Made by a program: the position numbers and the translations under genes
Virus record (IMG/VR): IMGVR_UViG_3300035703_000141
Location: 1-47,615 of that record
Origin: a virus
Direction: 5' to 3' (one strand)
DNA: 47,615 nucleotides
The notes under the pieces: generated by a model
What the model was told of the DNA's origin: nothing
What the model saw: only the letters and a program-made list of their open reading frames with translations
Database searches by the model: none
Shown: one piece after another, positions 1 through 47,615 of the stretch
Layout: every line of letters starts with the position of its first letter
Numbering within the stretch: the stretch's first letter is position 1

Positions 1-1583
1 GCCTGCTGGAGGGCATAAGCCCGATCCGCACCAAGCATAGCCTGCTCAGAGCCAAGCACCGCACCCAGATTGGCAAACCGCTGCTGGGCCTGCTGCGCAG
101 CAAAGTCCCGATTGGCGAGCTGGGTCTGGAGGTTGGTGCCGGTGACAAACTCAAACCCTCGCTGCTGGTTAGCCTGATTAGCCAGATTGGCCTGCAAGTT
201 GGCAGCCTGATTGAGCCGCTGCACATCCTGCGCGTTCGTGATGTTGAACATCCCCGCCTGCATCCCAGCCTGCTGATTGGCAAGTTGAGCCCGGAGGAAC
301 GCATCCTGATTGGCGAGGTTGGCCTGGAGACCAGTCTGCTGATTAGCCAAATCGCCCCGCAGCATCGCCTCCACGTTGAACTGACCAGCCTGAAGCTGGG
401 TGCCAACATTGGCCTGCTGACGCTGGATGTCGGTACGAAGAACATCCGTCGCAAGCTGCTGACCAGCCTGCTGGGCTCCCAGAAGCTGGGCATTAATGCC
501 CTGCGCGGCAGCCAAGTTCTGCAACTGACGCTCACGGGAAGCCCCCGCACGGGCCAGAGCCTCACCCGTGACACCGGCAATGTCCTCCAGACGACCCGTC
601 GAGGCAAACCGCTCACGCGCACCTTGAGTGGCCGCCCGAAGCTCGTCAGGCGTAAGCTGGCCCGGGGCCTGCGCCATCGCCAATCCTTGGGACTGGAGGG
701 CTTGGGAAAGCGGGGAGAGCTGCTGGTTTTGAAGAGCCTGCTGATAGAGGCTTTGTCCGAGAGCCCCAGCTCCCACCTGTCCAGCCTCCACCTGACCAGC
801 CCGCACGCGCTCCGCCTGCACACGCTCGGCCTGAACCTGCTGGGGGGTAAGAACCCCTCCAGAGGTCACCTGATCGGCGCGCACCGCACCCGGAATGCCC
901 ACAGCCGGGCTTCCGCCAGCAGCCTCGGCGCGATTGGATGCCATCACACTACGAAGCTGAGAGGCAATCCCGGCGGGAATATTCGGAGCCTGGACTCCAG
1001 CTTGACCACCCTGAGCCGCCGCAACCTGCTGCGCATCAGCCAAAGCCTGCTGCTGCTGCTGCTGGGCAGAGCCGTAGACATTGACATTACCCACCCCAGC
1101 GTAGGGGTTAACCTGAGCCTGAGACGCCGGCTGCATCGCCAGCTGCCCCATCTTATTTAGATAGCCACTAACCTGACGCCCGCCAAGAGCCTCGGCTTGT
1201 CCCAAGGCCGCCGCCATCTGCGGATTGGCAGCCAGATAGGCTTCACGGGCCTGCGGGGCATAGGCACCAAGCTGGGCCAAACCAAACTCCGTAGCCTGCG
1301 TCTGGAGACTCTGCTGAAGCGCAGCCTGACGCCGCGCCGACATATCAGCCAAATCAAGCGTTCCGTAGAACCCTTCTTGGGTGCCGGGAGCCACGCCTAG
1401 AAGCGTGTTCTGGAGGTCCCGCTGGTTTAGGGCCGTGTACTGGGGGCGATAGGTGGCCTCAGCATTGAACAACTGCCCCTGAAGCTCAGGGGAGGCCATC
1501 GCGTTGATGAACGCAAGGGAAGCTTGGCCCGGATCAACGGCTGCTGGCGCGGGAGGAGGGGCGGCTACCTTGGTGAAGCTCAT
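1..1583 (-). CDS. Gln/Ala/Asn-rich virion protein, C-terminus cut off by window edge
   Basis: The frame is open from an ATG at 1583 to the window edge, at least 527 codons, so it is 3'-truncated here. The N-terminus (MSFTKVAAPPPAPAAVD) is Pro/Ala-rich. The rest is dominated by Gln, Ala, Asn and Leu, with a run of six Gln near residue 175 and, in the last 150 visible residues, recurring units such as 'QANLANQ', 'RAQLANQQAG' and 'QTQLANRDF'. Such low-complexity helical proteins occur next to nozzle genes in podophages, where they are internal or ejected virion proteins; I infer that role from position only. It overlaps the end of the upstream small gene by 50 bases. A plus-strand frame of 291 codons over it is a shadow. 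I recognise no catalytic motif. Confidence 0.75.
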   Translation of the reverse strand, partial: MSFTKVAAPPPAPAAVDPGQASLAFINAMASPELQGQLFNAEATYRPQYTALNQRDLQNTLLGVAPGTQEGFYGTLDLADMSARRQAALQQSLQTQATEFGLAQLGAYAPQAREAYLAANPQMAAALGQAEALGGRQVSGYLNKMGQLAMQPASQAQVNPYAGVGNVNVYGSAQQQQQQALADAQQVAAAQGGQAGVQAPNIPAGIASQLRSVMASNRAEAAGGSPAVGIPGAVRADQVTSGGVLTPQQVQAERVQAERVRAGQVEAGQVGAGALGQSLYQQALQNQQLSPLSQALQSQGLAMAQAPGQLTPDELRAATQGARERFASTGRLEDIAGVTGEALARAGASRERQLQNLAAAQGINAQLLGAQQAGQQLATDVLRTDIQRQQANVGTQLQAGQFNVEAMLRGDLANQQTGLQANLANQDAFLRAQLANQQAGMQAGMFNITNAQDVQRLNQAANLQANLANQANQQRGFEFVTGTNLQTQLANRDFAAQQAQQRFANLGAVLGSEQAMLGADRAYALQQ

Positions 1584-1905
1584 ATAGGTTCTTGGCTTTC
1601 TGAAAAGGGAAGAATCGTGGTTTTGGATCGTCCCTTATTCCACGCTGCCAGCCAACGTAAGGAAGGGGATGTGGGCAGATGATAGCAAATACCCCGGGTG
1701 CGCGGCTGCCAATCGCCAACTCCACCCACCAGCAATCAGCTTCCTCCAAGGAGCAGAGTTTGGCGTAGTCCGACTTGCGGCAGGGCCTGAAGAGCAGGAT
1801 ACACTCAGGAGTTGTGTAGGTGTATCCATTCGCGGTGTACCAGCCGTGGGCTGCGGAGAACAGGTCTCCATAGAGCCTTACGGCCTCTGCTAATGCGTTA
1901 GGCAA
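1534..1905 (-). CDS. small hypothetical protein
   Basis: This frame fills the gap between the virion protein starting at 1583 and the structural gene ending at 1898. The best start is a TTG at 1905 overlapping the upstream stop, giving 123 residues (MPNALAEAVRLYGDLFS...). The frame stays open further upstream, but that part overlies a good gene. The centre is rich in aromatic and Cys residues ('ECILLFRPC', 'EEADCWWVELAIGS') and looks like a folded domain. The Ser/Arg/Pro-rich last 25 residues overlap the next gene. I do not recognise the family. In some podophages an acetyltransferase-like protein sits in this region, but no such motif is visible. Confidence 0.5.
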   Translation of the reverse strand: MPNALAEAVRLYGDLFSAAHGWYTANGYTYTTPECILLFRPCRKSDYAKLCSLEEADCWWVELAIGSRAPGVFAIICPHPLPYVGWQRGIRDDPKPRFFPFQKAKNLYELHQGSRPSSRASSR

Positions 1906-2593
1906 ACTTGGTCTGACTCGCCAGCACCGTGTAGGTGTCGGAGGCGGTCTTGATGATGGTGAAGGTGTACACGTCGATGGAACTAGCATTACCGGCAGTC
2001 GGGGCCGTACCGCCAGCCCACTTCGGAGTCACACTTATGCCATCAATTTGCATCGCATTCTGGTAGTAGGCGGTGGAGCCCTGCGTGGCAAGGACGGCGA
2101 TGGTGATGGAGTCGTTCGTCGCCAGCGAATTATTGAGGCTCACCGAACTGTTCCCCCGCACATTGAGGGTCCAGTTGGCCGAGGCATTGGCCGTGTACAG
2201 AACCACCGCCCCATCCAGCCAGTTGAAATTAACGGTTCCAGTAAGCGCAGAACCCGAAACGGCGGCCTTTTCCACCGTCTCATAGATGGAGGTAGTCCCA
2301 GACGCAGAAAGCGTCGTAAAAGCCCCGGAAGAGGCCGTAGAAGAGCCAATAGGGGAGTTCTGGATGGACGTGGCCGTCAACTCCCCGCCACTCGTCCAGG
2401 AAGGCCCACCGGTAGAGAGCTTGGCTGGGGTGATTCCCCCATCCTTGACGATTACAGCCCCGCCAGACAGCTGAGTGGAGGCATTGTCCACCGCGTCCGC
2501 CGCAAACGTGGCATTGTTGACGGCGTTGTTGAGCTTGGTGTGAGTAAGCTCATCCCCAACCGCGAAGGTGTTGCCGGTAGCTAAAATAGGCAT
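1898..2593 (-). CDS. phage structural protein, fibre-like
   Basis: A 231-residue protein starting MPILATGNTFAVGDELT. Residues ~20-95 contain the 'GGITPAKLS' and 'SSTASSGAFTTLSASG' patterns that recur in phage tail-fibre and virion proteins. The C-terminal ~100 residues are predicted beta-rich ('NWTLNVRGNSSVSLNN', 'SIDVYTFTIIKTASDTYTVL'), a pattern common in fibre or decoration domains. It lies one base downstream of the nozzle-like gene, so it probably belongs to the same tail operon. The exact role (fibre, head fibre or decoration) cannot be fixed from the sequence. Confidence 0.7.
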   Translation of the reverse strand: MPILATGNTFAVGDELTHTKLNNAVNNATFAADAVDNASTQLSGGAVIVKDGGITPAKLSTGGPSWTSGGELTATSIQNSPIGSSTASSGAFTTLSASGTTSIYETVEKAAVSGSALTGTVNFNWLDGAVVLYTANASANWTLNVRGNSSVSLNNSLATNDSITIAVLATQGSTAYYQNAMQIDGISVTPKWAGGTAPTAGNASSIDVYTFTIIKTASDTYTVLASQTKFA

Positions 2594-2594
2594 A

Positions 2595-4778
2595 TTAAAT
2601 CTTGGAAGTGATGGTTGGGTCGGTGAGCGACGCCTGCAGTTTCACCGCCCTCAGTTTCAACCGTCCAGACGAAGGGGCGATGGAAATCTGTGCGCCATAT
2701 CCACGCTTATTGCCGATTCTACCACGCGCAGAAGCGTCTTCCCCTGCCGGCAGACGGCCACCGATAAGCTGGGAAAGATTCCCGACATACACCGTTTCAT
2801 CGGGGTTTTCCATCTCCACCAGGATGGTGGCGTTTGAGGACTCGGATTCCGAACTCTCAACGTGCAGCTCGTAGGTGGAGAACTTCTTCCGGCCAAGCTG
2901 ACCAAAGGCATATTGCCGGGTGGTGATTTCGGAATTTATGGGGTAAATCGAGGCAGCCACACCGGCAAAGAGGCTCAGGCGGTCATTCCCCGTGGAACGC
3001 TCGTCGATGATGTGGATGGAGCCCGACGAACTCACCGTGTAGAGCTTCGACAGCCCCCCGCTGTCCACGACGAGGAAGTTCTGGATTTCCCAGCCATTCT
3101 GACCAATGGTGTCCAGGCTCTCCCAGCCCTGATTGAGGAAGTTGTAAATCAGGATGGCGTTGTTCACCGTCGAACTGTCCAACGGAACAGCCAAGTAGTA
3201 CCTATTGTTGAAATAGGCCGCGACGCTGTTTCCGACGTAGTTACGGTTTATACGCTGGATTAAACTATTGATGGGCTCCGACAACGGAACCCCCGCACCA
3301 CGGAGGTTGTAGAGGTCGCCAAACTGGGCAGCATACACCCCATTGTCCGACAGGAACATCACCTGATTGCCGACCTGAAGGATGGAGCGACGAGCCACGC
3401 ACCCCACCTCCGTCGTAATCAGTTGGGTGGTCGTATCCGTCAACGCCCCGCCAACCCCACGAATGAGATGGATGGAGTTGCGGTTGAACACCAGAAGGTT
3501 GTCCTCTGCAAAGGGCTCGATGCCGACAACGTAATCAGCCACCCCCGCAGTAATGCGGTATTGGTTCTGGAGCTGGTCGAAGGTGTTGTAGTCGAGGATG
3601 TCGGAGGCGATGATTTCGTCCGTCCGGTTCCTAGAGGTACCCGGGTTCCCGCTGTTATGGGTGTAGGGCACCCACAGACGACGCTGGTGGTAGACGCCGA
3701 ACTCCGGGGAGGGCATATGGACGAACCCCCGGCCACTACTCACCTTCTTGGAGATGACGACCAAATTGGCCGCCATATCCCTCACCTGGGCGTAGAACTT
3801 GAAGCTGTTGAGCCCCGGCACCTCGCTCACCGTGTAAGCCACATCCCCCTCTTCCAGCTCGGAGGCTCCCCGGTCAATGACGTACACCTTATCCCCAACC
3901 GACAAGCCGTGGCTGGTGGCTGTGACAGTAACCACACCATCGGTAATGGTCGTATTCCCCGCTGCGTCGAAGTAGACCGGCTGGGTGTAAGTGCCATTTG
4001 CTACCACCGTAAAGGCAGGAGTGCCGGACAGGCTCCCGGTCCATTCCAGCGCGGCATAACCGCTAGGACGGAACAGCAGCACCTTGTCGAAGCATTGCAG
4101 CATCTCCACCCGGGTGCCGATAGTTACGCCAGACGGATAGGCGATGGACGTAGCCACACCCGTAGACACATTCACCGCCAGCACCTCCTTGTTGGTGGCG
4201 CGGAGGATGTAGCGGGTGTTCGTCGAAGATGGATCAGAGAAGATGCAGGACCCGTACACCCCGGTGGTCGCAGTCTCCGACAGGATGGGATTGCGGGCAT
4301 TCCCAGTCCCGCCGTAGGTCTCACTCCCCGTAGCCCCAGTAATGGTGTAGGTGAACGTCGTGTTCCCGGTCACCGTGATGAGCCGGTTGCCGTTGGGATC
4401 AACGGTCCCCGACAGCCCGTAGATGTTAACCAGCGTGTTGGAGCTAAACCCGTGGCTGGCCGAGGTGGTGATGGTGACAGTCGCTGAACTGCGGGTGGCC
4501 GACGCAATGGCGTAGGGCGTGCTGCCGTACAGCTTGATGACCGGAGGATCGGAGAGGATGAGCGCCTCCGTATTGGCCGTCAGGGTAGGTCCAAAGCTGT
4601 CCACGCCCTTCCGTACCTGCCACGCCCCATCAACGTCCATCCGCCCGTTCACAGACCCAGCCACATCGCCAGGCTGGAGTTGGTCGGGACGCAGACGGGT
4701 GTTCAGTCGGAGAAAGGAGACATCCCCCTCATCGCCAACCACCGTGTCAGTCCGACCATACTGTGAATAGCGGGGCAT
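2595..4778 (-). CDS. large tail nozzle/stabilisation-like structural protein
   Basis: A 727-residue, mostly beta-strand protein starting MPRYSQYGRTDTVVGDEGD. The early motif 'RLRPDQLQPGDVAGSVNGR', followed by repeated strand-turn units, two Ig-like inserts (~95-160 and ~265-310) and WD/propeller-like segments such as 'DNLLVFNRNSIHLIRG' and 'MFLSDNGVYAAQFGD', fits the beta-propeller nozzle or tail-stabilisation proteins of podoviruses (functional analogues of T7 gp12 or P22 gp10). Its stop and the ATG of the gene below are separated by a single base; its ATG (4778) overlaps the upstream stop as TAATG. Assignment rests on size, architecture and neighbours. Confidence 0.65.
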   Translation of the reverse strand: MPRYSQYGRTDTVVGDEGDVSFLRLNTRLRPDQLQPGDVAGSVNGRMDVDGAWQVRKGVDSFGPTLTANTEALILSDPPVIKLYGSTPYAIASATRSSATVTITTSASHGFSSNTLVNIYGLSGTVDPNGNRLITVTGNTTFTYTITGATGSETYGGTGNARNPILSETATTGVYGSCIFSDPSSTNTRYILRATNKEVLAVNVSTGVATSIAYPSGVTIGTRVEMLQCFDKVLLFRPSGYAALEWTGSLSGTPAFTVVANGTYTQPVYFDAAGNTTITDGVVTVTATSHGLSVGDKVYVIDRGASELEEGDVAYTVSEVPGLNSFKFYAQVRDMAANLVVISKKVSSGRGFVHMPSPEFGVYHQRRLWVPYTHNSGNPGTSRNRTDEIIASDILDYNTFDQLQNQYRITAGVADYVVGIEPFAEDNLLVFNRNSIHLIRGVGGALTDTTTQLITTEVGCVARRSILQVGNQVMFLSDNGVYAAQFGDLYNLRGAGVPLSEPINSLIQRINRNYVGNSVAAYFNNRYYLAVPLDSSTVNNAILIYNFLNQGWESLDTIGQNGWEIQNFLVVDSGGLSKLYTVSSSGSIHIIDERSTGNDRLSLFAGVAASIYPINSEITTRQYAFGQLGRKKFSTYELHVESSESESSNATILVEMENPDETVYVGNLSQLIGGRLPAGEDASARGRIGNKRGYGAQISIAPSSGRLKLRAVKLQASLTDPTITSKI

Positions 4779-5530
4779 TATTGATAGAGATAGCGGACAA
4801 TTACGACGCCGGAACCGCCAGCCGTACTGGTCGCATTCGCACCACCACCTTGGCCCGTATTAGCCACCGAACTCACTCCATTTACGTAGCCATTACCGCC
4901 AGCCGCATAGATGTCCGAAGACAACGGAGAGCCGGAAATGCCAGCCCCGCCAGTAGTGCCGCTTCCAGCCCCACCAGCCCCACCACCACCACCGCCCTGC
5001 GTAGACGATCCTCCGGAATTGCCGTAGCCGCCAGATGACGAACTGGGCTGCAAACCAGCTCCCCCAGACGCAGCACCAACGCCCGGCTGAAACTCGCCAC
5101 CACCACCGCTGCCACCGCTCTTGCCCACGTAAGTGGAGGTATCACCACCGGATCCGCCGCCAATCGCAGTATGACCGAAGCCGGTGGTATTTCCACCATT
5201 AACCGTGATGTTCGCCGCCCCGCTTCCAATGACAATGGAATAGCTGCCAGCAGAGATGCTTTCGCCAGTCTTAATGACTACACCACCACCACCACCACCA
5301 CTCTGGAACCCAGCCGCGCCACCACCAGCAACTAGCAGATAGTCAATGGTACGACCAGTGGGTGCGCTACTGACCAAAAACGTCCCGGAAGCCGTAAACG
5401 TGTGAATCGCATAATTCCCGGAAAACGTGACGGTTCCGCCCGAAGCCGAGATAAACCCAGCCGTGGATTGAGTGGAATATGGGCGAAACCCCCTAATAGA
5501 GGCCCCGCCGGCTGTGGCAAGAAGAGGCAT
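4778..5530 (-). CDS. glycine-rich adhesin/tail tip protein
   Basis: A 250-residue protein. After a short beta-rich N-terminus comes 'IDYLLVAGGGAAGFQSGG', then about 150 residues with many Gly-Gly runs broken by Ser, Thr and Asn, ending 'GGSGVVIVRYLYQ'. This N- and C-terminal signature with a Gly-rich middle is typical of phage tail-tip and bacterial surface Gly-rich domain proteins, where glycine-rich loops form the exposed, variable receptor-contacting part. It therefore probably binds the host. The gene lies between the small basic proteins and the nozzle-like gene, with TAATG coupling at both ends. Confidence 0.7.
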   Translation of the reverse strand: MPLLATAGGASIRGFRPYSTQSTAGFISASGGTVTFSGNYAIHTFTASGTFLVSSAPTGRTIDYLLVAGGGAAGFQSGGGGGGVVIKTGESISAGSYSIVIGSGAANITVNGGNTTGFGHTAIGGGSGGDTSTYVGKSGGSGGGGEFQPGVGAASGGAGLQPSSSSGGYGNSGGSSTQGGGGGGAGGAGSGTTGGAGISGSPLSSDIYAAGGNGYVNGVSSVANTGQGGGANATSTAGGSGVVIVRYLYQ

Positions 5531-5673
5531 TACTTCTTCTTCCTACGGAAATCCACGCCCTTGATGGTGCCCTTGTTGGCGGCGGCGTAGAAGACCCGCT
5601 GGGCCTTCTCCTTGGAGCCATACTGATCCTCCATATTGGCGAGGATCTTTTTACCTTTCTTAGTCAGGGGCAT
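5530..5673 (-). CDS. 47-aa basic phage protein
   Basis: ATG at 5673 and TAA at 5530-5532 give 47 residues, MPLTKKGKKILANMEDQYGS... with a C-terminal 'GVDFRRKKK'. The pattern 'MPLTKKGKKI...QYG...KAQRVFYAAANKGTIKGV' closely resembles a short family common in T7-like and other podophages, mostly annotated as hypothetical. It is strongly basic and may bind nucleic acid or virion proteins. Its stop overlaps the ATG of the Gly-rich adhesin (TAATG). This gene is too short for usual ORF filters but its codon pattern and family likeness make it convincing. Confidence 0.75.
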   Translation of the reverse strand: MPLTKKGKKILANMEDQYGSKEKAQRVFYAAANKGTIKGVDFRRKKK

Positions 5674-5674
5674 T

Positions 5675-5806
5675 TTAGGAGCACTTCTTACGGCTGGTGC
5701 CGTGGTTCTTGGTCTTCATCGATCCATACTCCATCATCCGCTCCTTCTTACCTTCGGAGCGTTCGTGGCGCATCTTCTCCTTCTTGGACTTGTAGTTGTC
5801 AGGCAT
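5675..5806 (-). CDS. 43-aa Lys/Arg-rich hypothetical protein
   Basis: ATG at 5806 and TAA at 5675 give 43 residues starting MPDNYKSKKEKMRHERSEGK and ending in 'GTSRKKCS'. More than a third of residues are Lys or Arg, so it is a small, highly basic, probably disordered protein. It sits in a tight run of three small basic genes between the lysis cluster and the tail genes, one base above the 47-aa gene. I do not recognise a function; small basic proteins at this place in podophages may associate with virion DNA, but that is speculation. Confidence 0.6.
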   Translation of the reverse strand: MPDNYKSKKEKMRHERSEGKKERMMEYGSMKTKNHGTSRKKCS

Positions 5807-5810
5807 AGAG

Positions 5811-6053
5811 TTAGCAGCCCCAGGCGCGCCGGGACCAGTAATTTGCAGAGAGCTTGTTGGACGTACCCTTGATGCCCCCAGACCGGGCGCAATAGCTCTT
5901 CTTGCGGGCTGGGATAGACTTCTTGATGGTCATATTGGCGTCCCCGAAGCGGACCACTCTTTCCTGACCATTCTGACAGGCTTTGACGACGAACTTCTTG
6001 CCACCCTGCACGTCACGCCGGGGGCTGTTGCAGGGGAGGTCCCTTGGATTCAT
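5811..6053 (-). CDS. 80-aa small basic conserved phage protein
   Basis: The ATG at 6053 overlaps the upstream stop (ATGA), giving 80 residues. The core 'VVRFGDANMTIKKSIPARKK' followed by 'SYCARSGG' and a C-terminal 'KLSANYWSRRAW' matches a pattern (FGD.NM.IKKS.PAR.KS...ARYWSC) that I associate with a small protein widespread in marine and podovirus-type phages. Its function is unknown. Conserved Cys residues and many basic residues would fit a zinc- or nucleic-acid-binding protein, but that is inference. An extra seven in-frame codons exist upstream of the chosen start. Confidence 0.7.
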   Translation of the reverse strand: MNPRDLPCNSPRRDVQGGKKFVVKACQNGQERVVRFGDANMTIKKSIPARKKSYCARSGGIKGTSNKLSANYWSRRAWGC

Positions 6054-6229
6054 TTGCAAGCCTCCCGCCGCCACTTCCAGAGCAGATAGAGAATGCCCAG
6101 CACAGAGGCAATTAGACCAGCAATCTGGTTAACCTGGGAAAGGGTGATGGACGCCACAGCCGGGGTCCCCGCAACAAGAATGTCCCTTGGATGGAGCATC
6201 GGTAGGAGTTTACCACGACTTGCGCTCAT
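6050..6229 (-). CDS. small single-span membrane protein, holin-like
   Basis: A 59-residue protein from ATG 6229, or 49 residues from ATG 6199. One hydrophobic helix near the C-terminus ('IAGLIASVLGILYLLWKW') is followed by the short basic tail RREACK. It shares this topology and the 'SQ(V/I)...G...L..LLWKW/LIWRW' pattern with the 65-aa protein at 42910-43107. Neighbours are a lipoprotein and another small membrane protein, so a role in lysis (holin or antiholin) is plausible. The start choice is uncertain because neither candidate has a clear ribosome binding site. Confidence 0.55.
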   Translation of the reverse strand: MSASRGKLLPMLHPRDILVAGTPAVASITLSQVNQIAGLIASVLGILYLLWKWRREACK

Positions 6230-6410
6230 AATCGGCCAGGGCTTTGAGGGCGTCTGCGGTGAAATTGGGGGCAAATTGGGCCGCCGCAGGAAACTCAGGA
6301 TGCTGGAGGAGCTGGCTCACCTTCGGCGTGGCGCACCCGGAGAGGACAACTGCCATAAGGGCACACAGGAGGGCCATTACGGGCGTTCTGGATGGCTTGG
6401 TCGATGGCAT
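6210..6410 (-). CDS. small lipoprotein, candidate outer-membrane spanin
   Basis: From ATG 6410, 66 residues: a basic N-terminus, a hydrophobic stretch 'MALLCALMAVVLSGCA' with a clear lipobox (L-S-G-C), then a short mature part of about 40 residues. The first 39 codons lie inside the upstream membrane-protein gene (6295-6513) in another frame, the arrangement seen in Rz/Rz1 spanin pairs. The mature part lacks the proline richness usual in Rz1. It is therefore a candidate o-spanin that would join the inner and outer membranes at lysis. Confidence 0.55.
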   Translation of the reverse strand: MPSTKPSRTPVMALLCALMAVVLSGCATPKVSQLLQHPEFPAAAQFAPNFTADALKALADYERKSW

Positions 6411-6513
6411 TGTGGGTGGATAGTAACCGGGCCTCCTGCACCGCATCCAAGAGCCTATTGAGGAAGGGAATGGCCTTGGAGAGGGCTAGAATGAGGCCGA
6501 CTAGGCTGGTCAC
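6295..6513 (-). CDS. 72-aa membrane-associated protein, candidate inner-membrane spanin
   Basis: The ATG at 6513 overlaps the stop of the 132-aa gene (ATGA). The N-terminal ~22 residues (MTSLVGLILALSKAIPFLNR) are hydrophobic to amphipathic, followed by a helical charged stretch to residue ~45. The C-terminal ~27 residues overlap the lipoprotein gene in a different frame. Layout resembles Rz with an overlapping Rz1, but the protein is about half the usual Rz length and the coiled coil is short. It could instead be a small holin. Confidence 0.45.
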   Translation of the reverse strand: MTSLVGLILALSKAIPFLNRLLDAVQEARLLSTHNAIDQAIQNARNGPPVCPYGSCPLRVRHAEGEPAPPAS

Positions 6514-6908
6514 GTCAGGTAGGGGTCCGGGGCTAAAATGACCGCCGGATCAAGCCCGAGCTGGGCACACATCGCAATGACGGTCTGGTTATTGTTCCAG
6601 AACCACGCATAGTTGGTCCAGAGGAACTGCTGCTCGGCAGGCAGGCTAGCAATGAGGGTCATTAGATCGGGGAGCTTGCCAGCATCCAGCACGCGGGTGG
6701 TGATCGTGTCCTTGCTGACTCGGTAGGGCGCGGGAGGGGGAATAGGCTTCACCACCCACGCGCAGTTCTCCCACACGGGCGGCTGCTCGGTGGCCGGATC
6801 GTAGCTGGGCGGGGCGGTAATAACCCAGCCCTTGCGCTCCAGATTGGCGATGGCCGTCGGGTCGGTTTCGGCGCGGAGCGCGCAGTCTAGGGTGAGGTAA
6901 GTGGTCAC
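6510..6908 (-). CDS. 132-aa fibre-associated protein (copy 1)
   Basis: Starts MTTYLTLDCALRAETD. Its second half ('VLDAGKLPDLMTLIASLP', then 'WFWNNNQTVIAM', 'QLGLDPAVI') matches the general pattern of short proteins encoded after phage tail fibres (LD.GKL..V...I..LP...Q..W.....F.......I..L...LGL). It may be a fibre chaperone or a fibre-associated subunit. The second copy at 45371-45769 differs at 10 of 132 residues, with many additional synonymous changes, whereas the adjacent lectin genes are almost identical. This copy is followed by podovirus-like genes. Confidence 0.65.
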   Translation of the reverse strand: MTTYLTLDCALRAETDPTAIANLERKGWVITAPPSYDPATEQPPVWENCAWVVKPIPPPAPYRVSKDTITTRVLDAGKLPDLMTLIASLPAEQQFLWTNYAWFWNNNQTVIAMCAQLGLDPAVILAPDPYLT

Positions 6909-7621
6909 GAGCAGGCGATTTTGAAGGAGTAGGCGGCTGATTGCTCAAGGCGGCGGCGAAGCGATGAGGATTGCGCGGTCTCAAATGCGATAAGAAGTCC
7001 CATATCGCCGACAAATTGCAGCACATTGTCCCACGAAGAAGCTCCGACAGTCATCCGGACACTTCCTGATGTAACTCCAGATTGTCCAGAAACACTTGCG
7101 GTTTGACGCGAGCCTCCGTTCAGAAGATATTCTTGATCCCCACTCCCAACCGCCGCTGTTACGGAGTGTATGTTGAAGTTGTCGTTCCTAGTAATAAAAT
7201 TACTGACGGTCGCATTTGTAAAAAGCCCGAATCTACCACCCGAAGCAGAATCGTAATAAAGTTGATAGCGCCGTTGATTGGCAGCCGTGCCTCCGGTCGT
7301 GCCAGCAGATGCGACCAAGGTAGCATTATCAAAGGCGTTGGCGTTGGACCCGCTGCGTTTGTAGACAATGTAAATGGAATATGCTGTTCCGGTTACAAAC
7401 GTCGCATTGTAGAAGTCTCCGCCATCAAATCTAAGAATTGGATTCCCTCCTTGAATCGCCGTCTTGTAAGTTGCCCTTGAACCAGCGGTCGCTTGTGTCG
7501 CATCCCGCGCATTGCCAGAGATGTCTGACCAAGTTTGTACGGTGCTTCCGTCTGATGTGCCAGAGATGTAGCGCGTATCTAGAGCCAAACTAGCTCCGGC
7601 GGCCTTGTAGCTAAAATGTCT
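6856..7621. repeat. long direct repeat, left copy (pairs with 45717-46482)
   Basis: I find no difference between 6856-7621 and 45717-46482, an offset of 38,861 bases; translations in three frames are identical. On one side the 132-aa genes show ~87% identity; on the other a few mismatches, then 7638-7689 matches again before the fibres diverge. Confidence 0.9.
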
Positions 7622-7636
7622 ATGCCGCGACCTCAT
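6905..7636 (-). CDS. LamG/concanavalin-like lectin domain protein (copy 1)
   Basis: A 243-residue protein. After a basic N-terminus, 'LALDTRYISG', 'VQTWSDISGNARDATQ' and 'NPILRFDGGDF' give the opening of a LamG/concanavalin-A-like jelly roll (W.D.SGN..DATQ...P..RFDG). The closing strand region ends 'LRRRLEQSAAYSFKIACS', as in that family. In phages such domains bind glycans on the host surface. It sits directly after a tail fibre (TGATG-type overlap at 7636) and before the 132-aa protein. The copy at 45766-46497 differs in only two residues, S3A and H5Q. Confidence 0.75.
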   Translation of the reverse strand: MRSRHRHFSYKAAGASLALDTRYISGTSDGSTVQTWSDISGNARDATQATAGSRATYKTAIQGGNPILRFDGGDFYNATFVTGTAYSIYIVYKRSGSNANAFDNATLVASAGTTGGTAANQRRYQLYYDSASGGRFGLFTNATVSNFITRNDNFNIHSVTAAVGSGDQEYLLNGGSRQTASVSGQSGVTSGSVRMTVGASSWDNVLQFVGDMGLLIAFETAQSSSLRRRLEQSAAYSFKIACS

Positions 7637-10044
7637 CAGCTCGACGTGTAGGAGATTTCGACGCCAAGGAGGCGGGCGTCCACGGCGAGCGTGTCGCCGC
7701 CCGCGTCCGCGTCGCGGTAGATTTGGAACTGCACGGCTTTGTTTGCGCCGGGCGTCCCTCCGATGGTGATCGCGGAAGTCGCGCCGGAGATCATCATATC
7801 GTTCGCGGCGAGCAGCGTATCCGTCACGGTCTGCGCCGTGCCAGTCGCGGTATCGAGCGCGTCATCGTCGGAGTAGGCAAGCCCCTGCAAGCCCCAGACC
7901 ACGGCGCCGGTGCCGGTCGTTGCGGTCCAGTAAAAGCGCGCGGTCACCTGCCCGGCGTTGTAATTCGTCGGCATCACGACGAGCGCCTGCGCGAACTCAT
8001 CGGTTGCAGCGTCGAAGAGCAGCTGGTCAAAGTTCTGGAGATTGGTCGTCGTCTGCGTCGAGTCCACGCCGACGCCGGTCGTCGTGCGCGGTATCCATTG
8101 TGAAGCCGCAATCCAGAGGTTCGTCGATCCGCCGCCACCTCCGCTCGCCGCGGCCCACGTCGGAGCCGCTCCCGCGCCCTGCGTCTTGAGGAAGTGCCCA
8201 GAGGTTCCAGCAGGCAACCGCGCCCACGAAGTCGAGTCGCGGTAAAGGATGTCGCCGAAGGTCGCGCTCGCGATGGTCAGCTGGTCGAACGTCGGCCGGG
8301 CGTGGACGTGATCGACGCGCGCCGCGGTGACCGAAACGCCCGCGGTGGCCGAGGCTGCGAGCGCCTCGGGCGCCGTGGAGTCGAACAGCTGCCGGTTGCG
8401 CCACGCGGTGATTGAGGCGTTGTACGCCAAAAAGTCATTATTGGCGACGGCGGTGATTGAGACATCGTGGAGCTCGTCGAGCTCGAGCCCATTCTGCACG
8501 TCGACGAAGATGATGCCATCCGCAACGCCCGCTTTTTTCACTACGTAACCGATTCGGACGCCGTGATTCGGCGCGGTCGGTCTTACATTGGTCAAGGCGC
8601 CGGGCGTGGTCGCGGAGAGGTAAAGCGTGTCGCCCGCGTTAAAGGCGTTGGTGTCGATGCCGCGCAGAACGCCCTGCGTGATTATTACGCCGCTGTCGTT
8701 GTCGCCGATTGTCTGCGAGCAGACTCCGAGGGTCTGCGCGGAATTTGGATCGCTGGTCGCTAGCGCCAGCGAAGCCTTGAGGCGCGTGCCGCTGGAGCCG
8801 TCCGCCTTGACCACTTGGCCCTTAGTGAACGCGCTGCCGCTCTGGTTGTAGACCAGCGCGTGCAGATCCATCCCCAGCATCGTCGATGTCGAGGCATTAA
8901 ACCCGAGCTCAAGCGTGGACTCGGTCGCGCTCCAGACAGCCTTTGCCGTCGTGACGGCTACGGTGCTCGAGGTATTGACCGCGAGGTAATCGACCTGCGT
9001 GATCGTGTTCGTCGCGCCGAAGACCGAATCGACCGGGAAGTCGATTGGGTCGCTGCCGCCCACCTCGTGCGTCGAGGCGTGCGCGGTCGGCGTGCGCGAG
9101 TCTGACAGGCGCGCGTCGTCTGCCTGCACAGCCTTCAGCGCGGCGCTCTCGCCTGAGGTCGCGAAGGTCACCACGCCCGAGGCCGTCGTCGTCGCGGCCT
9201 GCTTGATGTTCGCGAAGGCAGCCGTGACGGACGCGACGTCAGTCAGGTTGTTCGCGCCGAGCATATCGCCGCCGCCGGGGATCGATTCCCAGCTGGGCGT
9301 CGTGCCATCCGTCTTGAGGAACTTGCCCGCGTTGCCAGTCTGGGAAGGCAGCGAATCACCGCCGCCGCCACCACCGCCGCCCGCACCGCGCGCCGCGATC
9401 ACGGCCCACTTCGCGCCCTCGCGCCCGATGTTCTTCCGGCCGGGCGTGTCGTTCGTGTCCTCCAGCGCGAGGTAGGTGGAGCCGTACCACGAGAACAGGT
9501 CGCCCCGCTGCGCGACCATACCCTCGCGCCATTGCCCGCGGTACGAGTCGATGAGCGTCGGCGCCGCGGCGAACTCCTGCTTAGGCAGCGCCGCGTTGAC
9601 CGCGTGCTGGATCTCGATGACGAGTCCGCGCTCGAGCTTCTCGATGCGCTCGGCGGCGGCGCCAGTCAGCGCGCCGAGGATGCGCGACTCGATCTGTTCG
9701 GCCGTGACGCCGATCTGTTTCTCGGCCTCGGTGAACTGCTTCGACGCCAGCGCGACGATCTCCGCGCGAACGGCCTCAAGCTTCGTCTGCGATTCGGAGA
9801 GCGCCGCCCGGCAGCGCGCCTCGAGGTCTTCGTTGTACTTTGCGTAGGCGTCGCTGACGAGGCCCGGCACCGCATCGACCAGCCGCGCGTCGAGTTCCTT
9901 GCGGATCTCCGGCACCGTCTTGCCGATGCGCTCGAGCAACTCGTCGAGCGTCTTGTCGTGCTCAACAAGCAGCTGCGCGAACTCCTCCGCGCGCTGGCCC
10001 AACTGCTCGTTGCTGGAGATGATCGCGTCGAGAACGCTGTGCAT
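7636..10044 (-). CDS. tail fibre protein (802 aa)
   Basis: Residues 1-~150 are a long charged helical/coiled-coil region (MHSVLDAIISSNEQLGQRAE...). Residues ~165-225 carry a compact domain ('YRGQWREGMVAQRGDLFSWY') like small carbohydrate-binding domains in fibres, then a run of eight Gly. Next come fibre-type segments ('GNAGKFLKTDGTTPSW', 'DDARLSDSRTPTAHAS') and a C-terminal ~160-residue beta domain starting 'NLWIAASQWIPRTT' and ending '[15 protein letters not shown]'. The same C-terminal domain closes the fibre at the right edge. It follows the portal gene as TGACAATG. Confidence 0.85.
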   Translation of the reverse strand: MHSVLDAIISSNEQLGQRAEEFAQLLVEHDKTLDELLERIGKTVPEIRKELDARLVDAVPGLVSDAYAKYNEDLEARCRAALSESQTKLEAVRAEIVALASKQFTEAEKQIGVTAEQIESRILGALTGAAAERIEKLERGLVIEIQHAVNAALPKQEFAAAPTLIDSYRGQWREGMVAQRGDLFSWYGSTYLALEDTNDTPGRKNIGREGAKWAVIAARGAGGGGGGGGDSLPSQTGNAGKFLKTDGTTPSWESIPGGGDMLGANNLTDVASVTAAFANIKQAATTTASGVVTFATSGESAALKAVQADDARLSDSRTPTAHASTHEVGGSDPIDFPVDSVFGATNTITQVDYLAVNTSSTVAVTTAKAVWSATESTLELGFNASTSTMLGMDLHALVYNQSGSAFTKGQVVKADGSSGTRLKASLALATSDPNSAQTLGVCSQTIGDNDSGVIITQGVLRGIDTNAFNAGDTLYLSATTPGALTNVRPTAPNHGVRIGYVVKKAGVADGIIFVDVQNGLELDELHDVSITAVANNDFLAYNASITAWRNRQLFDSTAPEALAASATAGVSVTAARVDHVHARPTFDQLTIASATFGDILYRDSTSWARLPAGTSGHFLKTQGAGAAPTWAAASGGGGGSTNLWIAASQWIPRTTTGVGVDSTQTTTNLQNFDQLLFDAATDEFAQALVVMPTNYNAGQVTARFYWTATTGTGAVVWGLQGLAYSDDDALDTATGTAQTVTDTLLAANDMMISGATSAITIGGTPGANKAVQFQIYRDADAGGDTLAVDARLLGVEISYTSS

Positions 10045-10046
10045 TG

Positions 10047-12344
10047 TCAGGTGGTGCGGAGGTTCTTAATCTTGGCGCGGCGCTCGGTCACGCTGGCGAA
10101 AAGCGCGGAGAGCTTGTTCTCGGCCTCGGCCTTTTCAGCCAGCATCTTGCGGGCGTCCGAGAGCGAGACGACCGGCGCGGGCGCAGGCACGGGCGCGGGA
10201 GGCTTCGGCTCGAACCCGATGCGCTTGAGCGCCTGCTCGATCTGCGCCTCGGTCTTCGCGTTCTGGCCCAGCTTCTCGCGGACCGCGGAGAGCTTGCTCG
10301 CCTTCTCGGCCAGCTTCTCGAGCGGCTTCTTGGCGCGGTTGCGTCCGGCCTCGAGAGCCTCGCGCACAGTAGCCGGACGGCTCAACTCCTCGCGTTCCAT
10401 CTGCGCGGCCTTGGCCTTCGCCCAGCTGGCCCCGGCGTCGCCGCCCCAGAGCGCCCACGCGATCCGACCCGCGGATGGATAGCCGTCTTCGCCGGGAGAG
10501 AATCCGGTGCCCTGCTTGTCCACCTCGTGCCGCGCGAAGTACGAGACCATACGGCGCACGGTGTCGGGAGAGAGCGACTTCTTGTTCGAGATGTCGCGAG
10601 CGCGAGCAACGCCCACGGCCGTGCCGCCGCGGTTGTGCTTTTCGCGCCACTCGAGCCCGCGGCGCGCCTCCGCGGCCATCGCGTCGGTAGGCGTGAGATC
10701 GATGGCGGCAAAGCGCGCGAGCTCGGAAGGCGTCGCAGGCTGGTCGGGCTCCGAGTCCTCGGGCGTTCCGCTCGAAGCAGCCTGCGCCTCGGCTGAGGAT
10801 TCCCCGACCATCTCGCCAGCGGCAGCGGCAGCAGCCGGAGTCGAAGGCAGCGAATTGGTGACGAGGCGGATCGAGGTTTCGGGGATGCCGTACTTCTCCG
10901 CGAGCTCGCCGACGTAAGCGGCTTCAGCCGCGATCTGCTCCAAGCGCGTGAAGGCGTCGGTGCCTTGCTCAGCCGCAATCTCCTGCAAGGACTTCGCGCC
11001 CTGCCGGTTCTCGTTCAGATTCGCCGCAGAGTCGCGACCGACATCGATGGACAGTTTAGGCGGAAAGCGCCACTCGCCGCGGGTCGCGCGCTTGAGCGCC
11101 TGCACCGGAGTCTCGCCGTCCTGCGTTGCGGGCGCCGGGATCTCGCCGCGGGCGATGCCGTCGAGGATGACCGCGTTCTTGATCGGGTCGAGCACCTTGT
11201 CGGTCAGCACGCCCTGATGGCGGGCGAAGACGCGATCCGCCGCGGCGAACTCGGCGCGCACGCTCGGCCCCTTGTAATTTTGGGTACCGAAAAGCACGCC
11301 CTGCGGGATGCCTACCGCGATGGCGAGCTCGTGCATCAGATGCTCGACGAAGCCGGTAAAGGCAGTCGAAGGCCGCGCGGGCATCGTCTCCACGCGGTCG
11401 GCTTGGCCGAGGTACTTAATCATCCCGACCTCGCTCAACTCGTTCTTCGGCTGCTGTCCGTTCGGGAGCGTCGCGCTCGGCGTCGGAGTGAACAGGTTGC
11501 GCGCGTTGGCGGTCCCGCGGTCGGTGAAGACAAGCGCCGCCTGCTGACTAGCGAACCGCACGCCCGCCTTCTCCGCTTGCAGGATCTCGTGCAGCATCCG
11601 CGCCGTCTGGATGGCCGCGTGGAAGTCGGTCACGCCGCGGTACTGGTCAACGCGGAACGGGTCGTAGTAGTGCGCGAAGTTGCCCGCGGGAACATCCTCG
11701 GCGCCGAAGTAAACGCCCTCGCGCGTCACGCGGTAGATCCGGTAGGCGACAGGCACGCCGAAGTCATCGACGATCACGCCCTCGAAGTAGTTCTCGGAGT
11801 TGCCTCCTTGGTCGTTGGGATTGCCGATGCGGGTCGCCGGGATTAGCTGCACCTTGAGCGCCTCGCCGACGCGGCGGATGACGAAGCCGCAGTCGCCATC
11901 GACCGGCCGGTTCTCCGCGGCCACCTGCACCAGCTTGCGGAACGAGTTGCGGCCGGTCGCGTCGGCGCCCTTGCACCAGTCGTGGAAGTAGTCGCTGACG
12001 AGCCGGTTGTAGTCGCGGTCGCCCGTGCTGGGCGAGTACTCGGTCGGCGTGAGGTAGTTGCCGAACTTGCGGCTGATCTCCTTCACCTCTGGGCAATTCT
12101 CGACGAGGTTCCGCGCCTCCCACATCATCACGACTCGCTCGCGCACCGTCTGCGCCGACTCGCTCGGCTGGCCGTACTGCATCGGCGCGTACAGCCTATT
12201 CGTCTGCGCGGCGTTGTACGAGAACAGCGCCGCCTCGACCCGCGCCTGCATCCGGCGCAGCGCGGCGCCGGGAGCGACGACCTCGAGCGCGCGCTCAAAC
12301 CACGGACGCTGCGAGATGACTTTTGCCGGGTCGAAGGTGTGCAT
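10047..12344 (-). CDS. portal protein, lambda gpB type, with C-terminal extra domain
   Basis: The start is ATG 12344 (MHTFDPAKVISQRPWFERA), 765 residues. The first ~500 residues are a lambda-type portal ('NRLVSDYFHDWC', 'AAENRPVDGDCGFVIRR', 'IPQGVLFGTQNYKGPSVRAE'). The portal forms the dodecameric ring through which DNA enters and leaves the head. Residues ~550-650 carry an added domain with 'ARRGLEWREKHNRGG', 'SPDTVRRMVSYFARHEVDK' and 'GYPSAGRIAWALWGG', then a charged helical tail to the end. The usual lambda portal is ~530 residues, so the extension of more than 200 is notable. It follows the gpW-like joiner. Confidence 0.9.
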   Translation of the reverse strand: MHTFDPAKVISQRPWFERALEVVAPGAALRRMQARVEAALFSYNAAQTNRLYAPMQYGQPSESAQTVRERVVMMWEARNLVENCPEVKEISRKFGNYLTPTEYSPSTGDRDYNRLVSDYFHDWCKGADATGRNSFRKLVQVAAENRPVDGDCGFVIRRVGEALKVQLIPATRIGNPNDQGGNSENYFEGVIVDDFGVPVAYRIYRVTREGVYFGAEDVPAGNFAHYYDPFRVDQYRGVTDFHAAIQTARMLHEILQAEKAGVRFASQQAALVFTDRGTANARNLFTPTPSATLPNGQQPKNELSEVGMIKYLGQADRVETMPARPSTAFTGFVEHLMHELAIAVGIPQGVLFGTQNYKGPSVRAEFAAADRVFARHQGVLTDKVLDPIKNAVILDGIARGEIPAPATQDGETPVQALKRATRGEWRFPPKLSIDVGRDSAANLNENRQGAKSLQEIAAEQGTDAFTRLEQIAAEAAYVGELAEKYGIPETSIRLVTNSLPSTPAAAAAAGEMVGESSAEAQAASSGTPEDSEPDQPATPSELARFAAIDLTPTDAMAAEARRGLEWREKHNRGGTAVGVARARDISNKKSLSPDTVRRMVSYFARHEVDKQGTGFSPGEDGYPSAGRIAWALWGGDAGASWAKAKAAQMEREELSRPATVREALEAGRNRAKKPLEKLAEKASKLSAVREKLGQNAKTEAQIEQALKRIGFEPKPPAPVPAPAPVVSLSDARKMLAEKAEAENKLSALFASVTERRAKIKNLRTT

Positions 12345-12346
12345 TG

Positions 12347-12586
12347 TCAGTTGCCGGTAAAGCTCACGAAGGTCGTGTCGGTCGTGTTGCCGTTCTGGTA
12401 CTCGATAGCGTCCACGATGTTGCCGAGCATCTGGTTCAGCGTGTTCAGATCGGCGCGGGTGACCGACTTGCCGTTGAGCGAGTACGACGTGTTGAGGAGG
12501 CACGCTTGAATCGCGTCCAAGACCTTGGTCTTCAGCACGCCAAGGGTCGCCGCGTCAACGTCGAGAAACGGATTGTCAGCCGCCAT
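12347..12586 (-). CDS. gpW-like head-tail joining protein
   Basis: A 79-residue protein (MAADNPFLDVDAATL...) whose centre 'SYSLNGKSVTRADLNTLNQM' matches the gpW pattern of a short beta hairpin with 'GRSVTR' followed by a helix. In lambda, gpW closes the filled head under the portal. Its place between the large terminase region and the portal agrees with lambda order (A-W-B). The ATG at 12586 follows the ATTTGACG motif by 14 bases. The stop and the portal start are joined as TGACAATG. Confidence 0.75.
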   Translation of the reverse strand: MAADNPFLDVDAATLGVLKTKVLDAIQACLLNTSYSLNGKSVTRADLNTLNQMLGNIVDAIEYQNGNTTDTTFVSFTGN

Positions 12587-12600
12587 AAAGAAGCGGCGCC

Positions 12601-12608
12601 CGTCAAAT
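12601..12608 (-). promoter_or_regulatory. ATTTGACG motif 14 bases before the gpW-like start
   Basis: ATTTGACG, then 14 bases, then ATG at 12586. Here the motif is also the right arm of an inverted repeat CGTCAAA-ACGCA-TTTGACG (12601-12619). Confidence 0.55.
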
Positions 12609-12654
12609 GCGTTTTGACGCTAGACCGAGTCGGGGTACGGAGAATGGCTAAGGA

Positions 12655-13506
12655 TTAAAGCCCGCACATTCCCTCGCACTCGTTCTGGAAAAAGTCCATC
12701 TGGCCCCGCTGGGCGTCGGTGGCAAAGTCCACTTGATCGAGAGGACGCAGCGACCCGTGAAGAAACGGCACGCCGTTCAGATTGTCTGACTTGCGCTTTA
12801 CCTCTTGGAGATTGCGCTCGAACTCCACGGCGCGCCGAAACTCATCTGGCTCCTCTGACTTTAGCCGCCTCCACTCATTGTCGGAATGAAACGGGCAGAA
12901 TACGCAGGCTGAACGAGGCGGCTTTGGAAAGCCCATCTTTTCCATCCAGCGAAGGCAATCGTGCCGCGTCATCTCAGCCTCGATCAAGGGCCATCGATTG
13001 ATTGCCCATTTCTCGCGACTGGGCTTCATCCGCGTTACCTCATCGAGGGAGATTCCTATCCACGTTACAACCCGAGGCTCCTTGCATCCTCTCGGCACGT
13101 TGCCGATCTGCTTTTGTTTCTTGAGTAGTGGCGCAATCTTTTTGTCGGCCGTGCACAACCGGCCCATAATGCCACGAGTTCCATCTGGGTTCGCCACGTA
13201 TGCGGGGACTAAGCTTTTGCTCCACGGCTTGCCCTCTGTCCGAACTCGTGCGCGTAACGTCAAGGACTCCTCAATCAATCCGAGCTTGTCCTGCACGCGG
13301 TACACAGGGAACGGGAGCTTTGTCTCGAGCCAATCCAGCCACTTGTAAACGGACGCAGGCTCGGCTTTGGTGTCGGAAAAGATCGCGGCTTTTGGCATAG
13401 GCAGCAATTCTCCAGCCGCAGCCATCAATGCCATTGTGCTGCTTTGCACTCCGGCTCCTAAGCTCAAGACGTGAACTAGGTTGTCGTGATTCTGAGTCGT
13501 TGTCAT
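12655..13506 (-). CDS. PP-loop (PAPS reductase/adenine nucleotide alpha hydrolase-like) protein
   Basis: A 283-residue protein. Residues ~12-28 hold a PP-loop-like nucleotide site ('VLSLGAGVQSSTMALM') followed by 'AIFSDTKAEPASVYKWLDWL', as in PAPS reductases and related phage enzymes. 'PRSACVFCPFHSDNEWRRL' near residue 200 has paired Cys (C-x-x-C) plus His, and the C-terminus 'CEGMCGL' adds two more Cys, so a metal or Fe-S site is likely. Members activate a substrate by adenylation, often to transfer sulfur. Substrate here is unknown. It lies between the large terminase and gpW, where lambda has no such gene. Confidence 0.75.
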   Translation of the reverse strand: MTTTQNHDNLVHVLSLGAGVQSSTMALMAAAGELLPMPKAAIFSDTKAEPASVYKWLDWLETKLPFPVYRVQDKLGLIEESLTLRARVRTEGKPWSKSLVPAYVANPDGTRGIMGRLCTADKKIAPLLKKQKQIGNVPRGCKEPRVVTWIGISLDEVTRMKPSREKWAINRWPLIEAEMTRHDCLRWMEKMGFPKPPRSACVFCPFHSDNEWRRLKSEEPDEFRRAVEFERNLQEVKRKSDNLNGVPFLHGSLRPLDQVDFATDAQRGQMDFFQNECEGMCGL

Positions 13507-13518
13507 TGTTTGAATTTC

Positions 13519-15324
13519 CTACGGCTTCGGAGCCGCGTATCGGATCACGCCCGCGATGGTCGCCATACAAAGGAGCATCGCTGACGTATCGAGGCCGTGG
13601 TTGGGCGCGTTGCTGCGTACCTCGCGCCACTCCCAGACGCCAGTGCGGACCTCCACCTTGTGCTCGCCTTTCAAGTGCTCGAGGTAAAGCGGGTTGACGT
13701 CGCTCGGCATCTCCCACCGCAAGTCGCCTTTGCCCTCAAGCGCCGCGGCCAGCAAGTCCTTGAAGTAATCGCCGGACCAGTTGTAAAAGTAAACGTCGCC
13801 GCCGCGGTAGTCGGAGACCTGCGGATCGCTGAACGGGAAGTTGATCATCTGCCCGCTGCCCTCGTCGCGCATCGTCCACGTCCGCCGCCCGTATCCGCGC
13901 ATCGAGCGCCAGCCAAACTCGGCGCAGTCCCGGTCAACGTCGGCCGGGCGGTAGCCGCGGTCCTGCGCGACGCAGGCGTCGGCGACCTTGAACCGTTGCT
14001 GGAGTTGCCGCAGCTGGTCCCGCGTGTCGATCCGGCCGAACCACAACTGACGATAGCGCGGACCCTGCGCGGTCGAGAACGCGCCGACCTCGCACCACCA
14101 GTGGTCTTGCTGCCGGTCGACGGCGAGGAATCGGATGGCCTCGTCGGGGATCGGCTGGCCGTCCGCGTGGTCGGCGAGCTTGTAGCCGGAGTCCTTGACG
14201 AACAGATTGACGGTCTTCTTTTCCATCAGCCACGGACGCGCTTCGCGCTTCTGCTTGAACTTTCGGCGAGAACTATCGTCTCCGGTCTGATGAAAGAAGT
14301 TCTCCGCTTGGCAGTATTCAAGCACTAGCAGGCGCATTGAATGCGCGGGCAATGCCTCCCAATGGAATGATCGCCAGTCCTTAGGCGCATCCTTCCGGCT
14401 CTCTACGTAGCGTCCGGTTTTCTTCCAATGCGCGCGCGTCGCGTCGTTGTCGGCGTGCTCGTGCCCGCAATGGCAGCAGACGAACCTAGCCGAATCCGCC
14501 GCCAACTGTTCGTCATAGGTTCCGTCTTCGCGCTTTGCCTTTGGCGACCAGACGACTCCGGCCCTCCTTGTCTCATCCCCAATCATTTTCTGATGGAAGT
14601 GCAGCGGCACGACCTTTTCGCATTTGATGCAAGTCGCGCTCCATTCCTCCATCGACCCTTGCCGGAAACTCCAAGTTGCCCAGCAAGGCCGCGACTCGGC
14701 GCCATCAGTTCCGCCTTGGCTGATGTCGAGAATATGCGAGGTGCCCTGCTGCTCAAATGCGGTCACGCGACGGCAAGCATCCTCGTAAACATCAGCCCAT
14801 TGCGGGAGCCAACATTCGTCGTTGTACTTCCAGCGCACAGACTGCGATTGCTGATGCGAAAGATTCGCCGAGTTCAGAATAAAGAACGAGCCACCCGGAA
14901 AGAAAACCTCCGTTTGCGTTCTCATCGGACCGGGCCGCGGGAGCACGCGCGCAATTTGAGGCACCGACTCGAAAAGCGGGAAAAGCCGCGTCTTGCCCTC
15001 AATCGATGCCATCTCGGCGGATTGCAAAGTAAACGTCGACGGCCCGGGGTCATTTGCCATCCTCCAAGCGGCCACAATCTCTGCAAGCAAAGTCCCGCCA
15101 GACTGAACCGCTTTGAGAACCGTTGTCCTTCGGATTCGAGAATCTTGGCAACTATCGAACGGCTCCCTTAGCCAAGGAGAATTGTTTACGTTGAAGCGGC
15201 CGCGGATGGCGTAGGCCGCAGGCAATTCCCTGATCGCATCGTGCGCCCATTCCCAGATGCGCCTGCGATCTGGGGTGGGCAAGACGCATTGCCGATCCAG
15301 CCACTCCCTATGATCGGCACTCAT
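13519..15324 (-). CDS. terminase large subunit, lambda GpA family
   Basis: A 601-residue ATPase-nuclease that cuts and packages phage DNA into proheads. The N-terminal ATPase region has 'TVLKAVQSGGTLLAEIVAAW' in the position of the GpA nucleotide-binding motif and 'VRWKYNDECWLPQW' as the Walker B-like region. Two Cys pairs ('CIKCEK', 'CCHCGHEH') form a probable zinc insertion. The C-terminal nuclease half contains 'IRFLAVDRQQDHWWCEV' and 'LDTSAMLLC'. The GpA family usually packages from cos sites. The gene overlaps the upstream HNH gene by 17 bases. Confidence 0.9.
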   Translation of the reverse strand: MSADHREWLDRQCVLPTPDRRRIWEWAHDAIRELPAAYAIRGRFNVNNSPWLREPFDSCQDSRIRRTTVLKAVQSGGTLLAEIVAAWRMANDPGPSTFTLQSAEMASIEGKTRLFPLFESVPQIARVLPRPGPMRTQTEVFFPGGSFFILNSANLSHQQSQSVRWKYNDECWLPQWADVYEDACRRVTAFEQQGTSHILDISQGGTDGAESRPCWATWSFRQGSMEEWSATCIKCEKVVPLHFHQKMIGDETRRAGVVWSPKAKREDGTYDEQLAADSARFVCCHCGHEHADNDATRAHWKKTGRYVESRKDAPKDWRSFHWEALPAHSMRLLVLEYCQAENFFHQTGDDSSRRKFKQKREARPWLMEKKTVNLFVKDSGYKLADHADGQPIPDEAIRFLAVDRQQDHWWCEVGAFSTAQGPRYRQLWFGRIDTRDQLRQLQQRFKVADACVAQDRGYRPADVDRDCAEFGWRSMRGYGRRTWTMRDEGSGQMINFPFSDPQVSDYRGGDVYFYNWSGDYFKDLLAAALEGKGDLRWEMPSDVNPLYLEHLKGEHKVEVRTGVWEWREVRSNAPNHGLDTSAMLLCMATIAGVIRYAAPKP

Positions 15325-16114
15325 TCAAGAATTGGTTACCGAGTGCCCAGTTGCGGCGGATGTCCTCAGGCCGGATGCGGTTCCCTTTCGACGAATTCTC
15401 CGAGCGCAGAAGCGGGAAAAGGTTCCGCCAATTATTCGCCGCCTTGATTGCGTCTGCGTTCTGCAAATTGAATTTAGAAATCGGGATCACGTGATCGATG
15501 CTCATTCCCTTCGCTCTCCAATCTGCAACGCCCCGCATCCGCAGCCACTCAAACCACAAAAAGATTTGGCGAGCCTCTGCATCCTCCGGAGTCGTGCGCG
15601 CTTCGGTCAGTAACGAATGCAAACGGTTTCGCAGCGATGTCTTGATGCGAAACATTGGGTCGTCGCTGCGTCGTAGCTTCGCCCACGCGGCAGAGCGGAG
15701 GCAGCAAGCTCTCCGGTTCTTGGCGTAGTATGAGCGGACAGACGACCGGCGCTTGTCAGGGTTGGCCGCTAGCCACTTGGCGTTGTAGGCGCGCCGCTTC
15801 GCCTTGAGCCCCTCAGGATCAGCGAGCTTGCGCCTCGCAAGCGATCTCCGGTTCCGCTCAAGAACTTGCTTCGGATTCTTCGCGTATTCCATCCGCGCCT
15901 TTTCTCGCCTCCGCTTTCTCGACTCCTCTATGTTCTTGCGATACTTCGCGCGCGCCTCCTCTCGCCCCTTGCGCCGACTCTCCTCAACGTCGCGCCAGTA
16001 ATGCTCGCGCGACTTTGCGTTGAGCATCTGTCTCTTTTCTGGCGTCAACTGCTGACGCACTCGCGCAGCATAGGCGCGTTTCTTGGCTAGGAGTTCTTCT
16101 CGGCTTTGAGGCAT
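15308..16114 (-). CDS. HNH endonuclease
   Basis: From ATG 16114 (TAATG overlap with the small terminase) it has 268 residues. The first ~130 are extremely Arg/Lys-rich with repeated 'ESRRKGREEARAKYRKN'-like units, probably DNA-contacting helices. The C-terminal part has 'GMSIDHVIPISKFNL', then 'NNWRNLFPLLRSENSSKGNR', the DH...N...K layout of HNH nucleases. Sited between the terminase genes it may be a homing endonuclease or an accessory packaging nuclease; HNH proteins next to terminases assist packaging in some phages. Confidence 0.85.
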   Translation of the reverse strand: MPQSREELLAKKRAYAARVRQQLTPEKRQMLNAKSREHYWRDVEESRRKGREEARAKYRKNIEESRKRRREKARMEYAKNPKQVLERNRRSLARRKLADPEGLKAKRRAYNAKWLAANPDKRRSSVRSYYAKNRRACCLRSAAWAKLRRSDDPMFRIKTSLRNRLHSLLTEARTTPEDAEARQIFLWFEWLRMRGVADWRAKGMSIDHVIPISKFNLQNADAIKAANNWRNLFPLLRSENSSKGNRIRPEDIRRNWALGNQFLNECRS

Positions 16115-16572
16115 TATGCCCCCGGCTGCCACTTCAGAAGGCCATTCTTGGTCGCGTCTCGGATGCGGTCGTGGATACGGCGCATCTCTTCGCGAACTTC
16201 CAGAATAGACTTCCCTGCCAGCAGGGGAGGCGCATTTACCTCAAGTTCCGACGAAAGAAGCAAGTCCATTTTCGCCATCCAGTCGCGCAAGAAATCCGAC
16301 ACGGTTTCCTGTTCGATGATGCGCCCTTCCGCGACGGCGTTCTCGCGCCCCTTCTTCTTGAGCTCCTCCTGCGCGATCAAAACCTTGAGCTCAGAAAGGA
16401 CATCGCTGCTGGCCTTGTTTAGCCCGCGCTGTTCAACGAACGTGCGCCACTCCTCAATGTTCCATCCGGCTGGAGCGCCCTTCAGCTTTCGATAAAGCCG
16501 AATCGACTCGGTCGAAATCCGAAGCGCCGCGGCAACAGCGCGTTGCGTCTCTTTTTTGGTTTCGTCGCTCAT
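16114..16572 (-). CDS. terminase small subunit-like protein
   Basis: A 152-residue protein. The N-terminal 'TQRAVAAALRISTESIRLYR' is a helix-turn-helix as in Nu1-type small terminases, followed by 'LKGAPAGWNIEEWRTFVEQR' and a long charged helix. It recognises the packaging site and brings the large subunit to DNA. The order small subunit, HNH, large subunit supports this call. Its stop overlaps the HNH start as TAATG. Confidence 0.75.
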   Translation of the reverse strand: MSDETKKETQRAVAAALRISTESIRLYRKLKGAPAGWNIEEWRTFVEQRGLNKASSDVLSELKVLIAQEELKKKGRENAVAEGRIIEQETVSDFLRDWMAKMDLLLSSELEVNAPPLLAGKSILEVREEMRRIHDRIRDATKNGLLKWQPGA

Positions 16573-16597
16573 TTACGGACCAAGTTTCTCTTCCGCT

Positions 16598-16927
16598 TCA
16601 TTCGGAACGACTTGCGCTAGGTCTTGCAACCCGCGCCGCCGCCCGGCCCGTAAAAGATTCCTTACTCCCCTGCCCCCCGGTACTTACGCAAGTCCCCAAT
16701 CGTCCACCCCTTCGCTTTCGACCCGACGTAACCCGTTGACAGTCCGTCAGCACGCGCGCCATAAACGCCCAGTCCTCGAGCTGCTCCGGCGTCACGCCTT
16801 GCTTTAGTAGCTCAAGCGCAACGTGCGCATCCCTATTGCGCGGCCATTGCGTGCGTTTTCTGACTGTCCGATTGCGCGGTGAGTACCCCTGCCGCCCCCC
16901 TCCACCGGATCGTGCCTTAAATGGCAT
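16598..16927 (-). CDS. basic hypothetical protein (109 aa)
   Basis: Starts at ATG 16927, directly against the stop of the next upstream gene. The N-terminal ~35 residues are Arg/Gly-rich ('RSGGGGRQGYSPRNRTVRKR'), then a predicted helical pair 'DAHVALELLKQGVTPEQLED' precedes a basic, low-complexity C-terminus. No family is recognised. The C-terminal ~45 residues look less protein-like, so the true stop could reflect a decaying or rapidly drifting tail. It lies between early genes and the terminase module. Confidence 0.5.
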   Translation of the reverse strand: MPFKARSGGGGRQGYSPRNRTVRKRTQWPRNRDAHVALELLKQGVTPEQLEDWAFMARVLTDCQRVTSGRKRRGGRLGTCVSTGGQGSKESFTGRAAARVARPSASRSE

Positions 16928-17368
16928 TTATTCGCCCTCCCTGCGGTCCATCGCCTGCCGTAGCCCGTCCGCGCTGCTCATCGCGTCCTCGTGGTGGCCG
17001 ACGCTAGCCCTCGATGCGGCGATGACCTCGGCCACCTCGGGGAACGTCAGGCGGATGGCTCGGATGTCCTGCTGCCATTGCCAGTGGACGGCCTGCCGGG
17101 TGCAGCCCCGGTCCTTGGCCTGCTCCTCGTAGCTGGCGAGGATGCTTCCGGTGTCGCCACTCCCGAACCGCAGCACAAGGCGGAACGCGCTCGGCGACAG
17201 GTCGGCCAGCGTCGCGAGGTTGCGGACCAGTCGCGATGCCGACTCGCGCTTGTTCTGGTCGAGCTCAAGCAGGCGCTCGAACGTCTCGGCCAAGATCTTC
17301 GCCGCCTCGCTCGCGCCGTCGAACCGGATGCGGTGGACGGGGTTCTTGTTAAGCGTGTACGTGATCAC
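16928..17368 (-). CDS. hypothetical protein with possible HTH (146 aa)
   Basis: GTG start at 17368, separated from the upstream TGA by one base. The protein (MITYTLNKNPVHRIRFDGAS...) is mostly helical. 'AKDRGCTRQAVHWQWQQDIR' near residue 90 resembles a recognition helix of a helix-turn-helix, followed by 'TFPEVAEVIAASRA'. It may be a small regulator or replication accessory, placed between DnaB and the terminase genes. I cannot name a family. Confidence 0.6.
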   Translation of the reverse strand: MITYTLNKNPVHRIRFDGASEAAKILAETFERLLELDQNKRESASRLVRNLATLADLSPSAFRLVLRFGSGDTGSILASYEEQAKDRGCTRQAVHWQWQQDIRAIRLTFPEVAEVIAASRASVGHHEDAMSSADGLRQAMDRREGE

Positions 17369-17369
17369 G

Positions 17370-17627
17370 TCAGAGCCCGCGCAGCGGGTCGTGCACCAGC
17401 GCCTCGTCGTGCTCGGAGAGCGCCACGGCAGCGATGCCCTTGAGCGGCAGCTGGCCCAGCGACTCCTGCTGCTGGATGCCCGCGATCAAGTTCCGCAGTC
17501 GCTTCCGCCGCTCCGACAATTCCTGCACCAGCGATTTCTGGTGTCCGTTGATGGCCTCGATGGCCCGCGCTGCCCGCGCCGCCAGTCGCAGCGCCTCTAG
17601 CTCCCGCCGCTCGCTCTCGTTTTCCAC
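17370..17627 (-). CDS. coiled-coil hypothetical protein (85 aa)
   Basis: GTG start at 17627 (MENESERRELEALRLAARAA...), overlapping the 43-aa gene above by 31 bases in another frame. Residues 1-55 form an amphipathic Arg/Leu/Ala helix, likely a coiled coil; the C-terminus is 'EALVHDPLRGL'. No enzymatic motif is visible. Part of the run of small genes downstream of the DnaB helicase. Confidence 0.5.
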   Translation of the reverse strand: MENESERRELEALRLAARAARAIEAINGHQKSLVQELSERRKRLRNLIAGIQQQESLGQLPLKGIAAVALSEHDEALVHDPLRGL

Positions 17628-17728
17628 GTTGGTCGTCCTCGTCCGGCTTTCGCGTTAAGCTTTTGATGCTTCGCCCACGCGTGAGCCGTAATGTTTTTGG
17701 GTTTCGTTGTGTTGTTCGCCTTCGCCAT
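17597..17728 (-). CDS. small basic protein (43 aa)
   Basis: ATG at 17728 and TAG at 17597-17599 encode MAKANNTTKPKNITAHAWAK followed by 'HQKLNAKAGRGRPTWKTR'. It is Lys/Asn/Arg-rich. It covers the otherwise empty stretch between two accepted genes and has an A/C-rich codon opening. Function unknown. Its 3' end overlaps the 85-aa gene by 31 bases, which lowers confidence. Confidence 0.4.
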   Translation of the reverse strand: MAKANNTTKPKNITAHAWAKHQKLNAKAGRGRPTWKTRASGGS

Positions 17729-17740
17729 TGCCGCGCGCGA

Positions 17741-17950
17741 CTAGCGAGCCTGTGTCGAGTTGCTGTCAAGCCCAGAAGCTACGCGGACGATTGCCTCGAC
17801 GCGCCGAGGCTCCCTGCCCTCGATACGGGCGATCTCGTCCTCGAGGGACTGGCAGGCGATCTCGTACTCGTTGAGGATCGGCAGGAGGCGGCGCTGCACT
17901 TGCGTGCGAGCCTTGAACAGTTGGCTGATCCGGTCTGGTTTGGTTTTCAT
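17741..17950 (-). CDS. coiled-coil hypothetical protein (69 aa)
   Basis: The ATG at 17950 overlaps the DnaB stop (ATGA). The protein (MKTKPDRISQLFKARTQVQR...) is one long charged helix with heptad-like Leu/Ile ('LLPILNEYEIACQSLEDEIA'), so it probably forms a coiled coil. Translational coupling to DnaB suggests a replication-related or early function. No family recognised. Confidence 0.55.
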   Translation of the reverse strand: MKTKPDRISQLFKARTQVQRRLLPILNEYEIACQSLEDEIARIEGREPRRVEAIVRVASGLDSNSTQAR

Positions 17951-19335
17951 CGGTTGGGTTGTTTGGTTGGTAGAGCGAATGTCGCCGTCGCCCGGCGGAA
18001 GTAGAGCCCGACGCTGCCCGTGCCGTCGTTGCGCCCCTTGGCTTGGATCGCGCTCACGTAGAAGGTCGGCAGATCCTCGGAGCCCGAGGTGACGCTCTGC
18101 GCGGCGCCCGTAATCGGATCTTCGCCCGGCCGGTGCAGGAGCACGATCTTATCCGCGTCCTGCTCGATATCGCCTGACTCGCGGAGGTCGTGGATGCGAG
18201 GCACGCGCTCGTCTCGCTCGGAGTCGCGGTTAAGCTGCGCCAAGACCATCACGACGCAATCGTTGCGGAGCGCGAACTGCTTGAGCGCCCGCGAGACGCG
18301 GCCGACGCTCTGCGCCCGGTTCTCGCCGCGGGATGGCGTCGCGTCTGGCATAAGCCCGATGTAGTCCACGACGACGAGCCGCGGTGGCGTCTGGCGCGCC
18401 CGCAGCACCTCGGCGCGCGATTGCATCGTTGCGAGGCTGACGTTGCCCGCGGCGACGACCTCGAGCGGCGCCTTGTACACGCGCTGCGACGCTTCGCGGA
18501 ACGCCTCAACGTCCTTCGGATGCGTGCGCGAACTCAGCGAGCGCAGCGAAATGCCCGAGATCGTTTGCGCGAAGTTAAGCGCGAGCGTCGCCCCGATGAC
18601 CTCGAGCGAGGCAAAAAGGACTTGCTGCTCCTGCGCTAGCGCAACGTGGAGCGCCACTTGCCGCGCCAGCGAGGACTTGCCGACGCTCGGCCGGGCCGCG
18701 ACAACGACCATCTCGCCGCGCTGCATCGTGCCGAAGACGCGATCCATCTCTCCAAAGCCCCAGCCCAGCGCGCCCTCGCGGATGCCCTCGTGCTTGCCGG
18801 ACACGCGCGCCGTGATCTCCTCGTCGGCCTTCGCGAGCGACTCAGCCCACGACTCGTTGCGCTGCTGGGCCTCGATGGCGAGGATGCGCGCCCCAGCTTC
18901 GCGGACGAGCTCCTCGGCAGGCTCAGACCCGGCCTCGCGGATGTTGGTCGTGATCGCTCCGGCCTCGCGCATCAGCTGGCGCAGGATCTCGCAGTGCCGC
19001 ACGCGCGTCGCGAAGAACTTCGCCCGCACGGTGGTCGGGGTTGCGTGCGCCATCGCCACGACGTTGTCGTGCGTGACCTCCAGCAGAGCCTGCGAGGCTT
19101 CGCGCTCGTTCTTCGCGATCTTGAGCTTGATCCAGACCGTCGTCTCATCGACTGGCTCGCCCGCGAGGAGCATCGCCGTGATGATGCGCCAGACAGTGCC
19201 CGCCATCGGGTCAACGAAGGAGTCCGGCGTGATGTCGAAGCTCATCGCCATCCCGACGACGCCCGCCGGGTCGATGAACGCGCAGCCGACGAGCGCGCGC
19301 TCGGCGTCTTGGTCAAAAGTGGGGTCGGGTTTCAC
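17947..19335 (-). CDS. dnaB: replicative DNA helicase, DnaB family
   Basis: GTG start at 19335, 462 residues, overlapping the initiator stop (GTGA). The N-terminal domain ('FDQDAERALVGCAFIDP') is followed by a linker and the RecA-like motor with Walker A 'VAARPSVGKSSLAR' near residue 215, Walker B 'RLVVVDYIGLM' near residue 320, and 'VMVLAQLNRDSERD' and 'RIHDLRESGDIEQDADKIVL' as H3/H4 motifs. It is the ring helicase that unwinds DNA ahead of the host polymerase; no phage polymerase is visible. Context next to a loader supports the call. Confidence 0.93.
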   Translation of the reverse strand: MKPDPTFDQDAERALVGCAFIDPAGVVGMAMSFDITPDSFVDPMAGTVWRIITAMLLAGEPVDETTVWIKLKIAKNEREASQALLEVTHDNVVAMAHATPTTVRAKFFATRVRHCEILRQLMREAGAITTNIREAGSEPAEELVREAGARILAIEAQQRNESWAESLAKADEEITARVSGKHEGIREGALGWGFGEMDRVFGTMQRGEMVVVAARPSVGKSSLARQVALHVALAQEQQVLFASLEVIGATLALNFAQTISGISLRSLSSRTHPKDVEAFREASQRVYKAPLEVVAAGNVSLATMQSRAEVLRARQTPPRLVVVDYIGLMPDATPSRGENRAQSVGRVSRALKQFALRNDCVVMVLAQLNRDSERDERVPRIHDLRESGDIEQDADKIVLLHRPGEDPITGAAQSVTSGSEDLPTFYVSAIQAKGRNDGTGSVGLYFRRATATFALPTKQPNR

Positions 19336-20168
19336 GTGATGCCGAATTTCTCTTTGATGCCGGGGATGCCGACGAGCAGCGACTCCGCGAAGGAATTGTC
19401 GAACTGCGGCTCAGGCGGCGGCTCGGCGCGGTTCAGATTGGCGACGGCCTGCTTCGTCCAGTCGTCGACCGGCGCGGCTCCGAGGCTGGCCCAATGCTTC
19501 GCCAGCGCGGGAGCGGTGAGCGCGGCGCCGGAGAACTTGCGCGAGTAACGCTCCGCGCGGCGCTTGACCTCCTGCGGGGTCACGTCCGGCGAGGCGGCGC
19601 GGATGTCGCGGAGGGCGGCGTTTAGGGCGCCGCGGCCGGGCTTGGTGAGGCTCTTCGCCTCCACGCCGGTGGCCTCGCAGAGTGCCTCGAAGATAAGGTC
19701 ACGCGGCCTTGCCTGCGCGACGGGCTCGCCCGGCGCAATTATGTTCCCTTCCCCTTCCCTTCCCTTCCCTTCCTTATGGCACGCGTGGTTCACGCGTGGC
19801 TCACGCGTAGCCGTCGCGTCAACTTGTTCGTGCTCCGTTGGTTCCGGTAGCTGACTCGCGCGCTCCTTGTTGTTGATGATCTGGTGCCTTTTCCAACTAG
19901 GGATGGCACCTAGCAACGCGTCTTTCACGCGATACTTAACGAGGAATCCACGCGTGGCTAACGCGTCGAGCACGCGTGAAAAGTCGCAGTCATCGTAGGG
20001 CAGGATCTGCGCCTTTAAACGCCGCGGCTCCCATCGAAACCGGCCCTCCTTGTCTGCGGCGCACCAAAGGCCGATGAAGGCAATGCGTACTGGCGCGCGA
20101 AGCTCGTTTTCTAAGTCGTGCAGGCCGTCGTGCATAAAGAACTCCGGCTTAATGGTTCGTATTCTCAT
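19332..20168 (-). CDS. replication initiation/helicase loader protein
   Basis: ATG 20168 gives 278 residues starting MRIRTIKPEFFMHDGLHDLE, a typical opening of phage replisome organisers with an N-terminal winged-helix ('VRIAFIGLWCAADKEGRFRW'). The middle has a Lys/Glu/Gly tract (about residues 131-143) encoded by a GGGAA repeat. The C-terminal half is the probable DnaB-contacting domain. Such proteins bind origin iterons that often lie inside their own gene; here two ACGCGT triplets lie in this gene. The start follows a structured leader. Confidence 0.8.
   Translation of the reverse strand: MRIRTIKPEFFMHDGLHDLENELRAPVRIAFIGLWCAADKEGRFRWEPRRLKAQILPYDDCDFSRVLDALATRGFLVKYRVKDALLGAIPSWKRHQIINNKERASQLPEPTEHEQVDATATREPRVNHACHKEGKGREGEGNIIAPGEPVAQARPRDLIFEALCEATGVEAKSLTKPGRGALNAALRDIRAASPDVTPQEVKRRAERYSRKFSGAALTAPALAKHWASLGAAPVDDWTKQAVANLNRAEPPPEPQFDNSFAESLLVGIPGIKEKFGIT
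19746..19769 (-). repeat. GGGAA repeat, G-quadruplex motif
   Basis: On the minus strand five runs of three or four G separated by AA lie inside the initiator gene (19746-48, 51-54, 57-59, 62-64, 67-69). It fits the G-quadruplex pattern with 2-base loops and encodes Lys-Glu-Gly-rich residues. Confidence 0.85.
19781..19808. repeat. ACGCGT iteron triplet 1
   Basis: The palindrome ACGCGT occurs at 19781, 19792 and 19803, spaced exactly 11 bases, in contexts close to CACGCGTGG. Since 11 is not a multiple of 3, codon use does not explain the spacing. Confidence 0.7.
19950..19977. repeat. ACGCGT iteron triplet 2
   Basis: ACGCGT at 19950, 19961 and 19972, again exactly 11 bases apart, with a further single site at 19916. 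Together with triplet 1 this marks a probable initiator-binding region. Confidence 0.7.
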
Positions 20169-20183
20169 AAACAAAACGCCGCA

Positions 20184-20231
20184 CGCCGACTCGGGTAGAA
20201 ATTGGAGCAATGACACTCCTCCGAGCCGACG
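20184..20231 (-). promoter_or_regulatory. structured leader of the replication initiator
   Basis: On the minus strand CGTCGGCTCGG (20231-20221) pairs with CCGAGTCGGCG (20194-20184) in an 11-bp stem with two G-T pairs. The loop holds a smaller stem GGAG/CTCC. The initiator ATG is 16 bases further. It may control initiator expression. The rest of the gap 20232-20300 shows nothing clear. Confidence 0.45.
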
Positions 20232-20300
20232 CGCGGCAAAGTTGTTTTAGTGTGGTCATTGGGTTGGGCTTTCTACGGCCCACGCGCGCAACTTCAGCCC

Positions 20301-20762
20301 CTACGCGGAGCCAGCAAGCTCTTTTTTCTCACTTTGTAGCAGCGACTCCAGCATCCCGACCGTCGCGCTCGCGCAGAGCTTGCCCGGCACGACGCGCACG
20401 ACGCGCCAGCCTGCGACGACGGCTGCGTTGTATTTCTCGATGTCGGCGACGAAGCCTGCGCCCCGCGTGTGCCTGCCTCCGGTCCAGACGCCGCCCTCGA
20501 CCTCGAGCGCGACTCGCTGCTCGATCCACGCATAGTCAAAACGCCAGCGCCGCACCGGGTGGAACCGATGCTCCCGCACCGGCGCAGGCAGGCCGACCGA
20601 GCGCAGCAGCCGCTCGAATCGCGAGACCGGCACGGCCGGAGGTTCCGGCGCCGCAGGCTCCCGCACGAGCGAAACGGTGCGCGGCCTCGGTATCTGGCCC
20701 AGTTCGGCGCGCACTTGCTCGCGGTAGCGCGGGGAGAGATCGGCGAGAGTGGGCTTGCTCAC
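20301..20762 (-). CDS. PD-(D/E)XK endonuclease-like protein (VSR/DUF559 type)
   Basis: GTG start at 20762 (MSKPTLADLSPRYREQVRAE), 153 residues. Residues ~65-135 read 'REHRFHPVRRWRFDYAWIEQ', 'VALEVEGGVWTGGRHTRGAG', 'DIEKYNAAVVAGWRVVRVVP': the D...E-x-E/x and K layout of a Vsr-like nuclease fold, used in phages as resolvases or mismatch-type nucleases. Likely acts in replication or recombination. It overlaps the upstream gene as GTGA. A gap of 132 bases follows before the initiator. Confidence 0.8.
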   Translation of the reverse strand: MSKPTLADLSPRYREQVRAELGQIPRPRTVSLVREPAAPEPPAVPVSRFERLLRSVGLPAPVREHRFHPVRRWRFDYAWIEQRVALEVEGGVWTGGRHTRGAGFVADIEKYNAAVVAGWRVVRVVPGKLCASATVGMLESLLQSEKKELAGSA

Positions 20763-20971
20763 GGCACCAGCCTCCGATCAATGCCGCGTCGCTCCGCCAG
20801 CCACTCGCGCTCCTGCCGCGTGACTGGTATGCGGAGCATCGTCAGGCGCCGCGCGGCTGAGTTCACCGACCGCTCGCCGATCTTCAGCATCGCGCGAATC
20901 TCTTTCCACGGCCGCATTTCCAGCAGCGCGCGGTCGATGGCGTCGGACTTCGGATGTCGGGGATAGCTCAC
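20759..20971 (-). CDS. small HTH-like protein (70 aa)
   Basis: GTG start at 20971 with GTGA overlap to the upstream stop. The protein (MSYPRHPKSDAIDRALLEMR...) has 'PWKEIRAMLKIGERSVNSAA' as a helix-turn-helix candidate and a basic C-terminal 'EREWLAERRGIDRR'. Probably a small DNA-binding regulator. The longer open frame upstream overlies two better genes and is rejected. Confidence 0.6.
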   Translation of the reverse strand: MSYPRHPKSDAIDRALLEMRPWKEIRAMLKIGERSVNSAARRLTMLRIPVTRQEREWLAERRGIDRRLVP

Positions 20972-21189
20972 AACGACACCCCCTTCCGCGCCGCGATGAT
21001 CCGCAGTCGTTCCTCGTCGGTGATGTACCCGCGCCGCATCCCGCGGAGCTTGTAGTGGTAATGCGCGTGACTGGTCGAGATGCCCAGTAGGTGCGCCGTG
21101 GTTTTCGGGTCGTGCATTTCGTTGATGAGTCGGTCGAGCTCGGCGTCGTGCCGCGCGAGCTCGTCCTTGCTGCGTCGTCGGTTGGTCAT
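20968..21189 (-). CDS. small HTH-like protein (73 aa)
   Basis: ATG at 21189 with ATGA overlap (MTNRRRSKDELARHDAELDR). 'KTTAHLLGISTSHAHYHYKL' is a helix-turn-helix candidate; the end 'RRGYITDEERLRIIAARKG' resembles the end of the 64-aa protein at 24354-24548, suggesting a small paralogous family. Likely a DNA-binding regulator of early genes. Confidence 0.6.
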   Translation of the reverse strand: MTNRRRSKDELARHDAELDRLINEMHDPKTTAHLLGISTSHAHYHYKLRGMRRGYITDEERLRIIAARKGVSL

Positions 21190-21380
21190 TTCGTCTTTTG
21201 CTTGAAGCGCCCGAGGCGGTCGCGCTTGAGCTTGTCCTGATCGATGGCGCGGAAGAACGAGTCCATCCACTCCTTGTCCCGGCCGAGGCGTTCGCCGTCG
21301 CGTGCGCCCCAGAAGTAGCCAACGAGCATTGCGAGTGCCGCGGCCAGAGCGATCGCAGCGATGATCTCCGGCTTAGTCAT
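21186..21380 (-). CDS. small membrane protein (64 aa)
   Basis: ATG at 21380 (MTKPEIIAAIALAAALAMLV). One N-terminal membrane helix is followed by 'GYFWGARDGERLGRDKEW' and a Lys/Arg-rich cytoplasmic tail. Function unknown; small membrane proteins in phage early regions may alter host envelope or exclude superinfecting phages, but nothing in the sequence decides this. Confidence 0.6.
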   Translation of the reverse strand: MTKPEIIAAIALAAALAMLVGYFWGARDGERLGRDKEWMDSFFRAIDQDKLKRDRLGRFKQKTK

Positions 21381-21474
21381 CGTCTCCCCTCCCGTCGTTG
21401 TCCTGCGCGGTAAGGATCGCGTAAGCGACCACGGCCACGAGAACCAGCGTGAAGGCTAGCAGGTTGCTCATCAT
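21373..21474 (-). CDS. 33-aa membrane peptide
   Basis: ATG at 21474 overlaps the stop of the RecE-like gene (ATGA); TAA at 21373. The peptide is MMSNLLAFTLVLVAVVAYAI then 'LTAQDNDGRGDDD': one hydrophobic helix and a short acidic tail. Tight coupling at both ends makes it likely to be translated. Function unknown. Confidence 0.5.
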   Translation of the reverse strand: MMSNLLAFTLVLVAVVAYAILTAQDNDGRGDDD

Positions 21475-22304
21475 CGCGCACCTCCGTACCATTTCGGCAG
21501 GCCGAGCTCCGTCACCTCCGGCTCGATGTTCGGCCAGACGTTCGTCTCGCGGCAGATCTTGAGCCGCCGCAGATCGGCAAGCGATTCGTCCTGCCCGGTG
21601 GAGATTGCCTCGTCAGTCAGCTTGAAAACCGCGACGCCGTACGGCGCCTGCTTCTCCACCGCGATAAAGAAGAAGTCGGTGACGGGCGCGCCGATGACCT
21701 CGGTGATCAGCGGCAAGTAGAAGCCCGCCTGCCGGTGATAGCCGAACTGGAAGCAAGCGCGCTCGAAGCTGCGGAAGGCGTCCGCATCGAGGCTGTCGAT
21801 TGTCTTGAGGTCGGCGACGTAGGGTCGCCCGTTCGTCAGCGCGCAGCCGATGTGGGCGAACCAGTCGGTCCGACATTGCAGCGGCAGCGCGCCCGTCTCG
21901 ACGCGCCACGAGAGTTCGGGCGTGCCCTGCGCGAGTAGCTGGCCCGCGAGCGGGTTGCAGCGGACTGCGTTCATCATCGCGCAGATCTGCGCCCACTCCT
22001 CGCCGTCAATGAACTCCTTGCCGACATTCTGCGCGGTGAAGGATTCCCACGCGGCCCGTCCCTCCTTCGTCCGCCGGTCGATGCCCTCCGGCCGCTGCGC
22101 GTACAGGGTCGGGAACTTCTCCGGCTCGAGCACCGCGCAATGTGTCGCGGACCCGAGGCGGAAGGCCGCGGTCGGCTCCGGCGCGGGTAGCTCGCGCGTC
22201 ACGTAGCGCATCTGATAGAGGCGCGGGCGGCGGCGGAAGACCTCGAGCTTGCTATGGCTGACGGCCGGGTTGCTGTGATACTGGGCGTTGGTCTCGATGA
22301 TCAT
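21471..22304 (-). CDS. RecE-like PD-(D/E)XK exonuclease
   Basis: A 277-residue protein starting MIIETNAQYHSNPAVSHSKL. 'AFRLGSATHCAVLEPEKF' near residue 50, 'RTDWFAHIGC', 'YVADLKTIDSLDADAF' (D-x-K active-site strand) and 'FGYHRQAGFYLPLI' (Q-x3-Y) match the RecE C-terminal/Cas4-like exonuclease family. It would chew 5' ends to expose single strands for RecT, encoded three genes upstream. ATGA coupling on both sides. Confidence 0.88.
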   Translation of the reverse strand: MIIETNAQYHSNPAVSHSKLEVFRRRPRLYQMRYVTRELPAPEPTAAFRLGSATHCAVLEPEKFPTLYAQRPEGIDRRTKEGRAAWESFTAQNVGKEFIDGEEWAQICAMMNAVRCNPLAGQLLAQGTPELSWRVETGALPLQCRTDWFAHIGCALTNGRPYVADLKTIDSLDADAFRSFERACFQFGYHRQAGFYLPLITEVIGAPVTDFFFIAVEKQAPYGVAVFKLTDEAISTGQDESLADLRRLKICRETNVWPNIEPEVTELGLPKWYGGAR

Positions 22305-22609
22305 CGCGCGCCCTCCTTCTCGAGATCCGCGGCGGAGCGCAGCAGCTCGCGCGCTTGGTCGCGGAGTCTGGCGATCTTTTGCTCCGGCGACGGGAAGTGC
22401 TCGAGCCTCAGCCGCTCTGCCGCCTCCTCGGGCGTTGAGCCCTCGCCGAACTTAAACGCGAAGCGGTCGCTGCCGCGCGTCCCGTAGCCCCAGACCCGCA
22501 CCTCCTTGGCGCTGATGGTGATCGAGATGCCATCGAGGTCGGCGCGGAACTTCTCGGCCAATCGCTGCTCCTCGGCCTTGATGGCCGCTTTGATGTCGCT
22601 GCAATTCAC
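22301..22609 (-). CDS. hypothetical early protein (102 aa)
   Basis: GTG start at 22609 (MNCSDIKAAIKAEEQRLAEK...). A charged helix is followed by a beta segment ('ISITISAKEVRVWGYGTRGS') and a helical C-terminus. It is flanked by recombination genes with GTGA and ATGA overlaps and may assist the RecE/RecT pair. No family recognised. Confidence 0.6.
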   Translation of the reverse strand: MNCSDIKAAIKAEEQRLAEKFRADLDGISITISAKEVRVWGYGTRGSDRFAFKFGEGSTPEEAAERLRLEHFPSPEQKIARLRDQARELLRSAADLEKEGAR

Positions 22610-22899
22610 GCGGCACCTCCTTCGAGACCGAGCTTGCTTTGCAACGGATCGACCTCCTGCTCGCTCTCATCCTTAAAGCGCGCCGACCAGCCGAGGCGCA
22701 CGGTCACCTTCGGCGCCTGCGCCAGCGCGTCGAACTCGACCGAGGCCGTGACCTTGGCGCGGGGCTCGCTGGCCGCGTCGTCCTCGATGAACGACTCGGT
22801 CGCGGCCTTGCGGATGGCGTCGTAGTGGGTTTCAAACAGCCCGCGGAACTGCTCCGCGGCGCTCGCGATGACTGCTGCCTTTACTTCGTTGGTGCTCAT
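22606..22899 (-). CDS. hypothetical early protein (97 aa)
   Basis: ATG at 22899 (MSTNEVKAAVIASAAEQFRG). An N-terminal helix is followed by beta strands ('AKVTASVEFDALAQAPKVTV') and ends 'LGLEGGAA'. It lies 10 bases after RecT. Small proteins with this helix-then-strand layout occur next to phage recT genes, but the function is unknown. Confidence 0.6.
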   Translation of the reverse strand: MSTNEVKAAVIASAAEQFRGLFETHYDAIRKAATESFIEDDAASEPRAKVTASVEFDALAQAPKVTVRLGWSARFKDESEQEVDPLQSKLGLEGGAA

Positions 22900-22909
22900 T
22901 GGGTGTTGA

Positions 22910-23569
22910 TCAGAGGTTGGTGCTTAGTCCGCCCGCGATTTTGTCCGCGAGCGGCGTGACGTTGACGGGCTCGGCCGGGATGTCGCGCGCCTCCTCGACG
23001 GTCCGCAAGCCCTTCAAAACATCCCCGAACAAGTCGCGCAGGACGTAGCCCCGCGCGCGGAACCGCAGCATCCTCTTCGGGTACTCCGACCACGGGCCGG
23101 GCTTGCCGGTCAGCTTGGCGCGCTTCGCGTCGGCGAGCGTGAACGTCTCGACCGTCGTCTGGTCGCCGCGGCTCGCGGTCACGCGGTAGCCGTGCGCGTC
23201 GCTGCCGGGCTCGCCGATCTCCTCCTCCTTGTAGCTCGTCAACAGGCCGGAGGCGCGGACGAGCGCGAGCGCCGCGTCGCCGTAGATGGCGGGGCGCCCG
23301 TTGATGACGGCGGTGTTTTGCAGCGCGGCCATCGGCGTCAGCCCGAGTTCGGCGCCGAGTTGGATCGCGACGAGGACGGCCTCCGGCTTTTCCATCCCGC
23401 GGGGAGCAAAGCCGCTCGCTACGATGGCGTTCGCGAAACGATATGCGTCCTCGAGCGAGGCAAGCTGCACGCCTTGGTTGCCGAAGTTAATCGGCGAGCG
23501 GCTGGCGGTTTTGGTGATGGCCGTGCTGGCCGTGGTGGTGATGTCTGCTTTGACGTCTTCGCTGTTCAT
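22910..23569 (-). CDS. recT: RecT-family single-strand annealing protein
   Basis: A 219-residue protein. 'LEDAYRFANAIVASGFAPRG', 'AVLVAIQLGAELGLTPMAAL' and 'NTAVINGRPAIYGDAALALV' are characteristic of the RecT annealing family; 'YPKRMLRFRARGYVLRDLFG' is the conserved C-terminal helix. It anneals complementary single strands in recombination and possibly end joining of phage DNA. The ATG at 23569 follows an A/C-rich leader with CAA repeats and a 9-bp hairpin at 23606-23635. Confidence 0.92.
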   Translation of the reverse strand: MNSEDVKADITTTASTAITKTASRSPINFGNQGVQLASLEDAYRFANAIVASGFAPRGMEKPEAVLVAIQLGAELGLTPMAALQNTAVINGRPAIYGDAALALVRASGLLTSYKEEEIGEPGSDAHGYRVTASRGDQTTVETFTLADAKRAKLTGKPGPWSEYPKRMLRFRARGYVLRDLFGDVLKGLRTVEEARDIPAEPVNVTPLADKIAGGLSTNL

Positions 23570-23605
23570 TGTTCGGTTGTCGTTTTGGGTTGTTGTTGTT
23601 CACAC

Positions 23606-23635
23606 GCCCGGCGCTGGGATTTCTCGGCGCCGGGC
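23606..23635 (-). promoter_or_regulatory. 9-bp hairpin upstream of recT
   Basis: GCCCGGCGC and GCGCCGGGC form a perfect stem with a 12-base loop between the SSB-tip gene and recT. No T-tract follows on the minus strand, so it is more likely an RNA processing or translation element than a terminator. Confidence 0.6.
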
Positions 23636-23641
23636 AAAGTT

Positions 23642-24064
23642 TTAGAAGGGGACGTTCTCGTCGATGTCCGGCGCCGCGGAGCCCGGCGTAAATTGCATCT
23701 CGGCGACCGGCGGTTTGCCGACAAGCGTGCCGCGCTTCGAGTGGTAAAGCTGCCGCGCCGCGTTCGAGAGTTGCTCGTCGGCGGGCCGGGGAGGGAACGG
23801 CTTGCCGTTGTTCCCGAGCCTCGGCTCCTTCGGCGTCGCGTACCATTCGACCGATCGGTCGTTAAGCGAGCTCAATGGCTGGCCGTCGTTCTTCCCAAAG
23901 TGGACGCAGACCGCGCCGGGATCGGCGACCAACTGCGACGGCTGCGGGATCGCCACTTGCCCGGCGAGCGCAGGCGCAGCGGGGCGAGCGGACGGAGGCG
24001 CGGCGATGGCGCGCTCGAGCAACTGGCGGATCGTGATTAACTCTGTTAGTATTTGTTCGTTCAT
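23642..24064 (-). CDS. ExoX-C/DUF3820-like protein with SSB-type C-terminal tip
   Basis: A 140-residue protein. An N-terminal helix (MNEQILTELITIRQLLERAI) is followed by a Pro/Ala linker and 'CVHFGKNDGQPLSSLNDRSV EWYA', like the small domain at the C-terminus of exonuclease X (FGK..G..L..L....W). The last eight residues, DIDENVPF, mimic the acidic tip of bacterial SSB (DDDIPF), which docks repair and replication proteins. No OB fold is visible. It sits directly upstream of RecT. Confidence 0.65.
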   Translation of the reverse strand: MNEQILTELITIRQLLERAIAAPPSARPAAPALAGQVAIPQPSQLVADPGAVCVHFGKNDGQPLSSLNDRSVEWYATPKEPRLGNNGKPFPPRPADEQLSNAARQLYHSKRGTLVGKPPVAEMQFTPGSAAPDIDENVPF

Positions 24065-24357
24065 CGGGTGGAAGATTTGGTTTTGGCTGCGCGCTCCAGC
24101 ACCTCGGCCTTTTGCCGCGAGTCGAAGCTCGGGAGGTAATGCCCGGCCAGCGCGCGGCGGTTGAGGAAATCGCGGAACCCCTGCTCAACATCGCGGGCAA
24201 TGTCGGCCCAGCGCAGCCAGCCCTCGCCCCGGATGTACACGTACTGCCCGCTCCGCTCGGCGACGCCGTGCGTGCCGGTGTACCGCGCCGCGGAGTGTCC
24301 GCCGCCGGTCGTGTTTCGCATCACGCCCTGCGGCCTGTATGGTTTGCGCTTGGTCAC
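24061..24357 (-). CDS. hypothetical early protein (98 aa)
   Basis: GTG start at 24357 with GTGA overlap (MTKRKPYRPQGVMRNTTGGG). 'RSGQYVYIRGEGWLRWADIA' suggests a small beta domain; the C-terminus is Lys/Arg-rich. Coupled to the SSB-tip gene downstream by ATGA. Function not recognised. Confidence 0.55.
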   Translation of the reverse strand: MTKRKPYRPQGVMRNTTGGGHSAARYTGTHGVAERSGQYVYIRGEGWLRWADIARDVEQGFRDFLNRRALAGHYLPSFDSRQKAEVLERAAKTKSSTR

Positions 24358-24548
24358 CGGCTGGCCTCCTCGCGCAGCTGCTTGATCAGCCGACGCTCGC
24401 CCTCGGACAGGTGCATTGTGCGCCAGCCGAGTTCCCACGAAAGGCGGTAAGTCCACGAGACGGAGATGCCCGCCTTGGCCGCAAACTCCTTGGGCGTCTG
24501 GCCCTCGCGCAGCGCGGTGTCCAACTCGGAGCGGAGGTCGGCAGTCAC
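24354..24548 (-). CDS. small HTH protein (64 aa)
   Basis: GTG start at 24548 (MTADLRSELDTALREGQTPK). 'TPKEFAAKAGISVSWTYRLS' is a clear helix-turn-helix pattern, followed by 'HLSEGERRLIKQLREEAS', similar to the end of the 73-aa HTH protein at 20968. Likely a DNA-binding regulator, coupled to the endolysin by GTGA. Confidence 0.65.
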   Translation of the reverse strand: MTADLRSELDTALREGQTPKEFAAKAGISVSWTYRLSWELGWRTMHLSEGERRLIKQLREEASR

Positions 24549-24934
24549 CGCTTGCCCTCCATCGCCGCCTTGACCTTGGCCGCGTAGCCCAGCGTCGCGG
24601 CCTTGCGCGCGCCCGCCGGGCCACCGTTGTGGACCCGCGCGAGCGTCTCGACATCGCCAGCGGCCCACGCCCGCGGCGCGTAGCGCTTGAGATAAGCCTC
24701 GGCAACGCGGCGGGAATAGGCGAGGTCAGCGCAGCGCGAGTAGTCGCCAGCCACGCGCGAGTCGGCGTGGTATGCTTTGTGTATCTGGAGCGGGCCGAGA
24801 GCCTTGCCGCCGTCGCCGAGAATGGCGCCCGTGCGGCCGCTGGTCTCGACTTGATGCAAAGCCCGCCAGAACGACTCCGGCGGCGCAGCGTGCGCGGCCG
24901 AGGCGAGGACGAGGAGGAGAGCCGTGCGGATCAC
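24545..24934 (-). CDS. endolysin/lytic transglycosylase with signal peptide
   Basis: GTG start at 24934 gives 129 residues: an N-terminal export signal (MIRTALLLVLASAAHAA) then 'FWRALHQVETSGRTGAILGD' and 'KALGPLQIHKAYHADS', the catalytic Glu and G-P-L-Q-I pattern of SLT-type lytic transglycosylases, and 'LARVHNGGPAGARK' (N-G-G). It cleaves murein. A secreted endolysin could act without a canonical holin. It overlaps the upstream gene as GTGA; the longer frame upstream is not used. Confidence 0.85.
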   Translation of the reverse strand: MIRTALLLVLASAAHAAPPESFWRALHQVETSGRTGAILGDGGKALGPLQIHKAYHADSRVAGDYSRCADLAYSRRVAEAYLKRYAPRAWAAGDVETLARVHNGGPAGARKAATLGYAAKVKAAMEGKR

Positions 24935-25152
24935 GACGCGGCCTTGTGCTGATGCTTCTCCCAGCCGCCATCGGCCGCGACCTTGTCCATCGACTCGAGC
25001 ACCGACTCGAACTTGTCCTCGAGCTTGTGCTCGGCGCGATTGGTGATGAGCCCGTTCTCCTGACTGATGATCCAGAGCTCGCGCGAGTGCGCAAAAAATT
25101 GGAAGGTAGAGCGGGCGCCGTCTTTGTATGGGCTGATGTATTGGGTGATCAT
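24931..25152 (-). CDS. hypothetical first early gene (73 aa)
   Basis: ATG at 25152 (MITQYISPYKDGARSTFQFF), preceded by the A/C-rich leader CAACAACGACAACCG. It is the first gene after the 126-base gap that separates tail genes from early genes, so its promoter probably lies in that gap. The C-terminal half is charged and helical. No family recognised. Confidence 0.6.
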   Translation of the reverse strand: MITQYISPYKDGARSTFQFFAHSRELWIISQENGLITNRAEHKLEDKFESVLESMDKVAADGGWEKHQHKAAS

Positions 25153-25224
25153 CGGTTGTCGTTGTTGCGACGCCGACCATACGACCCGCCCCGGCAAAGG
25201 GAAGCCCAAACCGCACTTTCTCCA

Positions 25225-25275
25225 CGGCTACGCCGCAAGGCGCGCGCGGGCAAGGACTTAGCCGGAATCTTTTTT
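25225..25275 (+). promoter_or_regulatory. structured intergenic element with T-tract
   Basis: On the plus strand CGGCTA (25225-30) pairs with TAGCCG (25259-64). Inside, CGCC-GCAA-GGCG forms a tetraloop hairpin, and TCTTTTTT follows. It lies in the gap between tail and early genes and could be a plus-strand terminator or, on the minus strand, a leader structure. Confidence 0.4.
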
Positions 25276-25278
25276 GCG

Positions 25279-25605
25279 CTAAACGTCGAGCGCGTCAGCG
25301 AAGGCGTCGCTGCCGAAGTCGCAGCTGATCGGCTCGGCCTTGGCCGCGGCGTAGAGTTGCGCCAGCACGCCCGGCGACTCGAGCTCGGGGTTGCTCAGGT
25401 ACGAGTCGAACTTCGCGCCGGTCAGCCACAGCTTCGCGATCCAAGGCGTCAGCGGAGCCTTGCCGCTAGAGGCCGCGGCTGCGTCCACGTAGAGCGCGAA
25501 CCACGCCACGGCCTCGCGCGCCTGCCGGTCCCAGCGATGCGCCGTCAGGCGGATGTAGTTGCCCGAGACGCCGCTCGGGAGGACGAAGGTTTTCTGGAGA
25601 GCCAT
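25279..25605 (-). CDS. small tail/virion-associated protein (108 aa)
   Basis: A 108-residue protein (MALQKTFVLPSGVSGNYIRL) with a beta-rich N-terminus and 'REAVAWFALYVDAAAASSGK'. It follows the tail hub gene by three bases and closes the structural operon. The opening resembles short phage proteins encoded after host-specificity genes. Role unknown, probably virion-associated. Confidence 0.6.
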   Translation of the reverse strand: MALQKTFVLPSGVSGNYIRLTAHRWDRQAREAVAWFALYVDAAAASSGKAPLTPWIAKLWLTGAKFDSYLSNPELESPGVLAQLYAAAKAEPISCDFGSDAFADALDV

Positions 25606-25608
25606 AGG

Positions 25609-28600
25609 TCAGGAGTAATCGACAAGGCCGATGCTGAATCGCTGGTTGCCCGCCGGGATGTTCGTCCCGTCAACCGTGCGGAGATCAAAGTAAGAGGTGG
25701 TCGACGAGTTGCTCGCGTTGTCGAAGTCGTAGACGCCGATGATGTTCGAGTCGCTCGCGCATTGAATCCAGCCCGCGTCGGGCTTCGCGCTAAACCCGCG
25801 GTTGGTCGTGTCGATGCTGATCGTCTCCGTAGCCGCGCCGCCGGTCAGCGACTTAACTTCGGAGACCTCGTATCGGACGTTGACCTGTCGCGTGCTGGCT
25901 GCGCCGCCGGTCTTGATGCCAGTCGTGGTTACGTCGTTGTCGTTGTACTTTGAGACCGTGCCGGTGCCGACGACTGCGGTGCCGTTTGCGTTGCCGACGC
26001 TCGTCCACGCCGAGGCCGTGCCCGTCCGGTTGACCGCGCGCACGCGGACCCATCCAGCTTGCAGCGTCGCGTTGTACAGGAACACGAAGTTTTCTCGACT
26101 GCGCGTGATGCCCGCCGAGCTATCAGATCCCCAAGTGTAATCGACCGCGCCGTCGCTGTTGGTTGCGGTGGCCTTGATCTCGTAGTACGCAAAGTCGCTG
26201 TCCGAGTTTGCCGTCCAGCTGACGCGAGTGCCGAAGTAGAAGACGGTTGTGCTGGGAATGTACTTGGGCTTCACGCCCTCGGTCGAAAGCGTCGCGCCGC
26301 TCGGCGCCGTGACCGTGCCCGAGTAGTTTGGCGCCGTCCGCGAAAGCGTCGCCGAGACGGACGACGGCACGTCGAAGTTGCTGATCGCTCGCGCCGCAAA
26401 CTCGTAAGCCTGCCCCGGTGTGAGGTCGTCGATGGAGACCGAGATTGAGCCGCTGCCGATCTGATTTCCGATCTGCCACTCGCTCGCGCCAGACCGGCGG
26501 AATAGGATCGTGAGCAGCGCGCCGCCCGTGGGCATTGCGGGCGCCGTTAGCGTGATGCGGGCGAGCGCCGTGCCATCGCTGGCGAGGTACGTGGTTTCGC
26601 TGGAGAACGTCGGCGCGCTGGGCGTGCTCGGAGGCGTTAGGTCAACCGAGCCCGCGGTGACGCCGGTCGCAATTGCCTGCGCGCGGTTCGAGAACCCGCT
26701 GACGTTCTCGAGCATATCGTAAGCGTTGACCCAGTAGTAATACGTCGTGCCGGTCGCGACCTCGGTGTCGACGAAGCGCGACGCCCGGACCTCGGCGATC
26801 TTGTCGGTGTTCGCGTTGGCCGGAGTCGTCCCGCTGGTGTTGCGGTAAACGCCGTACTCGGAGAGGTCGGCCTCGGTATTATCCGCCCAGTCGAGCGAGA
26901 CGGCGCGGCCCGTGCCGACGTTTGCGGTGAGCGAGGTCGGGGCGTTCGGCGCGGTCGTGTCCTTCTGCACGGTCACGCTTGCGGTCACGTAGCTCGTCGC
27001 GACTTGGAAGTAGGAAAGTCCGTAGAGGCGGACGTCGTAGCCCAATCCGATCTTCACGTCCGACGAAATGTACTCGAGCGTGCGGTCGCCCGGCACGGTT
27101 GCCCACGTCAGGTAAGTTGTGCTCGTGCTCTCCTTGTAATCGATGCCGACCGACCCGCCTGCTTGGATGAACTGCTCTGCGGGCGCTGACCACGAGACCT
27201 TGATTCGCGGCAGCGCGGTGCCGTCCGCCTGCACCAGTTGCGTCGTGCCGTCGGCGACGAGCGAAAGGTTGGTCGGAGCGTCGAGCGCGAACGGATTCGG
27301 CAGCGTCGTGGTCGGAGCCGTCGCCATCTCGATCTCGTCGCTCACGTCCCAGTCGTACACCGCGCTGGCCGTCTCGCGCAGCGTCATCTCGACGACCAGC
27401 TGCGGAGGCTCGCCGTCGCTGGCGAAGTGCCAGTCCATCACTTCAAAGACCTTGTTCGTCCACCCGAACTTGGCGTTCGTGATCATCACCGTATCGCCCG
27501 CGCGCAGCTGCATCGCGTCGAGCTTGAACCGCGCGGTCATCGTCAACTCCTGCCGGGCGCGGCGCAGTTCGATGCGCGCGAGACGCTGGGCGCAGGAGCT
27601 CGAGGTCGTGAACGGCAGCACGACGTCGCGGTAATACCGAATGTTTCCGTCCTCGGCGTAGTACGTCGAGGAGACGAGCGGCGGAAAGTCAGTCGGTTGC
27701 CACTCCGATTTGGCCGAGACGAAGACGCCCTTGACCGCGTTCACCCGGTCGCGCGCGGAGGTCTTCGTCTGAATCTGCACCGCGCCCGCGAAGTCTCCCT
27801 CGCTCAACGTCACGGTCGGGATTCGGTAGCCGCCCGCGTAGGGAACGATCTTGCCGCCGCTGTACGCGATCAGCCCGCCCATCGCGGAGAGCAGCTTGCC
27901 GATGTTCTCGTCCGGTGAGGCGCTCGTGAATAGAACGCCGTTCGCCTCGTATCGGTTCTCGTAGGTCGTCGGCGACGACGGGAGGATCTGCACTTGCTCG
28001 TCGCAGATGTTCGCCGCGGCGGTGAAGGCCGTGTCGTCCATCTCGGTTCCGTCCATCGCCATCCCGAGGCGCGTGTCGGTCAGATAGTCGCGCAGGCAGA
28101 GCGCAGCGTTGGCCGAGTAAACGGTCGTCGCGGTGCGCGGGTCGTAAACCCTCTTACCCTTCACCATCGCGGAGACATTCGGGATGCCGCCAACCCAGAT
28201 CTCCTCGTTCCACGTTAGCTGGACGTACAGGTAAGCGACGCCGCGAAGGCGGTGGTTGCTTGTCCATTTGCCGTTGGTGAGGCCAGAGGTCGCCGTCTGG
28301 AGGTTGGTCTCGACGGTCTGCGTATCGCTGCCGAGCTTCTTGTAAATCTCCGCATAGCCCGCGAAGCGCCCGCTAGCCGCGGAGCCAGCGCCGGTCAGCG
28401 CAAGCTCGTCGTTGAAGTAAACGTCGCCGATCTCCTCGACCTCGTGTCCGGCCAGCGCGATGACGAGGTGCAGGTACTCGTTCTTCGTTCCGGTCGTGGA
28501 GATGTAAACCATCGTGCCGGAGACCCGCGTCTCGCCGTAGATGATCTGCCGCGCGGAGATCGGCGAGCGTACCATCTGCGTGCGGTCGGCTAGCGAGGCA

Positions 28601-28764
28601 TCGCCAAAGCCCGGCGGCTTCTTCTGAAGTAGCTTGCTCGCGCCCATCGAGGCCGCGGTCACCGCGATGAAGTTCAACGTCGCCGTGATCGCCTGCGCGA
28701 CCGCAACGTTGTTGAAGACGTTCATCAACGCGATCCAGACCGTAGGTGTGCCGAAGACGGGCAT
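25609..28764 (-). CDS. central tail hub/host-specificity protein, gpJ-like
   Basis: A 1,051-residue protein. The N-terminus has a hydrophobic stretch (~20-45), then 'RSPISARQIIYGETRVSGTM', 'EYLHLVIALAGHEVEEIGDV' and 'GVAYLYVQLTWNEEIWVGG', matching the gpJ/tail tip attachment family. Fibronectin type III-like domains follow (e.g. 'APNAPTSLTANVGTGRAVSL', 'TPPSTPSAPTFSSETTYLAS'). It forms the tip of the siphophage tail and carries DNA-ejection and receptor functions. It is preceded by an NlpC/P60-like gene, as in lambda K-J order. Confidence 0.9.
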   Translation of the reverse strand: MPVFGTPTVWIALMNVFNNVAVAQAITATLNFIAVTAASMGASKLLQKKPPGFGDASLADRTQMVRSPISARQIIYGETRVSGTMVYISTTGTKNEYLHLVIALAGHEVEEIGDVYFNDELALTGAGSAASGRFAGYAEIYKKLGSDTQTVETNLQTATSGLTNGKWTSNHRLRGVAYLYVQLTWNEEIWVGGIPNVSAMVKGKRVYDPRTATTVYSANAALCLRDYLTDTRLGMAMDGTEMDDTAFTAAANICDEQVQILPSSPTTYENRYEANGVLFTSASPDENIGKLLSAMGGLIAYSGGKIVPYAGGYRIPTVTLSEGDFAGAVQIQTKTSARDRVNAVKGVFVSAKSEWQPTDFPPLVSSTYYAEDGNIRYYRDVVLPFTTSSSCAQRLARIELRRARQELTMTARFKLDAMQLRAGDTVMITNAKFGWTNKVFEVMDWHFASDGEPPQLVVEMTLRETASAVYDWDVSDEIEMATAPTTTLPNPFALDAPTNLSLVADGTTQLVQADGTALPRIKVSWSAPAEQFIQAGGSVGIDYKESTSTTYLTWATVPGDRTLEYISSDVKIGLGYDVRLYGLSYFQVATSYVTASVTVQKDTTAPNAPTSLTANVGTGRAVSLDWADNTEADLSEYGVYRNTSGTTPANANTDKIAEVRASRFVDTEVATGTTYYYWVNAYDMLENVSGFSNRAQAIATGVTAGSVDLTPPSTPSAPTFSSETTYLASDGTALARITLTAPAMPTGGALLTILFRRSGASEWQIGNQIGSGSISVSIDDLTPGQAYEFAARAISNFDVPSSVSATLSRTAPNYSGTVTAPSGATLSTEGVKPKYIPSTTVFYFGTRVSWTANSDSDFAYYEIKATATNSDGAVDYTWGSDSSAGITRSRENFVFLYNATLQAGWVRVRAVNRTGTASAWTSVGNANGTAVVGTGTVSKYNDNDVTTTGIKTGGAASTRQVNVRYEVSEVKSLTGGAATETISIDTTNRGFSAKPDAGWIQCASDSNIIGVYDFDNASNSSTTSYFDLRTVDGTNIPAGNQRFSIGLVDYS

Positions 28765-28767
28765 AAA

Positions 28768-29163
28768 TCAGAAGCGCCAGCAGGAACCGTGCGGGAAGTC
28801 CACGAACCGCAGCCCGTCCTCCGCGACGAACGCAGCAAGCGCGCCGATGCAGACGCCGAGGCCGGTGCCGTTGCCGACCTCGCGCGCGATCACATCGCCC
28901 CGCCGCGCCAGCTTTGCATCGATCCGCTCGCCTCCGGCCCGCTCGACCATCGACTCGACTCCGCCGCCTGCCTCGACGAAGCGCAGCGCAGGCAGCGCGC
29001 TCGAGTAGCGCCCGCGGTAGTCCGCCGCGATGTCGCGCCCAGTCGCGGCTAGAACCCAGTCCGCGGCAAACAGGCAGCAGTCGTTTGAGCCCCACGCAAA
29101 CGGCATCCGCCGCCGCTCATCGATGAAGCGGGCGAGCAGCGCGGCCTTGTCGGTCGTCGTCAT
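28768..29163 (-). CDS. NlpC/P60-like tail protein (DUF6950 type)
   Basis: ATG 29163 gives 131 residues. 'MPFAWGSNDCCLFAADWVLA' carries the catalytic Cys region of NlpC/P60-like folds, with 'RRGDVIAREVGNGTGLGVCI' and the C-terminal 'FVDFPHGSCWRF' as in that family. Its position just before the gpJ-like gene matches lambda K. It may process peptidoglycan or tail-tip components during assembly or entry. It overlaps the upstream gene (ATGA). Confidence 0.8.
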   Translation of the reverse strand: MTTTDKAALLARFIDERRRMPFAWGSNDCCLFAADWVLAATGRDIAADYRGRYSSALPALRFVEAGGGVESMVERAGGERIDAKLARRGDVIAREVGNGTGLGVCIGALAAFVAEDGLRFVDFPHGSCWRF

Positions 29164-29801
29164 TCGTAGCCCGCTCCCTCGGTGCCGGTCTTGTCGCCGC
29201 CGTCCCAGTTCGTCGCCTGCGTCTGGTTCGGGTTGCCCCAATAGATCGGCTTTTCTTGAATGTCGTTCACGAACTCGAGGCCGACGTCGCCCGCGAAAAG
29301 GTTCTGTTGTTCCTCGTCGGTGTATCGGATCTCGCGCGGGCGCTTAAAGTCCATCAGCCGCGACTCCGCGGTCATCGTGATGTCAGCCGACTGCCCGTCG
29401 TCGCTGATCTGCATTACGTCCATCTTGCCTTGAAACACCGCCACCGGCGACGAGATCAGCGTCCCGGCCGTGGGCGAAAGCGCGCCGAAGAGGATCGTGC
29501 AGGCGCGGCCTTGGTAGTTCTCGGTGAGCGCCAGCGCGACGTTCGCGGTCGGCACGCCCGAGAGACGCATCGAGATCCCGCGCGCCGCGAGGTCTGTCGT
29601 CTCCTCGACGGGCGAGATCGTGCCGAGCGTGCCGATGCCGAGATAGGTTACGCCGCCGTAGCCGAGCGAGCCATAGCCGGACCAGAGATAAACCGGCGTC
29701 GAGAACTGAAGGTTCGCGAGCAGGATCGGAGCAAGCTGCGTCGCGGTGACCTCGGTCACCATATCCGCGGAGAGCGTGCGGCCTGCGGTCGTGATGCTCA
29801 T
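29160..29801 (-). CDS. distal tail/baseplate protein (213 aa)
   Basis: Starts MSITTAGRTLSADMVTEVTA, then 'LANLQFSTPVYLWSGYGSLG' and 'YLGIGTLGTISPVEETTDLA', with 'QISDDGQSADITMTAESRLM' in the second half. This pattern occurs in minor tail proteins encoded between tape measure and the NlpC-like gene in lambdoid and other siphophages, comparable in position to gpL. Sequence is beta-rich. ATG shares a base with the upstream stop. Confidence 0.75.
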   Translation of the reverse strand: MSITTAGRTLSADMVTEVTATQLAPILLANLQFSTPVYLWSGYGSLGYGGVTYLGIGTLGTISPVEETTDLAARGISMRLSGVPTANVALALTENYQGRACTILFGALSPTAGTLISSPVAVFQGKMDVMQISDDGQSADITMTAESRLMDFKRPREIRYTDEEQQNLFAGDVGLEFVNDIQEKPIYWGNPNQTQATNWDGGDKTGTEGAGYE

Positions 29802-30379
29802 CAGGCAACGTCCTCCACGATGGCGAAGCTCACGCCGTAGATGGACGCGAGGTCAATCGACCAGTCGGTCTTCGGCTCGGCCAGCCGGAAGACGCCCTTC
29901 GCGTTCGAGTAAGTGATCGCGGTGCCGCCCGCGTAGCTCGAGCGCAGCACTGGGAACAAGTCCACGCTGCTCGAGGAGTTGACCTGCACGACCTTGTAAA
30001 GCGAGGTCGAGATCTGGAGCCAGTCGCCCAGCGCGAAGGAGCCGGTGGCTCCGCTGAACGTGAGCGTCGAGGTGTTGGCCGTCGCGCTCGAGACGGTCAG
30101 CGTGCCGGTCACGCCGCCGCGGTTCGTCGGGTTGGCGTAGTCTTGGAAGTAGAACGTGCCGCGCTGCGCCGCCAGCAGGAACGCGATCACCGCCTCGGCG
30201 TCCGCGCGCACCATCGGCGGGCACTCGACCTGCCCGAGCCACGCCTGACCCGGCCAATTGTATTGCTGGATCTGGTAGGTGAACGGCGAGATGTTGCGCG
30301 AGGTCGCGCTCGCACCAGTCAGGGAAAGCCGCGAGATGCGAAACGGCGAGGGCGGCGTGAGCGGGTAGGTGAGAGCCAT
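29801..30379 (-). CDS. minor tail/distal tail protein (192 aa)
   Basis: MALTYPLTPPSPFRISRLSL followed by 'SPFTYQIQQYNWPGQAWLGQ' and 'ADAEAVIAFLLAAQRGTFYF' (a sequence style of lambda gpM-like minor tail proteins). The C-terminal half is a beta-rich insertion. It lies directly after the tape measure, so it likely sits at the tail tip where the tape measure is anchored. Confidence 0.7.
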   Translation of the reverse strand: MALTYPLTPPSPFRISRLSLTGASATSRNISPFTYQIQQYNWPGQAWLGQVECPPMVRADAEAVIAFLLAAQRGTFYFQDYANPTNRGGVTGTLTVSSATANTSTLTFSGATGSFALGDWLQISTSLYKVVQVNSSSSVDLFPVLRSSYAGGTAITYSNAKGVFRLAEPKTDWSIDLASIYGVSFAIVEDVA

Positions 30380-30382
30380 AAC

Positions 30383-31870
30383 TTAGGCGAAGGCTGCGCG
30401 GTAGGCGCCACCGCGGCGCACCATATCTGGGATCTCGGCCTTGAGTCGCTTGCGCTCGGCCTCGAGGATCGGCACGAGCTCGCCCCGCGTAACGCCCGCG
30501 GCGATGTTGTAGTTGACCGTGACGCTCGTGCCAGATGATCCGGCCATCGAGGCAGAGGCTCCCTTATTGGCGATGATATCGCCCGACGATTTGGGAACAA
30601 AGATCTCAGGCCCCTCCTCACCAACGATGTAGGCAGAACCCATCGAGACCGGCCCGCCCTTGGCTCGAGTCCCTGCGATTGTCGGCAAGAGACTGAAGCC
30701 AGAGATGCCACCGAAGATTGAATTGATGAGAGGATTGGTCACTGCGAGGCGCGTAAAGACTCGTAGAATATCCTGCGCCAAACTACGCATCACATCCGAG
30801 AATTTCTGGCCGGAGATGATTGCATCCTCAAAAGCGGACGAGAACGAGAAACCAAGGTCGTCTGCCGCCTGCGCCATCACGCTGGTTTCGGTTTTGATCT
30901 TGTCCATCTCGCCGAAGAACTCGTCAAGAGATGTTTCGATCCTTTGCTTCTGAGTCGCGGTTCGATTGCGGAAGATCTGATCTCGCGCCCGAGAAGCATC
31001 CGCCACAGTCAAAGCACCTTCGCGCTCTAGTTTGTTAACCTCCTCAAGTTGCTGCGCGTAAATCCGAAGCGGGTCGCCCAGCTTGCGGTATGCCTCCGCT
31101 TGCGCCTCCACCTTTTCCTTCGCAGCGTTTGCGCGCTCGCGCGCCTGCTCCGTCTCGTCGTTGGCCTTTTTCTGCGCGGCAACGAGCCTATTGAACGCGG
31201 CTTCCTGCGCTTCTAGCCCCTTGGTGTAAGCGCCGATCTTGCGAGTCTGGTCGCTGATTCGCTCGGATTCTCGAAGATCTAGCGCCCTCTGCTCCGAACT
31301 TTGATTCAGCTTGTCGATCTGAAGTCGAAGTTCTTGGTACTTTGTGTTAAGTTCGGCGACGCGACGCGCCTCCTCTGCCGTGAGGTCCGCAATCTTCGGC
31401 GCGATTGCGGCTCGATTTTCCTCCGCACTTCTAAACGCCGAGCCCGGCTTTTGAATTGGTGTGAATGTCCGTCGCCGCACGTCGAGAATCTTTTCTCGCT
31501 CGGCCTCAATCTCTGCCATCTGACGCTTCAAGTCTCGAAGCTGAACTTGAGTCTGTTGCTCTGGCGTCTGCCGCAATGCGAAGATCTGCTTGAGCAGCGA
31601 AAGCTGCTTCTCCTGCTCCTTGTTGATAAACTCCGCGGTCTCCAACTCCTCCTTCCGCTGCTGGTTTATTCCCTCAAAGGTGCTCTGAATGATCTGAAAC
31701 CCGCTGCCGATTCCAAAGCCGCGAACCAAATCCTTGAAGACATTCCCGATTCGGAAGCCCTTGCCGATGCTGCGAACGTCGTTGTCGATGCGCTGAAGCG
31801 AGTTCTCAACGCTCGCAAACGCGGCCTTCGTCTCATCGACCGCGCGCAGGGTAAAAGTCGCTGTTGCCAT
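30383..31870 (-). CDS. tail tape measure protein
   Basis: A 495-residue protein, mostly helical with long coiled coils (~60-320, many Glu/Gln/Arg). The C-terminal part has 'FEDAIISGQKFSDVMRSLAQ', 'AVTNPLINSIFGG' and 'GSAYIVGEEGPEIFVPKSSG', characteristic of lambda-type tape measures. It sets tail length; at ~1.5 angstroms per residue, a tail near 75 nm is expected. GC content is visibly lower than in neighbours. It follows the chaperone frameshift pair. Confidence 0.92.
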   Translation of the reverse strand: MATATFTLRAVDETKAAFASVENSLQRIDNDVRSIGKGFRIGNVFKDLVRGFGIGSGFQIIQSTFEGINQQRKEELETAEFINKEQEKQLSLLKQIFALRQTPEQQTQVQLRDLKRQMAEIEAEREKILDVRRRTFTPIQKPGSAFRSAEENRAAIAPKIADLTAEEARRVAELNTKYQELRLQIDKLNQSSEQRALDLRESERISDQTRKIGAYTKGLEAQEAAFNRLVAAQKKANDETEQARERANAAKEKVEAQAEAYRKLGDPLRIYAQQLEEVNKLEREGALTVADASRARDQIFRNRTATQKQRIETSLDEFFGEMDKIKTETSVMAQAADDLGFSFSSAFEDAIISGQKFSDVMRSLAQDILRVFTRLAVTNPLINSIFGGISGFSLLPTIAGTRAKGGPVSMGSAYIVGEEGPEIFVPKSSGDIIANKGASASMAGSSGTSVTVNYNIAAGVTRGELVPILEAERKRLKAEIPDMVRRGGAYRAAFA

Positions 31871-31871
31871 A

Positions 31872-32021
31872 TTAGGAGCTTACGCGGTTTTTGTGGTGGA
31901 AGTATGCGACCCAGCCCTGCATCTCGGAGATCGGCATCTCAAGAATCTCGTGAGCGAACTTGCCGAGCTTTTCCGCGAGAGCGTAAACGGCGAGGATGTC
32001 GGCGGCATCCCCGCCGTGCAT
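31872..32021 (-). CDS. tail assembly chaperone, frameshift-added C-terminal part (gpT-like)
   Basis: A 49-codon frame from ATG 32021 (MHGGDAADILAVYALAEKLG), stop TAA at 31872. It is in the -1 frame relative to the upstream chaperone and is reached by slippage on A-AAA-AAC at 32024-32030, which would give ...DELKN-LMHGGDAAD... The sequence 'AHEILEMPISEMQGWVAYFH' resembles gpT-like extensions in other siphophages. In lambda, only the fusion binds tape measure and tail tube. Independent initiation at the ATG cannot be excluded. Confidence 0.8.
   Translation of the reverse strand: MHGGDAADILAVYALAEKLGKFAHEILEMPISEMQGWVAYFHHKNRVSS
32000..32016 (-). promoter_or_regulatory. frameshift-stimulating hairpin
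   Basis: Seven bases after the slippery heptamer, CGGCGG-GGATG-CCGCCG forms a perfect 6-bp GC stem with a 5-base loop, the spacing expected for a -1 frameshift stimulator. Confidence 0.75.
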
Positions 32022-32344
32022 TAGTTTTTTAGCTCGTCGGCCTTGGGCGCCTCGTCAGCGAGGATCGCATTGGAGACGCGCGCGACCACGTTCGAGTCGG
32101 CCTTGTTGAGCAGCGTCGGCTTGTGCTCGAGCGTGAAGAGCTTCTGGCCGTTCGCGTCGGTGGCCTTCATAATCAGAAGGTCAACGAGTAACTCCATATC
32201 GCTCTCCTTGCTCTTCTTGTAGAGCCGGTTCTTCTCGGCGAGCGTGACGGGCGCGGCGTAGATGGTCAGCTTCCACTCGGGCACCTCGATCTTTCGGGTG
32301 CCGAGGGAGGCGAAGTGCTCACGAACTAGGTCGATTGGGTCCAT
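32021..32344 (-). CDS. tail assembly chaperone (gpG-like)
   Basis: A 107-residue protein (MDPIDLVREHFASLGTRKIE) with 'PEWKLTIYAAPVTLAEKNRL' and 'MELLVDLLIMKATDANGQKL', the pattern of phage tail assembly chaperones. It lies between tail tube and tape measure genes, as gpG does in lambda. Its last codons are CTA AAA AAC TAA, giving an in-phase slippery heptamer. The short form ends in ADELKN. Confidence 0.88.
   Translation of the reverse strand: MDPIDLVREHFASLGTRKIEVPEWKLTIYAAPVTLAEKNRLYKKSKESDMELLVDLLIMKATDANGQKLFTLEHKPTLLNKADSNVVARVSNAILADEAPKADELKN
32024..32030 (-). promoter_or_regulatory. -1 ribosomal frameshift slippery site A-AAA-AAC
   Basis: On the minus strand the bases are A AAA AAC, read in phase as CTA AAA AAC TAA. 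After a -1 slip, reading continues CTA ATG CAC, in frame with the 49-codon extension. This is the X-XXY-YYZ class of slippery heptamer. Confidence 0.85.
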
Positions 32345-32352
32345 TTAGCACC

Positions 32353-32739
32353 TCAAACCGTCAAAGTGCTAAGTACGCCGTTGCCCTCGATGGTGATCGA
32401 GCCCTCGACCATCCCGTCGAACGCGGCGCTGATGTCGAACTTGGTCACGATGCCGGAGCCCGAGTAATAGGTCGAGGTCGCGGCGATGCCTTCGGGGTAC
32501 AGGTTAACGGTCACCGAGGCGCCGATGGTCAGCGCGATCTGCCCGGCATCAAGCTCATCCCAGTAGAGGTCGCCATTGACGGACCACGTCTTGAGCGTGC
32601 CCTTGCGAGTGCGGTACGTGTCGCCGATCACCGAGTCCTCGACAACGTCGGAGGAGTGGGCGAGCGCGTAGTTGCGGAGCTCCCCGATGGTAGTTGAGGA
32701 GATTTTGACGGTGCCTTCGCGGCCTAGATGGTTAGCCAT
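32353..32739 (-). CDS. tail tube protein paralogue 2 (128 aa)
   Basis: MANHLGREGTVKISSTTIGE... with 'YALAHSSDVVEDSVIGDTYR', 'LYWDELDAGQIALTIGASVT' and the C-terminal 'FDGMVEGSITIEGNGVLS'. This is the single-domain tail tube fold in which a beta sandwich stacks as rings along the tail. It is about two thirds identical to the adjacent protein at 32765-33154, and the two evidently arose by tandem duplication. It lies before the tail assembly chaperone. Confidence 0.8.
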   Translation of the reverse strand: MANHLGREGTVKISSTTIGELRNYALAHSSDVVEDSVIGDTYRTRKGTLKTWSVNGDLYWDELDAGQIALTIGASVTVNLYPEGIAATSTYYSGSGIVTKFDISAAFDGMVEGSITIEGNGVLSTLTV

Positions 32740-32764
32740 TTGATTGCGTGGTTAAGTTGGTATC

Positions 32765-33154
32765 TCAGACGGTAAGTGTGGACAAGATCCCGTTGCCTTC
32801 GACAGTGATTGAACCTTCGACCATCCCGTCGAAAGTGCCCGAGATGTCGTATTTAGTAACGACGCCGAGGCCGCCATAAAGGATGGCGCTAGATGCAATT
32901 CCTTCGGGATACAAGTCGATGAAAACCCCGGCTCCGGGTGTCAGCCGAACCTGCCCAACATCCGCCTCGTCCCAGTAAACATCCGCGCTCATCGTCCAAG
33001 TTTCGAGCGTCGCCTTTTTCGTGCGATACTCGTCATTGAGCGTCGAGTCCTCGACGACATCCGAACTGTAGGCTAAGGAGTAGTTTCTGAGCTCTCCGAC
33101 CACGCGACTGATCGCGACTTTAAGGATTCCTTCTCGTCCGAGATGAGTCGCCAT
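32765..33154 (-). CDS. tail tube protein paralogue 1 (129 aa)
   Basis: MATHLGREGILKVAISRVVG... with 'YSLAYSSDVVEDSTLNDEYR' and the same end motif 'FDGMVEGSITVEGNGILS' as its neighbour. Position corresponds to lambda gpV. The conserved parts are the ends and the 'SSDVVEDS' region; the middle strands differ. Both copies appear intact, so both may build the tube, or one may form a specialised ring. Confidence 0.8.
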   Translation of the reverse strand: MATHLGREGILKVAISRVVGELRNYSLAYSSDVVEDSTLNDEYRTKKATLETWTMSADVYWDEADVGQVRLTPGAGVFIDLYPEGIASSAILYGGLGVVTKYDISGTFDGMVEGSITVEGNGILSTLTV

Positions 33155-33155
33155 T

Positions 33156-33587
33156 TTAGTCGGTTGTTAGATAGATGCAGTTGAAATTATGCCGAGCCGT
33201 TCCCCAGCGAAGGTTCTCGTCCGGCTCGATCACATAATCCACGCTCGTCAAATGCAAATCACGACAGACGCCGCCAAGGGTTACGTCTGACAAAACGGCC
33301 GCTTCGACGGCAGCGGACCCGGTATCAAAGAGATCGTCGATGAGCGTCGTCGAGGTCTGCGCGGTGAAGTACTCGACCACGACTTGAAGCACGCGGTACT
33401 GGTCGCGATTCGACGGCGCCAGCGTGCGGACCTCGACATCCTCGTGCACCGCGTACACGGCGCAGGACGGGAACGAGACCGAGGCGAGGGTATTGTTGCG
33501 ACCCTTGAGGATGTTCGCGGTCGGCACCACGCCCTGAGTGGTGAGCGCGTTGGCGATGGCGTTGCGGATGCTGGTTCTCGTACTCAT
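33156..33587 (-). CDS. tail terminator-like protein (gpU position)
   Basis: A 143-residue protein (MSTRTSIRNAIANALTTQGV) with 'SFPSCAVYAVHEDVEVRTLA' and 'YRVLQVVVEYFTAQTSTTLI', an alpha/beta pattern compatible with tail terminators such as gpU. It sits between the gpZ-position gene and the tail tube genes. Such proteins cap the finished tail and contact the head connector. Confidence 0.7.
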   Translation of the reverse strand: MSTRTSIRNAIANALTTQGVVPTANILKGRNNTLASVSFPSCAVYAVHEDVEVRTLAPSNRDQYRVLQVVVEYFTAQTSTTLIDDLFDTGSAAVEAAVLSDVTLGGVCRDLHLTSVDYVIEPDENLRWGTARHNFNCIYLTTD

Positions 33588-34474
33588 TGTGGCATATTCT
33601 CCTGCACGCGGCCCGCTCCATTGATGCGCGCGAATCCAAGGTTGACGGCGCGGTTGGCGAGGATGGCGTCGACTTTCTTCAGAGTGATCTTCGCTCGGAA
33701 CTCCAGCGCATCATTTACGTAGCGATCAGGGTTTGGCACCTTGATGTTGGTCGCCGTGCCGGTCAGAAACGGTTTATCGCTGGTGAAGTTGTGCGACTCG
33801 ACGCCGGCACGCGCCGCGTGACGACGGACCCAAGCTGGCACGCGCTGTCCGGTCGCGAGAGCCGCTGCGGCAAATCCAGCCTTGGCCCAGCCAACCTTCG
33901 ACTGGACGGAGTTGAGATAACGATCGGCGGATGCATCGCTGATCCACATCTGATTCTGAACCTGCCAGCGGCCGATCGGATTCCGGTCAACGTAGCCGAT
34001 GCGTCCGTAGCGGTCGCGATACTTCAGATGGAAGTTCCGCATCGTCGATACCGATGCGTTCTGGTTCCAGAACTTCCAGTAGATGCGAATCGTCTTGGAT
34101 GTCTCCCACCCCAGACGCACGTTAACGGTTTCGGTCCGCGCTCTTTTGGGCGGCGTTACCTTTGAACTTCCGATCCGCTGGAAGATGCCGAGCGTCGTAA
34201 TCTGCTTTTTTATGGTCCGCGTCCTTCCGCCGAAGAGATCCGATTTGATTGCGTATTCGCCCTGCTCCTTTGCAGCCGTCGTCAGGCCGGATCTCACCGG
34301 CTTTTTGCTCTTCCGGTGCTCGTGTTGTCCGGTCGGCGGCAGAATCATCATTATCGACCGCGCCACGTTGCCGCCCTCCTGCTTGATGACCTTGCCTAGA
34401 TCAACGCGCGCGGCCGACGCCAAACGCTGCAAGGCGTAGTCGAGCTTCGCCGAGTTGAGCGTCACGGCGATCAT
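33584..34474 (-). CDS. minor tail/neck protein (gpZ position, 296 aa)
   Basis: Starts MIAVTLNSAKLDYALQRLAS and is basic in the middle ('MILPPTGQHEHRKSKKPVRS', 'KVTPPKRARTETVNVRLGWE'). It lies at the position of lambda gpZ, which activates tails for head joining. The sequence has an HK97-gp10-like N-terminal helix and a beta-rich middle, but the family is not certain. ATGA overlaps link it to both neighbours. Confidence 0.65.
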   Translation of the reverse strand: MIAVTLNSAKLDYALQRLASAARVDLGKVIKQEGGNVARSIMMILPPTGQHEHRKSKKPVRSGLTTAAKEQGEYAIKSDLFGGRTRTIKKQITTLGIFQRIGSSKVTPPKRARTETVNVRLGWETSKTIRIYWKFWNQNASVSTMRNFHLKYRDRYGRIGYVDRNPIGRWQVQNQMWISDASADRYLNSVQSKVGWAKAGFAAAALATGQRVPAWVRRHAARAGVESHNFTSDKPFLTGTATNIKVPNPDRYVNDALEFRAKITLKKVDAILANRAVNLGFARINGAGRVQENMPQ

Positions 34475-34788
34475 ATCGCCTTAATGACGTCCATCTCGCA
34501 GCCCGGCCCCTCGGCGTCAAAGCGCACCTGCTCGACGAAGTAGGTCACGCCAGCCCGCACGCAAGTGGTCGCGGGCGCAGGCGTGCCGGTGATCTGCGAG
34601 GTCGTGAAGAAGACCGTAAAGCGAACATCGTCCCGGCGCTGTTCCTCAAAGTCGCCGAACATCGTCCGGCTCGACGACCAGACGCCCGTGATCGAGGAGC
34701 CAAAGTAAGAGAACGTGATCCCTGCCTGATCGAGGATGGCGCCTTGATCGGCGGCAAGCTGGGTCGGGTCGAAGTCACGAACGGCCAT
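34471..34788 (-). CDS. head-tail joining protein (gpFII position, 105 aa)
   Basis: MAVRDFDPTQLAADQGAILD... then 'GITFSYFGSSITGVWSSSRT' and 'VRAGVTYFVEQVRFDAEGPG'. Beta-rich and of the size of lambda gpFII-like stoppers that join the filled head to the tail. It is the first neck gene after the glycosyltransferase island and overlaps the gpZ-position gene by ATGA. Confidence 0.65.
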   Translation of the reverse strand: MAVRDFDPTQLAADQGAILDQAGITFSYFGSSITGVWSSSRTMFGDFEEQRRDDVRFTVFFTTSQITGTPAPATTCVRAGVTYFVEQVRFDAEGPGCEMDVIKAI

Positions 34789-34790
34789 AC

Positions 34791-35504
34791 CTAATCGCGA
34801 ATTGTCACAACCTGCGACGCCTCGCTGAACTGGTCATCCTGCGCGATGCCGGAGGGCACGTGCCAGAAGTGCTTGCGGACGGCGCCCGCGATGATGCACG
34901 GCGCGGAGTTGACGGTGAAGAAATCGGCGGCATCGCGAATCAGCCGCGGCAGGTGGGCGGGAGACCGGGCGCAGAGCATATCCCGGTTCGGCACGCCCTG
35001 ATCGCGCAGGTGACCCAGCTGGAGCGCGTCCACGAGGAAGACGATGCGATGCTGCGTTAGCTCGGCGCAGGCGTCTAGAAGCGCGCCCAGCGAGTGCTGG
35101 CGCCCTTGCGAGTAGCCCATCGGGGCGAATAGGCAGACCGGCTCGCGGATGCCGTACTCGGCGAGCATCGGCTGTTCCCCGATCAGATCGAAGACCGGGC
35201 GCCGGTCGAGACCCGCGAACTCAGGATGCAGGCTAAAGACGAACTCGCTCCACGGCTTGCCGCTCCGGCGGTAGTCCTGATACCGATGCGGCCAGACTTG
35301 TAGGTCGATCACGCGCCCGTACTTCATCGCCTCGCGGTCCTCCGGCCGGGCGGGCCGGGCGTAGCTGACGCAGTTAAACAGCCCCCAGTAGGGCTCGAGG
35401 CACTCGACGTACACCGTGTGCCCTTGGCTCGCGAGACACCGCGCAATCGGCAGGAGGCGGATGATGTCGCCCAGCCGCATATGGTAAACGAGGCAGATCT
35501 TCAT
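34791..35504 (-). CDS. glycosyltransferase, GT9/heptosyltransferase-like
   Basis: A 237-residue protein. 'MKICLVYHMRLGDIIRLLPI' is the N-terminal GT9-type motif (LGDII..LP), followed by 'ARCLASQGHTVYVECLEPYW'; the C-terminal half has 'PAHLPRLIRDAADFFTVNSA', like the nucleotide-sugar domain of GT-B enzymes. It is shorter than bacterial heptosyltransferases (~340). Part of a four-gene sugar island between capsid and neck genes. Confidence 0.75.
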   Translation of the reverse strand: MKICLVYHMRLGDIIRLLPIARCLASQGHTVYVECLEPYWGLFNCVSYARPARPEDREAMKYGRVIDLQVWPHRYQDYRRSGKPWSEFVFSLHPEFAGLDRRPVFDLIGEQPMLAEYGIREPVCLFAPMGYSQGRQHSLGALLDACAELTQHRIVFLVDALQLGHLRDQGVPNRDMLCARSPAHLPRLIRDAADFFTVNSAPCIIAGAVRKHFWHVPSGIAQDDQFSEASQVVTIRD

Positions 35505-35505
35505 C

Positions 35506-36282
35506 TTAGTGTAGGTCGTCGGCTTTTACCCACGGCTCATTTCGTAGCCAAGGAAAGAAGCGGCAAAGCTGCACCTCGCCGGGAGTCTGCTGCAACCGCC
35601 GCCAGCTTTCGGTCAACCCAGCGTAGCCGTAGAACGCCTCCTTAAATCGTGCCTGCGCTTCGGTCTCGTACGCATAATGGTCGAAGATTAACCCAGCCGC
35701 CGCCGTGCTTTTCCGTGAACAGATCGCGCCAGATCTGTTGAGCTTAGGTGGTTCGTGCTTGGCAAACGCCACGCCCGGCCCCCATCGCCACGCCCGGAAC
35801 CATTCGTAAGGTCTAGACCCGAAGCCTGATTGCGTGGTGACGACCTTACTCGGACCTACAAAAAGGCGACAAGAAAACTGCATAGCGTCGCCCGGCTGAC
35901 GGAGGATCAGCTGTTGGTAAATAGTTTCCAGCTGCGGCGCGGTCCATATTTCGTCCGCGTCGATCTCCATCACGGCTCCATCCTCCACACCATCGAGCGC
36001 CGCGGCAATCATCGCGATCTTGCCGTCCCACGGTCTGTTGACTCGGATTACCTTGACCCTGTCATCGTTAATACTGTCGAGGTACTCGGTCGTTCCGTCG
36101 ACGCTTAGTCCGTCGCGCTGAAACTCAGGCGGTACCTGCCGACACCACGAGGTACAGTGGAGCGGCGCGGCCACGCCCTCGACAATGCGCCAGCGCCACG
36201 GGATCGGTAGATGGCGGAATGTCTCAAGATGCTGGGCGATTCGCGGCATCCCGTTGAGGACTAGGGTAAAGATGGTCAGCAT
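35506..36282 (-). CDS. glycosyltransferase, GT2-like (258 aa)
   Basis: Start ATG 36282 (MLTIFTLVLNGMPRIAQHLE). 'DGVEDGAVMEIDADEIWTAP' holds a D-x-D metal/nucleotide-sugar motif near residue 100, and 'HEPPKLNRSG' with 'HYAYETEAQARFKEAFYGYA' resembles GT-A enzymes that end with a glycosyl-acceptor helix. A longer open frame upstream overlies the methyltransferase gene and is rejected. Probably acts with the neighbouring enzymes on the same glycan. Confidence 0.78.
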   Translation of the reverse strand: MLTIFTLVLNGMPRIAQHLETFRHLPIPWRWRIVEGVAAPLHCTSWCRQVPPEFQRDGLSVDGTTEYLDSINDDRVKVIRVNRPWDGKIAMIAAALDGVEDGAVMEIDADEIWTAPQLETIYQQLILRQPGDAMQFSCRLFVGPSKVVTTQSGFGSRPYEWFRAWRWGPGVAFAKHEPPKLNRSGAICSRKSTAAAGLIFDHYAYETEAQARFKEAFYGYAGLTESWRRLQQTPGEVQLCRFFPWLRNEPWVKADDLH

Positions 36283-36284
36283 CT

Positions 36285-36920
36285 TCAGCGTCTGAAAACC
36301 ATCGTTAGGATATTCGGCCCCTGCGCGTCCGGCTCCGGCTTGCGGACGGCGTCCTCGGGGTTTCCGACGTAGACGGCCCGCATCCCGGCGCGGTGGAATA
36401 GTCGAGCCAGCGCCTCCGGAGTGAAGTGCCACAGATGCTCTCCCGGCCTGCGGTGCTTCCAGCGAGCGAACCACTCCGGCCCGAGGTACGGATGATACCA
36501 CGGGAGCGAGACGACGACGGTCTGCGCGCGCAATAGCTTGATGCACGTTAGGTCGTCGAAGTGCTCGAGGCTGTCGAAGAACGTGACCGCATCCCACTCG
36601 CTCGTGAACCAGCCCGGCGTGACTTTTCGGATGAAGTCAGGCAGCGGGTACGGCGAGACATCGTGACCGTAGAGCTTGGCGTTCGGCTGCATCGCCCGCA
36701 TCGCCTCAAGGAACGCGCCAGTTCCGCAGCCCACGTCGAGCACGCTGCTCGCCTCCGGAGCCCAGCGGTTGACCAGTTCAGCGCGGATGCGCGATAGCTC
36801 GGCCTGCGGGTACTTCTCGTACCGCGCCACGTAGGCGTGATCGTAGACGGCCGTGATGCGGCGATCCGCGGCGCAGAGCGCGCCCGTGTCCCAGTCTAGG
36901 TGATAGCCTTCGGGAATCAT
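36285..36920 (-). CDS. SAM-dependent methyltransferase
   Basis: A 211-residue class I methyltransferase. 'SSVLDVGCGTGAFLEAMRAM' near residue 58 is the SAM-binding motif, with 'YGHDVSPYPLPDFI', 'WDAVTFFDSLEHFDD' and 'HLWHFTPEALARLFHRAGM' typical of the UbiE/Methyltransf_23 group. In a glycosyltransferase island it most likely methylates a sugar, though a small molecule or protein target cannot be excluded. ATGA overlap with the upstream gene. Confidence 0.85.
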   Translation of the reverse strand: MIPEGYHLDWDTGALCAADRRITAVYDHAYVARYEKYPQAELSRIRAELVNRWAPEASSVLDVGCGTGAFLEAMRAMQPNAKLYGHDVSPYPLPDFIRKVTPGWFTSEWDAVTFFDSLEHFDDLTCIKLLRAQTVVVSLPWYHPYLGPEWFARWKHRRPGEHLWHFTPEALARLFHRAGMRAVYVGNPEDAVRKPEPDAQGPNILTMVFRR

Positions 36921-38632
36921 TGCGCGTCAGGGTTGCGGGTTTTGAAGATCGCCTCGCCTGCGATGTAACGGTCGCGCGAGTTGTTGTGCGCGTAGGTCGC
37001 GTCCATCTGCGCCTTGCCGAAGGCCGGGTGCTGGTGCTCGAAGCGGAAGCGGTCGCGCGCGTCGATCACAATGCCGTCGCGCCACGCTCGGTGCGAAAAC
37101 TCGTTGTCGGAGAAGACAGACTCGTAGCCCTCGAAGAACAGATCGCCCTGCGCCTCGAGGCGGGCGCGGGAGAGAATCGCCATACACAGCAGCTTGTCCG
37201 TCCGGTGGCCGTCCGAGACGGCAAGGACGATCTGCTCCTTTTGGAGGTCGCGGCCCTCGACGAGCGAAAGGAGCTTCGCGTCCCATCCCGGCGGCGGAAT
37301 CCAGTCGTCCGAGACTTGCACCAGCAGATCGCCGCGCGCCTTCTTTGCGGCCAGATTCCACGCGGCCACGCACGAACGCTTGTCCGAGGTGACGGAGACG
37401 AACTGTCGCGCCATCTGCACGCTCTCCTTGTCGTCCGCATCGACGGCAAAGATGTGCTCCACGCGCTCAGGACGTTCGGCCAGCTGGAGCCAGACTTCGC
37501 GTGCGTTGACGGCCTTTGAGGTCCGGCCGCGGGTGGCGTGCAGAAGCGAGATGCGAGGCACTTCGCCTTGATGGAACTGCGATTGAAGGATGTTCGCCCG
37601 CGCCTCGTAGCCATCGAGGCGGAACGCACGCGCGGCCAGATCGTAGCCCGCCCAGCCGTAGTACTTCGCCTCCGTCGTCCACGGCCGGTCGGCGCCGATG
37701 GGCTCGCGCAGGCGCAGCATCTCCTCGGCCCACCAGCGGGCGCGGCGCCCGTCGTTCTTCTCGAAGGTGAGCAGGATGATGGCGGCGTAAGCCTCGCGGC
37801 ACCACGGGAAGACTGCGTGCGCTTGCAGCGCGTAGCCCATCGCCTCGCGGTGGTCGCCGCACAGCTTCGCGAGATTGAGCAGCGCCTCGTACCGGAAAGA
37901 TGCCTCGAGGTTCGGGAACGAAATCGCGATCTTGCCGAACTGCTCCGCGGCCTGCCGATTGCCCGAGCAGACGTGCTCCTGATGGATGTAGAAGTATTGC
38001 GTGGGCGTCTCCTTCACCGAGTGCCCGAGGATGCGGAGGTTCCGGCGGCGGTTCTCCTTCTTGATCGACTTCGGTTGATGAACCCAGACCGGCGTTGCGT
38101 GGTCTTCGTGCTTGTCGCCCGCAAGCAGCAGGAGGTTTTCGTGGACGTCGTGATGCCAGCGGCGCCCGGCGCGGAAGGCCGAGGCGCGGATCGCCCGCTC
38201 GCGGTGCAGCTTCTTGTTGGTCCCGCGGACGTCGTACGGGCAACGGATCATCGACACGCCGTCCGGCAGCGCGGCCAGCGTCGCGCGGAAGGCGGCGGCG
38301 GCGGCCTCGCTCGCGTCCTCGATCACGTCGTCGCAGTCGGCCCAGATCAGCCACTCGCCGCTGCCGAGCTTAAAGGCGGCGTTGCGTGCGTTCGCGAAGG
38401 AGTCGACGTGGTCCCATCGCTCGGCGCCCGGCCCGTTCTGATAGTCGGTCCAGAGCATCACCTTGCCGTTCTCTCGGCACCACGCGGTCGCAAGCTCGAT
38501 GGTCGCGTCCGGCTCCTTGGCCCCGATGGCGCGGACGAGCGCGAACTCGTCGAAGAAGTGCTTAAACGAGGAGAGCATCGAGACGATGTGCTCGGCCTCG
38601 TTGCCTGCGATGACGCAAAGGGAGATCCGCAT
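36917..38632 (-). CDS. bifunctional GT2-type glycosyltransferase with TPR-like middle
   Basis: A 571-residue protein with two GT-A-like parts. The first ('MRISLCVIAGNEAEHIVSML', 'GEWLIWADCDDVIEDA' with D-C-D-D) spans residues 1-~210. A helical repeat region follows (~215-335, 'NLAKLCGDHREAMGYALQAH'). The second GT ('RISLLHATRGRTSKAVNARE', 'IFAVDADDKESVQMAR', 'LVQVSDDWIPPPGWDAKL') fills ~340-571. It may build a two-sugar chain. The start follows ATTTGACG by 14 bases. Confidence 0.82.
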   Translation of the reverse strand: MRISLCVIAGNEAEHIVSMLSSFKHFFDEFALVRAIGAKEPDATIELATAWCRENGKVMLWTDYQNGPGAERWDHVDSFANARNAAFKLGSGEWLIWADCDDVIEDASEAAAAAFRATLAALPDGVSMIRCPYDVRGTNKKLHRERAIRASAFRAGRRWHHDVHENLLLLAGDKHEDHATPVWVHQPKSIKKENRRRNLRILGHSVKETPTQYFYIHQEHVCSGNRQAAEQFGKIAISFPNLEASFRYEALLNLAKLCGDHREAMGYALQAHAVFPWCREAYAAIILLTFEKNDGRRARWWAEEMLRLREPIGADRPWTTEAKYYGWAGYDLAARAFRLDGYEARANILQSQFHQGEVPRISLLHATRGRTSKAVNAREVWLQLAERPERVEHIFAVDADDKESVQMARQFVSVTSDKRSCVAAWNLAAKKARGDLLVQVSDDWIPPPGWDAKLLSLVEGRDLQKEQIVLAVSDGHRTDKLLCMAILSRARLEAQGDLFFEGYESVFSDNEFSHRAWRDGIVIDARDRFRFEHQHPAFGKAQMDATYAHNNSRDRYIAGEAIFKTRNPDAQ

Positions 38633-38646
38633 TGCGCTGCGGGACT

Positions 38647-38654
38647 CGTCAAAT
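38647..38654 (-). promoter_or_regulatory. ATTTGACG motif 14 bases before glycosyltransferase start
   Basis: ATTTGACG directly overlaps the TAA stop of the HNH gene (TAATTTGACG) and lies 14 bases before ATG 38632. Confidence 0.55.
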
Positions 38655-39337
38655 TAGACCGTTCGCATCGCCAGATAGAAGTCGACGAGCGGCTCCGGCC
38701 ATAGCCATTGCGGCACCGAGCGAAAGTCCTTGTAGGTCGACGAAACCCAGAATGGCGTCGAGCTCTTCGCGAGGTTCACGTTCGCCGGTAGAACTTGCAA
38801 GTTCTCGTGATGATGAAAGCCGCCGTGCTTGATCGGGATGATGTGGTCGACGTGATGCTCGATGCCGGTCTCCGCGGTCAGCCGCTTTGCCTCCTCGTGC
38901 AGACGTAGCTCGACGATCTCATCGTGCTGCGGATGATGCAGGGATCGCTTGAGCGCGCGACGCTTCGCGGCGCGTTGGCTCCTGCGCTCGGGATACTTCG
39001 CCGACCAAACTTGATTCCGCAGTTTACTTTTCGCGCGAACATCTTCGCGTTTTGCGTAACGAGCTTTTGAATATTCTAAGTACGCCAGACGGTATTCTTC
39101 GGATTTACGGATTTCTCTGATTCGTTCCCGGCAGAGCCTTCGATTGTTTTCTAGAACGGCTGGATCGCTCCATTGTTCTCCGTTGGAATATCCGACGCCA
39201 TATCCGCAAAACACTTTGCCGTCTTCCCTCTTGGTTCCCGCCTTTATCCTCGCGTCCTTATTTGCACGGAGCCACTCGCGCATTTCCTGCGCCTTCGCCT
39301 TTCTCTGCTTAAATCCGATTCCGTGCCAAGGGTGCAT
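38654..39337 (-). CDS. HNH endonuclease (227 aa)
   Basis: MHPWHGIGFKQRKAKAQEMR... with a basic helical N-terminal region and 'IEHHVDHIIPIKHGGFHHHE' then 'NLQVLPANVNLAKSS', the HNH core (H-V-D-H...N...N...K). It starts immediately after the T-tract of a terminator behind the capsid gene, and its 5' half is AT-rich compared with neighbours, pointing to recent acquisition. Probably a homing endonuclease. Confidence 0.85.
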   Translation of the reverse strand: MHPWHGIGFKQRKAKAQEMREWLRANKDARIKAGTKREDGKVFCGYGVGYSNGEQWSDPAVLENNRRLCRERIREIRKSEEYRLAYLEYSKARYAKREDVRAKSKLRNQVWSAKYPERRSQRAAKRRALKRSLHHPQHDEIVELRLHEEAKRLTAETGIEHHVDHIIPIKHGGFHHHENLQVLPANVNLAKSSTPFWVSSTYKDFRSVPQWLWPEPLVDFYLAMRTV

Positions 39338-39371
39338 AAAAAAAACCGACGCCCAGTTAAGGGCGCCGGTT
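39338..39371 (-). terminator. intrinsic terminator after the major capsid gene
   Basis: On the minus strand AACCGGCGCCC-TTAACT-GGGCGTCGGTT forms an 11-bp stem (one G-T pair) followed by about eight T. It lies 20 bases after the capsid stop and would cut transcription into the HNH and glycosylation genes. Confidence 0.85.
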
Positions 39372-39391
39372 TAGTTTAAGCAAACGTATTC

Positions 39392-40357
39392 TTATGCGAA
39401 CTGGGTTGCGATAAGCTGACCCGCGTTGGTGTTGACCACCTTCTCGGCGGTGTACTGCGACGCGCGCACGATGTTGCTCTTGATCGCCTCTTCACGGTAA
39501 GTGAAGACGCCGATGGCGGGACCGTACTCGCTCCAGTTGAGCGTGAACCCGGCGCCGCCGCCGAAGAAGCCCGCGCCGCCCTCGGTGACGGAACCAACCC
39601 AGATGTAGGTATTGGCCCAGACATTCGCCGAGGAGTAGGCGACGCCCTCGGCGGCGGAGTCATAAGCGCTCCGGCCGATCAGCACCTCGGACACGCCGAA
39701 GACTTCAGCGGCGGCCTGCGTGCTGGCGTTGAGGATCGTGTCGCTCGAGATGCCAGCGCCGCGCAGGCGGTTCTGGAACTTGGTCGAGGCGCGGATGCGG
39801 GTCCACACCGGGTACGGGATGACCACGCGCAGGTTGCTCGTGGACTCGCCGTTGGCGATCAGGCGGTCAATCGCCAGCTGCACGTCCTCGCCAACGTCGA
39901 AGGTGGCGATGTTGGCGGTCGTGTAGGCGGTGCCCGAGTTGGTCGAGGTGAAGTTCGACGTGTTGAAGATCTCGGCAGCGACGCGGAGCTCGTGCGCGAG
40001 CAGGAGCTTGCGGCGAGCGAGCTTGGCGGCGATGACCTCGGCGTCGAAGAAGCGCGAGACGTCCGCGGTCACGGTGTCGTCCACCGCCTCCTCGTAACCG
40101 TACTCAAGCGCGTTAAAGGTCTCCTGCGTGTAGGCGCGGGTACCACGCGGGAACGTGGAGTACGGGTCACGCACCTTCACCTCAGACTTCAGCAGCTGAC
40201 CCTGCTGGAGCTTGAAGCTCGGGTACTGACCAGCGCGGACGGGGACGTTGAGGATGGGCATCACGCGCGTGCCGATCAGACTGGTTTCCCAATCTTTGGC
40301 CTGCTCGAGGACGCCAGCGATATCGCCGCGGAAAACCGCAGCAGCGTTGGAATACAT
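39392..40357 (-). CDS. major capsid protein, HK97-fold (lambda gpE-like)
   Basis: A 321-residue protein starting MYSNAAAVFRGDIAGVLEQA. 'YSTFPRGTRAYTQETFNALE', 'EVIAAKLARRKLLLAHELRV', 'LRVVIPYPVWTRIRASTKFQ' and 'EYGPAIGVFTYREEAIKSNI' match HK97-fold capsid proteins of the type that follow a DUF2190-like decoration gene. It forms the icosahedral shell. The order protease/scaffold, decoration, capsid agrees with lambda C-D-E. The start has an A/T-rich leader without SD. Confidence 0.92.
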   Translation of the reverse strand: MYSNAAAVFRGDIAGVLEQAKDWETSLIGTRVMPILNVPVRAGQYPSFKLQQGQLLKSEVKVRDPYSTFPRGTRAYTQETFNALEYGYEEAVDDTVTADVSRFFDAEVIAAKLARRKLLLAHELRVAAEIFNTSNFTSTNSGTAYTTANIATFDVGEDVQLAIDRLIANGESTSNLRVVIPYPVWTRIRASTKFQNRLRGAGISSDTILNASTQAAAEVFGVSEVLIGRSAYDSAAEGVAYSSANVWANTYIWVGSVTEGGAGFFGGGAGFTLNWSEYGPAIGVFTYREEAIKSNIVRASQYTAEKVVNTNAGQLIATQFA

Positions 40358-40376
40358 TGTTAGTAAATTTTAAGGG

Positions 40377-40727
40377 TTAGAAGTTCTTCGGGATGAACTC
40401 GACGACAGCGGCCGTCGTCGAAGTAGTGAGGATCTTGCCCACGGTCACGGTGCCGCTGAGAGCGACCTGACCGCTGGCCCCGGCGAACAGGGTGTCGCCG
40501 ACGGTGATCGGACCCGCGACGAGCTGACCCTTCTGGGTGCCCGGTCCGGTCATAAACTTCACGGTGACGTAATCACCGGAAGCGGCATCGTTCTGCGCGA
40601 CGCCATCGGGACGAGTGCCCGTGGCGGACAGACCGACGCCGCGATTGTTGGAGATCGTGACCATCCGGAAAGCGGTGATCACTTCGTTGGCGAGGAACGT
40701 GCCCGCGCCGAGGTATTGAGTAGCCAT
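40377..40727 (-). CDS. capsid decoration protein (DUF2190/gpD position)
   Basis: A 116-residue protein (MATQYLGAGTFLANEVITAF). 'GVAQNDAASGDYVTVKFMTG', 'ITVGDTLFAGASGQVALSGT' and 'VGKILTTSTTAAVVEFIPKN' match small beta proteins of the DUF2190 type encoded next to capsid genes. They stabilise the expanded head. Confidence 0.85.
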   Translation of the reverse strand: MATQYLGAGTFLANEVITAFRMVTISNNRGVGLSATGTRPDGVAQNDAASGDYVTVKFMTGPGTQKGQLVAGPITVGDTLFAGASGQVALSGTVTVGKILTTSTTAAVVEFIPKNF

Positions 40728-40739
40728 TGCTAGATTTGG

Positions 40740-41693
40740 TTAGAGTTTGATAAGTTCACCGGCCTGCACGCGGGAGCGGTAGGCGGCGTAAAGGTCAGGG
40801 TTGTTCTTGATCGCGAAGGCGATGGCCGCGCCCTTGTCGCCCTTGAGCTCGACGGCCTTAGCGGCAACGACGGCCTCGAACGACTTGGTCTCGTCCTTCT
40901 TCGCGGGAGCCTCGGCGGAAACCGCGGGAGCGGCGGGCGCCCCGATGGTCTTCGCGAACTCCTTCAGCGCGTCGGCCGCGGCCTGCTTGGCAGCGAGCGC
41001 AATCGCGTCGTTATTGGCCGACATCGCGGCGGGCTTGTCTTCGGGCTTGGGCAGCATCGACTCGAGCTTGGCGAGTCGGTCACCCATCGCCATCATCGCG
41101 GACTCGATCATCCCCGCGATCTCCTTCTTGGCATCTTCGTTCATAGGAATAGTGATTTCGATTTCAGGTTTCTCCTCCTCGGACGAATTATCCTCGGAGG
41201 TCTGAAAAGCTTTCATCCGGCGCTCGAACAGCCCGGCCGCGTTGGCCGCGGGCTCGCTCACGAGATCGACCGAATAAATCTCCGTGCAGCGTTGCAGAAC
41301 GGTCCGCTTGTCCGCGCCCATCTCGACCGGACCGGAGAACGCAATCGACAGCCCGAACGTGTCGGGGATCTTCTCCGCGATCTCGAGGACGTAGCCGCGG
41401 TGCGGCGAGTTCTCGAGTAGATGCAGATCGCCAAGCAGCTTTCGGCCCTCGATCCGCAGCGCGTCCACGTAGCCGATGATGTCGCCCGCGCCGCCCGAGT
41501 GATCGAGCTTCACCTTGAGCCCGCCGCTGTACTGCTCCGCCGCGGCCTTAACCTGCTCGAGCGTCTTGCCGTCGATCATCACTCCGTGCCCGAGCGCCGG
41601 GCCTTCGGTGATCAGCGAGACGCCGCGGATCACGCCCGAGGCGGCGTCGATCTGCCCGGCAGCGGCGGCGAAAGTAATGGTGGGAGCGGCCAT
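40740..41693 (-). CDS. prohead protease fused to scaffold
   Basis: ATG 41693 (MAAPTITFAAAAGQIDAASG) gives 317 residues; a TTG at 41714 would add seven. The N-terminal ~170 residues are a protease-like domain ('VKLDHSGGAGDIIGYVDALR', 'HRGYVLEIAEKIPDTFGLSI', 'CTEIYSVDLVSEPAANAAGL'). The rest is acidic, Ala/Lys/Glu-rich and helical, as scaffolds are, starting with 'MNEDAKKEIAGMIESAMMAM', a possible internal start. It guides prohead assembly and then cleaves itself. Confidence 0.82.
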   Translation of the reverse strand: MAAPTITFAAAAGQIDAASGVIRGVSLITEGPALGHGVMIDGKTLEQVKAAAEQYSGGLKVKLDHSGGAGDIIGYVDALRIEGRKLLGDLHLLENSPHRGYVLEIAEKIPDTFGLSIAFSGPVEMGADKRTVLQRCTEIYSVDLVSEPAANAAGLFERRMKAFQTSEDNSSEEEKPEIEITIPMNEDAKKEIAGMIESAMMAMGDRLAKLESMLPKPEDKPAAMSANNDAIALAAKQAAADALKEFAKTIGAPAAPAVSAEAPAKKDETKSFEAVVAAKAVELKGDKGAAIAFAIKNNPDLYAAYRSRVQAGELIKL

Positions 41694-41708
41694 CGCAAAG
41701 GCCGCATC

Positions 41709-41716
41709 CGTCAAAT
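41709..41716 (-). promoter_or_regulatory. ATTTGACG motif 15 bases before protease/scaffold ATG
   Basis: Overlaps the TGA stop of the 84-aa gene (TGATTTGACG); ATG 41693 follows after 15 bases. This supports ATG 41693 over TTG 41714 as the start. Confidence 0.5.
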
Positions 41717-41970
41717 CATTTTCCGGCTTTGACGCCCGAGCCGTCGCGGCGCCGATATGCGGTCACGCGCACGACCTTTTTCGTAATCTCATCCCAGACC
41801 GGGAATTGCGCGACCTCGACGGTCTTGGCGCGGATCGCTGGCCCGAGGAGCACGCGCACATTGTCGACGCTGCACTCCAGCTGCTCGGCCACTTTGTCGC
41901 GCGAATCCCAGCCGGCGGGCAGCACGTAGGTCTTGCGGTTCTGCGCTTCGACGAGGGATTTCCAGTTCAT
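41716..41970 (-). CDS. small HTH-like protein (84 aa)
   Basis: ATG 41970 overlaps the phosphoesterase stop (ATGA). MNWKSLVEAQNRKTYVLPAG... then 'DKVAEQLECSVDNVRVLLGP' reads as a helix-turn-helix, followed by 'PVWDEITKKVVRVTAYRRRD'. Frames further upstream overlie the phosphoesterase. It may regulate or assist the capsid operon that follows; its stop lies inside the ATTTGACG motif. Confidence 0.6.
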   Translation of the reverse strand: MNWKSLVEAQNRKTYVLPAGWDSRDKVAEQLECSVDNVRVLLGPAIRAKTVEVAQFPVWDEITKKVVRVTAYRRRDGSGVKAGK

Positions 41971-42917
41971 AGCTTGAGCAACGCAGCGAAGTGCGACTCG
42001 CCCTCGATGATGGGAATGTTCAGATGCAGGAAGGCGCCGCTCGTCGCGACCAGCTGCACCGCGTAGCCGTGCGACCAATCGGTCGGTGCCGTGTGCTGCC
42101 ATAACGGTTGCAGCTGGCAGAGGCAGCCAGGGTTCCACGCGCCGATGATGCCGGAGGAGATGCGGCGGACGATGTTGCTCTGCGCGCGGTGCGTGTGGCC
42201 GAACACGCAGTTGCCGGCGATCTTGTCGACCGTCGCGCCGACCGCGTTCTTGGCTGTCGAGACGCCGTGAAAGAAGAAGCACTTCCCGCGCTTGATGACG
42301 CCGGGGACCGGCAGGCCGTCGTAGAACTCGCCTTGCCGGTAGTACGCGATGCCGCGCTCCTTGAGCCCGAGCCGGAACTCCGGCGCCAGCAGGCGGCGCA
42401 AGCCCTCGGCGTCCTTCTTGTGCCTGAGCACCTGCGTCACGCACCACGTCTCGACGCGGCGCTCGTGGTTCCCTTCAAGGTACTCGATCTTCGCGCGCGG
42501 CGCCGCGGACTGGAGCGCGTCGAGGAAAGCTTTCGCAGCGGCAAGGTCTTCCTCGTAGGTGTAATCGGTTTCGGCGACATAGCCCATCACGTGATGCTGC
42601 GCCAAAAAGCCGCCGCAGTCGACGTGGTCTCCGAGGAGGATGATCTCTTGCGGGTCCAGCGCCTTGATGTCCGCGAGCATCGCCGCCAGCGCGGGCTTGT
42701 CGATCAGGCAACCGTGCGTGTCAGGGATGACGACGCGGACGATGTCGCTGCCGGACCGGCGCCGCATCGAGGCTGGCGCGGGCATCTTCGTCTTTCGCGC
42801 CTTGGTCGCGTTCGCGAGCGCGGACCGCGCAACCTCGAGCTCCTTTCGCAGGCCCGCGACCTCGGCCTCGTACACCTTGCGGGTCTCGTCCCGCTGGACT
42901 GCGGACCAGTCAGTCAC
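41967..42917 (-). CDS. calcineurin-like metallophosphoesterase
   Basis: GTG start at 42917 gives 316 residues. A coiled-coil N-terminus (to ~50) precedes the two-metal motifs: 'VIPDTHG' (~65), 'LLGDHVDCGG' (~95), 'LEGNHERR' (~150), 'FFFHG' and 'FGHTHRAQ' (~240). It hydrolyses phosphoester bonds; substrate unknown (nucleotide, DNA end or protein). Phage homologues commonly sit near head or lysis genes. It overlaps the upstream membrane protein by 8 bases. Confidence 0.9.
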   Translation of the reverse strand: MTDWSAVQRDETRKVYEAEVAGLRKELEVARSALANATKARKTKMPAPASMRRRSGSDIVRVVIPDTHGCLIDKPALAAMLADIKALDPQEIILLGDHVDCGGFLAQHHVMGYVAETDYTYEEDLAAAKAFLDALQSAAPRAKIEYLEGNHERRVETWCVTQVLRHKKDAEGLRRLLAPEFRLGLKERGIAYYRQGEFYDGLPVPGVIKRGKCFFFHGVSTAKNAVGATVDKIAGNCVFGHTHRAQSNIVRRISSGIIGAWNPGCLCQLQPLWQHTAPTDWSHGYAVQLVATSGAFLHLNIPIIEGESHFAALLKL

Positions 42918-43107
42918 GCTTCGCAGCCTCCTCGGCGTGCTTCGCGTCCTCGCGCTGGGCAATGCGCCAGTCGCGGTGCCAGCGCCAGATCAGGAACGCG
43001 AGCGAGACGACGCCGGTCGCGATGCCGAGTCCTGAGTGAATTTGTCCCGCGGTCACGGTGGCGACCGGAGGAGCGATTGCGGCGACGGCGTCGGCTGGCT
43101 TGATCAT
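42910..43107 (-). CDS. small membrane protein (65 aa), holin-like
   Basis: MIKPADAVAAIAPPVATVTA then one membrane helix ('GLGIATGVVSLAFLIWRWHR') and a charged tail ('AQREDAKHAEEAAKRD'). Similar in layout to 6050-6229. It lies directly downstream of the 3-TM holin, so it may be an antiholin or lysis accessory. Confidence 0.6.
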   Translation of the reverse strand: MIKPADAVAAIAPPVATVTAGQIHSGLGIATGVVSLAFLIWRWHRDWRIAQREDAKHAEEAAKRD

Positions 43108-43116
43108 CGGAGTAAG

Positions 43117-43551
43117 TTACTTGCTGCGCGTCATCTGGTGGCGCACGCCGAGCCAGAAGTAAACGCAGGCAAAGGAGACCGTGAGAATCTCCGGCTGGAG
43201 CCCGGCGAGTTGCTCGGGCGGGCGGGTCCAGATGTAGGCGCACGCGCCCGCGACCATCAGCGGCCGGACCATCTGCGTCGAGAAAGCAGCGATGGCAAGG
43301 AGCCCGTGTTGCCAGCTGGGCGCCGTGGGCGGCGGCGCGTAGGTAGAGCCGAGCGTGCCCTCCACGGCTTTCGCGAACGCCTCGACCTCCGCAATGGCGA
43401 TCTGCTTTTCCTTCATCGCGGCCAGCTCCGCGATCCGCCGCTTGCTCGCGCTCCACTCCTTGAGCTCGCCCACCGCCGACCCGAGCACCTGCGTCAAACC
43501 GCCGAGGATCGTGCCTCCGGCGGCGCTGGCGAGGAAGGAGATGAGGCTCAT
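43117..43551 (-). CDS. holin, 3-TM-like family
   Basis: A 144-residue protein. An N-terminal Gly/Ala-rich helix (MSLISFLASAAGGTILGGLT), a charged coiled middle ('KRRIAELAAMKEKQIAIAEV', 'EAFAKAVEGT') and two C-terminal membrane helices ('TQMVRPLMVAGACAYIWT', 'EILTVSFACVYFWLGVRHQM') match the Holin_3TMs layout. It would permeabilise the inner membrane at lysis. The endolysin is far away at 24545. Confidence 0.78.
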   Translation of the reverse strand: MSLISFLASAAGGTILGGLTQVLGSAVGELKEWSASKRRIAELAAMKEKQIAIAEVEAFAKAVEGTLGSTYAPPPTAPSWQHGLLAIAAFSTQMVRPLMVAGACAYIWTRPPEQLAGLQPEILTVSFACVYFWLGVRHQMTRSK

Positions 43552-43554
43552 TAC

Positions 43555-43716
43555 TTAACTGCCGCTCGGCAAAACCGGCGGCGCTTGGATTGCCTTCGCC
43601 AGCGTCTCAACGGACTGGCGAAGGATGTCGTGCTCCTGCGCCGTACCGCGGAAGGCCGCGGCGACGTGCGCGAGGTTCTGGAGTGCCTGCTCGGGAGTCA
43701 TCGTGTTTTGATTCAC
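43555..43716 (-). CDS. small hypothetical protein (53 aa)
   Basis: The GTG at 43716 (MNQNTMTPEQALQNLAHVAA) lies 14 bases after the ATTTGACG motif; an ATG at 43701 would give 48 residues. The sequence 'AHVAAAFRGTAQEHDILRQS' and a Pro-rich end resemble small proteins next to fibre and holin genes in other phages. Function unknown. Confidence 0.55.
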   Translation of the reverse strand: MNQNTMTPEQALQNLAHVAAAFRGTAQEHDILRQSVETLAKAIQAPPVLPSGS

Positions 43717-43730
43717 GACGCAGCGCGCTC

Positions 43731-43738
43731 CGTCAAAT
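43731..43738 (-). promoter_or_regulatory. ATTTGACG motif 14 bases before GTG 43716
   Basis: Overlaps the TGA stop of the 85-aa gene (TGATTTGACG) and lies 14 bases before GTG 43716, which supports that GTG as the start of the 53-aa gene. Confidence 0.55.
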
Positions 43739-43995
43739 CAGAGCGGGGTCAGGCCAGCGTTGGTGGCGAGGACAGCGTAGAAGGACGCGTCGTCCGTCCA
43801 AGCGTCGGTCTGCGCCTCGGTGGCGTTGACCAGCTGGGCGCTCACCTCCGCACCAGCGGCGTCGAGGAGCACGCAGTCGGCAACGGCGGGGCCGTTCTGG
43901 TAGTTGACATACCGAACGCCAAACTGGGTGGCGGTCTTGGTGCCGCTGGAGGTCCAGACGGATACGGGTTGAATGGAAATAAGCGTGGAGTTCAT
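43738..43995 (-). CDS. small fibre-associated protein (85 aa)
   Basis: MNSTLISIQPVSVWTSSGTK... with 'VRYVNYQNGPAVADCVLLDA' and 'ASFYAVLATNAGLTPL'. It follows the 444-aa fibre and is beta-rich; proteins of this kind often follow phage fibre genes. Its TGA runs into the ATTTGACG motif. Function unknown. Confidence 0.6.
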   Translation of the reverse strand: MNSTLISIQPVSVWTSSGTKTATQFGVRYVNYQNGPAVADCVLLDAAGAEVSAQLVNATEAQTDAWTDDASFYAVLATNAGLTPL

Positions 43996-44004
43996 TTAAT
44001 GAGA

Positions 44005-45339
44005 TTAGCTGTCGGTGGCGATGGTCTTGACGGTGCCGTCGCCGAACTTGACCTTGAGGTCGCCGTCGGCGCTGTCTACATAGATGCGGGCATAGCCGGA
44101 TTCGGTACCGGGAGCGGTAACGCCATCCACAAGGCCGTAGAACGTGCCAGCATTGACAGCCCCCGCCACGCCCACGCCCCCGCTCACCACCAGCGCACCG
44201 CTGGAGGTGGACGTGGAGGCGGTGCTCAAAAGTATTGCGGCATAGGTCGGCCTGACCTCTATAACTTGAATGTTATTCGAAGCAAAAGAAATCGGCCCAG
44301 TTGACGACAACCGCAAATGCTCTGGATACGTCCCATTGTTTTCGTTGAAAAATTGAAGCGTAGAGCTCTTTGTTCCTACGTTAAATCGAAATATGCTGCT
44401 AGCCGAAGCAGAAGTCGACGTATTTACTAGATTCAGCTGAAGCCTCGCGCTTCCGAGTGAACTCGTCGATGTGATCGTGTTTCCTGCAAAAATCGCACCA
44501 GCAACTCCAAGTCCACCGCTAGTTCCGCTTCCTACAATCAACGCGCCACTTGAAGTGCTGCTTGACGAGGTAGTATCTGAAATTGTTAAAGGAGAACTTA
44601 GCGTGCTACTCCAGCTTGCGATTGATCCGTCAGTCGTAAGCAATTTCCCATCATTCCCAGACTGATAGGGAAGAATTGCATTAACATCGGTCGTACTGCC
44701 CCCCGCATTCCCCCCCCGCGAGGCTAGCACTTGCCACTGGTTCGAGTTGCGCGACGGCTTCTCGGTCACGCCATCGACCGCGGCGATGTAGGACGAGCCG
44801 AGCCACGAGACAACGTCGAGGCGGTTGTAAGTCTCGCCGTCAATGAACGTGCCGCGCGGGTTGAGCGACGCACCGGCCGCGCCCGCGGGACCGGGGATCA
44901 GCTGAAGCTTCTTCGCCTCCTCCTTCGCGGAGAACTCCACCCGCTCCAGCTGCGCCGCGAACTGCGCGCCCAGCGTGCCCAGCTGCGTCTGCAAGGCCGC
45001 GATCTCAGAGCGCAGCGCCTCGGCCTCCTGCCCGGCCTTGGCGGCGTTGGTCTCGTCGGCCTTCTTGAGCTCGAGCGCGATGACGCCCACCTGCTCGTCA
45101 ACCGCTTTCCGCATCTCCTCGACCCGCGCGGACAGCGCCCCGAGGTTGTTGTCAAGGACGTGGAATTGCAGCGCCTTGATGCCAGAGAGCGCCGCGGAAA
45201 GCGCGTTCGTCGCCGCCTCAAGCGGGCGCGCCTGCGTCGCGAACTCGGCTTCGAGCTTGTCGGCCTTCGTTTTGACTTCGCCCAGCGTCTCCGCGAGCAG
45301 CAGGAGTTCGTCGGTGGGCGTGGTGAAGTGGGCGCTCAT
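44005..45339 (-). CDS. tail fibre protein 2 (444 aa)
   Basis: Residues 1-~150 are a coiled coil with many Ala/Glu/Leu. A short collagen-like piece 'IPGPAGAAGASLNPRGTF' leads into a domain 'NRLDVVSWLGSSYIAAVDGV', related to the one in the 802-aa fibre. The rest is Ser/Thr-rich with repeated 'TSSGALIVG/VSGG..GVAGA' units and ends in 'DGDLKVKFGDGTVKTIATDS'. A side- or tip-fibre carrying host-binding parts. The leader contains CAA-type repeats. Confidence 0.85.
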   Translation of the reverse strand: MSAHFTTPTDELLLLAETLGEVKTKADKLEAEFATQARPLEAATNALSAALSGIKALQFHVLDNNLGALSARVEEMRKAVDEQVGVIALELKKADETNAAKAGQEAEALRSEIAALQTQLGTLGAQFAAQLERVEFSAKEEAKKLQLIPGPAGAAGASLNPRGTFIDGETYNRLDVVSWLGSSYIAAVDGVTEKPSRNSNQWQVLASRGGNAGGSTTDVNAILPYQSGNDGKLLTTDGSIASWSSTLSSPLTISDTTSSSSTSSGALIVGSGTSGGLGVAGAIFAGNTITSTSSLGSARLQLNLVNTSTSASASSIFRFNVGTKSSTLQFFNENNGTYPEHLRLSSTGPISFASNNIQVIEVRPTYAAILLSTASTSTSSGALVVSGGVGVAGAVNAGTFYGLVDGVTAPGTESGYARIYVDSADGDLKVKFGDGTVKTIATDS

Positions 45340-45370
45340 AGTCGTTGTATTTGTTGCAGTTGTCTAAAGG

Positions 45371-45769
45371 TTAGGTCAGGTACGGATCAGGCGCGAGGAT
45401 GACGGCTGGGTCGAGGCCGAGCTGGGCACACATCGCAATGATGGTTTGGTTGTTGTTCCAGAACCACGCATAGTTGGTCCAGAGGAACTGCTGCTCGGCA
45501 GGCAGGCCCGCAATCAGGCTCATCAGGTCGGGCAGCTTTCCGGCGTCCAGCACGCGGCTGGTTATGGTGTCTTTGCTGACGCGGTAGGGCTCGGGAGGCG
45601 GTACGGGCTTCACCACCCAGCCGCAGTTCTCCCAGACCGGCGGCTGCTCGGTCGCCGGGTCGTAGCTCGGCGGAACGGTGACGACCCAGCCCTTGCGCTC
45701 TAGATTGGAGATGGCGGTCGGGTCGGTTTCGGCGCGGAGCGCGCAGTCTAGGGTGAGGTAAGTGGTCAC
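45371..45769 (-). CDS. 132-aa fibre-associated protein (copy 2)
   Basis: Same family as 6510-6908 (122 of 132 residues equal). It starts inside the lectin gene's end (ATGA-type overlap) and precedes the 444-aa fibre. Its codons follow the GC-richer style of the siphophage region, whereas copy 1 follows the style of the left segment, so each copy fits the genes downstream of it. Probably a fibre chaperone or subunit. Confidence 0.65.
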   Translation of the reverse strand: MTTYLTLDCALRAETDPTAISNLERKGWVVTVPPSYDPATEQPPVWENCGWVVKPVPPPEPYRVSKDTITSRVLDAGKLPDLMSLIAGLPAEQQFLWTNYAWFWNNNQTIIAMCAQLGLDPAVILAPDPYLT

Positions 45770-46482
45770 GAGCAGGCGATTTTGAAGGAGTAGGCGGCTG
45801 ATTGCTCAAGGCGGCGGCGAAGCGATGAGGATTGCGCGGTCTCAAATGCGATAAGAAGTCCCATATCGCCGACAAATTGCAGCACATTGTCCCACGAAGA
45901 AGCTCCGACAGTCATCCGGACACTTCCTGATGTAACTCCAGATTGTCCAGAAACACTTGCGGTTTGACGCGAGCCTCCGTTCAGAAGATATTCTTGATCC
46001 CCACTCCCAACCGCCGCTGTTACGGAGTGTATGTTGAAGTTGTCGTTCCTAGTAATAAAATTACTGACGGTCGCATTTGTAAAAAGCCCGAATCTACCAC
46101 CCGAAGCAGAATCGTAATAAAGTTGATAGCGCCGTTGATTGGCAGCCGTGCCTCCGGTCGTGCCAGCAGATGCGACCAAGGTAGCATTATCAAAGGCGTT
46201 GGCGTTGGACCCGCTGCGTTTGTAGACAATGTAAATGGAATATGCTGTTCCGGTTACAAACGTCGCATTGTAGAAGTCTCCGCCATCAAATCTAAGAATT
46301 GGATTCCCTCCTTGAATCGCCGTCTTGTAAGTTGCCCTTGAACCAGCGGTCGCTTGTGTCGCATCCCGCGCATTGCCAGAGATGTCTGACCAAGTTTGTA
46401 CGGTGCTTCCGTCTGATGTGCCAGAGATGTAGCGCGTATCTAGAGCCAAACTAGCTCCGGCGGCCTTGTAGCTAAAATGTCT
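45717..46482. repeat. long direct repeat, right copy (pairs with 6856-7621)
   Basis: Right copy of the 766-base repeat that covers most of the lectin gene. The flanks change affinity across it: a podovirus-like fibre upstream and siphophage genes downstream, the reverse of the left copy. Confidence 0.9.
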
Positions 46483-46497
46483 CTGCCTTGCCCTCAT
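45766..46497 (-). CDS. LamG/concanavalin-like lectin domain protein (copy 2)
   Basis: A 243-residue protein identical to 6905-7636 except at residues 3 and 5 (MRARQRHF here, MRSRHRHF there). It follows the collagen-like fibre with TAATG overlap. Jelly-roll motifs as in copy 1 ('TWSDISGNARDATQ', 'NPILRFDGGDF'). Likely displayed with the fibre to bind host glycans. Confidence 0.75.
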   Translation of the reverse strand: MRARQRHFSYKAAGASLALDTRYISGTSDGSTVQTWSDISGNARDATQATAGSRATYKTAIQGGNPILRFDGGDFYNATFVTGTAYSIYIVYKRSGSNANAFDNATLVASAGTTGGTAANQRRYQLYYDSASGGRFGLFTNATVSNFITRNDNFNIHSVTAAVGSGDQEYLLNGGSRQTASVSGQSGVTSGSVRMTVGASSWDNVLQFVGDMGLLIAFETAQSSSLRRRLEQSAAYSFKIACS

Positions 46498-47615
46498 TAG
46501 CTCGACGTGTAGGAGATTTCGACGCCAAGGAGGCGGGCGTCCACGGCGAGGGTGTCGCCAGCATCCGTAGCCTTACGGCTAAGTTCGTAGACAATGGGGT
46601 TTCCATTGGCCGCCGTACCCGCCAAAGTGATGGCAGATGTGGCAGGGGAGATATCCACGTCATTCGCCGCCGTCAGGGTGTCGGTTGCCGTCTGTGCCGT
46701 GCCGGTAGCTTGGTCGATGGCATCGTCATTGGCGTAGGCTCGCCCGGAGAGCTGCCACACCACATCACCAGAGCCGGATGCCGCCGTCCAATGGAACTTA
46801 GATGTCACCGTTCCGGCATTCCAGTTGGAGGGCATAACAACCAACGCCTGCGCGTACTCGATGGCCGCCGCATCAAACTCCAGCACGTCGTAGTTCACCT
46901 TGTTGGTGGCCGCTTCTAGGGAGTTGACGCCACACCCCGAAGTGGTGCGGGGAATCCAAGCAGACGCCGGAATCCATACATTAGTGGCGCCACCAGCACC
47001 CGTAGCTGCCGGGCCGGTAGGGCCCGTTGGGCCAGTGGGACCTGTTGGACCCGTAGGCCCGGTAGGACCAGTGACGCTTGCTCCCGTAGGGCCAGTAGGT
47101 CCGGTGGGGCCGGTAGCTCCAGCGGGACCCGTGGGGCCGGTGGGGCCAGTGATGCCCTGTGCCCCTTGCGGACCCGTGGGGCCGGTGGGACCCGTGGCTC
47201 CCGCTGCACCAGTCGGGCCTGTAGGCCCCGTGGGACCAGCCGCACCCGTAGCCCCAGCAGGGCCAGTGGGACCAGTTGGGCCTGTAACGCCAGCCGCTCC
47301 GGTGGGACCAGTGGGTCCGGTAGCTCCAGCAGGGCCGGTAGGACCGGTGACTCCCGCAGCACCCGTAGGGCCGGTAGGTCCGGTCGGTCCCGTAGCCCCG
47401 GAAGCCCCCGTAGGACCCGTAGGTCCGGTGACACCCTGGTAGGTGATTTGGCAGGCCGTCAGGATGATGGACGGGGTGGCCGGACGTACAGGACCCGTGG
47501 CAGACGGAAGTTGCTCGATGGACAGGTTGGTGCTAGTCCCGTTCCAGTAGACTTCAATGTAGTCGTTGGCCGCGAAGGTGGCGACGTAGTTAACCGTCGC
47601 TAGCGCGTGCCCATC
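46497..47615 (-). CDS. collagen-like tail fibre, N-terminus beyond window edge
   Basis: The frame is open from the window edge to TAA at 46497-46499, 372 codons. Visible parts: a beta domain '[20 protein letters not shown]' with '[13 protein letters not shown]', a collagen-like tract of about 140 residues (Gly-Pro-Thr, Gly-Ala-Thr and similar triplets, ~47010-47437), then a C-terminal domain starting '[14 protein letters not shown]' and ending '[15 protein letters not shown]'. That end domain is homologous to the end of the 802-aa fibre. A GTG within the frame at 46898 is not the start. A plus-strand frame here is a shadow. Confidence 0.85.
47010..47437 (-). repeat. collagen-like Gly-X-Y triplet tract
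   Basis: About 140 codons of Gly-X-Thr/Ala/Pro triplets, mostly Gly-Pro-Thr, encoded with many near-identical 9-base units. Trimeric collagen-like stalks are known in phage fibres. Such tracts expand and contract by slippage or recombination. Confidence 0.9.

Follow-up and report, generated by a model that had tools for sequence, protein, structure and literature searches.

A lectin gene shared between two phage lineages in a probably chimeric viral contig

The stretch of DNA analysed here (the window) is the whole of virus record IMGVR_UViG_3300035703_000141, 47,615 nt without any N. It carries two direct repeats, 6856–7621 and 45717–46482, which an earlier note made from the sequence had called identical and which indeed match at all 766 bases. 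Each copy consists of a lectin gene minus 15 nt together with the first 53 nt of a gene for a 132-aa protein (Table 1). Homology extends past the repeats. On the side of the 132-aa gene, the 300 nt at 6508–6807 and 45369–45668 are 85% alike, and on the other side the 480-nt fibre ends next to the two copies are 64% alike; the two fibres have related C-terminal domains of ~160 aa, encoded immediately ahead of the lectin gene. The DNA between the repeats is referred to as siphophage S and the DNA outside them as phage P.

Table 1. Positions of the principal features in the window of 47,615 nt
Feature	Positions	Strand	Remarks
Phage P, downstream of lectin	1..6855		P-type relatives
P Gln-rich protein	3..1583	-	17.1% Q; open at contig end
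P nozzle-like protein, 727 aa	2595..4778	-	weak PHROG matches; 57 related loci
132-aa protein, P version	6510..6908	-	
Repeat copy 1	6856..7621		P-type DNA left, S-type right; 766/766 vs copy 2
Lectin gene copy 1, 243 aa	6905..7636	-	predicted beta-sandwich, tailspike-like; PHROG 10356 virion structural protein, 7.8e-14
Siphophage S	7622..45716		with one repeat copy, a 38,861-nt circle; gene order as in G001; cos site
S fibre, 802 aa	7636..10044	-	C-terminal domain related to that of P fibre
S portal protein, 818 aa	10047..12503	-	PHROG 21, 6.9e-43
S terminase large subunit, lambda gpA type	13519..15324	-	GpA_ATPase 1.9e-22, GpA_nuclease 3.1e-11 (Pfam)
Presumed S cos site GGTTGCAAGACC	16620..16631	-	internal, intact, single occurrence in window
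S exonuclease VIII-like nuclease	21471..22304	-	PHROG 412, 4.3e-64
S RecT-like annealing protein	22910..23569	-	PHROG 561, 6.2e-35
S central tail fibre J	25609..28764	-	PHROG 31, 3.2e-67
S major head protein	39392..40357	-	PHROG 1005, 1.9e-29
132-aa protein, S version	45371..45769	-	
Repeat copy 2	45717..46482		S-type DNA left, P-type right; 766/766 vs copy 1
Lectin gene copy 2	45766..46497	-	99.5% nt to copy 1; differences confined to first 15 nt
Phage P, collagen-like fibre region upstream of lectin	46483..47615		contig ends inside fibre gene
P collagen-like fibre	46497..47615	-	open at contig end

The inner part had been described as a complete siphophage, and PHROG and Pfam matches identify the terminase large subunit (TerL), portal, scaffold, major head protein, tape measure, distal tail protein and J. 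Tape measure, tube, distal tail protein and J make up a long-tail gene set, in which the tube match falls just under the Pfam cut-off. A RecT-like protein, as the note had proposed (its Pfam RecT match is below that family's cut-off), an exonuclease, a replication initiator and DnaB are also encoded between the repeats. A named protease was not recovered: the 324-aa gene preceding that for the scaffold gave no hit in PHROG or Pfam. Two further genes may be mentioned. A PAPS reductase-like gene (12655–13506, minus strand) lies between those for TerL and portal and has a relative in L130 alone among the best 80 of 170 portal loci. A glycosyltransferase-like gene of 571 aa (36917–38632, minus strand) stands amid the structural genes and is also found in relatives such as G001, G002 and G006.

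In the linear window the capsid gene lies on the far side of S from the portal gene. As had been claimed, the order of the relatives is regained once the inner part is closed on the repeat, with portal, fibre, lectin and capsid genes in one unbroken run. By arithmetic, the portal–capsid distance in the closed circle is 8.55 kb, compared with 4.7–11.8 kb in all 16 loci that have both genes (13 distinct contigs). The portal search drew on the best 80 of 170 loci. Most loci in the analysis reach at most 10 kb to either side of the query, such that longer gaps and remoter composites could escape it. G001 (37,049 nt) has the gene order of S with a different cut point, and its fibre, lectin and 132-aa genes follow one another unbroken; the PAPS reductase, 274-aa and HNH genes of S in the window found no match in G001.

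The presumed cos site GGTTGCAAGACC opens 22 distinct S contigs, with an offset of 1 nt in one case, is present at both ends of G001, and has an internal position in L083, L103, L110 and the window. G002 (35,496 nt) has GGTTGCAATACC at its start and end. We read these shared 12-nt termini of G001 and G002 as cohesive (cos) ends, which would be single-stranded overhangs. Together with the gpA-type terminase, such fixed ends point to S as a lambda-like cos siphophage. Because the motif occurs once in the window, S amounts to one genome length.

The outer parts had been called podovirus-like. They do represent a separate phage lineage; a short-tailed virion was not confirmed, as the nozzle-like protein has weak PHROG matches only. 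Its profile found no PDB match by sequence. In the P record G010, none of ten chosen proteins matched a tape measure family, with six of these ten matching nothing. A short tail is plausible for P. TerL and head protein of G010 fall in PHROG 2 and PHROG 1328, those of S in PHROG 15 and PHROG 1005. Phage C75C1, a circular relative of P with 39,484 nt, has a nozzle protein that is 36% identical. The glutamine-rich protein reported from the outer part is present, and the small proteins described as basic are so in four of five candidate ORFs (pI 9.5–12.0), the fifth having a pI of 8.0. An ORF of 78 aa (6210–6446, minus strand) contains an LSGC box, which we take to be a lipoprotein-like lipobox, and overlaps small ORFs between 6050 and 6513; this region could comprise lysis genes of P, spanin-like in character.

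When the two outer parts are joined via one repeat, the 132-aa gene lies 1.7 kb from the nozzle gene, and the distance is 1.7–3.2 kb in all 14 loci with both genes (13 contigs). In L010, L165, L173 and L160 the fibre end, lectin, 132-aa gene and P genes succeed each other without interruption, and the P-side fibre end of the window is 96.7% identical in nucleotides to P contig L173/L196.

The earlier note proposed that the window is a composite of two phages through a shared lectin gene, and this is borne out by the unbroken order of each half in its own relatives. The difference in base composition to which it pointed is likewise found. GCGC occurs at 4.3/kb in the outer parts versus 18.3/kb in the inner part, and positions 1–6855 (GC 0.593, GCGC 4.5/kb) are below every inner slice tried (slices of 6855 nt in steps of 200 nt; minimum GCGC 12.4/kb, minimum GC 0.600). 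The same division is seen in six relative records, with 4.3–5.1/kb in three of three of P-type and 16.2–18.7/kb in three of three of S-type. No locus holds both S structural and P genes among 183 with any match, in a tally that omits fibre-like and generic genes because they occur in both types, and no record carries both nozzle and portal among the 12 searched whole. A single homologue with the full gene order of the window, the finding that would have spoken for one phage, thus did not appear in either set. On trees, the fibre end beside copy 1 sits in a set of rows that are all of S-type (support 100/99), and the one beside copy 2 adjoins the P row L196 (97%; support 100/99). The fibre ends are imperfectly sorted by type, in that the P rows L175 and L207 lie among S rows. 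Both window copies of the 132-aa gene are nearest to P row L185 and not placed by type, and the assignment of the halves therefore relies on the fibre ends and the outlying genes.

The earlier note left the choice between an assembly chimera and a true cointegrate undecided. The evidence favours the former, and we put at roughly nine in ten the probability that the contig arose in assembly as a chimera of two unrelated phages, S and a probably short-tailed P, that coexisted in the sample and carried the same lectin allele. The shared 766 nt would exceed the word of a short-read assembler, and in the assembly graph S would have formed a loop attached to the path of P at this stretch. The assembler may then have walked from P through the repeat, S and the repeat again back to P, unrolling the loop. 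At all eight sizes tested from 31 to 767, the window has the same k-mers as P joined via one repeat plus the S circle, and the two sets differ at 768 and 900. Since the k-mers are the same either way up to 767, short reads cannot force the linear reading. These k-mers, the lack of both gene sets together in any locus or record examined and the probably excessive length of a cointegrate are what favour a chimera, which would be less likely if the window came from long reads. The internal cos site indicates that S DNA was joined across cos in the sample; it also fits intracellular, recombining DNA.

A variant of the chimera, whose odds are not additive to it, is that the two lectins were merely similar and were merged to a consensus, with a true identity below 100%. 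Assemblers merge near-identical strains, and one pair of lectins from the two lineages (L160/L163) is 97.1% identical rather than 100%. Against this, pairs at 100% do exist in separate metagenomes, and many differences would presumably have split the graph. We consider the variant less likely than not, with odds of about three to one against it. Far less probable is that the contig is a real recombination intermediate, in which crossing-over at the common lectin inserted an S circle into P within one co-infected cell, giving P-S-P with two lectin copies. The topology and the identical copies are what a single crossover would leave, the genes of S include one for a RecT-like protein and one for an exonuclease, and cos is joined in the window. 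However, no examined locus or record has both gene sets, and the cointegrate would measure ~78 kb (38.9 kb plus ~39.5 kb, the size of C75C1), compared with 35.5–39.5 kb for relatives read as complete. At twice the size of these relatives, it would hardly be packageable and probably too long for either capsid. It also requires the shared lectin, which is itself sufficient for a chimera. If true, such an intermediate would capture unrelated phages in the act of exchanging the lectin. That a single real lineage has S-like and P-like blocks in constant order in one genome is suggested by the contig itself and is highly improbable, considering that S makes up a complete genome equipped with head, tail and packaging genes of its own, that GCGC and GC divide as in the separate relatives, and that the relatives of each half hold their own unbroken order.

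The chimera draws attention to the sharing of the lectin in other contigs. P contigs L165/L173 and S contigs L166/L167 have lectins that are 100% identical in nucleotides next to fibre ends at 67% and 132-aa genes at 85%. P contig L160 and S contigs L163/L164/L068 share the lectin at 97.1%, with fibre ends at 67% and 132-aa genes at 90–91%. In both groups the P and S members come from different metagenomes, as judged by contig names. Near-identical lectins in separate S-type and P-type contigs make it unlikely that the shared gene is an artefact, and the sharing between the lineages looks real. In the 100% group and the window, the drop in identity on the fibre side comes within ~80 nt of the lectin, and the other edge lies inside the 132-aa gene. 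The edges are softer in the L160/L163 pair, in which the first ~130 nt of the lectin are 86–88% alike. The last ~50 nt of the fibre are 86–98% alike in the cross-type pairs. The window's allele turned up nowhere else; a search with the exact peptide gave two loci, the nearest at 59% protein identity.

The 132-aa gene was followed in 50 loci (53 minus the short and weak L225–L228, plus the genome contig L229), 27 of which are S, 13 P and 10 neither. L214 and L216 were counted as unassigned because a generic gene is their sole S mark, and L186 was counted as P on its fibre; the genes upstream of L186 match P contig G009. Four of the 50 loci were dropped for want of a lectin ORF, leaving 48 rows including the window copies. 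An MRxRxRH start is found in 34 of these, which were used for the GC comparison and the trees; the other 14 have something else there or a gene that was not recognised. The 34 lectins, window copies included, fall into 25 alleles at 90%, and among their 561 pairs 15 are at least 90% identical, one is at 71% and 545 are below 70%. Three alleles are present in both lineages, the window's included. Mean GC is 0.486 for the lectin versus 0.623 for the fibre end and 0.627 for the 132-aa gene. Changes between S and P labels number 3 on the tree of fibre ends and 4 on that of the 132-aa gene, each as low in none of 500 shuffles. The lectin tree has 5 changes, a value reached in 129–151 of 500 shuffles. 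Such shuffles are lenient, because near-copies cluster labels by themselves. At the level of sequence, the lectin, unlike its neighbouring genes, ignores phage lineage, which argues for a receptor-binding cassette exchanged between a siphophage lineage and a lineage of probably short-tailed phages.

The lectin model is a beta-sandwich (mean pLDDT 69, pTM 0.76) whose best VIA-align 2 match is the tailspike of cyanopodophage Pan3 (PDB 9vyh; Z 19.5), over 220 residues at an rmsd of 3.4 and with 12% sequence identity. The lectin profile found no PDB match by sequence. Pfam Laminin_G_3 was matched by 2 of 17 lectin members (E up to 0.05, best 0.0016) and not by the window's protein, and the one match in a phage collection, 57 residues long at 40%, belongs to a gene of an Aphanizomenon phage that bears the name alpha-L-arabinofuranosidase. 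The predicted fold is thus that of a ConA-like beta-sandwich lectin or tailspike. Fold matches to toxin-binding domains were set aside as shared lectin-like folds only. The phage collection yielded no match to the 132-aa protein and the PDB no useful one; the protein's fold matches are weak and viral, one of them named tail fiber assembly-like, and it possibly has a role in fibre assembly.

The lectin probably occupies the tip of the fibre, docked on the ~160-aa terminal domain, where it would bind a surface sugar, as suggested by its fold, the place of its gene and its PHROG category. Phages meeting in one host would exchange the lectin by homologous recombination, perhaps helped by the putative RecT. 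Over 27 rows, of which the window is one, mean identity is 0.90 in the first 12 nt of the lectin, 0.59–0.88 in the first 120 nt of the 132-aa gene and 0.53–0.67 in the last 120 nt of the fibre (ungapped). The low identity of this last segment over all alleles counts against a simple model of a conserved socket.

Receptor-binding exchange across morphotypes is already known. According to the excerpted text of PMC10579305, the Alteromonas phages A5 (a schitovirus), V22 (a myovirus) and P24 have a common host-recognition module, which resembles the present case in being a homologous receptor-binding module in morphologically distinct phages. Their fibres are described there as 35% similar, with ten syntenic genes and transfers held to be old, whereas S and P share a single lectin gene at 97–100% DNA identity between lineages. 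The depolymerases of Klebsiella podovirus KP34 and siphovirus KP36 have a related receptor-binding domain, ascribed to horizontal transfer in the excerpts of PMC8262889; it is 42% identical in amino acids and lies within one protein, while the lectin is a separate gene with identical copies. In E. coli tailspikes, receptor-binding domains are swapped across genera and the anchor stays, with recombination-aiding motifs mentioned in the portion of PMC10408124 at hand. There the exchange is of domains, mostly in named phages and prophages, in contrast to a stand-alone gene in uncultured phages. In phage assembly, repeat regions can lead to fragmentation and to chimeric contigs (PMC10563150, in excerpt); compared with that excerpt, the repeat here is a gene that two unrelated phages have in common, and its copies enclose an entire phage. 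Among the literature matches listed, mostly from non-subscription sources, there was no earlier report of an identical lectin in siphophages and podophages of metagenomes. Nor did the matches listed include a false genome arising from a DNA-identical stand-alone lectin between uncultured lineages.

The record is unfit for use as one genome, as this would credit the siphophage with foreign virion genes on top of its own and with a wrong genome size. At the same time, the presumed assembly artefact reveals a receptor-binding cassette that appears to be swapped between unrelated phages. Lectins identical in nucleotides across lineages (in one allele group) and from separate metagenomes suggest that the lineages have probably encountered each other in common hosts not long ago, and S-type and P-type phages with the same lectin probably use the same receptor. 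Cross-lineage identity of the lectin could be a marker for common hosts and for how fast receptor-binding genes are exchanged among uncultured phages.

Several minor observations concern relatives of the module. In G021, the contig of L169, the portal homologue (27731–30052) has one in-frame TGA, attributable to a frameshift, an error or recoding. The nearest lectins to the window's, at 59% of amino acids, are those of L003 and L004, and they too stand after a related fibre end; no recognisable 132-aa gene follows the lectin in either, and two of eight proteins in L004 have a PHROG match. L229 (1461–1856), a 3.4-kb contig from the bin of an Oxalobacteraceae pond MAG, carries the fibre–lectin–132 module; this lone genome match is too weak for naming a host. 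Finally, L197, L200, L209, L213, L214, L216, L221 and L224 are contigs of 40–64 kb with the 132-aa gene and with no S or P core genes in the stretch examined. No portal was found in the whole records of these loci (L221 apart), and distant nozzle-like proteins (32–34%) occur among those seven in L197, L200 and L214 only. This suggests that several long unlabelled loci are further phage types with the module, some of the unlabelled loci being short.

Follow-up and report, generated by a model that had tools for sequence, protein, structure and literature searches.

The window, by which we mean the whole stretch of DNA analysed here, is a virus record of 47,615 bases from IMG/VR. It carries a replication initiator gene on the minus strand, with a helicase gene directly behind it. 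Repeats of the palindromic hexamer ACGCGT and a long purine tract are found inside the coding sequence of the initiator. The features are as follows.

19332–20168, minus strand: replication initiator gene, 278 aa from the ATG at 20168 (phrog_16167 match, start alignment, AlphaFold model)
17947–19335, minus strand: DnaB-like replicative helicase gene (Pfam DnaB_C 8e-52, DnaB 2e-8; phrog_19)
19950–19977, no strand assigned: iteron array 1, ACGCGT at 19950, 19961 and 19972, in the codons of residues 64–73
19916–19932, no strand assigned: continuation of array 1, ACGCGT at 19916 and the near-copy ACGCGA at 19927, 11 bp apart, in the predicted wing codons
19781–19819, no strand assigned: iteron array 2, ACGCGT at 19781, 19792 and 19803 and TCGCGT at 19814, in linker codons (ATREPRVNHA)
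19744–19775, minus strand (the coding strand): 32-nt polypurine tract AAGGAAGGGAAGGGAAGGGAAGGGGAAGGGAA, the proposed opening and helicase-entry element
19746–19769, minus strand: five G-runs with AA loops (GGG, GGG, GGG, GGGG, GGG) within the polypurine tract, fitting the G-quadruplex pattern

The initiator and the sites in its gene

The open frame of the initiator extends to a GTG at 20216 (ORF 19332–20216, minus strand). The ATG at 20168 is the likely start, because nearly all homologues begin with M(A)R.R..KP (MRIRTIKPEFF starts in the alignment). A profile search matches residues 17–170 with phrog_16167, 'replication initiation protein' (E 4.9e-44), and by this sequence profile the window's initiator belongs to the phrog_16167 group. 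For initiators of this group an adjoining helicase or helicase-loader gene is expected; here the helicase gene is the next one downstream, and the two genes overlap by 4 bases at the initiator stop. Recombination genes of the RecT-like and exonuclease VIII-like types are also found close to the initiator gene. The original prediction likened the locus to that of lambda-like phages, whose initiators bind iterons within their own gene. The placement of the repeats bears out this likeness, while the protein itself has no detectable homology to lambda O (no Pfam O-family match at E<=0.1). A RepA_N domain is not matched in Pfam either, and no relatives of solved structure are found by sequence.

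An AlphaFold model of the initiator, built on a 40-row alignment, shows a predicted winged-helix N-domain, a disordered linker and a helical C-part. The N-domain is modelled with confidence (pLDDT >90 for most of residues 1–110) and comprises helices 14–23, 27–37, 48–55 and 63–72 followed by strands 77–81 and 84–88. The predicted order of these elements is winged-helix-like, with helix 63–72 preceding the β hairpin. A fold search with the model retrieves phage replication proteins and 'replisome organizers' with E values down to 3e-13. Against the PDB, winged-helix regulators and the Rep–DNA complex 5kbj are weakly matched (E>=0.05; 0.34 for 5kbj).

All six ACGCGT sites of the original prediction (19781, 19792, 19803, 19950, 19961 and 19972) are found at their positions and in exact 11-base steps, and a seventh site in the gene, absent from its list, lies at 19916. 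Copies with one mismatch continue the 11-base step in each array, TCGCGT at 19814 in array 2 and ACGCGA at 19927 in array 1. By coordinates, the sites of array 1 fall on the codons of S64-R65-V66, D68-A69-L70 and T72-R73. In the model, these codons would encode the predicted recognition helix 63–72. The homologues L004–L006, L008, L010 and L011 retain the site at 19916.

The whole window holds 9 ACGCGT, of which 7 are inside the initiator gene and cluster within a 197-bp stretch. This total is lower than expected, namely 24 by dinucleotide shuffles and 15 by a Markov model. Synonymous-codon shuffles of the initiator gene contain 0.86 ACGCGT on average and 6 at most, and none of 20,000 reaches 7; pairs at 11 bp have a mean of 0.05, and four or more pairs appear in 1 of 20,000 shuffles. 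Avoidance of ACGCGT is strong in the window and several relatives, including G010, where all 6 sites are inside the initiator gene. As a general part of the system, genome-wide avoidance was rejected, being absent in the Vibrio phage VvAW1 (25 sites).

Two observations concern other parts of the window. A direct duplicate of 1,495 bp with 88.6% identity (6508–7998 and 45369–46859) has its copies 38.86 kb apart and stops short of the contig end; it could represent duplicated virion genes, or the contig could extend beyond a single genome length and continue into a variant. A collagen-like region of 9-bp tandem repeats occupies 46900–47442 at the right contig end.

Conservation and distribution of the arrays

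Homologues were gathered from IMG/VR, GTDB genomes and named phages and reduced to 147 genes at 85% identity. Identical hexamers were counted by lag, with pure purine or pyrimidine hexamers excluded, and compared with synonymous shuffles. At lag 11 there are 763 identical hexamers versus 56.8±8.2 in the shuffles (z=86) and at lag 22 there are 537 versus 53 (z=50), to be read with the caution that homologues are non-independent samples and all z-scores given here overstate the evidence. Lags such as 9 and 13 show no hexamer excess in the 147 genes. Another 49 genes, which had no part in forming the hypothesis, give z=23 at lag 11, and their ACGCGT-array members (7/7) all have both arrays and a purine tract.

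ACGCGT occurs at least twice in 90 of the 147 genes. ACGCGT arrays are found in two clades, and other clades have different sequences at the same 10–11-bp step, namely AGCACC/GCAAGCAC, GGAAGCA, CACGTG, TCGCGA and AACCGTT. The arrays in homologues keep their positions and steps. Homologues that keep the protein and lose the 11-base spacing had been named as evidence against the origin; in fact, the window's clade keeps the spacing, and distant clades alter the sequence while keeping 10–11 bp. Among homologues, the spacings of array 2 are 11 (132 times), 10 (22) and 22 (5). A triple array with a 10-bp step also exists, is rarer (15 stretches in all IMG/VR versus at least 120 for the 11-bp step) and lies mostly within the same initiator family; we therefore describe the step as one helical turn, mostly 11 bp.

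The arrays were also set against synonymous drift in L007 and L012, whose initiators are ~70% identical to that of the window. At degenerate sites encoding the same residue, L007 has codons identical to those of the window in 92% of cases in the arrays and 100% in the purine tract versus 52% in the rest of the gene; for L012 the values are 88%, 100% and 51%. In this comparison, which the original prediction had suggested, the arrays are conserved well beyond the drift of the surrounding codons.

It could be argued that the DNA repeats merely reflect repeated amino acids in a low-complexity linker, which does contain the motif TRxxRVxxA and G/K/E-rich stretches. However, a step of 11 does not divide into whole codons, the encoded amino acids differ from repeat to repeat, and the signal is lost on synonymous shuffling. 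The first site of array 2 occurs in all three reading frames among homologues, and the conserved-looking TRxxRVxxA is simply ACGCGT translated in three frames. Furthermore, 34 genes were chosen by the array-1 protein motif alone, without regard to their DNA. All three array-1 ACGCGT are intact in 27 of them and at least two in 34/34, and the Leu of D-A-L is encoded by TTR (TTA/TTG) in every one versus 27% elsewhere. This Leu codon choice and the Gly and Arg codon bias of the purine tract described below are DNA-level features. Synonymous shuffles and codon usage thus rule out repeated amino acids as the source of the arrays, an explanation that we regard as exceedingly improbable.

In the RARN clade, the initiator genes L018, L020 and L023 carry 7–8-bp repeats, CTGATTCC, which code IPDSLIPDS and are followed by a C-rich stretch. 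A lag-7 hexamer excess is linked to these repeats (z=19 and z=33), and a different origin signal is possible there.

A scan of IMG/VR for ACGCGT-N5-ACGCGT-N5-ACGCGT, carried out regardless of protein, returned 100 readable arrays among the matches listed. Among these matches, the window's initiator family accounts for 90 arrays and initiator or primosomal genes of other families account for 4, which gives 94 of 100 in initiator genes. The four arrays of other families sit in linkers after the N-domain, in phrog_9474 (L329, L350 and L378) and DUF1376 (L362). To be noted, the phrog_9474 initiator of L378 also has a DnaA_N-like C-domain. The other 6 arrays among the matches listed are unassigned, three of them in one ORF type (L357, L367 and L402, with the 11-bp step). 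These three and the triple array at 479–506 of L327 fall outside recognised initiator genes; the L327 array is a near-perfect 11-bp tandem in A+T-rich intergenic, non-coding DNA. Judged from this distribution, the array signal is tied to replication initiation; ACGCGT is shared by sequence-unrelated initiators, and the initiator is a candidate reader of it.

The arrays might form an origin whose ACGCGT sites are recognised not by the initiator but by a protein of the host or by a different DNA-binding protein of the phage. The triple arrays in linkers of phrog_9474 and of the DUF1376/primosomal gene fit this idea, and so does the finding that the two ACGCGT clades of the present family differ in their recognition-helix residues. 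On the other hand, the iteron type tracks the initiator protein tree, with 28 changes versus 56 when labels are shuffled. In addition, I3, T5, E9, W46, I98 and N99 (278-aa numbering) are the same in the two ACGCGT clades but not in the RARN clade, and the hosts of these phages and prophages span several phyla (Pseudomonadota, Acidobacteriota, Planctomycetota and Armatimonadota). We consider a reader other than the initiator unlikely.

Repressor and centromere sites, too, typically have repeats spaced by one turn, and the arrays could accordingly be an operator or silencer, or a partition site, in place of an origin. Two genomes contain three further 11-bp ACGCGT pairs each, far from the initiator, at 6961/6972, 20084/20095 and 25522/25533 in VvAW1 (L224) and at 4216/4227, 17109/17120 and 20227/20238 in G014; the chance expectation is about 0.01 such pairs per genome. 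These distant pairs, which would suit an operator or partition function, are possibly secondary initiator-binding sites. Against such a function, the arrays are fixed inside initiator genes (the 94 of 100 among the matches listed), a constant purine tract lies alongside, and no parA/parB-type gene is found among the neighbours scanned, a subset of ORFs. We judge this explanation highly unlikely.

The purine tract and genome-level signals

The polypurine tract at 19744–19775 is the sole purine run of at least 18 nt in the window, both strands included, and its codons are identical in L004, L007 and L012. Across the family the tract starts a median of 18 bp past the last ACGCGT of array 2. Strong purine tracts are found in 77 of 82 ACGCGT-type genes. 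In the 147 genes, the coding strand has 107 strong purine tracts versus 0 strong pyrimidine tracts, and 52 strong purine tracts are expected after synonymous shuffling. This score is partly due to amino-acid composition, and we therefore rely on codon choice. Inside [GKRE] runs, Gly is GGR (GGA/GGG) in 357/363 cases versus 1079/2496 outside (98% versus 43%, Fisher p 2e-107), and Arg is AGR (AGA/AGG) in 129/143 versus 609/3241 (90% versus 19%, Fisher p 2e-72).

The original prediction placed a G-quadruplex beside two iteron arrays in an in-gene origin. Homologues strongly support the in-gene origin with its two helically phased arrays. The quadruplex fares differently: the five G-runs with AA loops are present in the window, but the G3+ pattern is found in just 43 of the 107 strong tracts and several family tracts are AAAAGG repeats. 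A loose G2+ pattern fits 105/107. As a conserved element the G-quadruplex is unsupported, and on the evidence of the sequences the conserved feature is the purine asymmetry of the coding strand, not the G4 pattern.

The tract may nevertheless prime or open the origin, either by folding into a G-quadruplex or by forming a co-transcriptional R-loop. The G-runs of the window would allow the first. For the second, the purine strand is always the coding strand (the 107 versus 0 tracts), and R-loops are favoured by a G/A-rich transcript such as this strand would give. The scarcity of the G3+ pattern and the AAAAGG tracts argue against this explanation, and we place it on the unlikely side; for the opening step, an R-loop that arises when the G/A-rich coding strand is transcribed is a serious alternative.

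An A+T-rich melting region beside the iterons was sought and rejected (AT excess at the tract 0.045 across 72 loci). The detrended cumulative GC skew of the window has its minimum 3.3 kb from the initiator gene, which agrees with the original prediction but supports it weakly. In 6 of nine genomes the minimum is no farther away than 15% of the half-genome distance, in the other 3 it is distant, and GC skew was set aside as an independent map of the origin.

A proposed origin and its relation to known systems

The sites, in helical phase, and the adjoining purine tract are present in the initiator gene and conserved at the DNA level, and this arrangement is seen again in more than 100 related phage genes. 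We propose, with a probability of about 0.8, that they constitute a phage theta-replication origin inside its own initiator gene, with iterons one turn apart bound by the initiator and the purine tract serving in opening or helicase entry. By analogy with lambda and the iteron plasmids, the initiator would be the binder, and the tract would be opened and receive the helicase. The predicted winged-helix N-domain would bind ACGCGT iterons one helical turn (11 bp) apart, and bound initiators would stack on one face of the DNA along arrays 1 and 2. Such a stack would wrap or bend the intervening DNA and so destabilise the adjoining strand-asymmetric tract, which would be the loading site for the helicase, the product of the next gene.

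A further, joint proposal is tentative, and on balance we lean away from it. Array 1 may itself encode the predicted recognition helix and wing, which would lock origin and specificity together and let them change only jointly; and at the same time the one-turn ACGCGT array may be a portable origin module shared by sequence-unrelated initiator families.

The proposed origin is predicted from sequence alone for a large and little-studied set of phages and prophages, and it offers experimental targets down to single nucleotides. A G/A strand-asymmetric element in place of the usual A+T-rich opener is relevant to origin opening in G+C-rich genomes. The natural variants (ACGCGT, CACGTG, GGAAGCA, AGCACC and TCGCGA at 10–11 bp) are suited to studying the co-change of initiators and iterons.

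The window's gene belongs with the phrog_16167, phrog_1408 and phrog_2149 replication initiation proteins. In the open-access literature, subscription journals being outside the search, we found no description of an origin or iterons in this group. In the RepA_N initiators of pTZ2162 and of the mobile element PLE of V. cholerae, a winged-helix N-domain acts on iterons (PMC7145576). The N-domain modelled here has its elements in a winged-helix-like order and is weakly matched by the Rep–DNA complex 5kbj; the PLE iterons are in a non-coding region and have a different repeat length. In iteron plasmids of the P1, RK2 and R6K type, the initiator sites are directly repeated in helical phase (PMC5043065), as in the window. 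Their iterons adjoin DnaA sites and A+T-rich regions and are typically located away from the initiator gene, whereas the arrays of the window are part of its coding sequence, with no A+T-rich block detected beside them.

Close parallels in layout are found with lambda, whose initiator gene O holds its own iterons in the middle; beyond them come a tract in which one strand is almost entirely purine and then a helicase or helicase-loader gene (PMC5043065, PMC7466680). The window likewise has repeated sites within the initiator coding sequence, conserved at the DNA level, then an adjoining strand-asymmetric purine tract and then the helicase gene. Iterons together with a strand-asymmetric element inside the initiator gene are lambda's principle and already known. 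The lambda iterons are four 19-bp sequences of inverted symmetry bound by O dimers, whereas the window has 11-bp steps and a 6-bp palindromic core, ACGCGT; the opened region of lambda is almost all purines on one strand and A+T-rich (PMC5043065), whereas the tract of the window is G/A and not A+T-rich. Unlike lambda, the window has two arrays, one of them in the codons of the predicted winged helix, and an initiator without detected O homology. The differences from lambda lie in the initiator family, in a step of 11 bp around a short palindromic core, in the doubled array with its part in the predicted recognition-helix codons, and in the G/A tract.

What the first reader, a model, noticed from the sequence alone, without database searches (positions are those of the whole stretch)
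32000..32344. Canonical -1 frameshift signal in the tail assembly chaperone pair
The upstream gene ends CTA AAA AAC TAA, so A-AAA-AAC is in phase. A -1 slip leads straight into the 49-codon downstream frame (CTA ATG CAC). After a 7-base spacer comes a 6-bp GC hairpin. Position before the tape measure matches lambda G/GT. The downstream ATG lying in the same frame could allow independent expression too.
Basis: partly seen in the sequence, partly recalled or inferred. Interest (0 to 1): 0.7.

Follow-up and report, generated by a model that had tools for sequence, protein, structure and literature searches.

The report
Frameshift-made phage tail assembly chaperone
A phage gene for a tail-building helper protein ends in a slippery stretch that probably lets some ribosomes slip back one base and make a longer version, a well-known phage trick that comparison with many relatives supports here; some related phages seem to reach the same extra part by a shift into the other frame.

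Summary
On the minus strand, gene G (32344-32021) ends CTA AAA AAC TAA. The -1 frame entered there encodes a 50-residue domain (T, to 31872) just before the tape measure gene. Of 81 window-type rows (80 viral contigs plus the window), 76 carry A_AAA_AAC and 5 G_GGA_AAC, always flush with the G stop. T evolves as protein in the -1 frame only (pN/pS 0.39 against 1.35 and 1.65). Two details change. The conserved downstream structure is a 12-bp stem 6 nt after the heptamer, not the 6-bp hairpin. The ATG that might allow separate expression occurs in only 3 of 81. G's predicted fold best matches the HK97 tail assembly chaperone. This is a new member of the lambda G/GT kind; expression was not measured. 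The unexpected part lies in relatives: in two sets of the same family (154 and 11 contigs) the T domain, or what is left of it in one, follows a TRAAAAG core in the +1 frame. The +1 rows tested are not one clade (p-AU 0.0064), so the recoding frame appears to have changed at least twice.

The parts
32021..32344 (-). gene G: tail assembly chaperone, 107 aa, zero frame, stop TAA at 32023-32021
   Evidence: PHROG 344 'tail assembly chaperone' E 1.1e-9; AlphaFold2 model best matches HK97 chaperone 2ob9
32024..32030 (-). slippery heptamer A_AAA_AAC, in phase, flush with the stop codon
   Evidence: in 76 of 81 window-type rows, G_GGA_AAC in the other 5
31872..32024 (-). T domain in the -1 frame (LMHGGDAADILAVYALAEKLGKF...), 50 codons from the re-read C plus stop
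   Evidence: C-terminal part of PHROG 16513 and 25875 tail assembly chaperone profiles, weak, E 0.0097 and 0.0048; pN/pS 0.39 in this frame
32006..32017 (-). 5' arm of the conserved 12-bp stem, 6 nt after the heptamer
31987..31998 (-). 3' arm of the conserved 12-bp stem
30383..31870 (-). tape measure protein gene, 495 aa
   Evidence: PHROG 10574 and 1538 tail length tape measure protein
32353..32739 (-). major tail protein gene, just upstream of G
   Evidence: PHROG 1407 E 1.1e-12

Best explanation
Most ribosomes translating G stop at the TAA and make the 107-residue chaperone G. A minority slip back one base on A_AAA_AAC, helped by a 12-bp stem 6 nt downstream, read the 50-codon T frame and make a 157-residue GT fusion. 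By analogy with lambda (literature), G binds the tape measure protein and GT's T part recruits the major tail protein, so the slip fixes a G:GT ratio that tail assembly needs. Shown here: anatomy, conservation, coding in the -1 frame, chaperone fold by prediction. Inferred: that slippage occurs, its rate, that the stem stimulates it, and the roles of G and GT. A further inference is that the stop codon directly after the heptamer helps, because A_AAA_AAC shifts much less than A_AAA_AAG in E. coli (PMC5009743, passage).
For: In-phase heptamer flush with the G stop in 81 of 81 rows, 61 distinct; the stop codon itself varies (TAG 47, TGA 26, TAA 8). Replacement of CTA AAA AAC by CTG GGA AAC in 5 rows changes three bases and stays slippery. 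Lys is AAA in 57 of 57 distinct sequences that have Lys there, while AAA is 23% of Lys codons in the same genes. T pN/pS 0.39 in the -1 frame, 1.35 and 1.65 in the other two, 47 distinct sequences. No start codon before T codon 12 in 78 of 81 rows, three of which are cut short by the contig end. 12-bp stem: 91.9% of cells paired in 33 distinct rows, 3 pairs with changes on both sides, slid controls 42-72%. In-phase A_AAA_AAC at or within 12 nt of the stop in two further groups: 79 of 79 and 80 of 80 readable loci; in-phase heptamer with T in the -1 frame in 12 of 15 named phage records.
Against: No expression data. A_AAA_AAC is a weak motif in E. coli; the host is unknown. A strong downstream stem is found only in the window-type group: the consensus energy is -2.4 in one sister group (though 0 of 60 column shuffles were as low) and 0 in another. 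Inner pairs of the stem fail in 11 and 19 of 33 rows, and in one of seven sequences folded singly the fold is unremarkable (L077, 15 of 200 shuffles as low). The stem lies in T-coding sequence, so part of its conservation may be protein constraint, and shuffles overstate covariation among related rows. T alone matches chaperone profiles only weakly (E 0.0048 and 0.0097). In the CRP-823-type group 25 of 80 loci do have a possible start codon before T codon 12.
Confidence: 0.93

Rival explanations
1. T is made as a separate 49-residue protein by ribosomes that stop at TAA and restart at the overlapping ATG (TAATG).
For: TAATG overlap exists in the window and an ATG at the same place in L001 and L008. 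In the CRP-823-type group 25 of 80 loci have an ATG or TTG before T codon 12.
Against: 78 of 81 window-type rows have no ATG, GTG or TTG in that frame before T codon 12, counted from the upstream stop; the heptamer is kept in all 81.
Confidence: 0.04
2. RNA polymerase slips on the A run and makes mixed mRNAs, so T is reached by transcriptional slippage.
For: Six A in a row in the window; a longer A run in HTVC202P and HTVC026P.
Against: Five window-type rows have GGGAAAC, with no run over three in the heptamer, and keep T in the -1 frame. Six A is short for slippage (recalled, not from a call).
Confidence: 0.03
3. The -1 open frame is a chance or relic frame and no fusion is made.
For: No expression data; AAAAAAC as a string is not over-represented in the window.
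Against: Purifying selection in the -1 frame only and the same domain in the same place in distant groups.
Confidence: 0.02

Closest known systems
Phage lambda gpG/gpGT -1 frameshift (Levin 1993; Xu, Hendrix, Duda 2004 and 2013, known here only as cited in passages of the review PMC5009743)
   Same: Two-part chaperone of tail assembly, upstream of the tape measure gene, T reached by a -1 slip near the end of G
   Different: Lambda heptamer is G_GGA_AAG (recalled); here A_AAA_AAC directly before the stop codon and a conserved 12-bp stem
Haloarchaeal tailed viruses HCTV-1, -2, -5 g-t frameshift (PMC5009743, passage)
   Different: Hosts are haloarchaea; no sequence relation tested
HK97 tail assembly chaperone (PDB 2ob9)
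   Same: Best structural match of predicted G: Foldseek E 8.7e-4, VIA Z 9.6, rmsd 3.6 over 89 residues
   Different: 16-18% identity; no PDB sequence match for the G profile up to E 1
Pelagibacter, Roseobacter and cyanophage tail modules (HTVC202P, CRP-823, KBS-S-2A and others)
   Same: Related G with in-phase heptamer and T in the -1 frame
   Different: No joined G-T gene in the stretches viewed of 14 annotated records

Membership tests
lambda-type G/GT tail assembly chaperone with -1 frameshift | G lies between major tail protein and tape measure genes | tested here: met
   PHROG matches of the neighbours
lambda-type G/GT tail assembly chaperone with -1 frameshift | canonical X_XXY_YYZ heptamer in phase near the end of G | tested here: met
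lambda-type G/GT tail assembly chaperone with -1 frameshift | coding T frame at -1 without a start codon of its own | tested here: met
   coding; no start before T codon 12 in 78 of 81 rows, though the window itself has an ATG at T codon 2
lambda-type G/GT tail assembly chaperone with -1 frameshift | G belongs to a tail assembly chaperone family or fold | tested here: met
   PHROG 344 E 1.1e-9; HK97 chaperone is top structural match; no Pfam match at E 0.1
lambda-type G/GT tail assembly chaperone with -1 frameshift | fusion protein made at a low set ratio and needed for tails | not testable with these tools
   needs proteomics or mutants
-1 frameshift stimulated by downstream stem | stable conserved stem 5-9 nt after the heptamer | tested here: met
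   12-bp stem, spacer 6 nt, in the window-type group; no strong stem in two sister groups. The 5-9 nt range is recalled; stimulation was not tested

The most novel reading that the evidence does not exclude
Within one homologous family of tail assembly chaperones the direction of recoding is not fixed. The window's -1 cassette (A_AAA_AAC before the stop) is replaced in at least two separate lineages by a cassette that opens the +1 frame: zero frame NTR AAA AGN, core TRAAAAG, with AAAA invariant, as expected if the Lys tRNA slips forward from AAA to AAA. In the larger lineage it is accompanied upstream by a Shine-Dalgarno-like AAGGAGGU and a 3-bp hairpin (GGC/GCC, replaced by AGC/GCT in 10 distinct rows), with strong synonymous constraint there. 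This would be a natural test of whether a phage needs only the G:GT ratio and not a given mechanism. A -2 slip or a short hop is not excluded.
Probability: 0.7. Interest if true: 0.6.

Novelty: new member of a known kind. Interest (0 to 1): 0.4.

Why it matters
For the window: it gives the likely complete product (GT) of a gene that ordinary gene calling would cut at the stop, and it adds a well-conserved A_AAA_AAC example in a phage, where work in E. coli would rank that heptamer as weak. In the wider family the T half is left blank or split in the 14 annotated phage records viewed. If the +1 lineages hold up, they offer a ready comparison of two recoding solutions to the same assembly need in related genes, and a +1 site with an upstream element to dissect.

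Tried and rejected
Independent expression of T from its ATG as the general route: rejected for the window type, 3 of 81 rows. The 6-bp hairpin as the conserved structure: rejected, its innermost pair (columns 20/26) fails in 18 of 33 rows and no pair changes on both sides. Downstream stem in sister groups: consensus folding gave a weak one in the HTVC202P type (-2.4 kcal/mol, about 30 nt downstream, 0 of 60 column shuffles as low) and none in the CRP-823 type. Solved-structure search by sequence: none for G; for T only short stretches of designed toroids (best E 2.4e-9) and of a cell-wall-binding protein, each over 19 residues and none passing as a stretch of its own, taken as chance. Host by search in genome contigs: no relative. 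Near DNA relatives among phage records for window 25000-47615: none. Rfam at gathering scores and tRNA scan of the window: nothing. Sequencing error as cause of the +1 frame: unlikely, since 156 of 159 loci show at least 30 open +1 codons; of the other three, L296 and L446 are cut by the contig end and L420 has a +1 frame of only 19 codons with 1497 bases left, so its T looks broken or different.

Rows dropped: L119 (ORF runs off) and L332 (no match); L044 and L062 (too short) from the stem alignment; near-identical rows collapsed to 33 for the stem and 47 for pN/pS; L446 from the counts. The search for related loci kept the best 80 of 120, 399, 93, at least 584 and at least 569 relatives, so counts describe near relatives. 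Five loci (L377, L379, L399, L414, L433) lie on contigs already fetched, so the 159 loci are 154 contigs (and the listings).

Papers: PMC5009743, passages and part 2 of section 9; PMC4066793, passages, abstract and section 17; PMC10885494, PMC8163748, PMC12629253, PMC6316719, passages only; the rest only as search listings. Searches, which would have listed papers on frameshifts in such chaperones, gave none whose title or abstract start told of a change of direction in this family; I did not read most listed papers.

Full report
What is there. The finding lies on the minus strand. Gene G (32344-32021, 107 aa) ends CTA AAA AAC TAA, and A_AAA_AAC is in phase and touches the stop codon. After a -1 slip the ribosome reads CTA ATG CAC and 50 codons in all, to a stop at 31874-31872. 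The tape measure gene begins at 31870. Upstream of G lie two major tail protein genes and a tail terminator. G matches the PHROG tail assembly chaperone family (E 1.1e-9). Both G and the -1 frame match one profile, phrog_16513, G at its positions 9-104 and T at 120-157 of 160 (E 6.1e-4 and 0.0097), as expected if they form one protein.

Is it more than chance? The bare string AAAAAAC is not unusual in the window (2 found, 2.85 expected). In phase, any X_XXY_YYZ occurs at 5 of 8728 positions of 24 ORFs that I chose, and only this one is at a gene end. The codons used are the rarer ones: Leu CTA or TTA 52 of 653, Lys AAA 52 of 321.

Relatives of the window type. A protein search of viral contigs kept 80 loci of 120 relatives. 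With the window's own record that makes 81 rows, 61 of them distinct at the end of G. All 81 have a canonical heptamer flush with the G stop: 76 A_AAA_AAC and 5 G_GGA_AAC. The stop codon differs (TAG 47, TGA 26, TAA 8). The G_GGA_AAC rows differ by three bases, CTA AAA against CTG GGA, and stay slippery. Among 61 distinct G sequences, Lys at that place is AAA in 57 of 57, while AAA is 23% of the Lys codons of these genes. The T frame shows pN/pS 0.39, the other two frames 1.35 and 1.65 (47 distinct sequences). Only 3 of 81 rows, the window among them, have a start codon before T codon 12, so a separate start cannot be the general route here. In the CRP-823-type group such a codon is commoner, 25 of 80.

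The stem. Folding the window RNA gives a 12-bp stem, ACGGCGGGGAUG with CAUCCUCGCCGU, that begins 6 nt after the heptamer. On 33 distinct rows the 12-bp stem has 91.9% of cells paired and 3 pairs with changes on both sides (for example C-G to U-A); slid versions reach 42-72%. Its inner part is poor: columns 24/34 are unpaired in 19 of 33 rows and 23/35 in 11. Seven sequences folded singly had 0 to 15 of 200 shuffles as low. The 6-bp hairpin has 84.3% paired, no change on both sides, and its innermost pair fails in 18 of 33. Consensus folding of the alignment chose the long stem, with two of its inner pairs left open.

Fold of G. An AlphaFold2 model from 32 aligned sequences (mean pLDDT 78.7, pTM 0.68) has the HK97 tail assembly chaperone 2ob9 as its best solved match (Foldseek E 8.7e-4; VIA Z 9.6, rmsd 3.6 over 89 residues). 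Named chaperones also appear among predicted viral structures.

Wider family. Searches from HTVC202P and CRP-823 proteins gave groups with the same plan: 79 of 79 readable loci and 80 of 80 have in-phase A_AAA_AAC at or within 12 nt of the stop, with T under purifying selection in the -1 frame (pN/pS 0.38 and 0.25). Of 15 named phage records examined, 12 have an in-phase heptamer with T in the -1 frame (in S-2L it is C_CCA_AAG, 45 nt before the stop), two (P-HS2, MED4-117) have T in the -1 frame without one, and one (AG-345-A17) has T in the +1 frame. The stretches viewed of the 14 annotated records show no joined G-T gene; two list a short separate ORF in the T region.

The unexpected part. 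In AG-345-A17 relatives the +1 frame is open for 30 codons or more in 79 of 80 and 77 of 79 loci from two searches; these are 154 contigs. Of the three others two are cut by the contig end, and one, L420, has a +1 frame of only 19 codons. The +1 frame is under purifying selection (0.38 against 1.11 and 1.50, 128 distinct sequences). The zero frame reads TTR AAA AGN and then stops, at once or one or more codons later; the +1 frame opens exactly at AAA behind a TRA stop. The core is TRAAAAGC in 154 of 159 loci and TRAAAAG in 159; AAA is invariant in 112 of 112 distinct rows. Upstream codons are frozen at synonymous sites: Ala GCC 72 of 75 against 13% expected, Ser AGC 97% against 24%, Glu GAG at codon -8 in all 70 that have Glu against 25%. 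They spell an AAGGAGGU-like stretch and a GGC-loop-GCC hairpin, which becomes AGC-loop-GCT in 10 of 112 rows; 0 of 60 column-shuffled alignments folded as well, though the energy is small, -3.6. A second set, among KBS-S-2A relatives, has 11 of 38 loci with ATG AAA AGC and T in +1, while the other 27 have a flush heptamer and the -1 plan, two of these cut short in T. G and T of the window type and of the AG-345-A17 type are homologous (hhalign 95% for each, E 1.8e-8 and 2.7e-8). On a tree of 59 fusion proteins the frame label needs 3 changes; without 8 long or doubtful rows it needs 2, and a single +1 clade is rejected (p-AU 0.0064). The labels came from the reading frame, before the tree was built. 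Both trees warn of joins between long branches.

How it most likely works. For the window: standard -1 programmed frameshifting yielding G and GT, the ratio set by the heptamer and the stem, roles as in lambda (PMC5009743, passages). For the +1 groups: forward slip of the Lys tRNA from AAA to the overlapping AAA; this is inference from the invariant AAAA, and -2 or a hop is not excluded. SPP1's chaperone pair is described as a putative -1 (PMC6316719, passage) and phage Mu is listed for -2 (PMC5009743, passage), so variety between phages is known, and the same review notes that for a phage coat protein gene the direction differs between Listeria phages (A118 and A500 -1, PSA +1; passage). A change of direction among relatives of one tail assembly chaperone gene was not in the passages I read.

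Limits. No expression evidence exists here. The host of the window phage is unknown. Counts are for near relatives because searches keep the best 80. The stem overlaps coding sequence. The stop codon directly behind the heptamer is so constant (81 of 81, 80 of 80, 70 of 79) that it may matter, but I have no test of that.

Noticed in passing
L251-L330, L377-L455 (AG-345-A17-type contigs): T domain lies in the +1 frame behind TTR AAA AGN, with an upstream SD-like AAGGAGGU and a small covarying hairpin under strong synonymous constraint.
   Followed up: partly
L360, L361, L363-L367, L369, L370, L373, L374: KBS-S-2A-type relatives with ATG AAA AGC and T in the +1 frame, most of them nested among relatives that use A_AAA_AAC and -1.
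   Followed up: partly
L420: AG-345-A17-type locus with the TRAAAAG core but a +1 frame of only 19 codons; T broken or different.
   Followed up: no
L334 and L338 (P-HS2, MED4-117): T is in the -1 frame but no X_XXY_YYZ heptamer is present; the overlap reads GCA AAG GAA TCC TAA.
   Followed up: no
window 32353-32739 and 32765-33154: Two tandem major tail protein genes of similar sequence, both matching PHROG 1407.
   Followed up: no
L082-L089, L333-L338: Public phage records leave the T region without a joined gene in the stretches viewed; two call a short separate ORF there.
   Followed up: yes
window 33584-34474: An in-phase AAAAAAG lies 618 nt before the end of this gene.
   Followed up: no
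window 12655-13506: Phosphoadenosine phosphosulfate reductase gene (PHROG 424) between portal and terminase genes.
   Followed up: no
window 36917-38632: 571-aa protein with a glycosyltransferase family 2 domain inside the structural module.
   Followed up: no
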